From contig NZ_CP063458.1 in the NCBI RefSeq assembly GCF_015169395.1, positions 496,001-560,000 of the forward strand: a stretch of 64,000 bases of DNA, given 5' to 3'. Under the pieces are notes generated by a model. That model made no database searches, was not told the DNA's origin, and worked only from the letters and a program-made list of their open reading frames with translations. The translations under genes were made by a program, and so were the position numbers. Every line of letters begins with the position of its first letter. The stretch's first letter is position 1. This document shows, piece after piece, positions 1 through 64,000 of this stretch. Source of the stretch: Humisphaera borealis. Its GTDB lineage: Bacteria; Planctomycetota; Phycisphaerae; Tepidisphaerales; Tepidisphaeraceae.

Positions 1-3000
1 GGCTTGCGCGTCAACGCGGGTAAGCTCGCGCTCGCCGGTGCCGGAACCTTTACGGGCAGCCCCACCATTGGGGTTGTCGTGCAATCCACCGGCACGCTGG
101 AACTGGACAACAGCACAACCAACCAGGCCAACCGCCTGGGCGGCCGGCCGATCACCATCGCCAACGGCACGCTGAACCTCATCGGCAGCGCCTCGGCGGC
201 AAGCAGTGAGACATTCGGCGCGCCCACCTTCAACCGCGGCTACTCCATCGTCAACGTGACGGGTGGTGCCGGGCAGACGACAAGCCTGACGTTCACAGCC
301 GCGGCGAACAACCCCGCGACAAGCCAGAACTCCGGTACGGCTCCCTCCGGTGCCAGTGTGCTGTTCCGTGCGGTCCCCGGTGCAGGCGGATCGGCGGCGA
401 TCAACAGCACGGCCGGTGGATTCACCTTCGTCGGCCAGACCGGTGGCATCGGCACCAACAACAAGGGCATTCTTCCCTGGGCGCTTTTCGATAACACCGC
501 CGGCGGCACCGGCCTGTCGTTCGCGACCGCCGATGCCAGCGTCGGCGTCCTGCGCGCGCTCAACCCGACGACGGAAATGGCGACGAACGCCGCTACCGCC
601 AACGCCAACCTCAACCTGACGGCGGCGGGGCCGCTCGTGGTCGGTGCCACCGCGGGATTCAACGCCAACTCGATTACCTTCAGCGGTGGTGCCAACCTCA
701 CGATCGGCAACCCCGGCACCCTTCAAACGCTGACCAGCAGCAGCGGCGGCATCCTCGTTCGCGACGGGTCGTCGACGATCAGCGGCGGCGTGATGGCGCA
801 GACTTCAGGCGCAGTGCCGTTCAACGTCTGGACCCTCGGCAACCTCACGATCAGCAGCCTGCTCAACGGCGGCAACGGCACCGCCAGCGGGAACATCGGC
901 TTTGTGAAGGCCGGCGTTGGCACACTCACCCTCAGCACGCCGCAGTCGGCGATTGCTGGCCTCGCGACGGGCGTCAACTCGATGTCGGGCCAGCTGGTCG
1001 TCAACGCCGGCACGCTGGTGCTCAACGGCGGCAAGAACACCATCCAGGCCAACAATTTCCTGAGCGTCATGGTCAATGGAACCGTCGATCTCGGCGGCAA
1101 CTCCCAGCAGGTTCGCGGACTTTTCAGCGACGGTAACATCACCGGCACCGTGGCGACACCGACCGGCGGGACCATCACCAGCAGCGTCGGCACCGGTAAT
1201 CTGGTCATCAATCAGGACAACAACGCCCGCGGCTGGGCTGGCACGATCAGCGGCAGCGTAAACGTGACACGCTCCGGCGAAAGCACGTTGTCCATCCACA
1301 CCCCGCAGACCTACACCGGCGCAACGCTGCTCAACGGCAATACAACGCTGCTGCGCGACTTCGGCGCGATCACGTCATCCTCCGCCGTCGCGGTTCAGTA
1401 TGCCACGCTGACCCTGGACAACGGTGCCAACCCGGGGACCGCCGGCAACCCGATCAACAGCACCACCAACATTGCCGACCGGATCGGCGACCCGATTCCC
1501 ATCACGCTCCGCGGCGGCACCTTCAACTACATCGGTCGCGCCCAGACCAACTCGACCGAGACCATTGGCAACGTGACGTTTGCCGACGGACTGAACCAGA
1601 TGCTCAACGCCGTCGGCGGCACGGGTTTCAATTCTGCGGTCCTGTCCGCGGGCAACCTGTTTCGCGCCGCAGGCAGTACCGGCGTGGTGCGATTTCAGGG
1701 CTCGAACGGCCAGCTCGGCAATACACCGCGGCTGACCTTCGCGACGATCAACGGGGTCTCCACGGCGACGGCGGGCGGCGGCCTGACGAACAACATCATC
1801 GGCGCCTGGGCCATCCAGGACCGCGAGTGGGCCAGCCACATCCCCACGCTGGGCATCGGCCAGTTAAACGCCGCCGGCTTCCCCGGCTACGCCACCACGA
1901 CCGCCAATACCGCTGCCGTCACGGACAACATTCGCTACAACACCAACGGCACCGCCAACCCCGCGCTGCTGACGGCCAACCGAACGATGAACACGTTCGC
2001 GGGCAATTTCAGCGCCACGTCGACGCTGGACCTCGGCGGTTTCACGCTCACCGCCCGCGGCGGCGGTGTGATCATCAGCCAGTCCGGCGACAACACGACG
2101 ACGCTCGTTCAGAACGGCTCGATCACCAGCGGTTTGGCCGGAACCGGTGGCGACCTCTTCCTTTACCCCCTCACCTACGGCGGCACGGCGAGGCGGATCT
2201 TTCTCGACGCTAACATCGTCAATAACGGCACTGGTGCCGTGCGGTTGATTCGCTCCGGCGACAGCAGCACGTTCTTCACCATCCGGAGCACCGGCAACAA
2301 CTACACCGGCGGCACCGTCCTGAACGGGTCCACGACCTACCTGGATGCCGCCTCCGGCACGCCGATCCCGACCGGCCTCGTCCCGGCGAACGGACTGATT
2401 CTCAATGGCGCAACGCTGACGCTCGTCAACCGGGCCACGCAAATCGGCGCGGGCAACGTCGTCACCCTCAACGGCAACTCCGTCGTCAATCTCTACGGCA
2501 ACAACACGCTGGCCGGACTGGTTTTCAATAACAGTGGCGGCGGTGTGACCAACCCCACGGTCCAGTCGTTCAGCATCGGCGCCTCGACCACAACCACCGG
2601 CGGCTCTGCTGCTCCCGGCGGTGCGACCGGCGTCCTAACCGTCGGCTCGTCGGGCATCACCGCGACATCGTCGAACGTCACGTCCACGAACATCGTCGTC
2701 GGACGCGTCGATTTCGGTACCGCGCCCAATACCGTCAACGTCGACACAATCAATGCCAACGGCGTCAACGACATTGCACCACTCCAGGCCGCGCTGGCCT
2801 TGCAGAGCGTCATCGGTACGACCGGCGGCATCAACAAGACCGGCGCCGGTGTACTGCAGTTCAACGCACAGTCGATCTACACCGGACCGACCAACGTCAA
2901 CAGCGGCGGTGTTCGTATCGGTGTGACCAACGGCGGATCTCGGCTCTCGCTGCTCACGCTCGGCAGCGGCACCCGCCTCGACCTCGCCAACGCGAGTACC

Positions 3001-6000
3001 ACGTGGGGTTCGCTGACCGGATCAGGTACGGTCTTCAGCAACACTGGCACGCCGACACTGACCGTCGGATTCGACAACACGTCCACCAGCTTTGCCGGCC
3101 AGTTCAGCCGATTTAACGACGCGACGCCCAATGGTGTCGGACTCACGAAGATTGGCACCGGAACGTTGACGATCACCTCGGCCCAGAGTCCGGTCAACGG
3201 CTCGTCCGGGACCGTGACCGTGAACGGCGGTGGCCTGACCTACAGCGGCGACGGCGCACCGTTCCCGTCGCTGGCAACGACTGTGGCGGCGGGCTCGGCC
3301 GTTACGTTCAACGTCAACACCGCCGGCACCCTCACCCTCGCCAGCACCGCTACGACGACGACTAATCGCCTGGGCCTAAGCACCGCCGGCACGTTCAATC
3401 TGCAGGGCGGTACGCTGGTACTCAATGGCGTGGCCAGCGCGAACACTGTCGAGACGATCAGCACGCTCGGTGTTCAGAACGGCGGGGGGCTCATCAACCT
3501 TGCACCCGCCGCGGGCTCCCAACTGAATCTGGTTGTTGGCACACTCGCTGCTGTCAACTCGACCGGCAGCGGCGTGATCCAGAAGCTGGCCAACACGACG
3601 CCCGCGAACGGCAACGCCACATTGGCCGTGACCACGCCCAACCTCCCGGGCAGCCAGGGAACGGGTGTCGCCGGCAGCACCAGCATCGCGATCCGGCCCG
3701 ACATTCTTGCCGACGCCCTGGCCAACGGCTCCGGCACGGGTTTTCTTGCCCGCGAAGGCGCGACAAACTTCTACCGCCCGCTGGCGAGCAGTGAGTTGAA
3801 CAAGACGCCCGCGACCTGGGCCACGATCGAAAACGCGGGGATCGAGAGTTCCTCGCAAACGATCGCCACCAACACCGTTGCCAACAGCCTGACGTCGCTC
3901 GGGTCGGCCACGCTCGGCGCGCCGGCCGCGACCGCGACGGCCTTCGGCAGGTTCGGCCCTAACGCCACGCCACTGCAGTTGCAGTTGAACGCCGGCGGCC
4001 TGCTCGCGGTGGACGCCAGCACGCTTACATTGAACGTCGGTTCGGTCAACGCGCCTGCGGGTAATGCCCTGCACGTGCACGCGGTCGGTTCGGCGGCCGT
4101 GAACGTCAATGCGTACCTCGGGATCGGCAACACCGGCGGGATGGTCAAGTCAGACGCAGGAACACTGACCCTCAACAATCGCGCCTTCTACACCGGCAAC
4201 ACATCGGTGAACGGCGGAACGCTGAACCTCAGCTCCGGCGTCGATAACACGATCGCGGTCGTTCCCGGTGCCACCACGCCGAGCGTCTCTGCCCTGAGCA
4301 TCAACGGTGCCGCGGCCCTGGTCGACCTCAAGAACAACAGCCAGACGTTCGGCCTCATTCAGAACGTGAACCCGATCGCCGGCAATGCCGGAACCATCAC
4401 CAACAGCGGCGGCAGTATTGTCACGCTGACGTCGGCAACGGGCGCCGGCTCCACGTTTGCCGGGCAGATCAACGGCAATCTTGCCTTTACCCGCTCGGGC
4501 AACAGCACCACCACGCTGACCGGCGCCAACGGCTATGTCGGCGCGACCACGGTACGCGGCGGCACGCTTCAGCTGCGCGACAGCGGGTCCATCGCAAGCT
4601 CTCCGTCGATCGCGCTCCACTTCGGCACGCTCAATGTCGATAACTCCGGGCTGACGCCTTCGGCCAACCTCAACCCCACGCGACTGGCATCGAACGTGCC
4701 GATTATCCTTCACGGCGGTGCGCTCACGCTGACCGGTGGCGGATCGATCGACACTACGCTGAGCGTCGGAACGGTAACGGTCGGCACGGGTGGCAGCACG
4801 GTGACTGTCACCCCGCAGGCCAACCAGGGCAGCACGGCGGCAATCACCATCGGCAACCTCTCCCGCACCGCCAACCAGAGCCTGGTCAACTTCGTCGGCA
4901 GCAACGGAACGCTCGGCGGACAGGGCCTCAGCCTCAACGGCCGAATCATCCTCACCCAGCTGAACGGCAGCGGTTTCTCATCGGCCAATCTCGTCGACAG
5001 CCTGATCGGCGGCTGGGCGATCGCCAACGGCTCTTCGTTCGCAACGTACGTCGATGGATTCGGCGTCATGGAGATGGGCTCGACCATCGCGGGAATCGCT
5101 GCCCCCGCCTACAGCGGAACCGATTTCAGCGCCGCGACGACCGCTTCGTCCAACATCAACGATGGTACCTCTCGTACGCTGACCGCTGGCGCAAAGTCGG
5201 TGAACTCACTTCGTATGGCACCGGGTGGTGGGCAGACCATCACCTTGCCCGCGGCCACGGCGATCACGTTCGGCACGGGCATCGTGACCAACGCCAACCA
5301 GACCATCAACGTCACCGGAACCGACGCGACTTCGACCGTCAGCGGCAGCGGCACCGACCTGACAGTCTTTGTGAGCCAGGGAACGACCAATCTCAATGCG
5401 AAGGTCACCGGCACGGCGGCACTCGTGAAGGGCGGTGGCGCTACGCTGGCCCTGGCGCCGGTCGGAGCCGGGGCGTCTAATACGTACACCGGTGGTACGT
5501 TCGTCCAGGGCGGTACGCTGAACCTCAACGGTGCGGCCGGCATTGTGACCGTCCCGGCAGCCGCCAACCCGGCCAACGGCCTAGTCGTCAACAACGCCTC
5601 CGTGACGATGAACGCGAATCCCGGCCAGATCGCGGCGACGAACGCGATCACTATCAATGGCGGCGGCAGCGTCACCCTTGCCAACTATGCCAGTGCAACC
5701 TCGCAGACGCTCGCGAGCCTCAACTTCGACAACCAGGGCGGGACGGCGAATCCCACCTTCACCTTCGGGACCCCGACGGCCCTGAGTACGCTCGTCCTGA
5801 CGTCGGCCAACGCGATTACCGCTAACAATGACAGCCTGGCAAGCACCCCGCTGATCACCACCGCCGCCGCTACGTTGTCGGAACTGCAACTCAGCGCCGC
5901 CGCCCCGGTGATCACGACGACAACCGCCGTCGGCGCTACCAACAGCCTGAACATCATCGCCCGCATCACAAGTGCCGGGGGAGCCATTTCCAAGACGGGC

Positions 6001-8994
6001 AGCGGCTCGTTGACGCTCTCGGGCGCGAGCACCTTCAATACCGGATTCAATCTCGACCAGGGCTCGCTGATCTTTGGAGCCACCTCCGCAGGTACCCTGC
6101 CCACCATCACCAACGGCCCGGTCGGTACCGGAACCCTCAGCATCGCCGGCGGAACAACGCTGCTGTCGGACGGAACCGTTCGCACGGTGGGCAATGCAGT
6201 TGTTGTGAACGGCGATTTCACCGTTGGCGGCGTGACCGCGGGCAACAGCGTGATCTTGTCAGGTGCCGTCGGACTGGGTGCGACCGGCCGGACAGTTACC
6301 GTCACCAGCCCGGCCGTGACCGCGACTCTCAGCGGCGCTTTAACGAGTACCGCCTCAGGCACTGCATTAACCAAGGCCGGTGTTGGCACGCTAGTGCTTT
6401 CGTCGGCAGCCAACAGCCTGAACGGTGCGGGCGTGGTGGTGAGCGAAGGCGTTTTGAAGAACGGCGTCGCTAATGCCATCCCCAACGCCAGCCTCCTGAC
6501 GGTAAACGCCGGCGCGGTCTACGACCTGAACAACTTCGGCCAGGCGTTGCAGACCCTGGCAGGCGGCGGTGTGGTGACGAACTCCGGTGGAACGGCGCAG
6601 ACACTGGTCGTGGGTGGCGCGTCCGCCGCCGACGTTGCGACCAACGCCACCAGCGATTTCGGCGGTGTACTCACGAACGCCGCGCAGAGCCTCAACCTCA
6701 CCAAGTCGGGCATTGGCACGCTCACGCTGAGCGGCACCGCCAGCAGCTACACCGGAGTCACCAACGTCGCCGCGGGCACGCTGGTCGTTTCGAAGCTTGC
6801 TGACGGGGGACTGCCCAGCAGCATCGGTCAGTCGACCGGCGTCGCGGCCAATCTCGTCCTGGGGAACGGAACGACGCTTCGTTACACCGGGGCCGGCGAT
6901 TCCACCAACCGCGCGATGACCATCGGCACCGGCGCCTTCCTCGATGCTTCCGGCACCGGCGCGATCAACTTGAGTGGCACCGCGGCACTGACGCTGTCGG
7001 GCACCAATACGGCTCGCACGCTCACGCTCACCGGCACGAACAAAGGGACCAACACACTCGCGGCACTGATCGGAGACAACGGCACCGGCGCGACCACCCT
7101 CGCCAAGACCGGTGTCGGCACCTGGATTCTAAACAATGCCACCAACGCCTACACCGGACCGACCACCATCTCCGCCGGCTCCCTGCGGGTGCAGGGCACC
7201 TCGGCTTTGGGCGCGACCGCCGGCGGGACGACCGTCTCGAACGGCGCGAATCTCCAGATCGACGGCGTTAACATCGGCACCGAAAGCCTCACGCTCAGCG
7301 GCAATGGCATCCTCAGCGCGGGCGCACTGACCGGAACCGGCATCGCCGAATCCGCCGGCACCATCACGCTGCTCACCTCCAGCAGCATCGGGTCCAGCGG
7401 TACCGACAACCTTACGCTGTCGGGGTCGGTCATCGGCACCGGCGGCCTGACCAAGGCCGGCACGGGGACGGTGACGCTCAGTGGTGCGACGGCCAATACC
7501 TTCTCCGGCCTGACGGCGGTCAAGAGTGGAACACTCGATCTCAACAAGACCGCCGGCGTGAATGCAATCGTCGGCGACGGTGTCGGTTCGAAGACCACAC
7601 CTGACGTGCTGATCAACGGCGGCACGCTCCGTCTTGTCGGCAACAACCAGATGGCGGACACCGTCTTCGTCCTGATGACTTCAGGCACGTTCGACATCAA
7701 CGGCAAAACCGAAACGATCTTCCACTTCACCAACTCCGGCGGCGTGTACAAGTCGCCGCGGGGCAGCTCCCTGACGGTCCTGGACCCGACCTGGACCGGT
7801 GGCTCTAATGATGTGCTGGGTAACGACACCTACGGTGCCACGACCGACCCCGCGCTGGAGATCAGCGGTGGCATCAACACCATTCACGGCGACGAGAGCA
7901 CCGGCCAGGGCGCTGGCAGCATTACCCTTGTCTCATCGTTCATCTTCAGCGGAGCGGGCAACCCCAACCTGACCATCAGCGGCGACCGCTTCACCGCCGC
8001 CCGGCTGATCCTGAACAGCAATGTGACGGTCAACCCCGGTACCAATGCCACCATCACCAGTGGCCCGGCGCTGCTCGATCAGGGACCGCCGAACCATACG
8101 ATCATTGTTGACCCCAATCAGACCGGCGTGATCCCCGGCAAGATCGAACTCGGCAGCGCGAACCGTACCATCACCGTTGGTTCCGGTGGTTCGCTCGGCA
8201 TCACGGCAGTCGTTCAGAGCACCGGCGGGGGCCTGACAAAGGACGGCCCGGGAACTCTGACCCTCTCGGCGGCGAACTTTTACGCGGGGCCCACCAGCAT
8301 CACCGCGGGCACGCTGATCGCCAACGGATCGATTACCAGTGCGACGGCATCGGCGGCCGGTACCCTCGCCGGCAAGGGCACGGTCACCGGACCGGTTTCC
8401 ATCACCGCCGGCGGCGCGATCCGTCCCGGCGACCCGGGTACGGGCGCTCAAACCGCCGTGCTGACAGTGGGCAGTCTGTCGATGGCCAACAGCACCGCTG
8501 CTGTTCTGGGCGTCAATGTGAACGGGCTTGTTCCCGGCAGTGGATATGATCAGATCGCGCTGCCGAACTCCCCGGGTTCCACCGTCACCCTGACGGGTGC
8601 CAGCCTTGCGGTCAATCTCGGCACGCTGCTGTCCGGCAACGGCAGCGAACGCTTCTACATCGTCAACAACGCCTCTTCGACCGCTAATACGGTCACCGGC
8701 GGATTCGCCAGCGTGATCGTCGAGCCGAACCCTGCGTTTGGCGTCACAACGGGCGCCAACCTGAACAGTCCGGTGGCCAGCACGCGTCTCCCCGGCGGGT
8801 TCGATTTCACCGACGCCAACACGGGCTTCGTTTATACGTTGTTGTACAACGTCGATTCGACGACCAACAACCTGACGGTCGGAAGCGGTAACGATGTGCT
8901 GCTGAGCATCGTGCCCGAGCCAAGCGCGCTCGGCCTGGCCGCCATGGCCGGCGTAGGCCTGCTCCGCCGTCGCCGTCGGACCTCGCGACGTTAA
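1..8994 (+). CDS. Giant autotransporter-associated beta-strand repeat protein with PEP-CTERM tail (5' end outside window)
   Basis: The frame is open from the first base and begins in the middle of a repeat, with no signal peptide, so the gene starts upstream. About 2996 residues are visible. They are almost wholly Gly/Thr/Asn/Ser/Ala-rich beta repeats built around units such as TKAGTGTLTLSG followed by YTG.T.V..GTL, the pattern of the autotransporter-associated (PATR-type) repeat that folds as a right-handed beta-helix. The end carries VPEPSALGLAAMAGVGLL followed by an Arg cluster, a PEP-CTERM sorting signal: PEP motif, hydrophobic helix, basic tail. It has no autotransporter barrel. Known family role: a surface or exported structural protein, processed by an exosortase. 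Its ligand or function cannot be read from sequence. Long antisense open frames here are shadows of the GC-rich repeats. Confidence 0.9.
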   Translation, partial: GLRVNAGKLALAGAGTFTGSPTIGVVVQSTGTLELDNSTTNQANRLGGRPITIANGTLNLIGSASAASSETFGAPTFNRGYSIVNVTGGAGQTTSLTFTAAANNPATSQNSGTAPSGASVLFRAVPGAGGSAAINSTAGGFTFVGQTGGIGTNNKGILPWALFDNTAGGTGLSFATADASVGVLRALNPTTEMATNAATANANLNLTAAGPLVVGATAGFNANSITFSGGANLTIGNPGTLQTLTSSSGGILVRDGSSTISGGVMAQTSGAVPFNVWTLGNLTISSLLNGGNGTASGNIGFVKAGVGTLTLSTPQSAIAGLATGVNSMSGQLVVNAGTLVLNGGKNTIQANNFLSVMVNGTVDLGGNSQQVRGLFSDGNITGTVATPTGGTITSSVGTGNLVINQDNNARGWAGTISGSVNVTRSGESTLSIHTPQTYTGATLLNGNTTLLRDFGAITSSSAVAVQYATLTLDNGANPGTAGNPINSTTNIADRIGDPIPITLRGGTFNYIGRAQTNSTETIGNVTFADGLNQMLNAVGGTGFNSAVLSAGNLFRAAGSTGVVRFQGSNGQLGNTPRLTFATINGVSTATAGGGLTNNIIGAWAIQDREWASHIPTLGIGQLNAAGFPGYATTTANTAAVTDNIRYNTNGTANPALLTANRTMNTFAGNFSATSTLDLGGFTLTARGGGVIISQSGDNTTTLVQNGSITSGLAGTGGDLFLYPLTYGGTARRIFLDANIVNNGTGAVRLIRSGDSSTFFTIRSTGNNYTGGTVLNGSTTYLDAASGTPIPTGLVPANGLILNGATLTLVNRATQIGAGNVVTLNGNSVVNLYGNNTLAGLVFNNSGGGVTNPTVQSFSIGASTTTTGGSAAPGGATGVLTVGSSGITATSSNVTSTNIVVGRVDFGTAPNTVNVDTINANGVNDIAPLQAALALQSVIGTTGGINKTGAGVLQFNAQSIYTGPTNVNSGGVRIGVTNGGSRLSLLTLGSGTRLDLANASTTWGSLTGSGTVFSNTGTPTLTVGFDNTSTSFAGQFSRFNDATPNGVGLTKIGTGTLTITSAQSPVNGSSGTVTVNGGGLTYSGDGAPFPSLATTVAAGSAVTFNVNTAGTLTLASTATTTTNRLGLSTAGTFNLQGGTLVLNGVASANTVETISTLGVQNGGGLINLAPAAGSQLNLVVGTLAAVNSTGSGVIQKLANTTPANGNATLAVTTPNLPGSQGTGVAGSTSIAIRPDILADALANGSGTGFLAREGATNFYRPLASSELNKTPATWATIENAGIESSSQTIATNTVANSLTSLGSATLGAPAATATAFGRFGPNATPLQLQLNAGGLLAVDASTLTLNVGSVNAPAGNALHVHAVGSAAVNVNAYLGIGNTGGMVKSDAGTLTLNNRAFYTGNTSVNGGTLNLSSGVDNTIAVVPGATTPSVSALSINGAAALVDLKNNSQTFGLIQNVNPIAGNAGTITNSGGSIVTLTSATGAGSTFAGQINGNLAFTRSGNSTTTLTGANGYVGATTVRGGTLQLRDSGSIASSPSIALHFGTLNVDNSGLTPSANLNPTRLASNVPIILHGGALTLTGGGSIDTTLSVGTVTVGTGGSTVTVTPQANQGSTAAITIGNLSRTANQSLVNFVGSNGTLGGQGLSLNGRIILTQLNGSGFSSANLVDSLIGGWAIANGSSFATYVDGFGVMEMGSTIAGIAAPAYSGTDFSAATTASSNINDGTSRTLTAGAKSVNSLRMAPGGGQTITLPAATAITFGTGIVTNANQTINVTGTDATSTVSGSGTDLTVFVSQGTTNLNAKVTGTAALVKGGGATLALAPVGAGASNTYTGGTFVQGGTLNLNGAAGIVTVPAAANPANGLVVNNASVTMNANPGQIAATNAITINGGGSVTLANYASATSQTLASLNFDNQGGTANPTFTFGTPTALSTLVLTSANAITANNDSLASTPLITTAAATLSELQLSAAAPVITTTTAVGATNSLNIIARITSAGGAISKTGSGSLTLSGASTFNTGFNLDQGSLIFGATSAGTLPTITNGPVGTGTLSIAGGTTLLSDGTVRTVGNAVVVNGDFTVGGVTAGNSVILSGAVGLGATGRTVTVTSPAVTATLSGALTSTASGTALTKAGVGTLVLSSAANSLNGAGVVVSEGVLKNGVANAIPNASLLTVNAGAVYDLNNFGQALQTLAGGGVVTNSGGTAQTLVVGGASAADVATNATSDFGGVLTNAAQSLNLTKSGIGTLTLSGTASSYTGVTNVAAGTLVVSKLADGGLPSSIGQSTGVAANLVLGNGTTLRYTGAGDSTNRAMTIGTGAFLDASGTGAINLSGTAALTLSGTNTARTLTLTGTNKGTNTLAALIGDNGTGATTLAKTGVGTWILNNATNAYTGPTTISAGSLRVQGTSALGATAGGTTVSNGANLQIDGVNIGTESLTLSGNGILSAGALTGTGIAESAGTITLLTSSSIGSSGTDNLTLSGSVIGTGGLTKAGTGTVTLSGATANTFSGLTAVKSGTLDLNKTAGVNAIVGDGVGSKTTPDVLINGGTLRLVGNNQMADTVFVLMTSGTFDINGKTETIFHFTNSGGVYKSPRGSSLTVLDPTWTGGSNDVLGNDTYGATTDPALEISGGINTIHGDESTGQGAGSITLVSSFIFSGAGNPNLTISGDRFTAARLILNSNVTVNPGTNATITSGPALLDQGPPNHTIIVDPNQTGVIPGKIELGSANRTITVGSGGSLGITAVVQSTGGGLTKDGPGTLTLSAANFYAGPTSITAGTLIANGSITSATASAAGTLAGKGTVTGPVSITAGGAIRPGDPGTGAQTAVLTVGSLSMANSTAAVLGVNVNGLVPGSGYDQIALPNSPGSTVTLTGASLAVNLGTLLSGNGSERFYIVNNASSTANTVTGGFASVIVEPNPAFGVTTGANLNSPVASTRLPGGFDFTDANTGFVYTLLYNVDSTTNNLTVGSGNDVLLSIVPEPSALGLAAMAGVGLLRRRRRTSRR

Positions 8995-9105
8995 TGTCCG
9001 GGGGCATGCGTTCGTAGCTACATGCCGGCAAGAACGCGATCAGTTGCGGTAGCCCCACCCTATCAGCAGCAGATGTCATGGCATGGCGCATGACGTAGTA
9101 GAGGA

Positions 9106-9837
9106 TTATCGCGGCGCACCGAATGACACCAGACAGCATTGCGCGGCATCCAGGCTGTGTCGAACGGTCGGATCGCACAATGCATTACACTCTTGCATCC
9201 GCTCGTGCGCGTAGGGTGAATCATGGTCGACGCCAAGCCCCGGATGACAACACAGTTCGTTGGTCCCGTCCGCCAGGGATGCAATTACCCTGCGCAATGA
9301 CTCCACCGTGATCCCCTCTGGGTACGGCTCCCCGGTCCCGGTCTGACCGTAGAAATCACCGACGTACCGAATGTCCGGACTGAAGTGGCGGACCGGTATC
9401 TGCAGTGCCTGACCAAGATCCAGCAGAATGGACCTTAGCGGTTCAGAACGGTGAACGTGCTGGTGCGAATCGAGGTGCGTCGGGTTTTTTCCAGTCAAGG
9501 CGCGGAAAGAGGACAACTGCCGCATGACCTCTGCCGACACCGCATCCGATGAACTCTCGGCGGCCTCGGATAGCACGCGGTAAAGAGGATACCATTCTCC
9601 ATTTCGACAGGCCCATTCGCCGAGGTCGACATGCAGGCCGAGTCCGAGCTGGGGATAATCGTGAACGACATTCGTCACCTCCGCCGCCGCCGGCCAGCGG
9701 ACAAGAACGCTCGTGCTGGTGACGATGCCATACGCATGGGCGTGCAGGATTCCGCGATTGATCTCAGGACTCTGGCCGAAATCGTCGGCGTTGACGATGA
9801 GGCGTTTCACCATTTGATGCACCACAGGCTCATTCAA
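9106..9837 (-). CDS. YdjC/ChbG/HpnK-family carbohydrate deacetylase
   Basis: A 243-residue protein of normal family length. Near the N-terminus is VNADDFGQSPEINRG, the metal-binding Asp-Asp motif. Later come HLDSHQHVH, with the metal-binding histidines, and CCHPG, so the active site looks complete. Members remove N-acetyl groups from chito-oligosaccharides or other amino sugars. It is the last gene of the minus-strand glycan locus, which also holds a PIG-L deacetylase, so two unrelated deacetylases serve one locus. The start at 9837 has a GAGAG ribosome-site-like stretch 5 bases upstream. A second Met at residue 9 (MVKRLIVNADDFG) is possible. Specificity is unknown. Confidence 0.9.
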   Translation of the reverse strand: MNEPVVHQMVKRLIVNADDFGQSPEINRGILHAHAYGIVTSTSVLVRWPAAAEVTNVVHDYPQLGLGLHVDLGEWACRNGEWYPLYRVLSEAAESSSDAVSAEVMRQLSSFRALTGKNPTHLDSHQHVHRSEPLRSILLDLGQALQIPVRHFSPDIRYVGDFYGQTGTGEPYPEGITVESLRRVIASLADGTNELCCHPGLGVDHDSPYAHERMQECNALCDPTVRHSLDAAQCCLVSFGAPR

Positions 9838-9861
9838 CTCTCACGCGGGCTGTCTCGCAGT

Positions 9862-11088
9862 TCACACTATTCTCTCTAACAATTTGCTCAACACGCGGTC
9901 TGAATCGAAATAGGCCTCGGCGATCTCGCGGGCGCGTCGCGAATGAAATGCGTAGTTTCGAGCGATGCGAAAAGCGCCTTCCGCCGCTTCCTGTGGGCTG
10001 GAGAAGGTTACCAGTCCTTCGCCAAGCGGGTAATGGTCGCGCAGCCCGGTATCCTGCACCAGCGCCGGTCGGCCGCTGGCCAGGTAGCAGACAGTCCGAT
10101 CACTGAACCATCCGCCGGCAGTGTCGACGTAGAGGTTCTTGGCGATCATGAGTTCCGCCCACGACCCCTGAACATAGTGTCTGTAGTCGTCCGGCGTGCA
10201 GGCAACCTGTCGGGGGCTCACGCGCTTCCAGCCGCCGGCATCAAGCATCGCGGCATCCTTCGCCTCGTCAGGGTGAAGGTCCAGTGCCAGCTCGAATGGC
10301 AGGCCCGTGTTCTTGGGTAGTTCGGCGTATTTGCGAAACTCATGACAGCGAAGCCCGAACGTTCTACCGCGAAAATCGATCGGCCCGAATGGTCCTCGCC
10401 AACTGATGACGCTGGTAAAGCGATCCCTCGCCGGGCGGGTTGTGACCGCCGGCCAATGCTCAAGCACGATCGGTGGCGAAGAAGCAATCCAGTCCAGCCC
10501 GCACGTCGGAACGAGGCATCCTGGCCGGCCGATGTTCATTCCCACTGTCACAAACCGATCATGCCCGGCAAAGATGTCGGCCCAACCCAGGTCGCGCCAC
10601 ATCTGTCCGAAGCCAGGGTCGATGTCGAGGAAAACGCGCGTCCGAGCGGCGGCCAGCAGGTCCGGGTCGGCCAGGTAGCCCATGATGTTGATTAGCAGAT
10701 CCGCCGACCGCAGTTGTTCGATCACCTGGGAGCGTGGAACTCCGACCACTGCCTGTCCATTGTTGAAATCGAGCGAGAAGGAGTCGGCGAGGTCAAACTG
10801 CCGCATCACGTCCATGAAGTAGGTCAGGTTCCAAGAGCTGGCAAAATCGGCCGGTTTGCCCTGACGATCCACACACATGTCGGTTGAGAGCGAATCCAGA
10901 AACAACACGCGATACCCAAGCCGCCGAAAGCCGAGCAGGTATTGCAGAATGACCCATGCATGTCCGCCGATGCCGGGACGCTGGGCGAGAGAAGCGGAGA
11001 TGGCCAGGCCAGGTCGATGCATGAGCCCTACATTTGGATGCGCAGACTGGCTCACGGACGCGCCGGTTCGATGGCTGTCAACGTCCAT
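9862..11088 (-). CDS. Glycosyltransferase-like protein (paralogue 1 of 4)
   Basis: A 408-residue protein with an N-terminal GGHAWVILQYLLGFRRLGY segment, a central LLINIMGYLADPDLL and FLDIDPGFGQMW, and a C-terminal YLASGRPALVQDTG followed by LGEGLV and a tail ending near YFDSDRVL. The C-terminal pattern resembles the nucleotide-sugar half of GT-B glycosyltransferases. The N-terminal half is more divergent, so the assignment is by resemblance. Three further copies lie at 16539-17813, 26102-27306 and 27303-28472. The start is ambiguous: the first Met (11088) overlaps the upstream lipoprotein gene by 37 bases, while Met at 11022 gives a clean 29-base gap. Role inferred: sugar transfer in the surrounding glycan pathway. 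Confidence 0.7.
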   Translation of the reverse strand: MDVDSHRTGASVSQSAHPNVGLMHRPGLAISASLAQRPGIGGHAWVILQYLLGFRRLGYRVLFLDSLSTDMCVDRQGKPADFASSWNLTYFMDVMRQFDLADSFSLDFNNGQAVVGVPRSQVIEQLRSADLLINIMGYLADPDLLAAARTRVFLDIDPGFGQMWRDLGWADIFAGHDRFVTVGMNIGRPGCLVPTCGLDWIASSPPIVLEHWPAVTTRPARDRFTSVISWRGPFGPIDFRGRTFGLRCHEFRKYAELPKNTGLPFELALDLHPDEAKDAAMLDAGGWKRVSPRQVACTPDDYRHYVQGSWAELMIAKNLYVDTAGGWFSDRTVCYLASGRPALVQDTGLRDHYPLGEGLVTFSSPQEAAEGAFRIARNYAFHSRRAREIAEAYFDSDRVLSKLLERIV

Positions 11089-11618
11089 TTTCCATCTGAC
11101 GACTCGACCGCGGAGTAAAGGATCTTGGTCTTTGGGTCATAGACGCGGCTTTGCATGTTGAACCAATCTTTCGAGCCGTCAGCCGCGGTCGCTGGGACCC
11201 TGAACCAGTACCGCCCCATCGGATCCTTACCTTGATCGGTCGCGCCCTCGCCCAGTCCCAGGGATTGCGCGGTATACTCTGGCTTGGGGACTACGGGAGG
11301 AGGGGGAGCATTGAGCCAGGTCAGTTTCCATTTTCCAGACGCGTCCTGTGTGGCCCGGTAGAGCTTGCCCTCTTTCGGATCGAACATTCGCTTCTGGGGT
11401 GGGCCTGCTTCGGCACCTTTTTTTTCAAACCAGTACCTGCCGAGAGTATCTTTCCCCTGATTCACATAGTCGTCGGTCAGCCCGGCAGCCTTAGCTGTGA
11501 CTTCGCGCTCGGCGGAATCACGGGGTTTGTCGTCATCTTTATTGCATCCTGCAGCGAGTAAGACTAGGAGCAGACATGCCAGAGCACAGTACGATCGGAA
11601 TGAGCAGGTAGGCAGCAT
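11052..11618 (-). CDS. Small lipoprotein with two tandem ~60-residue repeats
   Basis: The start is set at Met 11618. It is preceded by an AAAGGA-type site and directly by a lipoprotein signal: basic start, hydrophobic helix and lipobox LLAAGC. The open frame extends further upstream without a signal sequence, which I reject. The mature protein (about 160 residues) has two copies of one unit. Copy 1 holds AAGLTDDYVNQGKDTLGRYW and ends KWKLTWL. Copy 2 holds SLGLGEGATDQGKDPMGRYW and ends KWTLTAI. Each runs from a QGKD.xGRYWF core to a (Y/F)DPK..KLYxA....GKW end. I do not recognise the domain. It sits between sugar-transfer genes and is probably anchored in a membrane facing the periplasm. Function unknown. 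Confidence 0.75.
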   Translation of the reverse strand: MLPTCSFRSYCALACLLLVLLAAGCNKDDDKPRDSAEREVTAKAAGLTDDYVNQGKDTLGRYWFEKKGAEAGPPQKRMFDPKEGKLYRATQDASGKWKLTWLNAPPPPVVPKPEYTAQSLGLGEGATDQGKDPMGRYWFRVPATAADGSKDWFNMQSRVYDPKTKILYSAVESSDGKWTLTAIEPARP

Positions 11619-11792
11619 CTTCGATGACCATCCTTTGAAGGTGGCGACTGATACAGCAGGCATTGCAGTCGAGCCGGCTATAGCACGGGTTTCTAGCCAT
11701 GTTCTAACCCGTTGCCCAAACCTATAGTTCAAAATCGCACAGAATCGGTCAATCCCGGGCGTCGCGGTCTGGGCACGGGTTGGAGTCCCGTG

Positions 11793-12449
11793 TTACGACC
11801 ATTTATGACTGTCGCGAAACATCCCGTCTCTTTTGACGAAGGCCACATCGACTTGTCCCAGAGCTCCGTCACGCGGCCGATCCATGTGTCCGACCACGTC
11901 GTAAGTTACGAATCCAATATCCGCCATGTAGCGGATGACATCTGTGAAGTCCGGAGTCGATGGGCCCCAATAATGGAACATGCCGACTTCCAGAACGATC
12001 ACGTCGCAATGGGTGACAAAATTCAATCCGCCCTGAATGACCTTAAGGTCCGCGCCCTGACAATCGGTTTTTAGCAGGATCGGCCCTTCCACGGTCTTAT
12101 CTTTGAACGCCGTGTCCAGGGTCGATACCTCAACCTGGCGGAGTTGCGGATTTTCGGGTGGCACGTCCGAGTGCATGAGCGACGCACCATCAGACTGTCC
12201 CGTCAAAAACAGCGACTGAACCCCTGGTTTGTCGGATAGAGCAACGGGCCAATACTCGCCGCGGAGCCGGGTTAAGTGCCAGCGGATGTCTTTCTCGAAC
12301 TCGGCGACGGGCTCAAATAGATGGTAATACGCGTCAGGGAACTGAGCGTACAAAGCATGCGTGCCATGCGCGACGCCGACGTCAATGACGGTTCGCGGGC
12401 GGAACCCGCGATTGCCAAGATGGCGGAACAGATCTTCGAGTTCTCGCAT
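11793..12449 (-). CDS. FkbM-family methyltransferase
   Basis: A 218-residue SAM-dependent methyltransferase. VIDVGVAHGTHALYAQFPDA is the SAM-binding motif I region. HLFEPVAEFEKDI, VEVSTLDT and LLKTDCQGADLKVIQGG follow in the order usual for FkbM proteins, which O-methylate sugars or secondary metabolites. A GGGAGGT ribosome site lies 7 bases before the ATG. It is separated by 26 bases from the sulfotransferase upstream, so the two are probably cotranscribed. The target hydroxyl is unknown. Confidence 0.88.
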   Translation of the reverse strand: MRELEDLFRHLGNRGFRPRTVIDVGVAHGTHALYAQFPDAYYHLFEPVAEFEKDIRWHLTRLRGEYWPVALSDKPGVQSLFLTGQSDGASLMHSDVPPENPQLRQVEVSTLDTAFKDKTVEGPILLKTDCQGADLKVIQGGLNFVTHCDVIVLEVGMFHYWGPSTPDFTDVIRYMADIGFVTYDVVGHMDRPRDGALGQVDVAFVKRDGMFRDSHKWS

Positions 12450-12475
12450 AACAGGACCTCCCAGAGCATTAGGCG

Positions 12476-13189
12476 TTAATGTGCTTTACGGAAAAGCTGA
12501 AGGGCCAACTGATAGAGTTCGTCGTCCAGTCGAACCTTAGAACCCAGCGATTCGCGAAGCCGCTTCAGATCGACCTCTCCTGCGGCTTTTGGATTAGGGG
12601 ACGAGTTGATGCGATCAGCGACGTCATCCGTCCATCGCCAATTGAATCGAGTGGCCATCGTGCTCAGAACGCCCGGCATGTTCTCCTGAACTCCAACGAA
12701 ATCGAACGATCGAAGGTTCTTTCGCGCGGTCGCGAGCACCTCCGATGGAGGAATCTTTTCGAACCGTCGGCGGGCCGCAGTCGTATAGTCCCAGAACAAC
12801 TGCCAGGTCTGGGCATTGTCAATAAACTCAATGACCGTCGGGTCTAGGGATTGAGAAAACTGATAGATGTCCATGGAATTGCAAGCGTTTCCCAGCGGCG
12901 TGTCGACCAGTGTCCTCCAGTAATGGTATCCCGAGATGATTCGGGAGATCGGTTCCCGCAGAATAGTGATGCAGTGGCGGTCGGCTTCAAGCCGCCGGCG
13001 AATGGCAAAGCCAAAGTGGCCTGAAATCAGGTCGAAATCGGCCAGTTCCTTGTCCGTGTAATATCGAAGATCCTCACCCTCTTCCTGCACGCAGATGCGC
13101 GTGTCAGGGTAGTTCGCATTCATATGAATGTTGTGTCTAATCTTCACGCCCGCTGTCTTTGGAATATGAACGAAGAGATACCTGTTCAC
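12476..13189 (-). CDS. Sulfotransferase family protein
   Basis: 237 residues. FVHIPKTAG at the N-terminus is the 5'-phosphosulfate (PAPS) binding loop. ILREPISRIISGYHYW about 85 residues later is the 3'-phosphate binding segment. The arrangement matches carbohydrate-type sulfotransferases. The start overlaps the stop of the preceding 1106-residue gene by 4 bases (ATGA), pointing to translational coupling with that glycosyltransferase. Inferred role: sulfation of the glycan made by this locus. The acceptor is unknown. Confidence 0.88.
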   Translation of the reverse strand: MNRYLFVHIPKTAGVKIRHNIHMNANYPDTRICVQEEGEDLRYYTDKELADFDLISGHFGFAIRRRLEADRHCITILREPISRIISGYHYWRTLVDTPLGNACNSMDIYQFSQSLDPTVIEFIDNAQTWQLFWDYTTAARRRFEKIPPSEVLATARKNLRSFDFVGVQENMPGVLSTMATRFNWRWTDDVADRINSSPNPKAAGEVDLKRLRESLGSKVRLDDELYQLALQLFRKAH

Positions 13190-16100
13190 TGCGACACTCT
13201 CCCTCGATAAGGGGCACCATGTTGCTTCAGTAGCCTGATAAACTGTGCCAACCGTTGCGACATCATATGGTTCTCAAGTGCATAGAGATGCCGCTTGTGC
13301 GCACCCGCGGCGCCGTCAAGATCATATCTTGCGAGCGCGGTCGCGTGTGCCGCGCATACTTGCTCGGGGTCATATTGATCGAATCGAATGACCGGCAGTT
13401 CCTGTTGAAGCTCAGGGGAAATGACTAAATCCAAGTCATGGACATCGCGCGGAACGATCGGGATCTGGCCAGTCAAAAGGGCGTCGAAAAATCGCATGGA
13501 CAGGTCGCCACCCAGCGGCAGGCAGAGCGATGTCTTGTAGGTAGTCCAGTCTCGGAATCTTTCTTCCGCTGACCGATTGAAGTAAGCGCCCGACTCCGAT
13601 TCTTCGAGAAAATAAACGTCTTCCATCCCTCGATATCGCAGTTGTTCAATGAGCGTGTTTCGTCGCCTGGCAAACTCATAGCGAACAAAGCCGCCATAGA
13701 GCGAGTCTTTCCGTGTTGCTCTGGAGAATCTAACGTATAGCTCAGCTGCCTCGGCTTTTGTCCACTGGGTCACGCAGAGGGGAACGCTTTCAACCATGAT
13801 GCGACCGGAAGCACGAAGGTAACCGCCCGAGAATGCGTGGCCGGATGAAAACAGGTCGAGGTCGGCAGAACACCGGAAATTCTCGAACACGTGGTGATGA
13901 CTGTCCCAGTGCCAGCCGATGACCGGAGCTCGGTACTTGGCCTCTCTGAGTTTGCGAAGGCCCGCCTGCTCATTATGCAGGTGTACCAGCAGCAGAACCG
14001 GACTTGGATCATCCGGATCGATCTTTGCCAAATCCGAGATGAAGCGAACATTGACGCCTTCGATCGGCTGATCCGAGAGTTCGCGAGCCGTGTCAGGCGA
14101 GAAAAATCGCGGGGCGCGAGTACTGACGACAGTCAAGCGGGGCGTGGGCGTCGAAAACCCCTTCGCCAAACGACCTGCGATCTCCAGCTTGCGCTCAAAA
14201 TCAGGTCCCGGCTTAACGAAGGTGTCGCGGACTTCACCCTGCTCGATCACGGTTCGATCCAGGTCAGAAGTCTTCTGAGCATCGTGCTTTCGGAACATTG
14301 CCACCGGCCACCTAGCCTTTGCAAAACGGGCTCCGGCCTTGGCGCAGCGACACCAGAACTCGTAATCCATTGTGAAGTACAGATTCCGGTTCAGCTCGGG
14401 TCCGACACGGTCAAGGATTCGCCGGGTAAAGATCACCTCGGGCTGGTAGAAGAAGTGTCCTTTAAGCCAGAAATGGAAAATGTCCGCTAGGTGTTCGATG
14501 TTAAAGGTTTTTGGATCGGCTGCCGGCAGGTTAATCAACTTGAACTGACGATTGGCGTGCTCCAGACAGTAGCCGGCGATGACGTCAGCGTCCTCGGCCA
14601 GGTGGGTTGCCGCTAGCATGAACAGCGCTCCTGGGCCAAGCTGGTCATCGGAGTTTACCCAAGTGATCAGTTCGCCAGTTGCCTGTGCGAGCCCTTTATT
14701 GATCGCGTCAGTTTGTCCCTTATCGGGTTCGATGATCAGGATATCAATCCGAGATCGATAACGTTCCAGTATCTCGCAAGTACCATCCGTCGATCCCCCG
14801 TCAACGACAATGTATTGGAGCCGGGGGTATTCCTGGTTCAGGATCGAGAGCAGCGTTTCCTCCACGTACGCAGCTTGATTGAACGAAGGCGTAATGACGG
14901 TGATCGTGGGCCATTCGACAGAGGGGTCTTTCAGCGCGTTAAACGCATCGCCGATTCTGAACGAATCGTAAGGCCAAGCCGTGCCTTCCCGGGAGGGCCA
15001 GCAGACCAGGCTGGACTCATCCGCGTACACGCGATCCACGCCTTCCAAATGCGAGATCGCCGAGACGGCGTCTCCTCGCGCAATCGCCGCGAAACCTAGA
15101 TTCACCCGCGCGGCGTGTGCCAGAGGCGACAACGCTTTGGCGATCAAATAACAGGCCGATGCCTTGAATCGCTGCTGACTAACCAGATAGCCATTGCCCA
15201 GTTGGGTCAAAAGCCCGGCCAACGCGCGGGCATCGTTCATGGGCAATGACGCCGGATCGGTAACGACTGGCCGCAGAAGCCTCAAAAGCCAGTCTTTCAC
15301 CGGAGCGGAATGCGGATCGGTTTTGCGAAGGGCGGTTGCGAGGCAGTCAGCGGCGAGATCCTGAGCTACAGTGGTGCCGAGCGATTCGGCTGACCTTAAA
15401 AGGGCGTCACTGGAGATCAGTCCACAAGGCAGTTTCGACCGCAATACCTCGACCAATCGGACTGCAATCGTGGGGTCTGGCGGGTCCGAGGGGGCCTCCA
15501 TCCGGGCGCACAACAGGTTGATGAGTTCCGAAACGGCCTGACCGTCGTCCGGAAACCGCGACACCATGGCCGACAGCCGCTTCTCAACCGTTGCTAGCCG
15601 ACCGGCGTCCCAAGCCATCTTTGCGAGTTCAAAATAGATATTTCGATCTGCTTCAGGACATTGAATCGCTTGCTCTGCAAAACGGTTTGCATCGGTATGT
15701 TCCCCACGGGCAGAGGCCCGCCGGGCGAGTTCCAGCAATAGCTCAGGCGACCCTGGAGTTTCCAGCAGTCCTTCGCACAAAACGTCATAGGCGTCTTTGT
15801 GCCGGCCCACTGCCCCTAACGCTTGAGAGGTTTCGATCCGCAAAGACGTGGAATCCGATGGGCTGGGCTCACTAGCAGCAACATCAATGGCCTTTCTAAC
15901 GTCGGCCTTGACGGCCAGCCGGTAGATTACGCCTGCGCCCTCCTCGCGATAGACCTCCGAGTAGTGAGCTTTCAGGTGCTCGGCAAACTCTGCATAGAAG
16001 TCGAGCCACCACAGAGACGTCGACGGGACCAAGAGGAACTCCGCCGAGGCGCGCCGCAACTCTTCAAGGTGCTGGATGGCAGTTGCGCTGTCGTGAGGAT

Positions 16101-16506
16101 GATGCCCCGCATATCCGCCATCGGCGGCGCGGGGGAAGTGCCACGCGACGCGTCCGCCAAGTTTCAGTAGCTCATCGTCACCTTTGCTGACAATGAGAAT
16201 GGGGCCGCCGATCGAGAACCTGCTTCGGATGATTCCCCGAATCCGTTCGACCAGCGACTGATAGCCGATCCGCCGACTGGTGACGAAAGATTCGAGCTCA
16301 TGTTTGTCAGTCCCGTTTCGAAGTGGGACAAACTGCCTCAGCGAGTCCAGGGTCGATTGAAGCTCCTGGCGTCGCTGTTCTGAGTTCATGACCGGGTCAG
16401 TCACGGCAGAAACCGCTGCCTCACGACTGCCGTTCTTGACGGGTGCCACTGGCTTGCGAGTAGGCTTCGATCGCTTTTCCCTTGTTTTGCCCATGGTTTT
16501 TCGCAC
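13186..16506 (-). CDS. TPR / GT2 / CgeB-like three-part glycosyltransferase
   Basis: 1106 residues in three blocks. (1) About residues 1-520: a Lys/Arg-rich start, then a region with TPR-like helices (for example ALGAVGRHKDAYDVLCEGL and ALSPLAHAARVNLG). (2) About 530-760: a GT2 domain with ITVITPSFNQAAYVEETL, VVDGGSTDGT and WVNSDDQLGPGAL, including the DxD-type metal site. (3) About 830-1100: LPLGGDLSMRFFDALLTGQIP and nearby segments resemble CgeB-type glycosyltransferase tails. The start at 16506 is GTG, with an ATG four codons later at 16494. It is coupled by 4 bases to the sulfotransferase. Donor and acceptor are unknown. Confidence 0.85.
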   Translation of the reverse strand: MRKTMGKTREKRSKPTRKPVAPVKNGSREAAVSAVTDPVMNSEQRRQELQSTLDSLRQFVPLRNGTDKHELESFVTSRRIGYQSLVERIRGIIRSRFSIGGPILIVSKGDDELLKLGGRVAWHFPRAADGGYAGHHPHDSATAIQHLEELRRASAEFLLVPSTSLWWLDFYAEFAEHLKAHYSEVYREEGAGVIYRLAVKADVRKAIDVAASEPSPSDSTSLRIETSQALGAVGRHKDAYDVLCEGLLETPGSPELLLELARRASARGEHTDANRFAEQAIQCPEADRNIYFELAKMAWDAGRLATVEKRLSAMVSRFPDDGQAVSELINLLCARMEAPSDPPDPTIAVRLVEVLRSKLPCGLISSDALLRSAESLGTTVAQDLAADCLATALRKTDPHSAPVKDWLLRLLRPVVTDPASLPMNDARALAGLLTQLGNGYLVSQQRFKASACYLIAKALSPLAHAARVNLGFAAIARGDAVSAISHLEGVDRVYADESSLVCWPSREGTAWPYDSFRIGDAFNALKDPSVEWPTITVITPSFNQAAYVEETLLSILNQEYPRLQYIVVDGGSTDGTCEILERYRSRIDILIIEPDKGQTDAINKGLAQATGELITWVNSDDQLGPGALFMLAATHLAEDADVIAGYCLEHANRQFKLINLPAADPKTFNIEHLADIFHFWLKGHFFYQPEVIFTRRILDRVGPELNRNLYFTMDYEFWCRCAKAGARFAKARWPVAMFRKHDAQKTSDLDRTVIEQGEVRDTFVKPGPDFERKLEIAGRLAKGFSTPTPRLTVVSTRAPRFFSPDTARELSDQPIEGVNVRFISDLAKIDPDDPSPVLLLVHLHNEQAGLRKLREAKYRAPVIGWHWDSHHHVFENFRCSADLDLFSSGHAFSGGYLRASGRIMVESVPLCVTQWTKAEAAELYVRFSRATRKDSLYGGFVRYEFARRRNTLIEQLRYRGMEDVYFLEESESGAYFNRSAEERFRDWTTYKTSLCLPLGGDLSMRFFDALLTGQIPIVPRDVHDLDLVISPELQQELPVIRFDQYDPEQVCAAHATALARYDLDGAAGAHKRHLYALENHMMSQRLAQFIRLLKQHGAPYRGRVSQ

Positions 16507-16538
16507 TTGATGAAGTAGAAGGACCCAGTCTCGGTCGG

Positions 16539-17813
16539 CTAGGCGCCTACGGATGCCAGGACTTTTGGGAGGACCTTGTCGAAGTTAAACAGATCGCAAG
16601 CAACGTCCAATGCGGCTCTACGATGCCGGTTGTAATCTGAACGAATCGATTCGAACGCGGACAAGATCTCCTGCTCTGAGTTGAACGCAAAGACACCCTC
16701 ACCCAGGGGCACCGCGCTACCAAACCCTGTGTCCTGTGTCACTACCGGCCGGCCTGCTGCGAGGTATTGGGCGCTTCTTTCACTGAACCAGCCGCTGCGC
16801 AGCCGAATGTTCTGGTCCTTCGCGACGGTAAACTCGCCTCGACTTTGTTGTAGGTATCGGCGGTAAGGCTCCGTCTCCGCCGACACTTCGACGCCATTGC
16901 GAACCAACCAGCCGTTGGAGCGGAGCACGGCGGTGTCTGCTTCGTCGATGCTGCTGGGGCTGATTGCGAGTTCGATCTTCTCCGGCGTCTTGCGCGGCAG
17001 GTCGATGAACTTCAAAAACTCCAGGTGCTTGCTCCAGTGGTAGGTTTCGCCGTCCAAGATGACCTGCTTATAGCCTTGCTTCCAGTTGCCGATCGTCGTG
17101 AACGTGTCAGCCGGGCCGCGGTCGTTTGGAGACCAGAAATCGGTCACTACCAGTGGCGGGCTGTGGTGGAAGACATAATTTGGGTCTGTCGGCAATTTGC
17201 AGTCGGGCTTCCCGTAGTTCAGGCCCCACGTGAAATAGGACGCATGGGCGTCCAGGAAATTGCGAACGGGTTGCGACCCTTCGCCGAGGCCAATCTGCAC
17301 TTCAACGGGGTCGGTTTCCAGGTAGATCAATCGGCCAGTTGCCGAATGTTCAAGCAAGGGTTCGGTACCGCCGTGCAGGTTGATGATGGCGCCAGCATCC
17401 TTATAGAGCGTGTAGAGTTTCTCACGAGAGAGCCCGAAGCAACGACCCGTGTCGTGGACATCGTGGTAGGCCCAGCGGTCGGCGAACCCGAACCGCGCGA
17501 GCGTGCGGCCGATGTAATCTGCAGCGAGGGAGACGCCGTCGTCTTCGGCGGTCTGCATGAACTTGGTCTGGGTACAGCCGTGGGCCTCGGCGTAGTAGAC
17601 GTCGTATCCCAGTCGCCTGAAGCCTTCGAGGTACTGCACCGTTACCCAAGCCACGCCGGCGACAGGCCAGCGGCTCATCATTCCCAAGACAAGAACGATA
17701 GGCTTGGAGCCGATGGCAGGGTGGTCAACACGAAGCGGGCGCGTGTCGGAACGGCCCTGTGTGACGGAAACATCGTTCAACTCCAGATCAGGCGATGGTG
17801 ATTTGCCAGTCAT
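16539..17813 (-). CDS. Glycosyltransferase-like protein (paralogue 2 of 4)
   Basis: 424 residues, the same family as 9862-11088: VAGVAWVTVQYLEGFRRLGY near the start, INLHGGTEPLLEHSATGRLI and IYLETDPVEVQIGLGEG centrally, and YLAAGRPVVTQDTGFGSAVP plus FNFDKVLPKVL at the end. In the central motif the paralogues' IDPG is TDPV here, and this copy is the most divergent of the four. Its ATG overlaps the stop of the ABC transporter upstream by 4 bases. It is inferred to be a GT-B type sugar transferase, and no biochemical role can be read directly. Confidence 0.7.
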   Translation of the reverse strand: MTGKSPSPDLELNDVSVTQGRSDTRPLRVDHPAIGSKPIVLVLGMMSRWPVAGVAWVTVQYLEGFRRLGYDVYYAEAHGCTQTKFMQTAEDDGVSLAADYIGRTLARFGFADRWAYHDVHDTGRCFGLSREKLYTLYKDAGAIINLHGGTEPLLEHSATGRLIYLETDPVEVQIGLGEGSQPVRNFLDAHASYFTWGLNYGKPDCKLPTDPNYVFHHSPPLVVTDFWSPNDRGPADTFTTIGNWKQGYKQVILDGETYHWSKHLEFLKFIDLPRKTPEKIELAISPSSIDEADTAVLRSNGWLVRNGVEVSAETEPYRRYLQQSRGEFTVAKDQNIRLRSGWFSERSAQYLAAGRPVVTQDTGFGSAVPLGEGVFAFNSEQEILSAFESIRSDYNRHRRAALDVACDLFNFDKVLPKVLASVGA

Positions 17814-19669
17814 TGAATCACCTCCGCCACTTCATCCGAGTTGCTTGTGTCTGCATTCACTTCCGTCGGATTGACGATCGCATCGTCATCCCTCTGTCGC
17901 CGACGTTTTCCGGTTTGGATGTCATATAGCTGGCGATACAGCCCGTTTCGCAGCAGCAACGCATCGTGCGTACCGCTCTCGACCACCCGCCCGGCTTCGA
18001 TCGCGACGATCTGGTCGGCGTGACGAATCGTCGACAGGCGATGGGCAATAATGAAGGTGGTTCGCCCGACCATCAGCCGGTCCAGCGCGTCGAGGATGAC
18101 CTGCTCGGTCTTGGAGTCGATCGCGCTGGTCGGCTCATCGAGGATCAGGATTGGAGCGTCTTTCAGGAAGGCGCGGGCGATCGCGATGCGTTGCCGCTCT
18201 CCACCGGAAACTTTCGTGCCGCGCTCGCCAAGTTCGGTTCGATACCCTTCAGGCAGGCGCTCAACGAAGTCGTGAGCGTTGGCCGCTTTCGCGGCGTTTA
18301 CCACTTCTTCGTCGGTCGCCTCCAGCCGGCCGTAGCGGATGTTGTCCATGATCGATCCGCTGAACAGCAGCGGTTCCTGCTGAACGAGCGCGATCTGGTG
18401 GCGAAGAGACTTGAGGGTAATGTCATGGATATTGATCCCGTCGATCTCAATCCTGCCGCCATCGGGATCGTAGAATCTTGGGAGGAGACTGATCAGCGTA
18501 CTCTTTCCCGCTCCGGTCGGGCCGACGATTGCAACGACCTCGCCGGGTTTCACATCGATACTGACGTCTTTGAGCGTATCTTCGCGACCGGGGTAGCTGA
18601 ACTTAACGTTGTCGAATCGTACTGCACCGCGCACACGATCGATCGCGCGGGCGTTGGGTGAATCCTTAATGTCTGGCTCCGTGTCGAGCAGGCCGAATGC
18701 GATGCCGAGATTCACGAACTTGTCCTGCAGTCCCCCGATGGTGTAGCTAATTGATTCAAGTGGCTTGTAGACCGAGGCGATGTAAGCCAGCACGACAAGC
18801 AACTGTCCGACCGTCAGTTTTCCCGACAGCGCGTGCCGCGCACCCACTGCCAGGACAAGTGCCGTCCCGCCGGCGGTGATGGCATTGACTGCCATCGTGA
18901 ACAGCGTCTGCCGGATGGTGATCTTGACCCTCGCGTCGATCGCCTTCAGGCCGAGCTTGCGGTGCCGGTGCGACTCATGGTCTGAACGACCGAAGGCCAG
19001 AATCACACGAATCATTGAGATCGCTTCATGGATCACTGACAGCGTCTCGCCTTCGAGTCCGCGGACTTCATAAAGCCGCGACTGAATGTGCTTTGCGTAA
19101 TACCCAACGGAGTAGTAGAGGAAGGGGACCACAACGAGCGAGACGAGCGCAAGCCATGGGTCGATCGTCATCGAAACGATAAACATCCCGATGAGCGTCA
19201 ATACGCTTTGCACCAGGGGCGGGATTGTCATCAACACGCCGACCACGGCGTCGCCGAGCGAATTGATGATGTAAATCAGCATCCCCGATCGCTTTTGCTC
19301 ATGGTACGAAACCGAGAGCCGCTGCGAATGTTCAAACAGGTCGCTGCGAACATCGAGCACCATGAGCTGCTCGAGCTTTGTCTGTGCGTAGTTGCTTAAG
19401 ACGTGAACCAGATCTGACAGGAGGGTGACGCCCAGTCCCGCAATAACCGCGACGTACATCATCGCGTACCGGTCGCTCGCGAACTTTCCGAATGTAGCGG
19501 TGACCCACCATGGCGTGGGTTCCTCTCCCAGGACGCTGTCCACAAGGAACTTCAAAGGCCAGGGCATCAACAGTCCGACTAGTGACGCCAGGAGGATGAG
19601 CAGTGCCGACACCACTGCGAGGCGCCAATAGGGAAGGAGATATCGAAAAACGCGAGGAATGTATTTCAC
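17810..19669 (-). CDS. ABC transporter with fused permease and ATPase (MsbA-like exporter)
   Basis: 619 residues, the usual length for a half-transporter. The N-terminal ~320 residues hold six hydrophobic segments, starting with YWRLAVVSALLILLASLVGL. The C-terminal ATPase has Walker A GPTGAGKST, signature VSGGERQRIAIARA, Walker B ILILDEPTSAID and H-loop IAHRLST, all intact. Such proteins work as homodimers and export lipids, lipid-linked sugars or peptides. It overlaps the PIG-L gene upstream and the glycosyltransferase gene downstream by 4 bases each. That makes it the likely exporter of this locus's product. Confidence 0.93.
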   Translation of the reverse strand: MKYIPRVFRYLLPYWRLAVVSALLILLASLVGLLMPWPLKFLVDSVLGEEPTPWWVTATFGKFASDRYAMMYVAVIAGLGVTLLSDLVHVLSNYAQTKLEQLMVLDVRSDLFEHSQRLSVSYHEQKRSGMLIYIINSLGDAVVGVLMTIPPLVQSVLTLIGMFIVSMTIDPWLALVSLVVVPFLYYSVGYYAKHIQSRLYEVRGLEGETLSVIHEAISMIRVILAFGRSDHESHRHRKLGLKAIDARVKITIRQTLFTMAVNAITAGGTALVLAVGARHALSGKLTVGQLLVVLAYIASVYKPLESISYTIGGLQDKFVNLGIAFGLLDTEPDIKDSPNARAIDRVRGAVRFDNVKFSYPGREDTLKDVSIDVKPGEVVAIVGPTGAGKSTLISLLPRFYDPDGGRIEIDGINIHDITLKSLRHQIALVQQEPLLFSGSIMDNIRYGRLEATDEEVVNAAKAANAHDFVERLPEGYRTELGERGTKVSGGERQRIAIARAFLKDAPILILDEPTSAIDSKTEQVILDALDRLMVGRTTFIIAHRLSTIRHADQIVAIEAGRVVESGTHDALLLRNGLYRQLYDIQTGKRRRQRDDDAIVNPTEVNADTSNSDEVAEVIQ

Positions 19670-20388
19670 TTGCGTCCCCCAGCTTGTCGGCCGACGGAAC
19701 GGCCCTGAGCGGCGCGGCGTGCTCGAATGGGCGGCGGTTCCTGGAACACCTCGGCGTAATCACCGCCGGGCCAGGAATGCATTTCGCCGCGGTACCGGGC
19801 CAGCCCTTGCGCAGATTCGTCGAATCGCATGACGGCGCACTGGCTCTTGTGGGCCCGGACCGCTTCCAGCTTGACGGTCAACTGTTCGGAGATGTCGACG
19901 ACGTACTCAAACTCCTGCATGGGTGTCCATACCTCGTAGCCCCAGAGGGCAGGCGGCTCGATGCGCTGTTCGATCAATTCCCCGGCCGCGCGCCGAACGA
20001 GCCGAGCCGCCGCGCGGTGATCCGGGTGTGCCTCCGCTTCGTGCGTGACGAACACGGCTCGGGCATCAATGGATTTCAGATACTCCGCCAGCCGGAAGAC
20101 GAGCGTCTGGTCAGACCGAACCTTCCCATCGGGCAACCGCCAGAAATCGATGTGCGCTACGCCGAGCAATGTTCCGGCGGTGGTCGCCTCCTGCTCGCGA
20201 AGCGGGCCGGTCTCCGATGCAGGCCGCCCGTGCCCACCGCCTTCTCCTGATGTCAGAAACAGCAAAGTGACCTTGTCTCCGGCCATCACATGACGCCGAA
20301 TCGTTCCGCCGCAGCCGATCGATTCATCGTCCGGATGCGGACTGATCACGACGACGTTCCCTGCGGATTCTCCTGGAAGTAGATTCAT
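19666..20388 (-). CDS. PIG-L family deacetylase
   Basis: 240 residues. The metal-binding motif SPHPDDESIGCGG lies at residues ~16-28, with THEAEAHPDHRAAARL further on supplying another metal ligand and the catalytic side. LmbE/PIG-L enzymes remove N-acetyl groups from GlcNAc conjugates. It has 4-base overlaps with the GT4 gene upstream and the ABC transporter downstream, so it belongs to one translationally coupled operon. The C-terminal ~20 residues are Arg-rich and look like a non-conserved tail. Confidence 0.92.
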   Translation of the reverse strand: MNLLPGESAGNVVVISPHPDDESIGCGGTIRRHVMAGDKVTLLFLTSGEGGGHGRPASETGPLREQEATTAGTLLGVAHIDFWRLPDGKVRSDQTLVFRLAEYLKSIDARAVFVTHEAEAHPDHRAAARLVRRAAGELIEQRIEPPALWGYEVWTPMQEFEYVVDISEQLTVKLEAVRAHKSQCAVMRFDESAQGLARYRGEMHSWPGGDYAEVFQEPPPIRARRAAQGRSVGRQAGGRK

Positions 20389-21677
20389 CGCTCCCCCTGG
20401 CTACGAAGGGTCGCCACCGTTTGAGCGTAGAACGCTTCAATATCTCGGATGCATTTGCGACTGTCGGCCCGCCGCAAGACCTCTGCCCGGCCGCGCTGGC
20501 CCATGGACTGCCGTAGTGCTGTGTCTGAAAGTAGTCGTCGCAGCGCGGTGACCAGCGCGCCGGAATCATTTGGCGGAACGAGAAGGCCGGTCTCACCATC
20601 GACCACTGCTTCGGAGCTGCCCGAGCCTGAGCATGCGATGACCGGGATCCCACATGCCATCGCTTCTAGGTAGACGAACCCGGGTCCGCCTTCATAGCAC
20701 GACGGTGCAGCAAAGACGTCGGCTGCCGATAGGTGCCTAGGCACGTCGTTTCGGTCGACGAACCCGAGGAAGTCAAACAGATTGGGCACGCCGCAAGCGG
20801 CCGCACGCTCGCGCAGCGATTCGGCGAGGTCCGGCTTCGGTGATCCAAGCAGCTTCACCCGCAGACTTGGAAACTCCAATACCAAGCGAAGCGCCGCATC
20901 GGCCAGTACTCCCACACCCTTGTTGAGCGATAAGTTTCCAACAAAAACAATCGTCAACTGCTCTGACCCGGAGCCACCGAGCGGTCGGAACAGTTCAACG
21001 TCTACACCTGTGTGAATCGTCGGTACGTTTGCTGCATCGATACCGTACTCCCGAGCACACCAGTCCCGAGAGCAGTCGCTGGACGAAAAGATCCGATCGG
21101 CCATGCGAAGACAAGCACCCTCCATAGCTGTCCCGGTACGGAAGAACTCGGATTCGAGCTCTGGCCAGCCAATCTTGTGCCCGAACATGACCAGTGGTCC
21201 GTGCAGATGAATCACGGTGGGAATCGAGTTCCACTGTGACCGGTTGAGCAGGTGAACGAAACCTTCACAGCCCCATTCCGGAAAGTCGATGATGTCGATC
21301 GGTGACGCCTCGTGGCTGGCGGCTATCGCCGACGCTACGGAAGCGCTATACGTCACCCAATCGGCGATCGTCGTGTGAATGCCGAACTGGTGATCCATTC
21401 CAGGAACGCGGATGACGTGGACGGGACCGTCGAAGTATTCATGCCGCTCGGCATCATTACTTCGAGAGATCACCCGAACCGAATGCCCAAGTGCTGCCAG
21501 GCCGTGTGCCTTGAGGTACGTCTGTGTCCCGATTCCGCCACGTGCCGTACTCGGCGGGAATTCCTGCGACACGAGACAAATATGGAGCGGTGCCCCCGGC
21601 AGTACCGGTGACTCTTCGCATGCCGCATCGGCATCGGTCGGAATTGAGCCCGTTCCCGCCAGGGTCATTTGTTCCAA
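20385..21677 (-). CDS. GT4-type glycosyltransferase (group 1)
   Basis: 430 residues with both GT-B halves. The N-terminal ARGGIGTQTYLKAHGLAALG is the acceptor-side glycine loop. C-terminal IVFVGNLSLNKGVGVL starts the donor domain, and APSCYEGGPGFVYLEAMACG carries the EX7E-type donor site, followed by GETGLLVPP. A real member of the GT4 family. Its 3' end overlaps PIG-L by 4 bases and its 5' end overlaps the phosphotransferase by 13. Sugar specificity is unknown. Confidence 0.92.
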   Translation of the reverse strand: MEQMTLAGTGSIPTDADAACEESPVLPGAPLHICLVSQEFPPSTARGGIGTQTYLKAHGLAALGHSVRVISRSNDAERHEYFDGPVHVIRVPGMDHQFGIHTTIADWVTYSASVASAIAASHEASPIDIIDFPEWGCEGFVHLLNRSQWNSIPTVIHLHGPLVMFGHKIGWPELESEFFRTGTAMEGACLRMADRIFSSSDCSRDWCAREYGIDAANVPTIHTGVDVELFRPLGGSGSEQLTIVFVGNLSLNKGVGVLADAALRLVLEFPSLRVKLLGSPKPDLAESLRERAAACGVPNLFDFLGFVDRNDVPRHLSAADVFAAPSCYEGGPGFVYLEAMACGIPVIACSGSGSSEAVVDGETGLLVPPNDSGALVTALRRLLSDTALRQSMGQRGRAEVLRRADSRKCIRDIEAFYAQTVATLRSQGER

Positions 21678-22696
21678 CCTAGCGCGCTCATCGCGCCCAT
21701 GATTCCATTGCAGTAGTCGGCCATGTGGGAAATGGGCCGTTCGACATACCCGGGTTCGATCGAGGCGGCATCGAGCCTCAGAGCGAACACATGCCAGAAC
21801 AGCTCGCCAACCTTTGCGAGAGTCTCCACCCGGCCCCGCGTCACATCAGGCCAGGCGACAGAAACGGCCGCACAGTAAGCCTCCAAGTCCGGACTCGCAG
21901 TATCCGTCGCAGTCTGGTCGGTTGAGATCACAAGATCTATCGCCGGTGGTCCCCAGGCGACATCGGGCCAGTCGAACACGACGAGTGTCGGACCGACGAG
22001 GGTCTCACGAACCCGCATGTTTCTGCCCGCCAGATCGCCGTGCGTGACGGTTGAAGGTGTCGCGGCGCAGATCGCGTGAATCGCTTCACGACGAGTGGCA
22101 AGCCGATCGCAACAAGCTCGGACTTCCTGCAATGCACGGCGGTCATCCTTGGTCAGGAATGCTGCGGTTTGCACGTCGACGACGAGGCTTCGGCATTCGT
22201 CGAGCATGGATTCAAACCATGCAGTTCCTCGCTCGCACAGGGACGGGTGCTTGCCGACGATCATCGCCGAGGCGTGAAAGCGTCCGAGCCAGGTCCCCGC
22301 GATCCGGCGGCAGCGAGGCGAGCCCATGTCGTAGGCGCCTGGGCCGGCGTCTTCGACGAACATCCAGCACTTGCCGTCAGAATCCGGAACGTCTCCGAAA
22401 TAGCGGAGCGTCGGTTCCAATCTCAAATTGGGAAGGATCTGCGTGTACGCGAGGCGTTCCTGGGCGGCTTCGTCACAGCTGCATTTCTTCGCGATGATCG
22501 GCTCACCACCAGGCCCGGCGCCAGCGAGTCGATAGACGTCGCGGTCCAGATCGTCGGTCAGCCTCGCAGCCTCTGTCGGAGACGATGTTGGTTGAAGTTG
22601 AAACCAGGCGGTCAGCGCGCGAAGAGCCCCAGGCGACGATGCATTAAGCTTCGCCGTGTCTCGGATTGTGGACGGTTGGACCAACTGGGATTGCAT
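21665..22696 (-). CDS. Aminoglycoside-phosphotransferase-fold kinase
   Basis: 343 residues. The kinase-fold catalytic loop TVTHGDLAGRNMRV (HGD....N) is followed by VVFDWPDVAWGPPAIDL, carrying the metal-binding Asp. The APH/choline-kinase superfamily phosphorylates small molecules such as sugars, aminoglycosides or choline. Its place in an operon of sugar transferases suggests a sugar kinase step or self-protection, but the sequence does not decide. A second member with a changed catalytic residue lies at 28469-29515. It overlaps the GT4 gene by 13 bases. Confidence 0.85.
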   Translation of the reverse strand: MQSQLVQPSTIRDTAKLNASSPGALRALTAWFQLQPTSSPTEAARLTDDLDRDVYRLAGAGPGGEPIIAKKCSCDEAAQERLAYTQILPNLRLEPTLRYFGDVPDSDGKCWMFVEDAGPGAYDMGSPRCRRIAGTWLGRFHASAMIVGKHPSLCERGTAWFESMLDECRSLVVDVQTAAFLTKDDRRALQEVRACCDRLATRREAIHAICAATPSTVTHGDLAGRNMRVRETLVGPTLVVFDWPDVAWGPPAIDLVISTDQTATDTASPDLEAYCAAVSVAWPDVTRGRVETLAKVGELFWHVFALRLDAASIEPGYVERPISHMADYCNGIMGAMSALGWNK

Positions 22697-22722
22697 TGAG
22701 GCTTTGTGCGACGATTAGCGGT

Positions 22723-23343
22723 TCATTTCGGGTAGTACTTGTCAGCCGGATGTGCCCAGTTCTCGCTGTCCCAGTTAGCCTGCGGTTGCCATTCGCCGTG
22801 GCCATCTCCGAAGACTACGTTCCCCCCGATCGTGCCGTGATTCTGCTGCGGATCGGGTTTGGCTGAGCCACCGCCGAGGTCCCACGCAAGTGGTGCACCT
22901 CCCAACTGGCTGAGCTTCGGTCCCGTCTCGGGCATCCACGAAATGCTGTAGAACTCGTAACTCGCGCGGGCCGAGTTAGGCAGGTCATAGTCGGCGGTCA
23001 CAATCGACGCCTGCACCGGATCGCGGTCCGAAGCGCAATGAAACGCCGCCGGCGACTTCATGTACCCGTTATTCAAAGACACCAGGACAAAGTTGGCGGC
23101 ATCGTAGTCGCGGGGCGTCATCGGCGGATTGGAGTTGGGCAGACGATCACGATGGTCGTTCGCGTAGGCAAACATTGCCTGTCCGAGTGAACGCAAGTTT
23201 GCCAGGCAGGTTGTCTGCCGGGCACTTTCGCGGGCCCGGCCAAGCGCCGGTAGAAGAATGCCTATCAGTGCCGCAATGATGCCCATCACGACGAGCAACT
23301 CCACCAGCGAGAACCCTTTGCGGCTGCGTCGATTGGTGATCAT
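22723..23343 (-). CDS. Prepilin-type N-terminal cleavage/methylation protein (pseudopilin-like)
   Basis: The start is placed at Met 23343, overlapping the stop of the upstream gene by 4 bases. The longer open frame begins inside that gene. The protein of 206 residues starts with RKGFSLVELLVVMGIIAALI, a class III prepilin signal: peptidase cut before Phe, Glu at +5, then a hydrophobic helix. Near the end NHGTIGGNVVFGDGHGEW resembles the H...DG motif common in planctomycete proteins of this type. Many paralogues exist per planctomycete genome and their individual roles are unknown. Its presence inside a glycan operon is notable but may be incidental. Confidence 0.85.
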   Translation of the reverse strand: MITNRRSRKGFSLVELLVVMGIIAALIGILLPALGRARESARQTTCLANLRSLGQAMFAYANDHRDRLPNSNPPMTPRDYDAANFVLVSLNNGYMKSPAAFHCASDRDPVQASIVTADYDLPNSARASYEFYSISWMPETGPKLSQLGGAPLAWDLGGGSAKPDPQQNHGTIGGNVVFGDGHGEWQPQANWDSENWAHPADKYYPK

Positions 23344-26063
23344 GTGACAACTCCCTCGCGAATAATCGGCCCGGTCGGATGGTTGATCACCTGATCGGCT
23401 ACACCGGATGGGACGAGCGATAGGCCTGCAGCCACTCCCGCGCGACAGATCAAGCCTGTGACCGCGCGCCTTACGCGACTCCCGGCCCACACTCGCGCGC
23501 CGACGACGATCGGTGCCACGATGGCGATTGTGATCAGACCGGCCTTCAAGTTGGCGAGGATCGCAGCAGTCGAGATGAGTGTCAGAATGACCGTGACGAC
23601 TCTTCCAAACACAGTTCCCTGAAGCGTTCCACGAATGCGAGTGAATCGCCGGCCTCCACCAAGATCTTCAGTCGCCGAGGTGATGCGGGCGTCCCACCAG
23701 AGGTTCCCGAGCAGTTCAATGTCATGGGGCGACCATTCAAGATCCCAGTTCCCATTCCAGGCGTCGGCGCGAGCCCTCTCAACGAGTTCATCCAGAAGCC
23801 GCTCGCGGCCGATGCCGTTCCTGCTCTCCCAGCAGATGTCAAAGGCGTATCGAGAAACCCTTCGAGCGGCTGATTTCGTGGAGCTGTAGTTCAACGCGCA
23901 AGCCTGCAACCTCTTGTGGCGCAGACGGAATGCAGTTCTGTGCCAGGCACGAACGATCGGTTGCCCTACGTGAAACAACGCCACCAGCGGACGGCACCAC
24001 CACCGAGCGGCGGCCGGCAGCGGCGCAGTTGCTGTCGATCGCAGCACGGCAACGGCCGACGCAAGCCAGAAGACCGTGGCACCGGTGAGCAGGCCGTGCC
24101 CGAGTTCTGTTCCCCAGAGAATGAGCCCCAAGGTCGCGAGCAACAGCGCGACGGCGTGCCATTCAAAAAGTGTCACGTAGGCCCATACGCTGTAGTCGTT
24201 GCGTCGATAGATGAGCTGAAACGGACCGTTGCCGAATCGGCCGTGATAAACGGCAGGCTGGTAGACCGGCAGCGCAATAGCTCCCACTCCGTAGATAACG
24301 CCAGCCCACCGCAGCCCGCCGAGCAACTTGTAGCGCCCGGGGTGCTTGAACTGAAGCATGGCCTCTGCCCGTCCATACCCCTTTTGCTGGCGATAGAAAT
24401 CCATCGCTCGCGCCCGACGATGATGCCAGACCAGCGCAGACGCCGCGTAGCCGATCGTGAGCCCCGCGTCGAGGTACCGCCAGCAGATGTCGACGTCGTC
24501 ACCGGCTTGGCGAAAACGAACGTCGAATCCGCCGAGTGAAAGCAGGCGCTCCCGCAAGAACGCCATATTGCAGCCCGGTACATGCTCGGCGTTGCGGTCG
24601 TCGAGCATGACATGGCTCGGTCCGCCGGGACTGGCGGCGACACATTTGGCGACCCAGTTGTCCGACGGCGGAGGCACGTTGGGGCCGCCGATCGCGTCGA
24701 CACCCTGTTCGCGCATCGCCAGCACTAAGTGCAGCAGCCATTCGCTGTCGGCCACGCAGTCCGAATCCGTGTAGGCAACGATCTCACCCACGGCAAGCCG
24801 GGCCCCCTCGTTGCGAGCGGCGCTCAGGCCGCGATTCTCCTGATGGATCGTCCGGACCTGCGGATAGCGCGCCGCTATTTCCAAGGTATCGTCTGTCGAA
24901 CCATCGTCGATCAGAATCACTTCGTAGTCGGGGTAGTTCAGACGGAGAAGCGATCGTAGACATTCGTCGAGCGTGGTGGCGCCATTGTACGAACAGACCA
25001 CGACGGAGACCTTCGGCAAACCCCGCTCATCAATGCGCGGTGCCTCGGCCCAGATGCTCCGAATTGCGAGTGCTGCAGGTTTGTCCTGGCGTGCGACATC
25101 AGTGACGCCGAAGGCCCAGTCTTCAATCTGGTGACCACCGGTGTACCAGTCGTCCGTGAACGAGAACACGAACGCGCCCGCCAGCCCGTGTCGATAGACG
25201 CGTCTCACATGCCGGGCCAGAGCATCGGACTGGTGCGCCGGGCCCTTGCGAAGGGAATCGAAACCAATTTCACCCAGCACCAGGGGAAGGTGAGCAGCAA
25301 CGTGATGCAGCCGGTCGAGGTATCGGCCGAGCACTTCGTCGTCGTCGAGGTATACGTTCGCGCAGTAGAAGTCGAGGTTCGACGGAGAAAGGAACTCGGT
25401 TGAGGGGTAGTTGGTGTAGGTGGCCAGACAATCCGGAGCACCCTGTTTCAGTGTGTCCAGAAGCGTGTCCAGGAAGCTGGCCACCCGCTGATGGCCGCTA
25501 TAGCGAACTACATCGCGAGGGATTTCGTTGGCAACGCTGACGGCAAACACGGCCGGATGACGTGCGATAGTCACCGATGCTGTGCGAATCTTCTCGACCG
25601 CCTCCGATTGCGCCGACCAGTCTTCCAGAAAGCAACGATGCTTGTCCCACGGCACGTCGACCATCACACGCAGGTGCGCGTCGCAGGCAAGATCAAGCAG
25701 CCATTCTGGTGGAAGGTGATAGAGCCGGATGGCGTTGGCACCCAGCAATCGGATGTGCGAAAAGTCCTGCGCCACGCGAGAGGGCGAAGGGAAGTGGCTG
25801 CCTTCACGCGGAGCGAACGGCCCGTAGGTGTAGCCCTTAAGGTACCACTTCTCGCCGCCGACTTCGAAAAGCTTTCCTGCGACTCGGACCGGGGATCCAC
25901 TAGTGGTTCTTCCTCTCGAACCTGCGGCAACGCCCTCTGCCGCCAGGGGGGCGAATCGTTCGGATACGACTGGTTCTGCAAGCGATAACGTTCGCATTCC
26001 AACCATCAGCCCATGAACCGGACAGCCCGACCTGTAACCATTAAGCCCGAGTGTGTACTCCAT
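23340..26063 (-). CDS. Glycoside hydrolase TIM barrel fused to GT2 glycosyltransferase
   Basis: 907 residues. About 60-350: a GH2/GH5-like TIM barrel with KWYLKGYTYGPFAPREG and ANAIRLYHLPPEWLLDLA. SVANEIPRD carries the likely acid/base Glu and LVLGEIGFDS the likely nucleophile Glu. About 355-600: a GT2 domain with VSVVVCSYNGATTLDECL, ILIDDGSTDDT, YTDSDC and the GDDVDICWR segment. Several hydrophobic segments follow (for example VALLLATLGLILWGTELGHG), so the protein is membrane bound. A hydrolase and a transferase in one chain suggest coupled trimming and synthesis of a glycan. The Met at 26063 is used here. Mets at 26006 and 25997 would leave more room for the divergent promoter region. Confidence 0.88.
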   Translation of the reverse strand: MEYTLGLNGYRSGCPVHGLMVGMRTLSLAEPVVSERFAPLAAEGVAAGSRGRTTSGSPVRVAGKLFEVGGEKWYLKGYTYGPFAPREGSHFPSPSRVAQDFSHIRLLGANAIRLYHLPPEWLLDLACDAHLRVMVDVPWDKHRCFLEDWSAQSEAVEKIRTASVTIARHPAVFAVSVANEIPRDVVRYSGHQRVASFLDTLLDTLKQGAPDCLATYTNYPSTEFLSPSNLDFYCANVYLDDDEVLGRYLDRLHHVAAHLPLVLGEIGFDSLRKGPAHQSDALARHVRRVYRHGLAGAFVFSFTDDWYTGGHQIEDWAFGVTDVARQDKPAALAIRSIWAEAPRIDERGLPKVSVVVCSYNGATTLDECLRSLLRLNYPDYEVILIDDGSTDDTLEIAARYPQVRTIHQENRGLSAARNEGARLAVGEIVAYTDSDCVADSEWLLHLVLAMREQGVDAIGGPNVPPPSDNWVAKCVAASPGGPSHVMLDDRNAEHVPGCNMAFLRERLLSLGGFDVRFRQAGDDVDICWRYLDAGLTIGYAASALVWHHRRARAMDFYRQQKGYGRAEAMLQFKHPGRYKLLGGLRWAGVIYGVGAIALPVYQPAVYHGRFGNGPFQLIYRRNDYSVWAYVTLFEWHAVALLLATLGLILWGTELGHGLLTGATVFWLASAVAVLRSTATAPLPAAARWWCRPLVALFHVGQPIVRAWHRTAFRLRHKRLQACALNYSSTKSAARRVSRYAFDICWESRNGIGRERLLDELVERARADAWNGNWDLEWSPHDIELLGNLWWDARITSATEDLGGGRRFTRIRGTLQGTVFGRVVTVILTLISTAAILANLKAGLITIAIVAPIVVGARVWAGSRVRRAVTGLICRAGVAAGLSLVPSGVADQVINHPTGPIIREGVVT

Positions 26064-26067
26064 TGTG

Positions 26068-26100
26068 TTCCCGTGTTGGTTCCAGTTCCCAACAGGGGAA
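26068..26100. promoter_or_regulatory. Inverted repeat in the divergent gap
   Basis: Between the start codons at 26063 (minus) and 26102 (plus) lies TTCCCGTGTTGG (26068-26079), a 9-base spacer and CCAACAGGGGAA (26089-26100). The arms pair at 11 of 12 positions. Each arm contains the ribosome-site-like purine run of one of the two divergent genes (AGGGGAA before 26102; GGGAA before 26063). It could be an operator or an RNA hairpin hiding the ribosome sites. No promoter elements are convincing in the 38-base gap. Confidence 0.4.
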
Positions 26101-26101
26101 T

Positions 26102-27306
26102 ATGGTTATGACTCGAGTCGTCATCGTTAGCGGGGCGATCGCCAACAAACCCCGCAGCGGAGGCGAGGCGTGGGTTCGATTAAGCTGGATTTCAGGCCTG
26201 AAACGGCTCGGATTTGACGTCTACTTCATCGAGCAGATTGCGCCGTCGGCGTGTGTCGATGATGCGGGTAATCCCGCGTCGTTCGCCGATTCGGTCAATC
26301 GTCAGCATTTCACCTGGGTAACTGGGCAAGCGGGTCTGGCAGCAACAACTGCGCTGATTCTTGCAGATCCAGCGACCGGACGTCCGCTGACCTGCCACGG
26401 ATTGGCCTGGGATCGCGTGGTGGACCTGGCTCGAAATGCCGAGATGCTGATCAACATCAGCGGTCATCTCACGCTTCCCGACCTGATGCCGCTTCTCAGG
26501 AAGAAGCTCTACATAGACATCGATCCCGGGTACACGCAGTGCTGGCATGCAGACCCCGCATCCGCATTTCGCCTCGCGGGCCATGACGCGTACTTCACCA
26601 TCGGTGCCCATGTCGGAAGCACGGCGTCCTCGATACCCGTTGACGGAATTCAATGGGTGCCAGTCCGACAGCCGGTCGTGCTGGACGACTGGCCGATTGC
26701 TCCCGCTCCTCCAGTGTTTCGCTTTACGACGGTATCGAGCTGGCGTGGAGCATTCGGGCCGATCACCCTGGGTGACCGCACCTTCACTCTCAAGCGCATG
26801 AGTTCCGCAAGTTTGTTGGGCTTCCTGACCGTGCCCGCGCAGCAGGAATCGTTGAGGTGGCATTTGAGATCGCTCTCGACATTCATCCGGCGGATTCGAA
26901 GGACTCGACTCGGCTTCGTGATGCCGGTTGGACGCTGCTCGATCCGAAAGCCGCCGCGGGGGATGTTCAAAAGTTCGGTGACTACGTCCGGGGTTCGTCC
27001 GCCGAGTTCTCCGTGGCCCAGGGCATCTACGTCGAGACGAACAGTGGTTGGTTCAGCGATCGTACGATTCGGTACCTCGCCTCAGGCCGTCCGGCGTTGG
27101 TGCAAGAGACGGGCTTTTCAGCCTACCTGCCAACCGGACGTGGCCTGGTGCCATTTCGAAACATGGACGAGGCCGTCGATGGATGTGTAAACATCGTTCA
27201 AAGGTTTGATGTTCATAGCGCTGCGGCGCGCAGGATTGCGGTCGAACACTTCGACTCGGACCGCGTCCTCACCCAGTTCCTGAAAGACGTCGAGCGACTG
27301 ACATGA
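26102..27306 (+). pseudogene. Glycosyltransferase-like protein (paralogue 3 of 4), frameshifted
   Basis: The frame from 26102 gives VSGAIANKPRSGGEAWVRLS, EMLINISGHLTLPDLM and YIDIDPGYTQCW, matching the paralogues, up to about 26796. From 26797 the homologous sequence continues one frame back: HEFRKFVGLP (compare CHEFRKYAELP in paralogue 1), FEIALDIHPADSKD, YLASGRPALVQETGFSAYLP and FDSDRVLTQFL to the stop at 27306. One base appears to be missing around 26795-26797. It is either a recent inactivation or a sequencing error, and the rest is undamaged. AGGGG lies just before the ATG. The stop overlaps the next paralogue's start by 4 bases. Confidence 0.85.
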
Positions 27307-28472
27307 ACCCTCGGTCGCTCAAAATCATCGTCAGCGGAATGATCGCAGCCGACCCGGGGCAGGGCGGGGCGACCTGGGCGGTCCTTCAATACGTGCTTGG
27401 GCTCAAGCGCCTGGGGCACGAGGTGCTGCTGATTGAGCCGATCCAGCGAGAATCTCTACAGGCTTCCGGCGGTCTACTTCAAGGCTCGCGGAGTGCGAAC
27501 TACTTCCTCGACGTGGTCCGACGATTCGGCATCGAACGCACGTCGTCACTACTGCTCGCCGATACGACCCAGACCGTTGGGCTCTCGCACGCATCACTGG
27601 TTGATTTCGCTGCCAACGCGGATCTGTTGATCAATGTCTCCGGCATGCTCCGCGACCCGGCATTGACTGATCCCGTTCGCGTTACCGCGTACCTCGACCT
27701 CGATCCGGCCTTCATCCAGATGTGGAACGCGATGGAGGGGATCGACATGCGATTCGATCGCCATTCGCATTTCATCACCATCGGACAGCGCATCGGCCAG
27801 CCCGACTGCCTGGTTCCCACTTGTGGTCGCTCCTGGATAACCACCTTGCAGCCAGTAGTCCTGGACGAGTGGCCGGCAATCGGGCCGGACGGGCCGATCG
27901 AATGGCAGGGGCTTACCACCATCGCCAATTGGCGAGGCTACGGCTCTATCGAACACAACGGCCAACTGTTCGGCCAGAAGGTTCACAGCGTCCGTGCCTT
28001 GATCGACCTCCCACGGCAAACGAGCGCAAATCTACTCCCGGCGATAGCGATTCATGCAGGAGAAACGCGCGACCTTGCCGCTCTCCAGGGTAATGGCTGG
28101 AACCTCCTCGACCCCGCCGACGTCGCTTCCACGCCTGAACGATATCAGCGGTTCATTCAGCGATCCTGGGCCGAAATCGGTATCGCAAAGAGCGGCTATG
28201 TTCACTCGCGCTGTGGATGGTTCAGCGATCGCAGCGCCTGTTATCTCGCTTCAGGCCGGCCCGTTGTGGCACAAGATACCGATTTTGCAGAATCACTCCC
28301 GACGGGCGAGGGTTTGCTGCGTTTTGCAACGACGGCCGACGCTGCCACCGCTATCGAACAGATCCAGCGTGACTATCGACGCCATTCCCTTAAGGCTCGG
28401 CAGATCGCGCAAGAGTACTTCGACAGCAATCGCGTACTGCCAAGGCTGCTTGCCGAACTGGGGGTCACTTGA
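27303..28472 (+). CDS. Glycosyltransferase-like protein (paralogue 4 of 4)
   Basis: 389 residues, intact, and a direct tandem neighbour of the frameshifted copy. GGATWAVLQYVLGLKRLGH, LLINVSGMLRDPAL, YLDLDPAFIQMW, YLASGRPVVAQDTDFAESLP and YFDSNRVLPRLL align with the other three copies through their whole length. The overlap with the upstream copy (ATGA) and with the phosphotransferase downstream (TTGA) means translational coupling. Inferred GT-B sugar transferase; donor and acceptor unknown. Confidence 0.75.
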   Translation: MNPRSLKIIVSGMIAADPGQGGATWAVLQYVLGLKRLGHEVLLIEPIQRESLQASGGLLQGSRSANYFLDVVRRFGIERTSSLLLADTTQTVGLSHASLVDFAANADLLINVSGMLRDPALTDPVRVTAYLDLDPAFIQMWNAMEGIDMRFDRHSHFITIGQRIGQPDCLVPTCGRSWITTLQPVVLDEWPAIGPDGPIEWQGLTTIANWRGYGSIEHNGQLFGQKVHSVRALIDLPRQTSANLLPAIAIHAGETRDLAALQGNGWNLLDPADVASTPERYQRFIQRSWAEIGIAKSGYVHSRCGWFSDRSACYLASGRPVVAQDTDFAESLPTGEGLLRFATTADAATAIEQIQRDYRRHSLKARQIAQEYFDSNRVLPRLLAELGVT

Positions 28473-29515
28473 TAGCGCACCCGGCAGAACAAACTGTGTC
28501 AGCCCTCCCCCTGGACAGCCTTGTCACTTCGATCGACGCCGGGCTGGCTGCACGAGGTATCGGTGCCCGAGTGTCGACACTTACTCGGTCGCCTTCCCCA
28601 TATAGCACCAGCTTCGCGTTGGAAGATCTGGAGGCCACCCTAAACGACGGGAGTCAGCTCAGGCTCGTCTTGAAGCATCTTCAATGGTCGTCGTTGCTGC
28701 CGGCTGCACGTCAGGTCCGACCTCATTTCCTCCATGACCCGACCCGCGAGATCTGTGTCTACCGCGATGTCCTCTGTGAACAACTGGACACGCCATACCT
28801 CTACGCCGCCGGTTCCAACGAGCCGCCGGGCTGTTCCTGGCTGGTACTGGAGCGAGTGGCAGGTGAGAAGCTGTGTCATACCGGCGAGTTGGAGGTCTGG
28901 CAGGAGGCCGCCCGCTGGCTGGCCGACGCGCAGGCGAAGTTCAGCCCCGCGGCGGGCGCGATTCAGGTGAAGGTGCCGCTTTTACGACACGATCGCGCGT
29001 ATTACCTGGGATGGCTGGCGCGGGCCTCGGCGGCGTCGACTTCGCAGAATCGCCAGGGCTACCTGTCCTCCGCGCTGCGGTGTTTTGAACGAATCATCCC
29101 GAGACTCGCAGACTCTGCACAGTCCGTGATTCATGGAGAGTTCTATGCATCGAACATTCTGGTTCGCGCAGACAGGCCGGCCGGGAAAAGAATCTGCCCG
29201 GTGGACTGGGAAATGGCTGCGATCGGTCCCGCTCTGACCGACCTGGCCGCGTTGACCGCTGGCAATTGGCGAACGGAAGATCGCATGCAGATCGAGGCGG
29301 CTTATCACCGGTGTCGTCCCCTCGCTTGCGCGAAAATGACCCGTCACGAGATTGAATGGCTACTCGACGCTTGCCGACTCGCACTGGCGATCCAGTGGAT
29401 CGGCTGGTCAGATGGATGGACGCCTCCGTCCGATCAGGCTCATGATTGGTACGCCGAAGCAGTTTCGCTCGTCAGATGTCTCGACGGGGGCATCCGACCA
29501 GGTCGACCGGCCTGA
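28469..29515 (+). CDS. Phosphotransferase-fold protein (APH family, HGE variant)
   Basis: 348 residues. The catalytic loop reads VIHGEFYASNILV, so the usual HGD Asp is Glu. The second metal site is CPVDWEMAAIGPALTDLAAL. The upstream half carries a kinase N-lobe-like stretch (LRLVLKHLQW). The chosen start is TTG at 28469, inside a TTGA overlap with the previous stop. GTG at 28496 is an alternative. It may phosphorylate a sugar or amino sugar, or may be altered in activity because of the Asp to Glu change. It belongs to the short plus-strand operon with paralogues 3 and 4. Confidence 0.8.
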   Translation: MIAHPAEQTVSALPLDSLVTSIDAGLAARGIGARVSTLTRSPSPYSTSFALEDLEATLNDGSQLRLVLKHLQWSSLLPAARQVRPHFLHDPTREICVYRDVLCEQLDTPYLYAAGSNEPPGCSWLVLERVAGEKLCHTGELEVWQEAARWLADAQAKFSPAAGAIQVKVPLLRHDRAYYLGWLARASAASTSQNRQGYLSSALRCFERIIPRLADSAQSVIHGEFYASNILVRADRPAGKRICPVDWEMAAIGPALTDLAALTAGNWRTEDRMQIEAAYHRCRPLACAKMTRHEIEWLLDACRLALAIQWIGWSDGWTPPSDQAHDWYAEAVSLVRCLDGGIRPGRPA

Positions 29516-29594
29516 AGGGCGCGTTATATCACGCATGTTCGATAAGGTTGTTCAATGAAAGGTGGTTCGTTAGCGACCGCCGGATGCTCCAGCA

Positions 29595-30590
29595 ATGTCC
29601 CGAATACACACAACCGTACTACCAGGGTTCGACCATCCGATGTGCGGACCAGAGGTTTGGACCCGCCTCTTGTCCTGCGGCGAGACGAACACGCTGTTCC
29701 AGACGCGCGAGTGGCTTCTGCCATGGCGCAGGGCGCTCGACGAAGGCAAGCTCCTCCTCATCGTCGCCGAGTGCGACGATCAGGTCGTCGCGCTCGCGCC
29801 TCTGTTCGCAAGTGAAGGCATGGTCTTCTTCCTAGGCGCAGGCGAATCGGACTATCTCGACTTCATCGGCGATACGAGTCACCCGGAGGTGCTGCCAGCC
29901 ATACTGGAAGCTGCCCGAGCCGCAACGCCCGGTTTCCTCGGGTTTCGATTTCACCTTGTTCCCTCCGCATCCAGAACCGGGGATCGCCTCCGCCTTGCCG
30001 CGGCACAACTCGGGCTGGCGTGCTTTATCGAAAAGGAACTACCGGCGTATGAAATAGACATGATCCAGCACGCCGACTTCCTGCGAACGACAACAAGCCG
30101 GAGCATGTTGAAAAGAGAAACCTACTTCAGGAATAACGGCCGGTTCGAGATACAACGACTGCGCGATCCCGAAGACGTACGGACACACCTCCCGGCGTTC
30201 TTTGAACAACACGCCGCGCGATGGGCCGGCAAGGACTATCAGAGCCCTTTCCTGGTGCCTCGTCGCCGGGAATGGCTTGAATACGCCGTGGAGTCCACCG
30301 GCCGGGCTGGTTGGCTGCGCTTGCGCAGGCTGGACTGGAACGATCGCCCCCTGGCGATTTCCTTCTCGTGGAGTTATCGCGGTGTTCACTACGCGGGGCC
30401 GTGGAGCTTCGACATCGAACACGGACGCCATTGCCCGGGCCATGTCATTCTTCGACACGCCATCCTGGATGCGCTTGATGAGGGCCTGCTTGTGTACGAC
30501 CTGCGCGGCGGCGACGACCAGTATAAGTCACGGTTCCCGACGCGGACCAAGTCAACGACAACCTGGGGGCTCTACCCACCGGGCGATTGA
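29595..30590 (+). CDS. CelD/BcsL-type GNAT acetyltransferase
   Basis: 331 residues with two related halves, as in the FemAB-like/CelD group: TLFQTREWLLPWRRAL early, VALAPLFASEG and GESDYLDFIGD, then a second half with RPLAISFSWSYRGVHYAGPW and a C-terminal DLRGGDDQYKSRFP, the most typical segment of the family. Proteins of this type sit in exopolysaccharide and cellulose loci and probably acylate or N-acetylate sugar or amino substrates. It is last in the plus-strand gene run, with an 80-base gap from the phosphotransferase. Confidence 0.85.
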   Translation: MSRIHTTVLPGFDHPMCGPEVWTRLLSCGETNTLFQTREWLLPWRRALDEGKLLLIVAECDDQVVALAPLFASEGMVFFLGAGESDYLDFIGDTSHPEVLPAILEAARAATPGFLGFRFHLVPSASRTGDRLRLAAAQLGLACFIEKELPAYEIDMIQHADFLRTTTSRSMLKRETYFRNNGRFEIQRLRDPEDVRTHLPAFFEQHAARWAGKDYQSPFLVPRRREWLEYAVESTGRAGWLRLRRLDWNDRPLAISFSWSYRGVHYAGPWSFDIEHGRHCPGHVILRHAILDALDEGLLVYDLRGGDDQYKSRFPTRTKSTTTWGLYPPGD

Positions 30591-30675
30591 TCGACGTTGC
30601 AGAGGCGACACACGCGTTTGGCTCCACGCGCGTGGCAGAGCGGATAATCGAGTCGCGGGTGGCAGGGGTCTTCGC

Positions 30676-30710
30676 ACTTAAAAACAGAAACCGCTGGCGT
30701 GCCAGCGGTT
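30676..30710 (-). terminator. Rho-independent terminator (minus strand)
   Basis: The stem AACCGCTGGC (30689-30698) pairs perfectly with GCCAGCGGTT (30701-30710). Read on the minus strand it is followed by TCTGTTTTT. It would end minus-strand transcription coming from the tRNA-like remnant at 30744-30765. The same position could also act weakly for the plus-strand run that ends at 30590. Confidence 0.65.
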
Positions 30711-30743
30711 GCGACGGAGTGCGAATGTTCGCCGTTCGTTGTA

Positions 30744-30765
30744 GTGGGCGGTACAGGACTCGAAC
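30744..30765 (-). other. tRNA 3'-end-like remnant (possible attachment-site core)
   Basis: Read on the minus strand, this is a T-loop TTCGAGT with the 3' T-stem CCTGT and an acceptor-like GCCCAC end. The 5' half does not fold: the bases before the loop (GGGTG) do not pair with CCTGT, and no matching 5' acceptor strand is present upstream. It therefore looks like the last ~22 bases of a tRNA. Such 3' ends are the usual cores of integrase attachment sites. A minus-strand terminator directly follows, as after a real tRNA. It could also be a chance match. Confidence 0.4.
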
Positions 30766-30770
30766 ACCCG

Positions 30771-30917
30771 CACGATCCCCCGAGGATTTCGCCGGTCGGC
30801 GGTTCCGGTGGCGCACAAGGCGGCGCAGTCGATAACGAACTGACCCGGGTCATGAATCTGTGGAGCGGACTGTCAGCCGAGATGCGGCGTGGGCTGCTGA
30901 GACTTGTCGAAGGATAG
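30771..30917 (+). pseudogene. Possible C-terminal remnant of a recombinase-associated reading frame
   Basis: The plus-strand frame through the tRNA-like remnant continues to a stop at 30917 with an ending of the form ELTRVMNLWSGLSAEMRRGL. This resembles short helical tails I associate with planctomycete integrase genes. There is no recognisable integrase core next to it. Low confidence; it may be noncoding. Confidence 0.25.
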
Positions 30918-30957
30918 TCAGTAGGCAACAAACCTCTCCGCCGGATCGCCTCTGACG

Positions 30958-32091
30958 CTACACTACGCGAAGAAGTCTCCCCAACACTTTCCCAAGATGG
31001 CGAACGTAGGCGGCTCGAATCTTCTGCCGAAACGCCGGCTGATCGGCGAGCTTCGACAATTCGGCGTGGACATTCCTCCATTCGGACGCACCCGGGTCGA
31101 AGTTCACCCCTGTGGCTCCCAAATTGACCCAGAATCGCATCCGCAGTGCCGATTTCCATAAGTATATAAGCCCCCGGCGGACTGCCGGGCTTGGATTGGG
31201 GTAGTCGTAGTCGATGTCGACGATGACTTCGTGCGCCCCTGTTGCGGCGGCACGGCGGAGGAACTGGTCGATCTCAAGCGCACTGAAATTCTCCTCCTTC
31301 ATGATGTATTTGAGCACGGCCCGGCACCCGGCCTGGACATACTCGTCGAGGTTCTGCCATACAGCTGGCAGAAGGTCTTTCCCCTTCATTGTTTTCCAAG
31401 TGGCAGGAAAACCGGCGTCGAGCGAGCAGAGGATGTTGATTCGTTTCGTAGCGATACCCTCGCGAATTGACCGGGGCATGACGGTGCCGTTGGTGTGAAC
31501 CCAGGTCGTCCCACCTGCCAGAGTCGCGAAGGTCAGGATTTGGTCGAACTCCCGATAGATCGTTGGCTCGCCGCCGCCCCAGTCGAATGTCGCACCGGGA
31601 TCGAGGAACCTGGCGGCGGAAAGCTGTCGCAGTGCGGGAAGGACCAGGTACGGCGTGAACCCGTCGCGGAAAACCGCCGGGTCGGCCGTCTGCAGGAAGC
31701 AATAGTTGCACTCGATGTTGCAGTGGGAGAAGTGGGCGATCGCGACCAGTGCAATCGGATAGCTCGGCGCTTTCCAGACGCGCTTGACCAGGTGCGGGCA
31801 ACCCCGGCACGCGGCATGACCATCTCCCTGATTCTCGCGAATGATCCGCGCCCGCGCGGAGGCGATCGCGCTTAAATCGAGTACTCCGCCGTTGTAGTCG
31901 CACAAGTGCGGAAAGCCGGTCCCATGGTGGACGATCAGGCAGGCGTTCACGCTCCGCCGGTTGAACGCCAGCCCGTGTTCCAGCCAGGGGCAGCTGGGGT
32001 AGGGCTGACTACGATCCACCTGCGGTTGTGGCTCGTTTAGCGTGAGCAACGTGGATAAAACCTTGAGTTGCACGATGCTCATGAACTTCAC
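30958..32091 (-). CDS. Radical SAM protein
   Basis: 377 residues. C124, C128 and C131 form the CxxxCxxC motif (SHCNIECNYC) that holds the SAM-binding [4Fe-4S] cluster. FDWGGGEPTIYREF is the GGE/GEP-type SAM ribose contact, and VHTNGT and CSLDAG follow in order. Extra cysteines at about 34, 51, 64, 95 and 98 (CRGCPH) lie before the barrel and could bind another cluster. Its start overlaps the aminotransferase stop by 4 bases, so the three-gene set radical SAM, aminotransferase, aldo/keto reductase is one operon. The substrate is unknown; a sugar or amino acid modification is plausible. Confidence 0.88.
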   Translation of the reverse strand: MKFMSIVQLKVLSTLLTLNEPQPQVDRSQPYPSCPWLEHGLAFNRRSVNACLIVHHGTGFPHLCDYNGGVLDLSAIASARARIIRENQGDGHAACRGCPHLVKRVWKAPSYPIALVAIAHFSHCNIECNYCFLQTADPAVFRDGFTPYLVLPALRQLSAARFLDPGATFDWGGGEPTIYREFDQILTFATLAGGTTWVHTNGTVMPRSIREGIATKRINILCSLDAGFPATWKTMKGKDLLPAVWQNLDEYVQAGCRAVLKYIMKEENFSALEIDQFLRRAAATGAHEVIVDIDYDYPNPSPAVRRGLIYLWKSALRMRFWVNLGATGVNFDPGASEWRNVHAELSKLADQPAFRQKIRAAYVRHLGKVLGRLLRVV

Positions 32092-33752
32092 ACCACCGGT
32101 GGAATCTCGAGCGAGTTGACGAGGGACCGATGCGCGGCCGCCTGGAGTATCGCCGCAAACGCCCCGCGGAACGCATCGACTGTTCTCTCCAATTCGGCAT
32201 CGCCATGAGCGGCACTGGGCAACATGAACCCGCGAAAGGTCAGTATGCCTCGGGCCAGCAGCTCCCGGTGCAGCAGTGTGCGAAGCAGTGTTCTGCGGTT
32301 GAGGTCAGGCTCATTGAATCGGTAGACCATTCGGTAGGGCGGGCTGACCAGTTCGCCGTCCATTCCCGACTCGACGCTGCACTCCGCAACGGCAGCGCGC
32401 AGACTCTCGCCGAATGAAGCCACTTTCGCCGGGATATCCTCCCGTTGATAGATCTGGAGTGCGGCACGCGCGGCCGCCAGGGAGTACGCGTCGCTCTTGA
32501 AGGTCGGGTGATAAAAGATCCTCGCGATGTGGTCCATCACCTCCCTCTGGCCCACCAGCGCAGCCAGTGGCATGCCGGAGGTCAACGCCTTACCGAAGCA
32601 CGCCAGGTCCGGCACGACACCCGTTGCATTCTGTACGTTGCCGCCGGGATGCCGAAAGCCGGTCATGATTTCGTCGAAGATCAGCACGCTGCCATAGGCC
32701 TGGCACATCGACTTTAGCGATCGCAGAAACGCGGCGTCGGCAACCCGCACGGGACCATCGACGCCCTCAACCTGTGCCGCCGGCTCCAGGATGACCCCGG
32801 CGATCTGCCCCGGATGATGCTCGAACAGCCGTGATACCTCCGCCAGGTCATTCGGAGCAAATCGGTTAGCACGGGACATCGCTGACGGATCGTGAAGTGA
32901 TTTCTCAAACACTGGCGCGAAAGGCTCCTGCCATCCGCTATATCCGCTGAAGAGGATCAGCGGACGGCCGGTCTTCACGCGGGCCAATCGGACGGCGGCG
33001 GTGCAGACGTCAGATCCGTTCTTTCCGAACAGCACTTTCTGCGCGCACGGAATCATCTCGCCAAGCTGATAGGCCACATCGATCTCCAACTCAGTCGGCA
33101 AGCTGAGGATTGCTCCGTTGCAAAGCGACTGGGCGACGGCCTCACGGATCTCCGGATGCGCATAGCCCAGAAGCGCCGATCCCCATCCCATCACATAATC
33201 GATCCATTCGTTGCCGTCGCCGTCGCGCACGCGGCAGCCGGCGGCTTCTCGGAGAAACAACGGATAGGGACGGCCGGAAGCCCCTCGTGTCACACCGCCG
33301 CTGGGCAAATAGAACGACGAACCGATCAGACTCCCGATCTGAAAGTAACCGGCCGCGTTGGAACCCTCGGCCGGCTCGGCGGCAACTTGAACCACCAGGG
33401 ACTCGACATTCTGATGCTCGAACCAGGTGACGTTCTGCTCGACCAGATTAAACGAAACGTCCTGCACGGCGCCGCCCAGCCCCAGGCGGGGCTCGACCGA
33501 GTGCAGGACGTAGAAAGTGGTCTCCTCACCCGGAAGGATGTCGCGTGGCACACGCACCATGTGGCGAATTGCCCCGTCCACTCGCATGACCAGGTCCACA
33601 GATCGCCCCTTTGGCTCGTCCGCGCGCCAAGTGCGCGTGCCGACGTTGCGGACATGAACATAGACCGCTTGTGCCGAAGATTGAGGCCAGCGCGATGGCA
33701 CATTGTGCCCGACCCATTCGACGCCGTAGAGATGAGGTGCGGACTGGCTCAA
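32088..33752 (-). CDS. Class III aminotransferase with N-terminal Ig-like domain
   Basis: 554 residues from a TTG at 33752, 8 bases after GGGGAG and overlapping the stop of the upstream frame (TTGA). About residues 20-130 form an Ig-like beta domain (VYVHVRNVGTRTW, DILPGEETTFYVL). The rest is a PLP-dependent class III (GSA-aminomutase-like) enzyme: WIDYVMGWGSALLGYAHPEI, LFGKNGSDVCTAAVRLAR, LIFDEIMTGFR with the PLP Asp, and CFGKALTSGMP with the PLP Lys. The frame stays open upstream and joins an aldo/keto reductase, but the joining ~135 residues are Arg/Pro-rich and unlike protein. I therefore treat this as a separate gene. Confidence 0.75.
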   Translation of the reverse strand: MSQSAPHLYGVEWVGHNVPSRWPQSSAQAVYVHVRNVGTRTWRADEPKGRSVDLVMRVDGAIRHMVRVPRDILPGEETTFYVLHSVEPRLGLGGAVQDVSFNLVEQNVTWFEHQNVESLVVQVAAEPAEGSNAAGYFQIGSLIGSSFYLPSGGVTRGASGRPYPLFLREAAGCRVRDGDGNEWIDYVMGWGSALLGYAHPEIREAVAQSLCNGAILSLPTELEIDVAYQLGEMIPCAQKVLFGKNGSDVCTAAVRLARVKTGRPLILFSGYSGWQEPFAPVFEKSLHDPSAMSRANRFAPNDLAEVSRLFEHHPGQIAGVILEPAAQVEGVDGPVRVADAAFLRSLKSMCQAYGSVLIFDEIMTGFRHPGGNVQNATGVVPDLACFGKALTSGMPLAALVGQREVMDHIARIFYHPTFKSDAYSLAAARAALQIYQREDIPAKVASFGESLRAAVAECSVESGMDGELVSPPYRMVYRFNEPDLNRRTLLRTLLHRELLARGILTFRGFMLPSAAHGDAELERTVDAFRGAFAAILQAAAHRSLVNSLEIPPVV

Positions 33753-35318
33753 GCAAACATCTCCCCGTCGGCGAGGTCCCGCCGAAACAGTTCGATCGAT
33801 CGCCACAATGGGATCGGGCGGACCTGATACTGCAGTTCGACCGCAAGAGATGTCGCGGGGCCGGTAACCGCCGGTGGCGGCCATTCCAGCACGAAATGGC
33901 ACCGCTCCCCCGGCATCACGTCGCACCGCAGCCCTTCGGCGATTGCGACATGGTTTCCGAGTTGGAATCGAAGGCGCACGCCGATCCCGATACCAGACCT
34001 GATCCACGGTCGGCGGCCGGTGTTCTCGACCTGCGCGCCAAACTTGCTTGAGTGATCGCGCCAATGGCAACTCGCGCGTGACCAGCCGTGCCGAACACCA
34101 TCGATCGCCACGCGGTGGTAGCCGCAATTCAGGAGGTGGCTGAACCCGGCCTTCTGAAACGCGTCGCAGCATGGTCTGGTGCAGCCTGTCGAGCGTGATC
34201 GGGATGTCGATCCGCGCCGGGCAACGGCAGGTCTGCTGCACGCATCCAGAGCACGTCGAAGGCCCCTGTGGCTGAAGGCGGAAGTACTCCACGTCTTCCC
34301 ACGTCTCGTAAGGCGAGGTGCGATACACGCCACCCATGTACGCAGCGCGAAATAGCCAAGCCACGGGCAGCCCCTGGCTGCACGTCGGCTCACATTCGCC
34401 GCAGCGGCTGCAGAGCGACGTCGTCATCTCGGCAATACGCAGTGCGTGTGGACCCGCCTCCGGTCGCGTTGCGATTCTTTCGGCGACGCCGGCGGATGCG
34501 TTCTCGATCGCTTCTTCAACGCTTGCCGTACCGGGTAGCACGCAAGAGACCTCCGGGTTCTCCAGGATCGCACGAAGGGCCTCGCCGGCGGCTACGCCCG
34601 AAGGGACCGCCGCTGAACCGTCCGGCGGCGGGAATGCTTTGCTGGGCGTCAGCATCCCGCCGGCCAGCGGAAGCATGATCATCAGTCCCATTCCCTTCGC
34701 CTTGCACAACGGAAACAGTTCCTCCCGCGTTCGGCGGATGTCTTCAAAGTGCCAGCTTGCCGGTGGATTCAGCGTCAGCGAATGAAACCCGAGCACGTTG
34801 TACGACAGCATGATCGCATCGAACACACCCGACTCGATCAGGCGTCGCGCGAACTCAGGCTTACCGTGGGTGGTGCAGAAGATCGCCCCCAGCCGGCCGG
34901 TTGCCTTCATCTTCTGGAGGAACTCCACCATCCCGTCTTTGCCCCAGACGTTTTCCTTGCCCGCCTCCCGATCCTCGACACTCGCGATGCCGAACAGCTC
35001 CAGCCGATCGGTCTTCAGCATCCGACAGGTGGACTCGAAGAGCCGCTCAAAATGTCGAACCTTGCCGGTCGCATTTCCGGAGGTGTCGTATCCATTCGAT
35101 GCGACGATGACCTTCCGACCCGATCGCAGGACTGCCTCGGCAACAAGGCGGTCGGCACCCTCGTAGTCCAGTGCCGTATGGACGATGCTGACACCGCGAT
35201 CAAAGCCCGCAAGGAGCGTATCAATCGCCTGAGTCCGCGGTACACGGCGTAACTGCGCGGTGCCGAACCCGACACAGGAGACTTGAATGCCGGAGGATCC
35301 GAGGGGACGGAACTGCAT
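33749..35318 (-). CDS. Aldo/keto reductase with ferredoxin-like clusters and Ig-like domain, probable frameshift
   Basis: It starts MQFRPLGSSGIQVSCVGFGT, a standard aldo/keto reductase entry, and the barrel runs to about residue 290. LCSRCGECEPTCSQG and a second cluster TCSGCVQQTCRCP follow, suggesting one or two iron-sulfur centres. After LHQTMLRR (about 34166) the protein-like sequence continues in the next frame: AFQKAGFSHLLNCGYHRVAI, then an Ig-like domain with KFGAQVENTGRRPW and DVMPGERCHFVLEW, stopping at 33749. One surplus base near 34166 would explain this. The Ig-like part parallels that of the aminotransferase next to it. Inactivated gene or sequencing error are both possible. Confidence 0.65.
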
Positions 35319-35440
35319 AACAAAAGCCCACTCGCCGCTACACAGAGGAGGATACCGTCATTAGCATCCACGAGATTCGACTCGCTTTCCAGAAGGCGGG
35401 GACCTGTGTTGATTTGGACATCGATTTCGGCGACGAACTA

Positions 35441-36366
35441 GGCTCTGTCTAACGGATGCCAAGTTCGGCGCTCGTTAGGAATTGCGCTTTCTATTATTGC
35501 ATGCCATGCTGCCTCCATACGGAGGTTCTGATGGCTCGCTACGAAATCACGGACGATCAATGGGCCCTTCTCAAGGACCTGTTTCCCAGGCAGGCTCGCG
35601 GCGGCAAGTGGCTCAATCATCGCACCGTCCTCAACGGCATGCTCTGGATTCTCCGCTCGGGCGCTCCTTGGCGTGACCTGCCCGAACGCTACGGCAAGTT
35701 CGGAACGGTCAACCAACGCTTCAACCGCTGGCGTCGCGACGGCACCTTCGACAAGATCCTCAAGGCCCTTCAGATCCGACTGGACAAGGCCGGTAAGATC
35801 GACTGGGACCTGTGGCTGGTCGACGGCACGAACATCCGCGCCGGCCGGGCCGCGGCCGGTGCTCGCAAAAAAAGCACCCGCTCGACACCCTCGAACCCGA
35901 CGACCACCACCTGGGCCGCAGCCGCGGCGGATGGGGATCCAAACTCCACCTGGTTACTGACGGCAAGGGCCTTATCCTCGGAGCCACCCTCACGGCCGGT
36001 CAGACGCACGAATCGACGCAACTCCACAACCTGATCCACAGTGTCCGCAGACCTCGTCGGATCGGCTGGCCCGATCAACTGGCAGGCGACAAGGGATACA
36101 GCTACGAATCAACTCGCCAGTTCCTCAAAGACTGCGGCATCGAGCCGGTCATCCCGCGAAAGAGCAACCAGAAACGCCCCAAAGGCGAACGTTTCGACAA
36201 GAAAACCTACCGAAAACGATCCCGCATCGAGCAGGCCGTGGGCTGGTTGAAAGAGTGCCGGAGACTGGCCACACGGTACGAAAAGCTCGGACTAAGCTTC
36301 CTTGGCTTCGTAAAACTCGGAATCATGCTGAAATACTTGAGGATTCTGGGTCCATTAGACAGAGCC
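35441..36366 (+). mobile_element. IS5-family (IS427-type) insertion sequence
   Basis: 926 bases with near-perfect terminal inverted repeats. The left end is GGCTCTGTCTAACGGA at 35441-35456. The right end, read inward, is GGCTCTGTCTAATGGA ending at 36366 (15 of 16 identical). The flanks carry a TA duplication (35439-35440 and 36367-36368), as expected for this group. It encodes one transposase by frameshifting. The intact ends and coding content suggest recent insertion. It marks the left edge of the AT-richer island. Confidence 0.88.
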
Positions 36367-36369
36367 TAG
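35531..36369 (+). CDS. IS5-family transposase (two frames joined by -1 frameshift)
   Basis: A GGAGG site lies 5 bases before the ATG. Frame 1 (YEITDDQWALLKDLFP, GMLWILRSGAPWRDLPERYG, DLWLVDGTNIRA with the first catalytic Asp) runs to an A7 run at 35867-35873. There a -1 slip gives KKKHPLDTLEPDDH, then SRGGWGSKLHLVTDGKG, QLAGDKGYSYEST (second Asp) and YRKRSRIEQAVGWLKECRR with the catalytic Glu. The DDE set is complete. Slippage on A runs is the known expression mode of this IS group, so it is probably functional rather than broken. Confidence 0.88.
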
Positions 36370-36705
36370 CTGCTCTTGAAGAACGTGCGTGCGCCGCCGT
36401 CGCCGGCTGGACGCGTGAACCCCATATTGCTGGCCGACGGAGGATAGGGCACCGGCTGGTCACCGGCGTGCCATCGACCACAGAGTTAGCGGGGCGGCAA
36501 AGTCTGAGTCTTCCTGTTGGCTCGTCTACGAGACAGATGATGCATCCCGACGCGATGCTTTTGATCGCCGTGGCCACGATAGCCGGCGTCCCAGTGAGAC
36601 TCTGGAACAGGAATGAGATGATGAAGGAGATGAGATGGCATGATCGGTGCCCTGACAGCGTCAGGTCACTGATGCCGAGGCGAAACCGTTCGGACCAGAT
36701 GCTTC
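36370..36705. other. Gene-poor stretch with a possible interrupted reading frame
   Basis: No gene is convincing. If the IS5 element and one TA are removed, the frame that reads ISIHEIRLAFQKAGTCVDLD before the element continues without a stop as ALEERACAAVAGW after it. It soon becomes Arg-rich and unlike protein. It may be the remains of a decayed gene hit by the insertion. Confidence 0.3.
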
Positions 36706-37294
36706 TCATCTGTCGATAGGTCGCCGGCGTGCGGACCGTCGTTTGACTTGACCCTCTTTCACTATTGCCTCTGGCCAATTGAACTCGTGCGATGTCTCGA
36801 ACTTTTCAAAAACCGCTAGCGCCTTCTTGTCAGGCTCGGTGACATCGTACCCACGGACGCTCAACCTGCATTCAAGACCCGCCAAGGTTGCTGAATCGCG
36901 AAAGTGCCTGTTGTGATATCCCCCATGGCAGTCCGGAATCCCTGCCACGAAGCTGCGGAGGTGGACCATCTCGTGAAGCAGCGTATGTAACGCCTCGCCC
37001 TTTCCCGCATTCAGGTGACCTGCCGAGATCGCAATCCAAGGTATTGTCCCCTTCTTACCTCGAAAGAGACCTGCGACCCCTACGTCAAGTCGCTCGACAG
37101 TGATCAAAATCTCGAAAGGAAGCAGATTGTCGAAGCAATGCGCATTAAGAAAGGAGTAGGCCCGCTCGAACTCTTCGATGATCTCCCGTACCGGCGACTG
37201 GACGGGGAGGATTGCGGGCGACGCTGTCGGTGTCGGTCACTCGGCTGAACCGGGCCCAGTCCTCGACAACTTCGTCGAGCAGTGCCGTCGTCAT
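36706..37294 (-). CDS. SprT-like zinc metallopeptidase domain protein, probable frameshift
   Basis: The C-terminal 130 residues hold TLLHEMVHLR, the HExxH zinc motif, and the HNRHF...L downstream segment of SprT-like proteins found on phages and plasmids. Good SprT-like sequence (REIIEEFERAYSFLNAHCFD) extends upstream without a start codon and meets a stop. It joins another frame that begins at ATG 37294 (MTTALLDEVVEDWARFSRVT), preceded by GGAG. One surplus base around 37212-37213 separates SVAR from ILPVQSPVREI. The gene is broken, or the base is a sequencing error. Confidence 0.65.
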
Positions 37295-37509
37295 CGCCGG
37301 AAACTCCGACCGCAGGCGCTGAGGGCGCGCCGGATGGTGTCGGCGTTCTCGAGCCCGCGCGCCGTCATGGGAACGGCACGGAAGGAGTCGCTCGACTTCA
37401 ACCGCTTGCCAAAATCCCTGTCGCCCCACCTCACTGCTGACTCTCGAGCAACGCCCAGCGTTTCAATCGTCGTCAGCGCGATCTGACCTACGTTGTTGGA
37501 TGACATCAA
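37291..37509 (-). pseudogene. Fragment of C1 (papain-like) peptidase
   Basis: 72 residues that match the middle of the intact peptidase at 58145-59191. NVGQIALTTIETLGV aligns with NAAQIALATVVKFGV, and RDFGKRLKSSDSFRAVPMTA with KDLAKRAKLNDVFRAVPLTA. The catalytic Cys region before it and the His/Asn region after it are missing, so this is a remnant. It ends in an overlap with the SprT-like start and abuts an oppositely oriented ARPP-1-like fragment, which points to a recombination join. Confidence 0.75.
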
Positions 37510-37969
37510 AGTCAGGAGCGGTACTTCCGCGATGCACGATGCCTATGCCGATAACCGGCAGCAGCTACACGACCTTCGCAACTCGTTCACGCTGCCCGAT
37601 GAAGCGATCGGAATGGCAATGTTCCTCGGCGGGGAGTTTCAGGGTGCCGACCTGTTCGACCGCCATTCCACCCTCCAGCACTTCTGGTCATCGCTGCTGG
37701 ACAGTTACTTGATCGGCTTTCTGAATGTCCAATCCGAGGAGGCGGCGGAACCCTCGCCCGACGCAATCGCCAAGGTACTCGACGAGGTGACCAAAGCGGC
37801 GTGGGAATCCTTCACGCCCCCCGGAGCGGGCCTCGAATGGAGGACCGAGACGGACGCGTACAGTGGCTCCGCATTGGTCTGGAACGACGAGTCGGTGATT
37901 CATATGCAGGTATTTCCGAAGTCGACCGAGCCTGCCGAGCCGCGGGGCTTGCGCCCCCGACGACGGTAA
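37493..37969 (+). pseudogene. C-terminal fragment of ARPP-1-like domain protein
   Basis: The 158 codons include MHDAYADNRQQLHDLRNSF, GMAMFLGGEFQGADLFDRH and SALVWNDESVIHMQVFP. The order matches the C-terminal half of the ARPP-1 domain as I know it. The N-terminal half is absent: just upstream the sequence becomes the oppositely oriented C1 peptidase fragment. No good ribosome site is present. Probably not expressed. Confidence 0.6.
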
Positions 37970-38196
37970 GGCCCCAGCAAAAAAGTCGCTCTTTTCCAAG
38001 CTCTTTCGTCGGATATTGAAGCAACTTGAGAGCTGCAGCCTTCTGCTCCCCCCGGTGTGCGAATCACGGCGAACTTCGACTTTGGCAGCCTCAGAGCAAG
38101 CCAACGCAGAGATTTCTGCAATGCATTCCTCCTCAAGAGATTCTTGCTGTAAGCGACTTTGGTAAGATGCAATTCACGCTATTCGGTGGAGAGCAA
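37970..38196. other. Leader region of the twelve-gene operon
   Basis: 227 bases between the ARPP-1-like fragment and the first operon gene. An open frame from TTG 38026 runs in phase through it, but that extension (SPRCANHGELRLWQPQ) does not look like protein. Any promoter for the operon should lie here. I see no clear -35/-10 pair. Confidence 0.35.
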
Positions 38197-41100
38197 ATGC
38201 CGGACGATCTCATTTCCGCGACAAGTTCCGCAACTCCTGGCTCCGTAACGGGAGTGTGCGTCAGGATGTTGCTTGGTCATCATCTTGAGCCCGCTTCCGG
38301 TCAAACCTTCGGCGCCTCAGTGACTGAGTTCGCCGCAGTCACACAACTCTCCGTCGGCGACGACCCGGTGCTGATGGGCCCCATGCAGGTATCGATCGGC
38401 GGATGTACAGCACCTTCGCCATTCAACGCCATGCCAGGCACCTGCTATGGTTGCGGACAGGTCTCGCCCGCCGCAGGTGAACTGCTTCGAGCACCTATGC
38501 CGGTTCTTCGGATAGGGAACCAAGGGCATTGTGCCGGTGTGGCCATTAGCAATGTGTGGCCACACCCGCCCATCCCCGTAATGTGCGAGCTGAAAATCTG
38601 CCGATCTGGACAACGCGCCACAGGAGGCGCTCCGCCACCGGCTGCAGTTCCTCAAGTCGCCCATGGAACTGTTGGAGCGGGTGAAGCTGCAACGAATGGA
38701 CAGAGCGAGTTTAAGCTCAAGGTGTCGTGGCTCGATGCGCCGGCAAACGGTCTCCGAGTTTTGGCACGCCCGACGAAAGGCGAGGCGGCCCAAGGAGTTA
38801 GGAACCTGATTCTTGACGAGAAGGGCTGCGTCACGTTCCGTATGCCGAATAGAGAGTGCGTCGTCCAATTGATCGACGTCCTTCCTGAGCAGATCCATGA
38901 GCAATCCGCGGCCACTGTCTCGGAAGACAGATTACCTTGCCTGAATTACACGGTGAAGAAGGGTGACACCCTGTGGTCGATCGGCCAACGGTTCGGGACT
39001 TCCTGGGAGAAGATTTGGAATCATGAGAAAAACGGAAAACTGAAGAGTGACCGGCATAGCGATCCAAAACGTCTTCAAGAGAACGACGCCCTGGTTATTC
39101 CGCAACTTCAACGAGCGACCCTAAAGTTGAATGCCAAGACGGAAAACCATGTGAGGCTCGTACCACTGCTTCCGCACATCGACAGTCATTGCCACGTCGT
39201 TGCAGCATCGCAGTATGAGCCGGTCTTGGGCGGATCGGACCAACAAGAGCTGGCAGCCTACGACGAAGTCGTCCTCGTATACAAAGACGGCGTCGCGGTG
39301 CGGTGGCCCGCACCGGTTACTGTGGATGTCCGCCGTACTGGCACGGATCCGGGCGAGCAGCCGACGTGGGATAGGACGGATGTTGACGTCCAAAGTGTCG
39401 TTCGACTTTCGATTAGCTCAAGCAACCGCACGCCGCCGCAGCCTGCAATCTATGAGTCGGAAACTGAATGGACGGTGTCCAAGCCTGGATCGGACGGCGT
39501 GGCTTCGGGTGTAGCGATTTTTTTGGCGAACGGCTCGTTGACGCAAGTACCACTTCCGACGTGTCTTCGGCGCAACGGGCAATTGCCGATCTGCCTGCGA
39601 GATGGACAGGAGCTTAGGTTTCAGGAAAACCTTCCCCGGCTTGTGCAGCGGCATCATTTCGGATTCGCCGCGTGGATCAACACCCCAGCAGGGTTCCGAG
39701 GCGCTGTCAGCATGGTGGCCGTTGGTAAGTTCCTCGTCCACAACGTACTTGAAAGTGAGGCGACAAACGCTTGGTATCTGCTCAGGGGGCTGGCAGGAAA
39801 CTCGACGACCGATCGGCTCAACGATCGGGCAAAGGCCATCGTGCCCCTCGTTCTCGATCTTAGCCAGACTCCGATTCGAAAATCCCTTCACGCCTGGGTG
39901 CTGGATGTAATTGCTGGCTCACACGTCGAGGCCGAAGTTCGCGACGACAGTCAGGATTACCCGCGGCGCGAGTACATCTGGTTCAAACAGGACGTCAACA
40001 GAATCGTCACCGTCGTAGAACGTATCGCCCACAAAGGGCGCGGTGAGGTTTTGCCGTTTGCCCCATTTGATGCGCGGAACCCGGAGGCAATGAAGATCGT
40101 CAAGGATTGTGTCCCGCAACGGGGTTTTGTCGGAATCAAGATGTACACACGTTGCGGTTGGTTGCCCACGGAGAATGCCAAGCTCTTCGGGGATCCTCGT
40201 GGGGCAATCGTAGACCGACAGGCTAAAGAGCTTCTTGAGTTCGCCATCAAAAGCGACCTGCCGATCACGAATCACCATTCTCCGGGGGGATGGCCCCCGA
40301 CCTCAGAAGAAGTTGGGCCTGCATGCTTTTGGTCGAGTCTGAACTTCGGATTTCCGCGTCTGAACAAGCCAAATCCGCAAGCCAGTTTCGAGGACGCCGC
40401 CCGATGGCTGGTTGAAGCGTTCTGTGTCGCGACGGCGAGGTACTGCGAGTACGTTCAGACACTGGCCTCGCCTTACATCTGGATCTCGACCCTTAACGAG
40501 AATACGAGACTCCGGCTCAACTTGGCCCACTTTGGAACTGCTGGTGCCGCTTGGTGCCGCTATCAAAGCAGGCAGTCGGCAAGTATTGAGGTGAGCGAGT
40601 CCACGTCCACCTATCTCCGCTACAACCCTGTCATCGTCAGCGGGGAGAGATTTGCCGGTTCGCAGTTCAAGGCCGCTGTCCTGCTACGCCTGACGCGCGC
40701 ATCAGTTTCTGAACTGGAGTGGTATTTGACAGACGACGAGTTCGGTTGGGCCCGCAGCCAGTTACAGCGTCTAACACAAGGGGATCCCACCGTGCCACTC
40801 CTCTGGGAGCTCAAAGAGCCTGAGCACCTCAACCAAGTGTTGCAACTACCCCATTGGCAGGATTGGCTATCCCAGTGGAAAAACCGATTTCCATTGGACT
40901 GGTGTTCCAAGATACTGGACTTGATGACGAATTTTCCCAACGTCTTCGCCGATCTATCCTATTTCGTCGGCGACTTGGAACGAGAGGATGGCGATGTGCT
41001 CCGCAGGCTGCTTTCCGAAATTGCAAAACACAAAACCTGGCAGCATCGCGTCCTTGCCGGTACCGATTGGCCCCTGATCGAGAAAGACGGCGTTGGCGTA

Positions 41101-41355
41101 TCCGAAAGCTGGCTCGCTTTTCGTCAAGCCGTCGATGAGGCGGCCATTCTCGCGAAGGTATCGGCCGACTCGCTGTGGCAAAAACTCACGTGCGAGAACC
41201 CACTCAGGTTTCTCAACTTGAAGACGCGGATGGACGCGCTGGAGAAATTCTACAATGAGCCCCTTGGCCAAGACAGGGAAGGTGGAGATCCCGTCTTCTG
41301 GTGGCCGGCAGTCCGCCTTTATTACGACCGGGCGAAGGATAACCCCGGACATTGA
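38197..41355 (+). CDS. LysM / amidohydrolase-2 protein with Gly-rich N-terminal domain
   Basis: The start is set at ATG 38197, 6 bases after GGAG, giving about 1052 residues. About 1-145: a Gly/Cys/Pro-rich beta region (PVLMGPMQVSIGGCTAPSPF, VLRIGNQGHCAGV) that faintly resembles PAAR-type tip proteins. About 250-305: a LysM domain (YTVKKGDTLWSIGQRFGTSW), which binds peptidoglycan or chitin sugars. From about 325 on: HIDSHCH with the HxH metal pair, RGFVGIKMYTRCGW, ITNHHSPGG and VLAGTDWPL with the catalytic Asp. These are hallmarks of amidohydrolase-2 TIM barrels, here interrupted by a ~250-residue insert. No signal peptide is seen, so export would need a dedicated apparatus. First gene of the operon and a candidate cargo or tip protein. 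Confidence 0.75.
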   Translation: MPDDLISATSSATPGSVTGVCVRMLLGHHLEPASGQTFGASVTEFAAVTQLSVGDDPVLMGPMQVSIGGCTAPSPFNAMPGTCYGCGQVSPAAGELLRAPMPVLRIGNQGHCAGVAISNVWPHPPIPVMCELKICRSGQRATGGAPPPAAVPQVAHGTVGAGEAATNGQSEFKLKVSWLDAPANGLRVLARPTKGEAAQGVRNLILDEKGCVTFRMPNRECVVQLIDVLPEQIHEQSAATVSEDRLPCLNYTVKKGDTLWSIGQRFGTSWEKIWNHEKNGKLKSDRHSDPKRLQENDALVIPQLQRATLKLNAKTENHVRLVPLLPHIDSHCHVVAASQYEPVLGGSDQQELAAYDEVVLVYKDGVAVRWPAPVTVDVRRTGTDPGEQPTWDRTDVDVQSVVRLSISSSNRTPPQPAIYESETEWTVSKPGSDGVASGVAIFLANGSLTQVPLPTCLRRNGQLPICLRDGQELRFQENLPRLVQRHHFGFAAWINTPAGFRGAVSMVAVGKFLVHNVLESEATNAWYLLRGLAGNSTTDRLNDRAKAIVPLVLDLSQTPIRKSLHAWVLDVIAGSHVEAEVRDDSQDYPRREYIWFKQDVNRIVTVVERIAHKGRGEVLPFAPFDARNPEAMKIVKDCVPQRGFVGIKMYTRCGWLPTENAKLFGDPRGAIVDRQAKELLEFAIKSDLPITNHHSPGGWPPTSEEVGPACFWSSLNFGFPRLNKPNPQASFEDAARWLVEAFCVATARYCEYVQTLASPYIWISTLNENTRLRLNLAHFGTAGAAWCRYQSRQSASIEVSESTSTYLRYNPVIVSGERFAGSQFKAAVLLRLTRASVSELEWYLTDDEFGWARSQLQRLTQGDPTVPLLWELKEPEHLNQVLQLPHWQDWLSQWKNRFPLDWCSKILDLMTNFPNVFADLSYFVGDLEREDGDVLRRLLSEIAKHKTWQHRVLAGTDWPLIEKDGVGVSESWLAFRQAVDEAAILAKVSADSLWQKLTCENPLRFLNLKTRMDALEKFYNEPLGQDREGGDPVFWWPAVRLYYDRAKDNPGH

Positions 41356-41407
41356 AATGCCCCAACCCGATATGTAGACTGCCCGCAAGATTTCTACACG
41401 CCATCGC

Positions 41408-43396
41408 ATGGGTGAGCAGCACGCTTTTTTTCCTGACGACTCGACTCTGGCCGTCCTGCGGTCCGTCCGTACTCAGGCGGATAAGGGCGACCAGTACCTG
41501 ACCGACTTGCTCCGTTTGCTGGCCGGCGCTTGTGCCGACTTAGCACCGGCCCTGAAGTTATTCCCGCCTACGGCAACGCTGCGCCCTGTCCAAATCACCA
41601 CTGGCGTGAAGTTCCCGCTGCAGTCGCTTCTCAAAGCGGCTGAGAGCGTTCGTCAGGCTGCGGGTGGCAAAACAATCACGTGCTCGTCCCTCTTCTACAT
41701 TGCCGTATCATCCGAAAACTACTGCGGCGATGAAATCGACAGTCAGACCGTTCGCGTTCTCGCCAAACAGGGCTACGGGCTCGCCGGGTTGAGCTTCGTC
41801 GACAAGCCGCCCCCGCCGGTTCCGGTTGGTTTGGGAGACGACCTGACCGCGATGTCCTACGGCTGGGAAGCATCACCGCTCGGTCTCGCGGATGACGCCG
41901 CCGTACCCCGCTACTTGCAAGTCCTGATGGTCCAACTCTTCGGCGGATACTACACGCCGGTGCTGGTTGCCGAGCCTGGCGTCGGCAAGACCACGCTCGC
42001 CATGCAGATTGCCTACATGCTCCGCAGCGGCGACGGGCGGGTAAACTCGTCGATGCATCAGCTCCGGGTCGTCGGGGTATCGCGATCGCACTTAATGTCC
42101 GGCACTGCTGACAGGGGGCAGCTTGAGGAACGCGTTCGGCAACTCGTCGATCTTGCCCATCGAGACAATGGCTCCATCGTGTTTTTCGACGAGATGCACT
42201 CGATGTTCGATTCGAGCCGCGAGGGCACGATCATCTCCAACATCCTGAAGCCGCCCATGGCGGCCGGGCAGTTGCGATGTTTCGGCGCAACCACCCGCGA
42301 AGAATACGATCGCATCTTGTCATCTGATCCCGCACTGGCCGATCGGCTCTCGCTGATCCCGTTGCCCGAACCCACACGCGACGCGGTCGTCGCAAATTTT
42401 AAGCGATCCCCTCAGTCCGTCCTGAAACGCACCGGCCAGACGCAGCCTCCCCGCTTAACCGACGACGCCATTCAGGCAGCCGTCGACCTGACCATCCGTT
42501 ATCTGCCACTGCAGCGACTTCCGCGCAAGGCCGCGAACCTCATCCGCACGGCGGCAGCCGAGTTGCATTATGACAACCCTAAGGCGACACAACTAACCGG
42601 AAACGATGTTCGCCGAACGCTCGAAAAAGCGCTCTCCATGCCGGAAGGCCACCTGACCGCGAGCGTTTCCAAACGAGCAGGCCGCCTTCGCGAGTTGATC
42701 TGCATGGACGTAAAGGGACATGATGAGGCTGTGAGCCTCATTGCCAACTACATCATGGCAGGTGAAGACGCGCGAGCGCGCGGCGCACTTCAGCACGGAC
42801 CGATCGCGTCCATTTTCCTCGTCGGGCCCTCAGGCGTAGGCAAACGTACGCTCGCCTGGTCAATTGCCCGCCATCACTTTGCCAATGGCGGGGCCGAGCG
42901 CGACGTGATCTCGGAGATCGACGTCGATGGGTTTGATGGCGAGACCGGCATCAATCGCTTGCGTGGTGCGCCGCCCGGCTATGTCGGATATGAGGAAACG
43001 CGGACCAGCATCTACAGTGATGTCCGCGCCTCCGCCCGCCGACTTGTGCTCATTCGCGGCGTCGACCGCTCCAAGGGGCTAGCCGCACTGCTGCGTCCCA
43101 TCCTCGAAGAGGGAACCGGTGCAGACGGTCGCGGCAGGCCCGTGTCGTTTGCCGGCTGTGTCCTGATTCTGACTGCCGAGTCCGATCAGCAGGGCGACGC
43201 CGCCGCTCTTCGTGAGTCTGTAGATCTGAAACTGGACCTCCAGCTAGTCGAACCACTGGGTCTCGCGGAGATCGCAGCGGAAATGTCTTCCCAAAGCAGC
43301 CTTAACTCGACCACCGCATCGGAGATAACGGCCGCAGCAAAAAGCCCGAAAGACATCGTTCGCGCGATCAGGTTGGCTTCGCTACGTATCCACTAG
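41408..43396 (+). CDS. ClpB/ClpV-like double AAA+ ATPase
   Basis: 662 residues, shorter than usual ClpB or ClpV (about 850-900). An N-terminal ~180-residue domain is followed by D1 with Walker A EPGVGKTTLA and Walker B SIVFFDEMHSMFDSS, the helical region KAANLIRTAAAELHYD, then D2 with Walker A GPSGVGKRTLA and the pore-loop segment RGAPPGYVGYEE. The D2 Walker B position reads RRLVLIRGVDRS, without the Asp-Glu pair, so D2 probably binds but does not hydrolyse ATP. There is no coiled-coil M domain of ClpB length. Family role: threading of protein substrates, including disassembly of contracted sheaths in type VI secretion. Here it is probably the energy source of the operon's machine. Confidence 0.85.
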   Translation: MGEQHAFFPDDSTLAVLRSVRTQADKGDQYLTDLLRLLAGACADLAPALKLFPPTATLRPVQITTGVKFPLQSLLKAAESVRQAAGGKTITCSSLFYIAVSSENYCGDEIDSQTVRVLAKQGYGLAGLSFVDKPPPPVPVGLGDDLTAMSYGWEASPLGLADDAAVPRYLQVLMVQLFGGYYTPVLVAEPGVGKTTLAMQIAYMLRSGDGRVNSSMHQLRVVGVSRSHLMSGTADRGQLEERVRQLVDLAHRDNGSIVFFDEMHSMFDSSREGTIISNILKPPMAAGQLRCFGATTREEYDRILSSDPALADRLSLIPLPEPTRDAVVANFKRSPQSVLKRTGQTQPPRLTDDAIQAAVDLTIRYLPLQRLPRKAANLIRTAAAELHYDNPKATQLTGNDVRRTLEKALSMPEGHLTASVSKRAGRLRELICMDVKGHDEAVSLIANYIMAGEDARARGALQHGPIASIFLVGPSGVGKRTLAWSIARHHFANGGAERDVISEIDVDGFDGETGINRLRGAPPGYVGYEETRTSIYSDVRASARRLVLIRGVDRSKGLAALLRPILEEGTGADGRGRPVSFAGCVLILTAESDQQGDAAALRESVDLKLDLQLVEPLGLAEIAAEMSSQSSLNSTTASEITAAAKSPKDIVRAIRLASLRIH

Positions 43397-43417
43397 GCAT
43401 CATTAACGGATAACGCA

Positions 43418-46400
43418 ATGGCAGAAAATAAAGTGCACAAGACAGCAATGCTCGTTGGCGACTTTGGCGGGAACAATGAGAAGGTGAAGGACAAATTCAT
43501 TGTCTTCTCGTACGCGGGACGTCCCAATTTAGAATACGACGCCTTTGTTAACCATTACGACATCCAGACTACCGAGCTTGGGCCACTTAATTCTGGCAAT
43601 CCATTCTTCAATTTCTTTAAGCCAATCGGTCCACCGAATGGCGCGCAGCCTGTCAATGCCTCCCAGATGGCGGAGGAGGTTGTTAGCGGGTTTGATCAAT
43701 TGGCGAAAAGCATTGCATCGACACTGTCTCAGGTTGACGAAAAACAAAGCAAAGCTACAGCGAAAGAAGAGAATCTGAAGGTCAATGGCCGCCCCTCCAA
43801 CAAACCGTTTATCAATGTGTTTGACGCGGTCATTGGTGGCAAGGACAACATTGGTTGGGAAAAATTTGAGACAGCCACGAAGCTGGGCCTAGAAACCCTT
43901 CGATCGGAAGGCAAAACAGGGAACATATCGTACAGCACGTTGAGTGAAAAACGCAGTCTCTTCCGCCCATTACTGTGGCGCAACTTCTTCGATAGACTTA
44001 ATAGCGCCGCAGAAGAGGCCGCCAAAGCATTTATGACTCAATGCAGAAAGTCGCAGATCGATAACGTCAAAATCGATCTGGGCGACAGAGGACGTTGGAA
44101 GCGATTCGTAACCAGTCTCGCAACGCGGAACGACGTTCTAGACCCGGCAGACCTCGGCACTGCTGTAGGTGTAGACCACCCTGCGACACAAGAATTCCAA
44201 GCTTGGCTCAAGAACTTTGACGGTCTTGCAAAAGCTACGGTCATCGGAAAGGCAGAGGTGCATGAAGCTTTGAGCGTCGCAACAGAACAGGCAAAAACAG
44301 ATTGGAAAGCCGGCTCTGGTAAAAGGCCATTCCCGGCTGTTTTCTCGGGAATCCTCTCAGAGTACGCGCGTGCTCGGTCCGGCGGTGCGATGCTCAGTGA
44401 GGACCTCATGGTTGATGTCCTGCATAATGCGATTCTTGGTATGATTGCTGGCACATCGGTTTCCGCTCAGGATTATTTCGCGAAAGCTCGTGCTGAGGGT
44501 CGCAAAGACTTCGCCAATGAATCTGAGGATAATTTTCGTGATAATATCAACGGATATGCTAAAAAACTAATCGAATTGCTCAAAGACGACAAGGCAATTC
44601 AGGATGCTGAATCCATAGCTTGTGTTGCTGCCCATCTCGCCTGGTTGGCGACCGTCGAACCCACAAAGCGAAGCGAGATTACTTCTTGGCTGCTTCTGGC
44701 ACAGGATCCAAACTGCAATTCAAAGCTATCTAATGCTACCGCCGCTCCAGCAGGGGATTTCGCAACGCAGGTCGAAGCCTGGTTTGTGGAGGCGAGACAG
44801 CGGCGGCACGACAGAGGACATACTGGCTCCAAGGACGACTCGATGAGTTCGGCGAGTTCAACCACTGGCACCAGTTCTTCGGGTGTTGATCGAAACACAG
44901 AGACCGTTCGAGAATCTGAAGGGTCGCAGAGTTCAGATTCGCGGAAGGCCGGCACGGGAGACTCTGACGACGGGAAATCGAACCAGGGTTCAGTGGGCAA
45001 TGAATCCGAGCACGTCTCGACACCTTCTCCTCTGCCTGGGCAACAGCAGAACGAGCACGGTGAGCCCGTCGATGTGAAGGGGGGGGCTCCGGTTGAATCC
45101 AAGATCGAAAGCAGTCACGAGGATAAGACTTCAAAGGTCGACAAAAAGGTTGTGGAGACTGGCAAGGAACTGGATGCACTTGATAGTTTGTTGAAATCGG
45201 TATCCATCAATCTGAATGGCCAGCTACCGAAATTGCATACGCTTCTTCCGTTATTCCATACATCGATTCATAAATCATTCACCATCCTCCTTTCGCAGAA
45301 GGACTTGCCGGACGCCCAGAAACTGGCTCGAGAAAGCGCATTTCAGTATATCCACGCCGTGATGCTTATTCGCCAGGGCTTGCAGTTCGGTGATCCTGAC
45401 TCGGCAATCCTGCGATGGATCTTCGAAATACGGCAACACCAAGGTGTAGATCAAGTCCTGAAGAATGTGCCGGTGACGGAGTTTATTGATCTTGACAGCC
45501 TCGTAGTCCAGCGGAACGCCATGGACGACGCGTACACTGCTGCTATTGGTGATTCGATTCCATTGCTAAGCAAGTTATACGGTGTCGAATGCTTGATGCA
45601 GTCATTGAACAAGGATGGCTATCGCCTAGTTGTTTGGAACGGGAATTCAGCTACGGCTGTCGCGCGTCTTGCGAGTATCACTGCGATGAATCCAGGACCG
45701 CCCTGCGGCGATTCAGTGCCGCTTTGCGTATATTTTGCTGACGAGCCCGACACCGTTACAGAAGCCTTACTCAGTCAGCCTACTAAGAATCGATTTCCAC
45801 CGTGCCTGCTAGACGCAGGTCCTGATTGGGTGAAAGGAAGACCCTGGCTTTCGACACTTCCGGACATTGAACAGATTCCTTGCCTGTCGCTATGTGGTCC
45901 GGGTGTACGTCTTCGTGGATTGACCGACGATGTCAATGAGGGTTTGAAGGCAAATAATGGCAGTCCGTCGTCACCGCTGATACCCGCTGGCTTCTTGGTT
46001 CTCGCCGCTGCAATGAACGGCACGGAAGTCGTCTCAGCGGGCGACTACGATGTTCACGTGCTACCGACAACCCAATTTGTAGGGACTGGACCACAGGAGC
46101 AGGGGGCCGTCAGGTTTAATCTGACGACGGTGGCGGGGGCCTTGTTAAAAGCCGGGCTACTCGGCGGTATTAAAAAGGTGTTGGCGTCAGATTCTAGCCA
46201 GTTCGGAGGCGATATCCTCGCGTGGCTGGAAAGGTGCCAGATCACCGGTATCACCGATCGGCCGACGTATTGCCCGGCCGAGTGGAAGTTTGCCGTCCCT
46301 GGCGAATCGAAGATGGTAGTCCTTTGTAATGACTCGAAGTCGACGATGGCCCTGACTGCGACTCCGGGTATCTATGTTCACCGAGTAAACGCCTACTATG

Positions 46401-46420
46401 CGTCGATCCGTCCCGACTGA
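43418..46420 (+). CDS. 1000-residue two-lobed protein of unknown function
   Basis: I do not recognise it. It begins HKTAMLVGDFGGNNEKVKDK, with a Lys/Asn/Ala-rich helical lobe of ~460 residues. A Ser/Asp/Glu-rich linker (about 465-590, for example SMSSASSTTGTSSSG and GTGDSDDGKSNQGSVG) leads to a second lobe with helices then beta-rich sequence, ending VHRVNAYYASIRPD. LVGDFGG near the start loosely recalls the start of small sheath subunits (TssB), and the position after a Clp-type ATPase fits, but that is speculation. No signal peptide or membrane segment. Base composition is clearly AT-richer than the glycan locus. It lies 21 bases after the ATPase gene. Confidence 0.6.
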   Translation: MAENKVHKTAMLVGDFGGNNEKVKDKFIVFSYAGRPNLEYDAFVNHYDIQTTELGPLNSGNPFFNFFKPIGPPNGAQPVNASQMAEEVVSGFDQLAKSIASTLSQVDEKQSKATAKEENLKVNGRPSNKPFINVFDAVIGGKDNIGWEKFETATKLGLETLRSEGKTGNISYSTLSEKRSLFRPLLWRNFFDRLNSAAEEAAKAFMTQCRKSQIDNVKIDLGDRGRWKRFVTSLATRNDVLDPADLGTAVGVDHPATQEFQAWLKNFDGLAKATVIGKAEVHEALSVATEQAKTDWKAGSGKRPFPAVFSGILSEYARARSGGAMLSEDLMVDVLHNAILGMIAGTSVSAQDYFAKARAEGRKDFANESEDNFRDNINGYAKKLIELLKDDKAIQDAESIACVAAHLAWLATVEPTKRSEITSWLLLAQDPNCNSKLSNATAAPAGDFATQVEAWFVEARQRRHDRGHTGSKDDSMSSASSTTGTSSSGVDRNTETVRESEGSQSSDSRKAGTGDSDDGKSNQGSVGNESEHVSTPSPLPGQQQNEHGEPVDVKGGAPVESKIESSHEDKTSKVDKKVVETGKELDALDSLLKSVSINLNGQLPKLHTLLPLFHTSIHKSFTILLSQKDLPDAQKLARESAFQYIHAVMLIRQGLQFGDPDSAILRWIFEIRQHQGVDQVLKNVPVTEFIDLDSLVVQRNAMDDAYTAAIGDSIPLLSKLYGVECLMQSLNKDGYRLVVWNGNSATAVARLASITAMNPGPPCGDSVPLCVYFADEPDTVTEALLSQPTKNRFPPCLLDAGPDWVKGRPWLSTLPDIEQIPCLSLCGPGVRLRGLTDDVNEGLKANNGSPSSPLIPAGFLVLAAAMNGTEVVSAGDYDVHVLPTTQFVGTGPQEQGAVRFNLTTVAGALLKAGLLGGIKKVLASDSSQFGGDILAWLERCQITGITDRPTYCPAEWKFAVPGESKMVVLCNDSKSTMALTATPGIYVHRVNAYYASIRPD

Positions 46421-46485
46421 TTGGATGGAGTCTGATGTGTCGGAGTCGATATCAGTAGGGTCCACGCGAGGCAAAGGAGGCAAGC

Positions 46486-47367
46486 ATGTCCTTTCAGTTA
46501 GCATTCGACGGAAGCATCTTTCGTGAGGTCAGCGGATACCGATTTGCGATGGTGCTTTCGGGTGGTGGCGCCTTATCTGCGGCTTTGCAGGTCGTCTTGG
46601 AGGACTTTGCTGCGCAGCCTGGTGGAATACTGGGTCGAACTCAGCCTCTGTCCTTCCTAATTGCGAACATGATGCCTGCCGTTCCGGCAATCGGCGCAGT
46701 AACGATTGGCATGCCCAGCAAGGGCGCTCTGTCGTCGGGCCTGAATCTGACGGGTTTCCAGGTCGCTTCAATCGACCGTCAGGTTGTTGGAGAGTATGCG
46801 CGCCTCTCCTTCGACTTCCGAGGGACGCCCGGGTTCAATGTTGTCCCAACGGTTCAACCGGCGGCGCCTCCGCTGGGCGTGAATGCTGCCGGAATGGTCC
46901 GGTTCGGTCCTGGCGCTGTGGCCAATGCGAATTGGAAGCCCGTCCGAGATATAGATTCTTCGGGAAAGGTCCTGTCCTGGCGAACGGATCGCTGTGTAAT
47001 GGATGATCCGATCGCGAGGATGCTGGGATGGCGAGGAGCCGCATGGGACGTTAACCCGGAGTTCAACTGGACTGGCGTGGACGCGGCAGCTCAATCGGCC
47101 AAGGGCGGTGTAGCCATGACCGTTCCCGGAATGGTTTATGAGGAGTTGGCTGGCCGCTACTGCGCGTTGCCAAGATGGCGGGCATACGAGCTTGAACGTG
47201 CGTTCGCGACCCCCGGCGGAGTTGGTTCGTTGTTGCGCTGCGATCTGGACGTAGTTGTGCCGAAGGCGGTGCATACGAATAGCGAGCAAGGCTATCAACC
47301 CGATGGTCGCATTGAGGAACGGGTGTCGATCGTCTTCTCTGGCGACATCAAGATTCCGGTTTGGTAG
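46486..47367 (+). CDS. Unknown 293-residue protein (beta-rich)
   Basis: A strong AGGAGG site lies 5 bases before the ATG. The sequence is Gly/Val/Ala-rich with alternating patterns (YRFAMVLSGGGALSAALQVV, GAVTIGMPSKGALSSGLNLT, RVSIVFSGDIKIPVW at the end), suggesting beta structure. No signal peptide, transmembrane helix or catalytic motif is seen. A 15-base gap to the next gene indicates cotranslation. A tube- or baseplate-like structural role is possible but unsupported by any motif I know. Confidence 0.6.
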   Translation: MSFQLAFDGSIFREVSGYRFAMVLSGGGALSAALQVVLEDFAAQPGGILGRTQPLSFLIANMMPAVPAIGAVTIGMPSKGALSSGLNLTGFQVASIDRQVVGEYARLSFDFRGTPGFNVVPTVQPAAPPLGVNAAGMVRFGPGAVANANWKPVRDIDSSGKVLSWRTDRCVMDDPIARMLGWRGAAWDVNPEFNWTGVDAAAQSAKGGVAMTVPGMVYEELAGRYCALPRWRAYELERAFATPGGVGSLLRCDLDVVVPKAVHTNSEQGYQPDGRIEERVSIVFSGDIKIPVW

Positions 47368-47382
47368 CCGTAGGGAGTTGTC

Positions 47383-48648
47383 TTGGCCGGTGTCTCATCC
47401 ATCACGACGACTGTCGCAGGCGTGACGATGCACTTCCATGCGGTAACGCGCATTGAGGCCGTCGGTGCCCGCTTGCGGTGGAAGCTCCATACACGCGATC
47501 CCAGGATCGCTGGCATTCGTGCCGGTGCGCAGGCGGGTACACCCGCCGATCCGTCGCCGAGACTCGTTGGACCGATCGAGGTCGTGCTGGCCGGTGGTCA
47601 GAAGCTAAGCATCAACGGTCCGTTTAGAATCGCGGATGCTCCTCGTAGGACAACATACCCCGATGAACTGATGCTTCAGGTGGAGCAGACCGTTGAGACC
47701 CCAGCAAGTCTAGTTCCGGGACGTGCGGCTTATTGTGTGCCCGCCAACGGTATTGAAGGCTTTCTGAATACGGACCCGTTTTCCGGATCCTTGCAGCAGA
47801 TCAATCAAGCAGTTCGTAAGAAGATCCAGGGGATGTTGGAAGGCATTGGAGAAACGGTCGTACTGAGAGTCGACCGCTCCCCGCTAGATCTTGCGGCATG
47901 GCTGGCATGGTCGGCGTCGTATCTGGGCGAGGACCACTTCTGGGTGATCGGAAGAGCCGGCACGAACTGGAGCCTGGTCAAGGACGACAACCAGCAGGCA
48001 TTCGACATGACTGCCGATTGGCGCCCGACTTATGAGACAGAAATCTGTTGCAAAGAGCTCCCAACGCCATATGCACGGAGGGCAGGTTTGGTCGAGGTCT
48101 ACCAAAGGGTGTCCGAGGTGACCCTGGATGAAGCGACACAGTTATTGACAAAAGCATTTCTCCCGAAGCGGGCAAACTTCGCGGGGAACCACCGGTGGAT
48201 CGTCCGGCGACGAGACACCTGGGCAACCGGGCCAGTCGGCTGGGAAAGCCTAATCGACATTGCCGATGCACCACCAGAGCCTGTGTGGCAGACGCCGGAC
48301 CTGGCACCTATGGGGTATCTGCGAGGTAAGGTTGCCAAGTCTTGGACGAGCGGTGTATCCGTTCAATGTACGATGGATGGGTGCAACGATCTTTTTCCCG
48401 CAAGACTCACGAGTTTTGACGCAGGGACCGGCAACGCCTTCGGGTGGCAATGGGTTCCCAGTGAGGGCAACACACTCTGCCTGGACCCCGATTGGTCGCT
48501 CACTGGTATGCCGTTGATCCGATACGCCCAGCGTGATGTTGAAGTACCTGCTCCATACGCAATGGCCTTGCCGACCGGAAAGCAATGGTCCGGCAAGACG
48601 GGGATGCGGAAGATGACGCTCTCTGATCGGGGGATGCGCGTTGATTAA
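47383..48648 (+). CDS. Unknown 421-residue protein with OB-fold-like C-terminal part
   Basis: The start is TTG, 5 bases after AGGGAG. N-terminal beta-rich segments (GVTMHFHAVTRIEAVGARL, IEVVLAGGQKLSINGPFRI) are followed by a helical middle and a C-terminal block with YLRGKVAKSW, SVQCTMDGCNDLFPARL and FGWQWVPSEGNTLCL. The last order (small beta barrel then a GW..VP.EGN turn) is reminiscent of the gp5/VgrG OB domain in spike proteins. The similarity is by eye only. The stop overlaps the next gene by 8 bases. Confidence 0.6.
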   Translation: MAGVSSITTTVAGVTMHFHAVTRIEAVGARLRWKLHTRDPRIAGIRAGAQAGTPADPSPRLVGPIEVVLAGGQKLSINGPFRIADAPRRTTYPDELMLQVEQTVETPASLVPGRAAYCVPANGIEGFLNTDPFSGSLQQINQAVRKKIQGMLEGIGETVVLRVDRSPLDLAAWLAWSASYLGEDHFWVIGRAGTNWSLVKDDNQQAFDMTADWRPTYETEICCKELPTPYARRAGLVEVYQRVSEVTLDEATQLLTKAFLPKRANFAGNHRWIVRRRDTWATGPVGWESLIDIADAPPEPVWQTPDLAPMGYLRGKVAKSWTSGVSVQCTMDGCNDLFPARLTSFDAGTGNAFGWQWVPSEGNTLCLDPDWSLTGMPLIRYAQRDVEVPAPYAMALPTGKQWSGKTGMRKMTLSDRGMRVD

Positions 48649-49663
48649 GCCAATGTGGGACATTCAGCTCGATTGCACGCTTCTTAACGCCCAGAATAAA
48701 GGCGCTATTGATTGTATTAATGACGGTGACTACGGACTACCAACCGTTACAAAGCAGAACGTATCCAGCGAAGTGGCTTTAGCCGCGATGCGCCATGATT
48801 CGCAACCGCTTCTCTCAATGACAGTGCGTACCGCGTCGCTAGAGCAAGACAGTTATTTCAGCGACGCTTGGGACAAGTTCAGGAACAACATCTGGAACAA
48901 TGCTCGCAGTAGTGAATATGTTCCTCCGCTACTGCGTTTCTCTCGCTGGTGCGACGACCCCGCCAAGAGTCTGATTGTCATCGGCGGATCGGTAGGATTC
49001 GACTGCGACTCGGATGACGTAAGGTTCTGCGTCCCAGATTACGCCGTCGGAACCATTGAGCGCTGGCTAGCCGATCAGTTGAATTCAAGCCGCGTGGTCT
49101 ACTCGAGGTCAGTGTTTCCGATGGCTGGGTGGCGGTCTCCCCGATTTGCCCTCGAGTGGTCTCCGTACTACGTTTACCACCGCTTGATCGACAGTAAGCA
49201 CGACGCGATCGAATGTCTTGAGAGTCATCGCGAGCGTGATCCGCTGCGTGCACTATTAGCATGGACGGAAGTGCGGTACTCGGACGGTGTCAGCGTTCAC
49301 GATAATGTGCTTCGCACCCTCTTCGCCGGAACGGTCCTCTGCCTGCCGGCGCTGCTCTGGTGGAAACAACGATTCGCAAAGAGTCATATTGTGCCAAAAT
49401 CATCCGAAGCGGTCGCTGCCGTAATGCAAATGCTGCTTCAATTTCAAGGTGTCCAGAAGAAGAATGCAGAATGGTACTTGTCAAACCTGCGAAAGATCGG
49501 GCTTCAGAGCAGGGGGTTAATGCCGGAAGGTGACTTGCTACACGCTCATGAAGTGGACGACGAAGATCTGCTGACCGCGCTGCGGGCACTCATTCCGCCA
49601 AAGCAGTTGGTCACCGGATTCCTGCTGGACGTCAGCGGCTTGGATAATGCGATGCTCCACTGA
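48641..49663 (+). CDS. Unknown 340-residue soluble protein
   Basis: No family recognised. The start is TTG 48641, overlapping the previous stop by 8 bases; ATG 48653 is an alternative. It contains a Trp-rich middle (FSDAWDKFRNNIWNNARSS, SPRFALEWSPYYVYHRL) and a helical C-terminal half (SSEAVAAVMQMLLQFQGVQK). No signal peptide. The context suggests a structural or adaptor part of the operon's complex. A 155-base gap follows, the longest within the operon, so an internal promoter is possible there. Confidence 0.6.
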   Translation: MIKPMWDIQLDCTLLNAQNKGAIDCINDGDYGLPTVTKQNVSSEVALAAMRHDSQPLLSMTVRTASLEQDSYFSDAWDKFRNNIWNNARSSEYVPPLLRFSRWCDDPAKSLIVIGGSVGFDCDSDDVRFCVPDYAVGTIERWLADQLNSSRVVYSRSVFPMAGWRSPRFALEWSPYYVYHRLIDSKHDAIECLESHRERDPLRALLAWTEVRYSDGVSVHDNVLRTLFAGTVLCLPALLWWKQRFAKSHIVPKSSEAVAAVMQMLLQFQGVQKKNAEWYLSNLRKIGLQSRGLMPEGDLLHAHEVDDEDLLTALRALIPPKQLVTGFLLDVSGLDNAMLH

Positions 49664-49818
49664 AAACGTCGGCAGCGACAGGAGCGTGGGACGGTTGGTT
49701 GCATTGCGAGAGTGGACCCATTGATAACGAATAAAGGGCTTCCGCCCAGCCCGTCGCGGTACTAATTGGAGTCTGAGGGCCGACGAACACAGCCGACGCT
49801 ATCCGGCAGGCGCCAAGT

Positions 49819-51045
49819 ATGGACCAGAAGTTGACATCGACAAATGTGATCGCTGGATCCGATCCTGCGGCTGGACGTGGCCAACTGCGGCATGTTTGGC
49901 GACCGATACGCTTCGTTTGGCTTGCAGCAGTCAGCGCATCTTTTCTTGGATGCTTGCACATATACCGCGAGATCAACTGTTCGCCACCTTACGTTCTGCA
50001 TCAGGAAATACTTCAGGATGCGCGCGATTGGTTCATAAAAATGGCAGCATTCCTTCAATCACATTGGATAGATTTGGCCGTCTACATCTGGACGATCATT
50101 CTTTGCTTGACTTTCTGGGTCAAGGCGGACCCGGACGAACCAAAGAAGAAATGGCGACGCGCAATCAAGGTCGCAGCCGCTGTCTGTATTGGCGGGTGGG
50201 CGATCAAGGCGGCTGCGCTCGTTGGTGGTCTGGGTCTGATCAATGCGATGCGGTGGAACATGGGCAAGCCCAATGCCGCCGTAAAGGACTCTACGGATGC
50301 CTTCGCGGAACTTACTACGCGGCCGTCGGCGACCCCTGCAACAAAAGCATCCACTCAGCCTACTACGCGAACATCAGCAATCGCGTCCGCAGATCCCTCT
50401 ACGCCAACCGCAGTCCGGGCCATTAAGGGGAACGGAGACCGAGTTTCAGGAGCATACGTCACTTTTCTGAAATCCTCCTTTCTTGGCGACGGTGTTTCCA
50501 CGCCCGAAGACCATGCGCTCGCGGTTCTGCGTGGTGTTTACCCGGAACAAGCGCAGTGGGATGTACTGCTTTCCCGAAAGCTCGCTGATAACCCCGACGA
50601 TGTTAAGACCGCCGTGGAGGATATGCGTGAACGCCTACGTTATATCTATGTATTGCAGGTTCTGCTCGAAGTTCCCATCGGCAGATCGTATGGTCTACAC
50701 CAACTCATTTATACGATAGGCATCTTCTGTTTCTATGGCCTGCGAGTTCGTGACTTAAAGCACGCCGACGTGTATCGACGTCGATTAGATATGTGCCGGC
50801 CCCTCATCAGTCAGCTGGGACTACTAGGTACGGTCTTGGGAATGAGTCTATTCATGTTGCGCCAGGGTACCCCGGATCCGATGCGCGAGGCCCTTGGAGG
50901 CACCGCGATCTCAACATCGCAAGCTGCGGCGTTTTTCCTCGGCGTAAACAAGACCCTTATTGCCATTGCCGTTGGTGCCGTGGTAAGTTGGTACGCAATG
51001 AGTCGTGACGATACGTGGGCTGTCAAAGTATGGCCGCGGGAATGA
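49819..51045 (+). CDS. MotA/TolQ/ExbB-like channel protein
   Basis: 408 residues. The C-terminal segment LISQLGLLGTVLGMSLFML followed 35 residues later by NKTLIAIAVGAVVSWYAM matches the LGLLGT.xG and final helix pattern of MotA/TolQ/ExbB proton-channel proteins. Three more hydrophobic segments lie at about 30-50, 83-101 and 114-140. A Thr/Ala/Ser-rich spacer (about 165-200) separates the halves. Usual family members are ~220-240 residues, so this one carries a large extra N-terminal part. Known role of the family: a pentameric stator converting ion flow into motion with an ExbD/MotB partner; two candidate partners are encoded downstream. Confidence 0.72.
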   Translation: MDQKLTSTNVIAGSDPAAGRGQLRHVWRPIRFVWLAAVSASFLGCLHIYREINCSPPYVLHQEILQDARDWFIKMAAFLQSHWIDLAVYIWTIILCLTFWVKADPDEPKKKWRRAIKVAAAVCIGGWAIKAAALVGGLGLINAMRWNMGKPNAAVKDSTDAFAELTTRPSATPATKASTQPTTRTSAIASADPSTPTAVRAIKGNGDRVSGAYVTFLKSSFLGDGVSTPEDHALAVLRGVYPEQAQWDVLLSRKLADNPDDVKTAVEDMRERLRYIYVLQVLLEVPIGRSYGLHQLIYTIGIFCFYGLRVRDLKHADVYRRRLDMCRPLISQLGLLGTVLGMSLFMLRQGTPDPMREALGGTAISTSQAAAFFLGVNKTLIAIAVGAVVSWYAMSRDDTWAVKVWPRE

Positions 51046-51087
51046 TGGTACGTGATCGCTGGTGATTGATTTTGCGAAGGTAACGCT

Positions 51088-53202
51088 ATGGCGAGCGGAC
51101 TCTTGAAGCGCGTCTCTTGGCTGCGTGTCGCGGTCGTGCTGACATTTTCCGTTGTTGTTCTAGTCGTATTCTGGGTCATCCTATCCCCAAACGATCCCAT
51201 CGCACCGGAGTCATCTAAAGACTGGGCGATGAAGGTCTGTAAGGCTCTGGGGTGGGAACCGAATGAGAAGACGATTCGTGTCGGGTCCGTGGGGCAGACC
51301 CCCATTGTCGACGTCGCCAGCAGATCGATAGATGTTCCTCCAGGAAATGTACGCTTGCCCATGCCTTTGCCAATCAAAGACGGAAGTTCAGGGCGCATAG
51401 TAGCCGTCGACTGGGTTGTTGCCGGGCTAGAGAGTCGGGATGGGGGCACCAGATTAACGGTGAAAGCGGATGTGGCAGTGATTGCATTCGCGATCCTTGG
51501 CCTCACATTCGTATGGCTGATCTGCCATTTTCTATCTATCTTATCCTTGAAGAAGTGTGGGATCAGCGTCCCGTTGCGAGCCATAGTCAATCGCGTACTG
51601 ATCTCCCTCGTGCCGACGGGGCTTGCAATTGCAATTCTTACTGGTCATTTCGTTCCATCAAGATCATGGACGGCCGAAACCGCGTACCGCCGCCAGTTCG
51701 TCACGGATAGAGTCAGCATGGTGCCGCATCTAGAGCCCCCAGCGACCCAAGGGACACCCCCACTCGATGAACTGCTACGTACACTCAATAGCCTCAGCGC
51801 AGCCAAGGACCACCATGTCATCCAAGCCATACTTCTTCCTGACGAATTAGGAGCACTGGCGGCTGACTACAAGGAGAGAATTCAGGATATTGTGAGGGCA
51901 AACGATATCAGACTTAGAGTTGATTCGAGTTCCGAGACGGTTCAGAGAATCGCCTATACCCTCCGACCCGACTGCAATTGTGGCTGGTTAGGTTCTATGC
52001 TTCAGCTGAAAGCCGAGCAGACGACGGACGAACTGCAGTTGAATTCGATCCAAGTCCGGCACTGGGTCGTTTCACGCAAAGTCGACTTGGTGAAATGGTT
52101 GGCCACAGCGAAAACATATCGCACCACTGGGCCCGGCTATCTGTTTAAACAGATTCCGCCGAATGAACCTGCACTGGCGCTAACCGGTCCTCAGTTTGAC
52201 GCGCTATTTGAAAGCAACAAATCGCCGAGTGACGACAGCCGCGTAGAGCTGCTCGCCAGGTTGTGCTGGACCGCCGATCCCACGCTTCCGGCGATCCTCG
52301 CAAACTCGGCAACTTTGCAGGAGAAAGATTGTAGCAGGATAAAGGCAGTGCTTAAGAGACAGTTCGACCCTGCCGTAAGTACTACGGGTTCATATGCTCA
52401 ACTCTACGATTACTGTTATGCGATGTACATTCTATCGGAACTCTCCCATCGGCTAGGCCGAACATGCCCCCCCCAATTAAAAGTACTGATATCCGACGAG
52501 CTATCGAGGTGCCTCAACGCGCTGGGGGGATGGACGAACAACTTCAGCAACTGGGATACGTCGTCCACTTCGCGATTTACCGGCAGTGACAGGAGCCTGC
52601 AATCAGAGCTCCTTTGGATGCTCGCCACCTTTCGGTCGAGTGGCGACGCTAGTATAAATCGTGCATGCTCATCACTTTACGTCCACCTTCTAGCGAACTG
52701 CACAGACAAGCCACAGAGTTCAACCTATGCCGAGGGCGCATATTGGGGCGCTACCCTCATTGCCTTGAACAAGAATGGTCTTCATCCCAATATTATCAAG
52801 CTCTGGCAGTTGCCGACAACAAATCCGTCGACCACAGGAGCAACTGCGGCAAACGACATGTTGAATCAAATTCTGCTCAATCTCAAGCGGCCGGTAAATA
52901 TGAGTAACATGCACAGTACTTACCAGCTCTTGTTTGCGGCTCGCTTCGCTAAGCTTTGCGGGCCGACGCAGAGTACTGCGGTTGCGCAGTTGCTCGCTAA
53001 TGTCCTTGCGTTTAACGGACACTGCTTGCCGCCCGGCACAAGCAGTAGCTTGTCGTACTTCGCCTCCAAGGAAGATCCAGCTAACGATGGTCGGCGTCTA
53101 GCATACTTTTTTAGCCTCATCGCAGCTGCCGAGCTACGAGATTATATCGATACCAATTTCCCAAATCTACGTCCTCCGACCTCGAATCCAACGAGTCCCT
53201 GA
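51088..53202 (+). CDS. Large membrane protein of unknown function
   Basis: 704 residues. Hydrophobic helices at about 13-35 (VAVVLTFSVVVLVVFWVIL), 130-150 (VAVIAFAILGLTFVWLICHF) and 165-185 (ISLVPTGLAIAILTGHF), then ~500 soluble residues that look helical and repeat-like (LLARLCWTADPTLPAILANS, MYILSELSHRLGRTCPPQL). I know no family for it. Set between the ExbB-like and ExbD-like genes, it could be the scaffold that joins the motor to the rest. AAGGT lies 8 bases before the ATG. Confidence 0.6.
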   Translation: MASGLLKRVSWLRVAVVLTFSVVVLVVFWVILSPNDPIAPESSKDWAMKVCKALGWEPNEKTIRVGSVGQTPIVDVASRSIDVPPGNVRLPMPLPIKDGSSGRIVAVDWVVAGLESRDGGTRLTVKADVAVIAFAILGLTFVWLICHFLSILSLKKCGISVPLRAIVNRVLISLVPTGLAIAILTGHFVPSRSWTAETAYRRQFVTDRVSMVPHLEPPATQGTPPLDELLRTLNSLSAAKDHHVIQAILLPDELGALAADYKERIQDIVRANDIRLRVDSSSETVQRIAYTLRPDCNCGWLGSMLQLKAEQTTDELQLNSIQVRHWVVSRKVDLVKWLATAKTYRTTGPGYLFKQIPPNEPALALTGPQFDALFESNKSPSDDSRVELLARLCWTADPTLPAILANSATLQEKDCSRIKAVLKRQFDPAVSTTGSYAQLYDYCYAMYILSELSHRLGRTCPPQLKVLISDELSRCLNALGGWTNNFSNWDTSSTSRFTGSDRSLQSELLWMLATFRSSGDASINRACSSLYVHLLANCTDKPQSSTYAEGAYWGATLIALNKNGLHPNIIKLWQLPTTNPSTTGATAANDMLNQILLNLKRPVNMSNMHSTYQLLFAARFAKLCGPTQSTAVAQLLANVLAFNGHCLPPGTSSSLSYFASKEDPANDGRRLAYFFSLIAAAELRDYIDTNFPNLRPPTSNPTSP

Positions 53203-53232
53203 GAATCGAACCTCTCTTGCCGGACGGTTGCC

Positions 53233-54444
53233 ATGAGCCGAACCTCATTCGTAGATGCGTTTTTTAATATCCTCTTCTTCCTGCTTGTCGCTGCCTGTAG
53301 CAGTATAAGCTGCACAAGCGCCAGTAGAGGACGAACGGAGGCGGGTCTCGTAGTTGTCTACGTTCCGGATGGCGATAGGCGGGACTACATGGTAGAGCTG
53401 CATAGACGAGGCAAGCAAGCGAAAGCGGCTACCCGACCGACCGATGTTGTCATCGCTAGGTTTGATCAAGCGGGAAGGCCGATAGACGACTTGCCGAGAA
53501 CTGAAGCAGCGCCCAGGAAACAGCAAATTCGCATTCGCACAAAGCTTCCAGAAGAAGAGTTTGCAGTTGTAGTTATCCCTGCGTCGCCGGCAGTAGGGAA
53601 GATACCAAGTCCCGAGAATCGCGAAGCTGCGGCGCAGTTCGTGCAGCGTTGTTTTGCTGAACGGCAAGATCATCAGCATCCATCCAATCCACCACTGGGC
53701 AGAGCGGCAGACGCAATGAGTCGCGGCATTTTCGGAAGCTTAAAGGGTGGCCAGCCCACGATTAACGAATCAATTCGCACCATGCTCCAGGAGGTAGAGT
53801 TGGCGAAGCGTTCATTCAGCGGTTCGGCAATAAGGGCCTCAGTTGATAAGTTTGTGTCGTTTGATGACACGATCGTCGCCAGTGCGGGGGTTGATATTTT
53901 CAGAGCCACTAACTCGGGCCCGCTTTCTTTTCAGGAGGGATTCTTTGATCAGGCTGCCTTGATCGAGCGGCTTAATCAGATCGCGCGACAGCGTACGGTT
54001 CCCTCAAATGCCGCTTTGGATCCATGGACCCACAGTAGCGAGGCCGTCCAGACAGCCATCCAGGCGTCGCGATCCAACGCTCTTCTTTATTTGCAGATAA
54101 CTCACCCCAGTACCGTGTTTGGCAGGCCACTTATTTGGTATGACTTTACGGCCGACGACGGCAAGCCGGTCGGGCTGGATATGGGAAGTCCAAAAGATGC
54201 AACGATTAGATTGGATGCTGTCGTTGGAGAGTTGGGCGACTCATCGCCGACTGGGAAAGCAGAAGCAGAGAATAAATACGGTCCATACTTCATAGATGCC
54301 CTGCTACATGTTGTCAATCCAAAGCCAAGCATCGTGGTGCTCGATCCGCGAGTAGGCGAGCGGGCCGCTACCAATTCCACTAAGGAGACGGGGTTGGTTC
54401 AGTTGCAAAGAGGCTTTCAGTTAATCGTTCCAAAGGCCGAATAG
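53233..54444 (+). CDS. ExbD/TolR-like single-helix protein, long periplasmic domain
   Basis: 403 residues. The N-terminus SFVDAFFNILFFLLVAAC has the ExbD/MotB-type helix with an Asp at its start, the residue that takes the proton in that family. The short cytoplasmic start and single helix fit. The remaining ~375 residues are predicted periplasmic and end VQLQRGFQLIVPKAE. They contain no peptidoglycan-binding OmpA motif that I can see. A Cys pair follows the helix, so a lipoprotein signal is an alternative reading. A plausible partner of the ExbB-like protein. Confidence 0.6.
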   Translation: MSRTSFVDAFFNILFFLLVAACSSISCTSASRGRTEAGLVVVYVPDGDRRDYMVELHRRGKQAKAATRPTDVVIARFDQAGRPIDDLPRTEAAPRKQQIRIRTKLPEEEFAVVVIPASPAVGKIPSPENREAAAQFVQRCFAERQDHQHPSNPPLGRAADAMSRGIFGSLKGGQPTINESIRTMLQEVELAKRSFSGSAIRASVDKFVSFDDTIVASAGVDIFRATNSGPLSFQEGFFDQAALIERLNQIARQRTVPSNAALDPWTHSSEAVQTAIQASRSNALLYLQITHPSTVFGRPLIWYDFTADDGKPVGLDMGSPKDATIRLDAVVGELGDSSPTGKAEAENKYGPYFIDALLHVVNPKPSIVVLDPRVGERAATNSTKETGLVQLQRGFQLIVPKAE

Positions 54445-54479
54445 CCCTAGTTTGTGATGGACTGAGGAGGATCAAGCTC

Positions 54480-55064
54480 ATGAAGTCGACTCGCGTGACC
54501 ACCTTCGTCGACATGCTTTGCGGCATTTCGCTTTTTCTTCTCGCAATTCTCATGACAAACTCCTTGACGCGAGTGACGCTTCGGGGGACAGGCTCCGAAT
54601 CGAGTGCGCGGCCTTGGGCATGTATCGAGATCATTCTTGAGCGGAGGCCCCCCGACATTTCGCCAGCTTCGCAGCCTAGTTCGCAGTTACCGGCCGAAGC
54701 CCAGCTTCGGGTGCTCGCAGCCGGGCTGCTTCCCGTGAACAGTGGAGTTTCTACTTCGATATTGGCACGCAATGCCAAGCAGCTGTCCCTGATCTTCTAT
54801 GTTCCGTCGCCCGATGAGAGTAAACCCGCAAATGTTGCGATTGCACTTGTCCAGGACTATGATTGGACGAGAGATTTTGTCCCGGTGGGGCTTGTCTTGT
54901 CCGGGGATCTTCGAGAGGTGCCTGAGATTGCGGTGGGTGACTTGAAGGATATTATTCATCGCGTGATGTCGCCAGAAAAGCAGTTCTCCAGCTGCACGCT
55001 TGGTATGGTTGTTCGATCGCCAAGTTCGGCAACATCTGCTCCTGCGACAGTTCCGGTGCGCTGA
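54480..55064 (+). CDS. Second ExbD/TolR-like single-helix protein
   Basis: 194 residues, nearer normal ExbD length (~140). TTFVDMLCGISLFLLAILMT mirrors the start of the preceding gene: Phe-Val-Asp then an aliphatic helix. The periplasmic part holds LSLIFYVPSPDESKPANVAI and CTLGMVVRS. A strong GAGGAGGA site lies upstream. Two ExbD-type proteins beside one ExbB-type protein also occur in known gliding/secretion and Tol-like motors, where the pair is asymmetric. Confidence 0.6.
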   Translation: MKSTRVTTFVDMLCGISLFLLAILMTNSLTRVTLRGTGSESSARPWACIEIILERRPPDISPASQPSSQLPAEAQLRVLAAGLLPVNSGVSTSILARNAKQLSLIFYVPSPDESKPANVAIALVQDYDWTRDFVPVGLVLSGDLREVPEIAVGDLKDIIHRVMSPEKQFSSCTLGMVVRSPSSATSAPATVPVR

Positions 55065-55092
55065 TTCAGATGGACCTATTTTCGGAGTGTTT

Positions 55093-55767
55093 ATGGTGGA
55101 GTTCGAACTACTGCAGGTTACGAAGGAGCATGATCCGAAGTGGGACGGGCTGGGAGGTATTAGAATTGTTTCCACTGAGTGGATAAATGCCGCTGACATG
55201 ACTTGGGAGGCTGTTATGCTTAATCAAACATTAGTTGCCAGGCAAGCCCTATGTCTTGTGGGATGCAAGGTTTCTACTGTTCAGAAATTGGATGAATGTG
55301 GAAAAGAGTATAGAAAGCAAGGCAGGGCGGCTTTGAGGACGATTAATGAGGGGAGTGTTGCCATTGTAGCTGGCCTACGCCTGGAAAGTCCCTGCCTGTT
55401 TGCACCCGTTGACGCACCGCTTTTATCCGATCCCCCTAAGGGCCTTACTGAAGCGCTATTGCCTCCCAACAATCCCGGCGATTGGAGGAGCGGATGGAAT
55501 GCGATCGTCAAAGATGTCTGTAGTCTCCAGATTGATCTCGACCTTCGCTTCGCAGAAACTCTTTTGCAAGCCAGTTCTTCGGTAGTCGATGCAGTGTTTG
55601 AACTGAAGAAAGCGTCCGCCATCCCGAGCCGCCTGGTTCTCTTGGAGCGCAAAGTCGCCGGGTGGTTGTTCTGCCGCTCGGAATATCGCGATTGGCTTCG
55701 TGGCCATCTTAAGATACTAGGCTGGTACTTGTCAGTTTATAGGAAAGCACCCATTGCGGCTCAATAG
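55093..55767 (+). CDS. Unknown 224-residue protein
   Basis: The start is set at ATG 55093, 5 bases after GGAG. The open frame extends upstream into the previous gene, but that part is not protein-like. No family recognised: MVEFELLQVTKEHDPKWDGL start, a helical C-terminal third (RFAETLLQASSSVVDAVFEL, YRDWLRGHLKILGWYLSVYR). No signal peptide. Short gaps on both sides place it in the operon. Confidence 0.55.
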   Translation: MVEFELLQVTKEHDPKWDGLGGIRIVSTEWINAADMTWEAVMLNQTLVARQALCLVGCKVSTVQKLDECGKEYRKQGRAALRTINEGSVAIVAGLRLESPCLFAPVDAPLLSDPPKGLTEALLPPNNPGDWRSGWNAIVKDVCSLQIDLDLRFAETLLQASSSVVDAVFELKKASAIPSRLVLLERKVAGWLFCRSEYRDWLRGHLKILGWYLSVYRKAPIAAQ

Positions 55768-55788
55768 ACTTGAGCTGAATCTTAGGTA

Positions 55789-56715
55789 GTGCTTGATCAC
55801 ATACTCGTTGTTGAGGACGTGGTTCGTGATACTGAAGATCGAGTTCAAACCGAGTTGAATTCGGTTGAGAGGACAATGAGGTCTTCCATGGCTTACCAAC
55901 CTCGCGATCGTGTCGATTCTGTGTCTGCAGAGGGCTGGCGACAATCGCAATTGTTTTCACTCAGGATTCAATGTGGACTGGACTATGGGGTCGCGAGTGC
56001 TAGGCGTATCGATAACGATCTGAGTATTTCGCTGTTCTGGCCTAGTGGACGATGGTCAGAGGTCTATCTGAGTCAGAATGAGGTCTGTAGCGTTGTTTGG
56101 CCGAACTACCCGAATGATGTATTTCCACGTACGAGCCTAGATGTGGCGTATTCTGACAGTACGCTTGAAGCCAAGTGGTATCGCGTCAGGGAAAGGAATC
56201 AGATTGAGAATGTTCTCACTGAACGGATCGCGCTAAAGTTCAAGGTTGTCGGTAATGTCGTTTTTTTGACAGAGGCTCCAGTTCTAAGTTGGCTGGCAGC
56301 TAGGACAGCGCTCAATAGCTTCAACGATAGTCTTGGGCGAAGTGAGGCCTTGTGTCGTGTCGGATTCCCGTCATGTGCAAAACTTCTGGCGTCCCTTGGG
56401 ATTTTCTCGGCTGCAGAGGAGCCTTCGAGGGACTGGTCTCTCTTGCAGGCTTGGGATGAAGTTATGAAGGCGTTTTCCCGTGAGGGGTTTGATCTGGCTG
56501 GAGTCCGTATCAACGATCCGAGCGCCGCATTGGCGAGCCTTGTCAAATCGCTAGAGGATAAGCTCTTCCCGATAGGGACACAGGTGCCGTTCAACGCGAC
56601 TTTAGCCGGCTTGTTCAATCTCGAGTCAATCGAGGTAATGAACGCGAGATCCCAGTGGGTCCAATACGGTCCGCAACCTCCTGCTGGCGATTTTTTGAGG
56701 ATGCGGAGAACCTGA
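55789..56715 (+). CDS. Unknown protein, last gene of the operon
   Basis: 308 codons from GTG 55789. ATGs at 55876 and 55888 are alternatives, and the latter (MAYQPRDRVDSVSAEGWRQS) looks the most protein-like start. The middle is beta-rich (DLSISLFWPSGRWSEVYL, KFKVVGNVVFLTEAPVLSWL); later sequence is helical. No family or motif recognised. The IS630-type element begins about 250 bases downstream, so this is the last gene of the run as seen here, and the operon may once have been longer. Confidence 0.55.
   Translation: MLDHILVVEDVVRDTEDRVQTELNSVERTMRSSMAYQPRDRVDSVSAEGWRQSQLFSLRIQCGLDYGVASARRIDNDLSISLFWPSGRWSEVYLSQNEVCSVVWPNYPNDVFPRTSLDVAYSDSTLEAKWYRVRERNQIENVLTERIALKFKVVGNVVFLTEAPVLSWLAARTALNSFNDSLGRSEALCRVGFPSCAKLLASLGIFSAAEEPSRDWSLLQAWDEVMKAFSREGFDLAGVRINDPSAALASLVKSLEDKLFPIGTQVPFNATLAGLFNLESIEVMNARSQWVQYGPQPPAGDFLRMRRT

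Positions 56716-64000: not shown

Follow-up and report, generated by a model that had tools for sequence, protein, structure and literature searches.

ClpV disassembles TssB/TssC in type VI secretion systems (T6SS), which to our knowledge do not use ExbB/ExbD. TsxE of Myxococcus xanthus is an experimentally required T6SS killing effector in which a LysM is combined with an amidohydrolase-2 (AH2) domain, and PAAR is present in some of its relatives (PMC5801462). A cluster of twelve genes, P1 to P12, was identified in Humisphaera borealis and compared with these and related systems. The cluster shares with T6SS a Clp-type unfoldase, a TsxE-like effector architecture, a TssB-like start of the 1000-residue protein P3 and many structural unknowns in one operon, but it contains ExbB/ExbD-like membrane genes, its Clp protein belongs to a clade of its own and no recognisable Hcp, VgrG, TssC, TssE, TssF or TssG is present. 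The resemblance to the ion-driven motors ExbB/ExbD, TolQ/TolR, MotA/MotB and GldL/GldM lies in an ExbB-like multi-TM protein that carries GLLGT and in two proteins with one TM helix each, both bearing an Asp in the membrane. The soluble parts are, however, unusually long and extremely divergent, the genes stand in one cluster with P3 and a Clp ATPase, and no TonB, TolA or OmpA-like domain was found in the cluster. Zorya likewise has a motor-like membrane pair and an effector, but it is without Clp and P3, whereas the cluster is without a nuclease or helicase effector; no PADLOC model of Zorya (ZorA/ZorB plus ZorC/D or ZorE) was matched by the ten of the twelve proteins scanned. The original prediction, that the set does not match type VI, Zorya or type IX, held in so far as no family model was matched, but its type VI part may be too strong given the short but significant TssB-like strand of the P3 family.

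The window is the whole 64,000-nucleotide stretch of DNA analysed. Twelve tightly packed ORFs on the plus strand, all of them intact, were found at 38197-56715 (Table 1). The intergenic gaps along the cluster were 52, 21, 65, 15, -8, 155, 42, 30, 35, 28 and 21 bases, in agreement with the layout first described, twelve same-strand genes with short gaps, one of 155 bases and one overlap. The ORF of P11 is open from 55000, and the ATG at 55093 was chosen as start because of its better spacing fit. The cluster forms a low-G+C island with an IS element on either side (n=2). No Rfam match was found in the window. A helicase/PLD gene is located downstream of the cluster.

Table 1. Features of the gene cluster and its flanks, in window coordinates.
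Feature	Position	Strand	Description
IS5-type insertion sequence, upstream	35438..36369	+	19-bp terminal inverted repeats
P1	38197..41355	+	cysteine/histidine-rich N-terminus, LysM, amidohydrolase-2; candidate delivered effector
P2	41408..43396	+	double AAA+ Clp-like unfoldase
P3	43418..46420	+	1000 residues; candidate TssB-TssC-like sheath or Clp substrate
P4	46486..47367	+	293 aa, no family match
P5	47383..48648	+	421 aa, no family match
P6	48641..49663	+	340 aa, no family match; 8-base overlap with P5
P7	49819..51045	+	ExbB/TolQ/MotA-like membrane protein
P8	51088..53202	+	704 aa membrane protein, three TM segments
P9	53233..54444	+	ExbD-like, one N-terminal TM with Asp
P10	54480..55064	+	second ExbD-like, N-terminal TM with Asp
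P11	55093..55767	+	about 224 aa, no family match
P12	55789..56715	+	308 aa, no family match
IS630-type transposase, downstream	57029..58071	+	two overlapping ORFs

The Clp-like, ExbB-like and 1000-residue genes were found again in a second genome, G065, which is distant and of the same phylum, with the sets on two contigs. On one contig of G065 the genes for Clp and the P3 homologue and the beginning of a P4 counterpart adjoin one another in cluster order; another contig carries an ExbB-like and two ExbD-like genes. The recurrence of the Clp/P3/P4 order and of the ExbB/ExbD/ExbD set in a distant genome indicates that the association is more than chance. Otherwise the core is very rare. No relative of P3 was found in viral contigs or plasmids, and a single-sequence search with P3 in 199 genomes of the phylum returned nothing besides itself. 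The latter search missed G065, so single-sequence searches underestimate relatives. The motif GYVG[YF]x[DE][ST], loosened too far, returned only ordinary ClpC-like proteins over the genome contigs; it also misses the codons of G065, so that rarity in the scanned contig collection is unproven. The FHA-linked Clp genes of G016 and G058, as well as G589, were considered as relatives and rejected as other systems.

For ten of the twelve proteins no library gave a match above a curated cut-off; Pfam was run on all twelve. For P3-P12 nothing was above cut-off in Pfam, and no match reached E 0.01 in PHROGs (P3-P7 and P9-P12 submitted; P2 was left out, as was P8), NCBIfam (P3-P9 and P12) or PADLOC (P3-P7, P9, P10 and P12). 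Generic AAA matches of P2 were the sole PADLOC matches among the ten proteins scanned. PDB sequence searches with P3, P4, P5 and P7 gave no supported match. In the searches of Pfam, PHROGs, NCBIfam and PADLOC most of the proteins were without a family match, and the parts list of the original prediction (Clp-like, ExbB-like, two ExbD-like, LysM-amidohydrolase and unrecognised proteins) was broadly correct.

P1 was found to contain a LysM at residues 250-275 (Pfam 4.9e-9, above cut-off) and an Amidohydro_2 match of 2.8e-5, which at 24.5 of 26.4 bits is just under the Pfam cut-off. The amidohydrolase-2 motifs HxH (329-334), HHS, AHFG and GTDWP were intact and the metal-ligand set (HxH, H, H, D) was complete. 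No signal peptide or TM segment was found in P1, consistent with the predicted LysM plus amidohydrolase protein devoid of a signal peptide. The N-terminal domain is cysteine/histidine-rich and similar to PAAR by eye only; family searches with this domain gave no match to PAAR or DUF4150/DUF4280. The PDB sequence search with P1 gave LysM matches only. The LysM block of P1 (IWNH..N...R.DP..L...D.L.IP) is similar to a LysM protein whose gene neighbours vgrG in a T6SS locus, with 0/40 shuffles doing as well. The LysM plus AH2 architecture, compared by description, is common to P1 and TsxE (PMC5801462), but P1 has an extra N-terminal domain and its gene lies beside a Clp gene and not vgrG. Judged from its sequence, P1 is a candidate wall-directed delivered effector. 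Since P1 has no signal peptide and the complete genome has no canonical TssC, the protein would depend on a carrier of its own. Plasmid relatives of P1 were rejected as cluster kin, being lone amidohydrolases.

Two Pfam modules, AAA (3e-14) and AAA_2 (6e-17), confirmed P2 as the predicted double AAA+ Clp-like ATPase. P2 matched the ClpB, ClpA and ClpV models at 1e-58 to 1e-55, far under the equivalog cut-offs; the score for TIGR03345 (ClpV) was 187 against a cut-off of 885 bits, with ClpA and ClpB scores level. The spacing of the modules is of the ClpA/ClpV type. The D1 motifs are intact. In D2 the Walker A motif reads GPSGVGKR, without Ser/Thr, and LVLIRGVDRS stands in place of the lost Walker B; from these motifs the D2 ring looks catalytically dead. 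The D2 Walker A motif is degenerate in P2 but intact in the G065 Clp. In the phylogenetic tree P2 and the G065 Clp formed a clade of their own (100/99), outside ClpB, ClpC and the sampled ClpV, and grouping of P2 with ClpV was not rejected by the AU test (p 0.43).

P3 is built from a helical N-terminal half, a disordered linker (about 480-590) and a C-terminal part that is helical and then alpha/beta. A TssB-like strand, KTAMLVGDFGG, is present at its start. Using a TssB profile, none of 1086 ordinary N-termini scored as high as that of P3, and the same was true of the N-terminus of the G065 homologue, which aligned to the same positions of the profile. The TssB match of the P3 family covers only ~20 residues with scores of 22-26, whereas genuine family members withheld from the profile score 55-127. 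For the TssC strand LHHP..WRGL, the G065 homologue topped 200/200 controls; the C-terminal TssC match of P3 was weak. A chain test of five TssC motifs failed for both homologues, 63/500 and 388/500 shuffles being as good or better. A full TssB-TssC fusion, the motif order of which was convincing by eye, was rejected by the block-chain test and by HMMER scores near background. The surviving T6SS-like signals are the N-terminal strand of the P3 family and the WRGL region of the G065 homologue only. P3 may be regarded as a candidate TssB-TssC-like sheath or Clp substrate. AlphaFold models of P3 (pLDDT 31) and P5 (pLDDT 35) were uninterpretable. The P4 counterpart, the start of which follows P3 in G065, was assigned by position and a GYRFAMVL/GFRIVLAY resemblance only. 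P5 looked like VgrG/OB-fold by eye, a reading that the VgrG comparison did not support.

P7 contains five hydrophobic segments and an ExbB-like QLGLLGTVLG motif. Its MotA_ExbB match (E 4.3) and that of the G065 homologue (E 0.025) were below cut-off and covered the same profile region, and the two proteins matched each other at E 1e-8. P8 has a large helical C-terminal part; a possible counterpart, tentatively assigned, adjoins ExbB in G065. A single N-terminal TM helix with F-V-D was found in both P9 (SFVDAFFNILFFLL) and P10 (TTFVDMLCGISLFLL). The G065 counterpart of P9, with CFLD, was assigned by position and helix motif, and that of P10 is represented by its start only (VSFLDLMTGFVGAFFLL), after the P9 counterpart. 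The membrane Asp is present in 4/4 ExbD-like helices, the G065 pair carrying F-L-D. ExbD family models gave no match to P9 or P10. The hydrophobic segments, the GLLGT motif and F-V-D agree with the proposed MotA/ExbB-like protein and two Asp-bearing ExbD-like helices.

TssC (Pfam PF05943) above cut-off was absent from the complete genome of the window, and G065, which is 84% complete, gave no match; TssC is present in 82/377 genomes of the phylum. Neither Hcp nor VgrG gave a Pfam match in P3-P6, and hhalign scores were not above controls (only four VgrG sequences were available for the latter). TssE, TssF and TssG gave no Pfam match and their profiles were not above background; TssK and TssM-like parts, looked for in the family libraries only, had no match there. 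The cluster cannot be filed as a T6SS.

We favour, tentatively and at slightly less than an even chance, a self-contained, undescribed, ion-driven T6SS-like machine with a different membrane part that delivers P1 and may act from cell to cell. P7 and P9/P10, together with P8, would form an ExbB/ExbD-type ion-driven inner-membrane complex that anchors or energises the apparatus, and P3, possibly with P4-P6, would be its cytoplasmic or contractile part. The D1 ring of P2 would take P3 apart after use, in the way that ClpV acts on TssB/TssC, P1 would be the delivered wall-directed effector, and P11 and P12 may be accessory, perhaps including an immunity protein. This reading is supported by the TsxE-type architecture of P1 without signal peptide in a genome without canonical TssC, by the likeness of its LysM block to one from a T6SS locus, by the ClpA/ClpV-spaced P2 adjoining P3 in two genomes, by the TssB-like strand with which P3 and its G065 homologue both begin, by the WRGL region of that homologue and by the linkage of one ExbB-like and two ExbD-like genes in both genomes. 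It is weakened by the lack of significant Hcp, VgrG, TssC, TssE, TssF and TssG matches, the failed TssC chain test, the short and low-scoring TssB match, the position of P2 outside ClpV with a D2 that looks dead, the non-use of ExbB/ExbD by the T6SS we know of and the unusable P3 and P5 models. For the envelope-spanning, ion-driven delivery apparatus originally proposed, delivery of the hydrolase thus gained support from the P1/TsxE architecture and the absent TssC; spanning, ion drive and delivery themselves are what we infer. That an ExbB/ExbD-type motor has replaced the T6SS membrane complex, and giant P3 with its own Clp family TssB/TssC, injecting a TsxE-like wall enzyme by a contractile or other mechanism, is considered rather unlikely.

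The chief alternative is an envelope machine that is driven by ExbB/ExbD but does not contract, comparable in its working to Tol/Ton, Zorya or the type IX motor; here Clp would remodel P3, and P1 would be exported or remodel the cell's own wall. This is a serious possibility, although a doubtful one. It fits the linked ExbB-like and two ExbD-like genes of two genomes, the lack of any tube, spike or TssC match, the mostly helical first half of P3 and a Clp that is not clearly ClpV, but leaves unexplained a TsxE-type LysM-AH2 protein without signal peptide, the ClpV-spaced unfoldase and the TssB-like strand that opens P3 in both genomes. Even so, the pairing of Clp with ExbB/ExbD would be a novel combination; none was found in the open-access literature, and we know of no other case in which a Clp unfoldase is combined with such a motor. 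If the T6SS-like delivery machine is real, it would be an injection-type machine that belongs neither to the known T6SS nor to the extracellular contractile systems, and no earlier machine of this type would have been coupled to a proton-motive stator, with bearing on the anchoring and energising of injection systems and the origin of T6SS. With its recurring core, the cluster offers family-less proteins that are well suited to structural study.

A role in anti-phage defence, with a Zorya-like motor as sensor and a toxic effector, is improbable. Defence islands often lie in low-G+C, IS-flanked settings like that of the cluster, and the ExbB/ExbD-like motor, the effector and the downstream helicase/PLD gene would also fit. 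However, among the ten proteins scanned PADLOC gave only generic AAA matches of P2, domains of the nuclease, helicase or OmpA-like ZorB type were not found within the cluster, and its extreme rarity is unlike most defence systems. Still less probable is that the cluster serves a canonical T6SS as an accessory effector island, or is what remains of a decaying one; the resemblance of P1 to a T6SS effector and the lost D2 Walker motifs of P2 could be cited in favour. This explanation is already largely contradicted by the absence of canonical TssC from the complete genome, with none found in G065, by the twelve intact ORFs and by the recurrence of the core in a distant genome.

The twelve genes (P1-P12) were placed in one same-strand run by the original prediction, and their positions and spacing were borne out by an ORF reading of the window; the start of P11 is most likely at 55093 rather than 55000. 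P1 contains a LysM domain that passes the Pfam cut-off; its amidohydrolase-2 domain falls 2 bits short, with the metal-binding motifs all in place. In P7, five hydrophobic segments were recognised along with a GLLGT motif resembling that of ExbB, and P9 and P10 each have one N-terminal helix bearing Asp. No curated Pfam family was reached by P3-P12, and PHROGs, NCBIfam and PADLOC likewise gave none for the proteins submitted, not always all twelve in each. Two AlphaFold models, built from one and two sequences, were uninterpretable.

Coordinates of the cluster, neighbouring features and type VI sheath genes of the phylum
Sequence	Position	Strand	Feature
Window	32088-35318	-	Single 1076-aa gene, aldo/keto reductase (possible Fe-S motif) fused to class III aminotransferase
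Window	35438-36369		IS5-type element, intact, 19-bp inverted repeats; one flank of cluster
Window	37493-37969	+	ARPP-1 domain, truncated (only positions 158-297 of 297)
Window	38197-56715	+	Cluster P1-P12
Window	41408-43396	+	P2, double-AAA+ Clp protein (whole gene, with altered second ring)
Window	57029-58071		IS630-type transposase; opposite flank
Window	58088-58135		Inverted repeat, perfect 19 nt, 10-nt loop; separates two convergent genes; probable bidirectional terminator
Window	58145-59218	-	Papain-family protease, downstream
Window	60670-63750	+	PLD-nuclease and SNF2-type helicase protein, downstream
L178 (G330)	7994-11971		Sheath gene
L200 (G372)	3936-10955		Sheath gene
L183	9398-11137		Sheath gene
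L190	9411-11168		Sheath gene
L203	7238-8788		Sheath gene

One close relative of P2, the Clp-like ATPase, was present among 392 genomes of the phylum (E 1e-72). It belongs to a distant genome, G065; the alignment spans residues 140-607 and lacks the ClpB middle domain. The Clp motif used to scan genome contigs also fits ordinary ClpC. The next gene in G065 is a homologue of the 1000-residue P3 (24-25% identity, E 2e-4 in a one-against-one phmmer comparison), with the strongest similarity over residues 651-746 and with LSxLYGxExL and NGN common to both; the beginning of a P4-like gene follows. A joined query of P4, P5, P6, P7, P9 and P12 retrieved an ExbB homologue on a separate G065 contig (E 1e-8), its reading frame broken close to its end and readable in pieces only. 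Its neighbours are a gene that may be P8-like and a pair of ExbD-like genes, both with F-L-D in the helix. Counterparts of P4, P8, P9 and P10 were assigned from position and motif, not from significant similarity; searches of this fragmented genome did not recover P1, P5, P6 or P12. The gene set is rare, since no further genome of the order, the class sample or the phylum sample has it.

P2 is a double-AAA+ Clp protein with an intact first ring. In the second ring, Walker A is without Ser/Thr and Walker B is gone; the G065 Clp keeps Walker A and has EE instead of DE in Walker B. The two grouped in a clade of their own (100/99), with long branches and separate from ClpB, ClpC and the sampled ClpV, and judged from sequence they are a separate Clp family; grouping of this clade with ClpV was not rejected (p 0.43). 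Other Clp-like ATPases were also seen. A large cluster unrelated to the present system (L145-L146, G589 contig C201) encodes two divergent ones, together with an FHA protein, a PP2C-like phosphatase and several proteins of 1300-1600 aa that begin with zinc-ribbon-like CPxC motifs. Several of the phylum's genomes have a small FHA protein followed by an ATPase of ClpA-like type, about 750 aa long (L059 and L060, G016 and G058).

P3 was compared with TssB and TssC sheath profiles built from type VI secretion (T6SS) loci of the phylum, among which are many divergent TssB-TssC fusions; whole-length profile comparison was not significant. The N-termini of P3 (KTAMLVGDFGG) and its G065 homologue (RVLIVGEFNG) each outscored all 1086 unrelated N-termini on the TssB profile at an identical position, in a match of about 20 residues, far weaker than that of genuine TssB members. 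In the C-terminal half of the G065 homologue, the TssC LHHP..WRGL strand aligned better than in 200/200 controls; P3 itself did not exceed the controls. A five-motif TssC chain test was negative for both. Because the TssB match is short and weak, the TssC strand is confined to G065 and the chain test was negative, P3 is a candidate sheath protein, not an established one. Sheath genes of the phylum were strikingly diverse, comprising TssB-TssC fusions (500-650 aa), a protein of 1326 aa that combines TssB with several TssC stretches, and one of 2340 aa containing a TssC domain; several fused copies are solitary, outside T6SS clusters.

The architecture of P1 is that of TsxE, a T6SS effector of Myxococcus xanthus required for killing, which has LysM and amidohydrolase-2 domains and whose Nannocystis relative additionally bears PAAR (PMC5801462). 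The P1 LysM block also resembled a LysM protein whose gene immediately follows vgrG in one of the phylum's T6SS loci (0/40 shuffles). P1 is unlikely to be carried by a canonical T6SS, because TssC was not found in the complete genome to which the window belongs (7.19 Mb, single contig) and G065 is not among the 82/377 genomes of the phylum that have it. Within the cluster, TssC, Hcp and VgrG were tested for and none was recovered, and the cluster is therefore not assigned to T6SS. A comparison of P5 with VgrG gave no support.

The most likely reading, a tentative one, is an ion-driven, T6SS-like delivery machine, of which we infer each functional step. P7, P9 and P10 (and P8) would serve as motor or anchor in the membrane, P3-P6 would make up the working body, P2 would recycle P3, and P1 would be the delivered wall-active effector. 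The main rival, a non-contractile envelope machine driven by ExbB/ExbD, is a possible but less probable explanation. In the open-access literature, to which the search was confined, no paper was found that connects a Clp unfoldase with ExbB/ExbD in the setting of injection.

The cluster has a G+C content of 55% versus about 61-62% on either side, and it looks like a mobile island because it is located between an IS5-type element and an IS630-type transposase. The ARPP-1 piece is probably a gene fragment stranded in the stretch that separates the cluster from the IS element. Next to the reductase-aminotransferase fusion is a radical SAM gene, and the PLD-nuclease/SNF2-type helicase gene appears to be one for restriction or defence.

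Follow-up and report, generated by a model that had tools for sequence, protein, structure and literature searches.

Members of the 5:2 motor family are known from flagella, the Ton and Tol systems, and gliding/T9SS. Within the MotA/TolQ/ExbB component (Pfam: PF01618) threonines of TM2 and TM3 have a role known from the family, and the cytoplasmic loop comprises roughly 100 residues. We know of no type VI secretion system (T6SS) whose membrane complex includes ExbB or ExbD. Blocks that combine one TolQ-like with two TolR-like proteins are described in Myxococcus, where AglR, AglQ and AglS (245, 162 and 194 residues, respectively) each give a clear Pfam match (PMC3169522). The paper titles and abstract openings searched yielded no pairing of such a stator with a Clp-type unfoldase, and the term "Clp" occurs zero times in a review of 5:2 motors.

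Here we describe a locus in a 64,000-nucleotide stretch of DNA from Humisphaera borealis (the window, denoting the whole stretch analysed) in which genes for a highly diverged, ExbB/ExbD-like set lie in one run with a gene for a Clp ATPase. Finding the same parts in one other, distantly related genome (G211) suggests a rare, new cell-envelope machine.

Results

Organization of the gene cluster

The window contains a co-directional run of twelve genes on the forward (+) strand (38026-56715), with intergenic distances ranging from -8 to 155 nt, the widest lying immediately 5' of the ExbB-like gene. The run begins with a gene (38026..41355; probable true start, ATG 38197) for a protein composed of an N-terminal domain of no known family, a LysM domain and an amidohydrolase-type C-terminal part; a search for a hydrophobic export signal in this LysM/amidohydrolase protein found none. 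There follow a Clp/Hsp100-type ATPase of 662 residues (41408..43396), a soluble protein of 1000 residues with a low-complexity middle (43418..46420), and three proteins assigned to no family, of 293 (46486..47367), 421 (47383..48648) and 340 residues (48641..49663), the gene for the last overlapping the 3' end of its predecessor. Next come an ExbB/TolQ/MotA-like protein of 408 residues (49819..51045), a 704-residue membrane protein (51088..53202), and ExbD-like proteins 1 (403 residues; 53233..54444) and 2 (194 residues; 54480..55064). Two further proteins of no known family, of 225 (55090..55767; start uncertain) and 308 residues (55789..56715), close the run.

Coordinates and motifs given in an earlier note for the 408-, 704-, 403- and 194-residue proteins were all verified, and a large membrane protein is indeed encoded between the ExbB-like and ExbD-like genes, as that note had observed. 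This 704-residue protein has three hydrophobic segments (14-32, 131-149 and 166-184) and a large soluble part; it found no family match in the libraries searched and no relatives in a single-protein search of 150 related genomes. For the 421-residue protein, a search of 392 genomes returned just five weak matches (E 0.004-0.01), judged to be chance. Single-sequence structure predictions of the 421- and 408-residue proteins (mean pLDDT 35 and 42, respectively) were not used for fold comparison.

A diverged ExbB core in the 408-residue protein

The 408-residue protein comprises three N-terminal hydrophobic segments, a domain of about 150 residues that is likely outside, and a core hairpin (residues 329-347 and 371-389). 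This two-helix core shares with MotA/TolQ/ExbB the TM2-TM3 hairpin, a short positively charged stretch preceding TM2, the LGLLGT motif (here LGLLGTVLGM, with T338) and the TM3 threonine (T379, in the final helix FFLGVNKTLIAIAVGAVVSWYAM), and so carries both channel threonines. It differs from the family in its three additional N-terminal helices (five in the G211 relative), in the 150-residue domain, and in a cytoplasmic loop of merely about 20 residues. The Pfam MotA_ExbB model misses it, returning nothing at E <= 1 and hence nothing at the family cut-off.

Direct searches of Pfam, NCBIfam, PHROGs and the PDB produced no MotA_ExbB or ExbD match for any of the stator proteins, which Pfam, NCBIfam and PHROGs miss because they are too diverged, and a single-protein search with the 408-residue sequence retrieved no relatives from 150 related genomes. 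Taken literally, this lack of a direct library match is the outcome that the earlier note had said would refute its stator reading, but a profile of two rows, the 408-residue protein and its G211 relative, does reach MotA_ExbB. Run against 302 genomes, it gave 15 further matches at E <= 0.05. Eight of the ten that were scanned exceed the Pfam MotA_ExbB cut-off and the five that were not scanned share 83-96% identity with scanned MotA_ExbB proteins, so that 13 of the 15 represent ordinary MotA_ExbB. The two misses were a CNNM/CBS protein (L165) and a DUF998 protein (L167), the latter scanned as an ORF chosen by re-search that may differ in frame from the original match. The two-row profile found no MotA_ExbB match in the PDB.

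In the reverse direction, an HMM of the ordinary MotA_ExbB proteins matched the 408-residue protein at 19.4 bits, exceeding every reversed control; since its sequences had been picked by matching the query profile, this test is not independent. The exception is the TM3 tail of the G211 relative, which is absent from the two-row profile and was matched by the same HMM at 11.4 bits. Twelve of the 13 MotA_ExbB matches measure 194-296 residues (the remaining one, 588), in agreement with the earlier estimate that the ExbB-like protein is about twice the normal size. As judged from its sequence, the channel hairpin is homologous to that of accepted MotA/TolQ/ExbB members.

Two ExbD-like proteins

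ExbD-like protein 1 starts with SFVDAFFNILFFLLVA, in which F-V-D8 leads into a single helix, and about 376 predicted extracytoplasmic residues lie beyond it, bearing out the large periplasmic part previously ascribed to it. ExbD-like protein 2 starts with TFVDMLCGISLFLLAIL (F-V-D11, again with a single helix) and has an extracytoplasmic part of about 165 residues. Both resemble ExbD/TolR (PF02472) in a short N-terminus, an aliphatic-Asp pair opening the single helix, and a gene placed after that for ExbB; they differ in extracytoplasmic parts that have no detectable ExbD kinship. The PF02472 model matched neither protein, and neither gave a Pfam sequence match to the TolR/ExbD-type periplasmic fold.

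Of 1296 distinct ORFs, 18 carried the start pattern, which was defined post hoc with the sequences already known: 16 were those of the window, those of G211 or ordinary ExbDs adjoining MotA_ExbB genes, and two were unrelated, the latter being the only occurrences among 1280 ORFs outside stator loci. One ExbB together with two ExbDs is by itself a common combination, seen in three ordinary loci (L166, L168 and L170) and in the Myxococcus AglR-AglQ-AglS block. The window differs from the Myxococcus block in the interposed 704-residue membrane protein and the Clp ATPase upstream.

Recurrence in a second genome

The G211 relative of the 408-residue protein (genome search, E 9.5e-9; blastp, E 2e-12; hhalign, 95.6%) was the sole full-length one among 302 genomes. 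Its gene has a frameshift near TM3, the TM3 part lying in another frame (LGLAFNTTLVGLVILVFLGF), and is followed by two ExbD-like genes, both with the ExbD start motif, in the order ExbB-ExbD-ExbD seen in the window. G211 also encodes the best relative of the window Clp among 392 genomes and, adjoining it, a relative of the 1000-residue protein that was found in G211 alone among 148 genomes. G211 thus unites stator and Clp parts, and apart from the window's own genome no other was found to have Clp, 1000-residue and ExbB relatives together. Its stator and Clp genes lie on different contigs (3.9 and 5.5 kb), and their linkage is therefore visible in the window alone.

The 293-residue gene has a counterpart at the equivalent position in G211, present as a start portion only and without significant homology. 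No significant kinship to G211 proteins was detected for the ExbD-like, 293-, 421-, 340-, 704-, 225- or 308-residue proteins. Two candidate pairs, the 704-residue protein with a 280-residue fragment encoded upstream of the G211 ExbB, and ExbD-like protein 1 with its G211 counterpart, were rejected as scoring not above shuffles.

Three indirect tests (the G211 relative, the two-row profile and the ExbD start motif) support at the sequence level the stator set that had been proposed, as do the conserved channel residues and the shared gene order. Its unusual placement beside a Clp unfoldase, also remarked upon in the earlier note, is supported by the co-directional run and by the co-occurrence in G211, there on two short contigs. 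Kinship of the ExbB core, the motifs, the gene order and this co-occurrence are what the sequences show; the earlier interpretation as a whole, which included a putative rotary or pulling motor, is partly supported.

The Clp ATPase and its relatives

Like ClpB, ClpC, ClpA and ClpV, the Clp ATPase has two AAA+ rings, with Walker A and B intact in the first (Walker B, VFFDE) and a GYVG pore loop retained in the second. It differs from them in its 662-residue length, in belonging to a long-branch lineage shared with G211, and in the loss of the second Walker B in the window copy (degenerate, LVLIRGVD). Aligned to ClpV it scores 100% by hhalign; phylogenetically, the copies of the window and of G211 group together (100/100) and fall outside the ClpV group (100/100), a placement made unsure by long branches. 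Other Clp relatives examined (L049-L051 and L053, out of 13 further loci fetched) have other gene surroundings, several beside FHA genes. A Clp protein of genome G589 (320 bits with the profile) was rejected as part of the same system, as it sits among kinase, WD40, PP2C and FHA genes with no stator; Clp alone is therefore a poor marker. Viral and plasmid collections held merely generic Clp genes, or nothing useful.

Discussion

Several explanations compete for this locus. The stator might be a stand-alone, TonB/Tol-like energiser for outer-membrane uptake or envelope upkeep, its adjacency to Clp being incidental; ordinary ExbB-ExbD-ExbD blocks do exist in these genomes, the 155-nt gap 5' of the ExbB-like gene would permit a separate unit, and the two blocks of G211 are on different contigs. 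We nevertheless regard this as rather unlikely, given that every stator part here is distant from ordinary ones, that the special ExbB and special Clp share one single other genome, and that the scanned operon proteins include no match to TonB, TolA, TolB or Pal. A motor for surface motility or adhesion, akin to AglRQS/Glt or GldLM, with the proton motive force (PMF) driving outer parts and Clp serving quality control or disassembly, appears less probable again: no Glt, Gld or adhesin family was matched in the operon, and to our knowledge neither system has a Clp ATPase, which counts against it. The composition of one ExbB with two ExbDs bearing extracytoplasmic domains does equal that of AglR-AglQ-AglS (PMC3169522), and the 376-residue part of ExbD-like protein 1 could be a GldM-type shaft (PMC9389320). 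An anti-phage defence of the Zorya kind, pairing a MotAB-like sensor motor with effectors, would also place a stator together with large proteins of no known family; among ten proteins scanned, PADLOC models matched merely the AAA parts of the Clp protein, with nothing for ZorA/ZorB and partners, and Pfam gave no OmpA-like or nuclease match in the operon, making this reading very improbable.

A strongly diverged T6SS relative, in which the ExbB/ExbD stator replaces TssJLM and the 1000- and 421-residue proteins are sheath and spike, would account for the similarity of Clp to ClpV and for a first gene product that has no signal. The LysM of that product aligns with LysM parts of three type VI-locus proteins (E 3e-8 to 2e-5; 210 ORFs), two of them PAAR proteins; it matches a family of phage endolysins as well (41 bits) and is therefore not a specific sign of injection. 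A resemblance of its N-terminus to PAAR, which we had presumed, was rejected, the Pfam match being absent. A replaced membrane complex has precedent in TssNQOPR of Bacteroidota (PMC10781749), and an ordinary TssC is absent from the source genome (PF05943, best E 0.23). Against these points, the scans as run matched no operon part to type VI sheath, tube, baseplate or spike families, and Pfam and NCBIfam scans of the operon gave no TssJLM match. Profiles of Hcp, VgrG and TssE/F/G from related type VI loci aligned by hhalign to no operon protein above the best reversed control. The 1000-residue protein did not exceed reversed controls with TssB, TssC or TssBC fusions, although HMMs of the same kind do detect TssBC fusions (E 1e-15 to 1e-53), and in the 421-residue protein, whose fold was predicted at the low pLDDT given above, Pfam detected neither a hub nor an OB domain. 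Weak type VI matches of the 1000-, 293- and 421-residue proteins were set aside as chance alignments, and the hhalign scores of these proteins did not pass the best reversed control. With the Clp pair lying, however unsurely, outside the ClpV group, we think a T6SS relative quite unlikely.

Our leading reading, to which we would give somewhat less than even chances, is that the four genes at 49819-55064 specify a far-diverged stator of the ExbB/ExbD (TolQ/TolR, MotA/MotB) kind, powered by the PMF, that works in one machine with the Clp ATPase and the 1000-residue protein. This machine would most likely span the envelope and serve to export or inject the LysM/amidohydrolase protein. The stator mechanism we propose is taken over from the known family: several ExbB-like subunits would assemble into a barrel that conducts ions and encloses ExbD-like helices of one kind or of both, the ExbD-like Asp would act as proton carrier, and the extracytoplasmic domains (of about 376 and 165 residues) would pass movement outward. 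At the inner membrane the stator may supply force or gating, and the cytoplasmic Clp ATPase may remodel or recycle a cytoplasmic part, its conserved neighbour, the 1000-residue protein, being a candidate. The LysM/amidohydrolase protein would be the cargo, a reading favoured by its lack of a hydrophobic signal and by the alignment of its LysM with LysM parts of the three type VI-locus proteins. The 5:2 assembly, the ion flow, the joint machine and the identity of the cargo are what we infer from these likenesses. Export or injection is by inference the likeliest function, the export step resting on reasoning because homology to T6SS is absent except between Clp and ClpV. The fuller proposal, an export or injection machine using both ATP (through Clp) and PMF (through the 5:2 motor), with the LysM/amidohydrolase cargo, retained within a single phylum by rare, distant lineages, we hold to be doubtful.

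Should the link prove right, an ExbB/MotA-class stator driven by protons and a Clp-type unfoldase would cooperate in one machine, and the 5:2 motor family would gain a new job. Standard profile libraries miss such stators, and more may therefore be hidden.

Organization of the gene run

The Humisphaera borealis genome is a single contig of 7.19 Mb, in which twelve genes, all on the + strand and separated by gaps of -8 to 155 nt, occupy positions 38026-56715 of the window. In order, they encode a protein with LysM and amidohydrolase parts, a Clp ATPase (41408-43396), proteins of 1000, 293, 421 and 340 residues, an ExbB-like protein of 408 residues (49819-51045), a 704-residue membrane protein, two ExbD-like proteins (403 and 194 residues), and proteins of 225 and 308 residues. 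Pfam, NCBIfam and PHROGs matches in the run were confined to the Clp ATPase, LysM and, weakly, the amidohydrolase; promoter- and terminator-like sites were no more frequent there than in shuffled sequences. Genes for transposases, by eye IS5-like and IS630-like, lie on either side, at 35456-36034 and 57029-58071, and the G+C content of 0.51-0.61 per gene is below that of most of the window; the operon, so flanked and of lower G+C, is possibly an acquired island. An ORF at 37493-37969, matching only the last part of the ARPP-1 domain model (PF20208, 95 bits), looks like a truncated gene.

Kinship and anatomy of the ExbB-like protein

The 408-residue protein directly matched no library model, MotA_ExbB included. 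A joined query of window proteins, searched against a genome of another family in the same phylum (G211), gave a good match on contig C75 that spans residues 249-368 of the 408-residue protein with 29% identity (E 9.5e-9); the one further match listed had E 0.63. Pairwise comparison of the two proteins gave E 2e-12 by blastp, and hhalign a probability of 95.6% and a score of 66.7 (reversed sequence, 16.3). A profile built from these two rows only, and run on 302 genomes at E <= 0.05, retrieved the G211 protein and 15 other matches, aligned to the core-hairpin columns. Ten of the 15 ORFs were scanned, eight exceeding the Pfam cut-off for MotA_ExbB and two (L165, L167) not; the five unscanned ORFs share 83-96% identity with scanned MotA_ExbB members. 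Among 1266 fetched ORFs, MotA_ExbB proteins ranked top with this profile at 19.7 bits, as against a maximum of 6.4 bits for reversed ORFs; L165 and L167 scored 13.4 and 8.0 bits. Two threonines are kept in the alignment: T338 within the LGLLGT motif and T379 of the final helix. The last helix of the G211 gene lies in another frame, where it reads LGLAFNTTLVGLVILVFLGF, a typical ExbB helix that is absent from the two-row profile and still matched by an HMM built from ordinary proteins. The frame change, just before this helix (about 1700 of locus L065), may be an assembly error, a broken gene or a programmed shift. Membership of the 408-residue protein in the MotA/TolQ/ExbB family is thus supported, at the level of sequence, by core-hairpin homology rather than a library cut-off.

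A hydropathy scan placed hydrophobic segments at residues 30-48, 83-101, 118-136, 329-347 and 371-389, and a further helix, under the scan threshold, was seen by eye at 291-308. Because this helix is taken to stand for ExbB TM1, a positively charged loop of ~20 residues would replace the cytoplasmic domain, which in ordinary family members comprises ~100 residues. Hydropathy likewise suggests an extra N-terminal bundle with a ~150-residue domain that would lie outside. The N-terminal segments number three here versus five in the G211 relative, odd in both, which would fit equal sidedness.

The ExbD-like proteins and the proposed stator set

Both ExbD-like proteins carry F-V-D at the start, followed by a hydrophobic helix. 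A pattern defined post hoc from sequences already inspected (an aliphatic pair and Asp among the first 45 residues, followed by an 18-residue stretch whose hydropathy averages more than 1.6) occurred in 18 of 1296 distinct ORFs: the two of the window, two copies of the ExbD1 locus of G211, 12 ordinary ExbDs adjoining MotA_ExbB genes, and two unrelated ORFs (L004, L050). Downstream of the G211 ExbB gene come a gene for a 455-residue protein that starts MRALCFLDIICCALFSSILVF and then the beginning of a second gene (MGKSLVSFLDLMTGFVGAFFLLISIT), so that the order ExbB-ExbD-ExbD is common to both genomes. No significant sequence kinship was found between the ExbD-like proteins of window and G211; motif and position support their identity.

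The ExbB-like and ExbD-like features described in the earlier note are accordingly confirmed. Its proposal that they form a stator set is supported by the G211 relative, the two-row profile and the ExbD motif and position, which are mutually consistent but indirect, and gained no direct library match. Myxococcus AglR-AglQ-AglS likewise combines an ExbB-like protein with two ExbD-like ones (245, 162 and 194 residues), all with Pfam matches (PMC3169522).

Probable association with the Clp ATPase

Among 392 genomes searched, the best Clp relative in another genome (246 bits) is on G211 contig C1103, directly followed by a 1140-residue relative of the 1000-residue protein (E 5e-4 in a single-pair blastp; common motifs such as VGxFxG and IQTxxLGP) and the start of another gene. 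In the Clp tree, the window and G211 proteins cluster together (support 100/100) and fall outside type VI ClpV, on long branches. The second AAA+ ring of the window protein lacks the Walker B acidic pair (LVLIRGVD); the G211 relative retains LEE. A relative of the 1000-residue protein occurred in one of 148 genomes and a full-length ExbB relative in one of 302, in each case G211. The recurrence of these three rare genes in a single other genome supports one system, but it was through its Clp match that G211 was reached, and its stator and Clp genes lie on two separate short contigs.

A wider search for the Clp class (310 genomes, E <= 1e-60) gave only one other match, in genome G589 (320 bits), among FHA genes and, by eye, Ser/Thr kinase, WD40 and PP2C genes. 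Clp-type ATPases adjoin FHA genes at loci L049, L050 and L177/L178 (by eye); these FHA-adjoining ATPases apparently constitute another, signalling-linked Clp family.

Relation to type VI systems and possible function

A type VI identity was not borne out for the operon: sheath, tube, spike and baseplate profiles all scored at or below the best reversed control. TssB/TssC HMMs did not detect the 1000-residue protein, and TssC was not found in the window's own genome. The same HMMs find TssB-TssC fusions of 604-607 residues in type VI loci of related genomes (L145:5660-7483, L147:11827-13647, L155:6355-8169), at E 1e-15 to 1e-19 for the TssB part and 1e-44 to 1e-53 for the TssC part; these contigs carry ordinary TssC too. 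Among 210 ORFs from type VI loci of related genomes, three have LysM parts that align with the LysM of the first gene product (E 3e-8, 9e-7 and 2e-5), and two of these three bear PAAR motifs; but a phage endolysin family also matches this LysM. No hydrophobic export signal was found in the first gene product, which would therefore need a special exporter unless it acts in the cytoplasm.

Type VI systems in Bacteroidota illustrate that replacement of a membrane complex is possible (PMC10781749). The excerpted text of a review of 5:2 motors covers MotAB, ExbBD, TolQR, AglRQS and GldLM and leaves Clp unmentioned (PMC9389320), and published titles and abstract openings yielded no stator-Clp machine. 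We consider it likely that the stator forms one machine with Clp; as to the function of the operon, we infer that this machine may work like an injection device.
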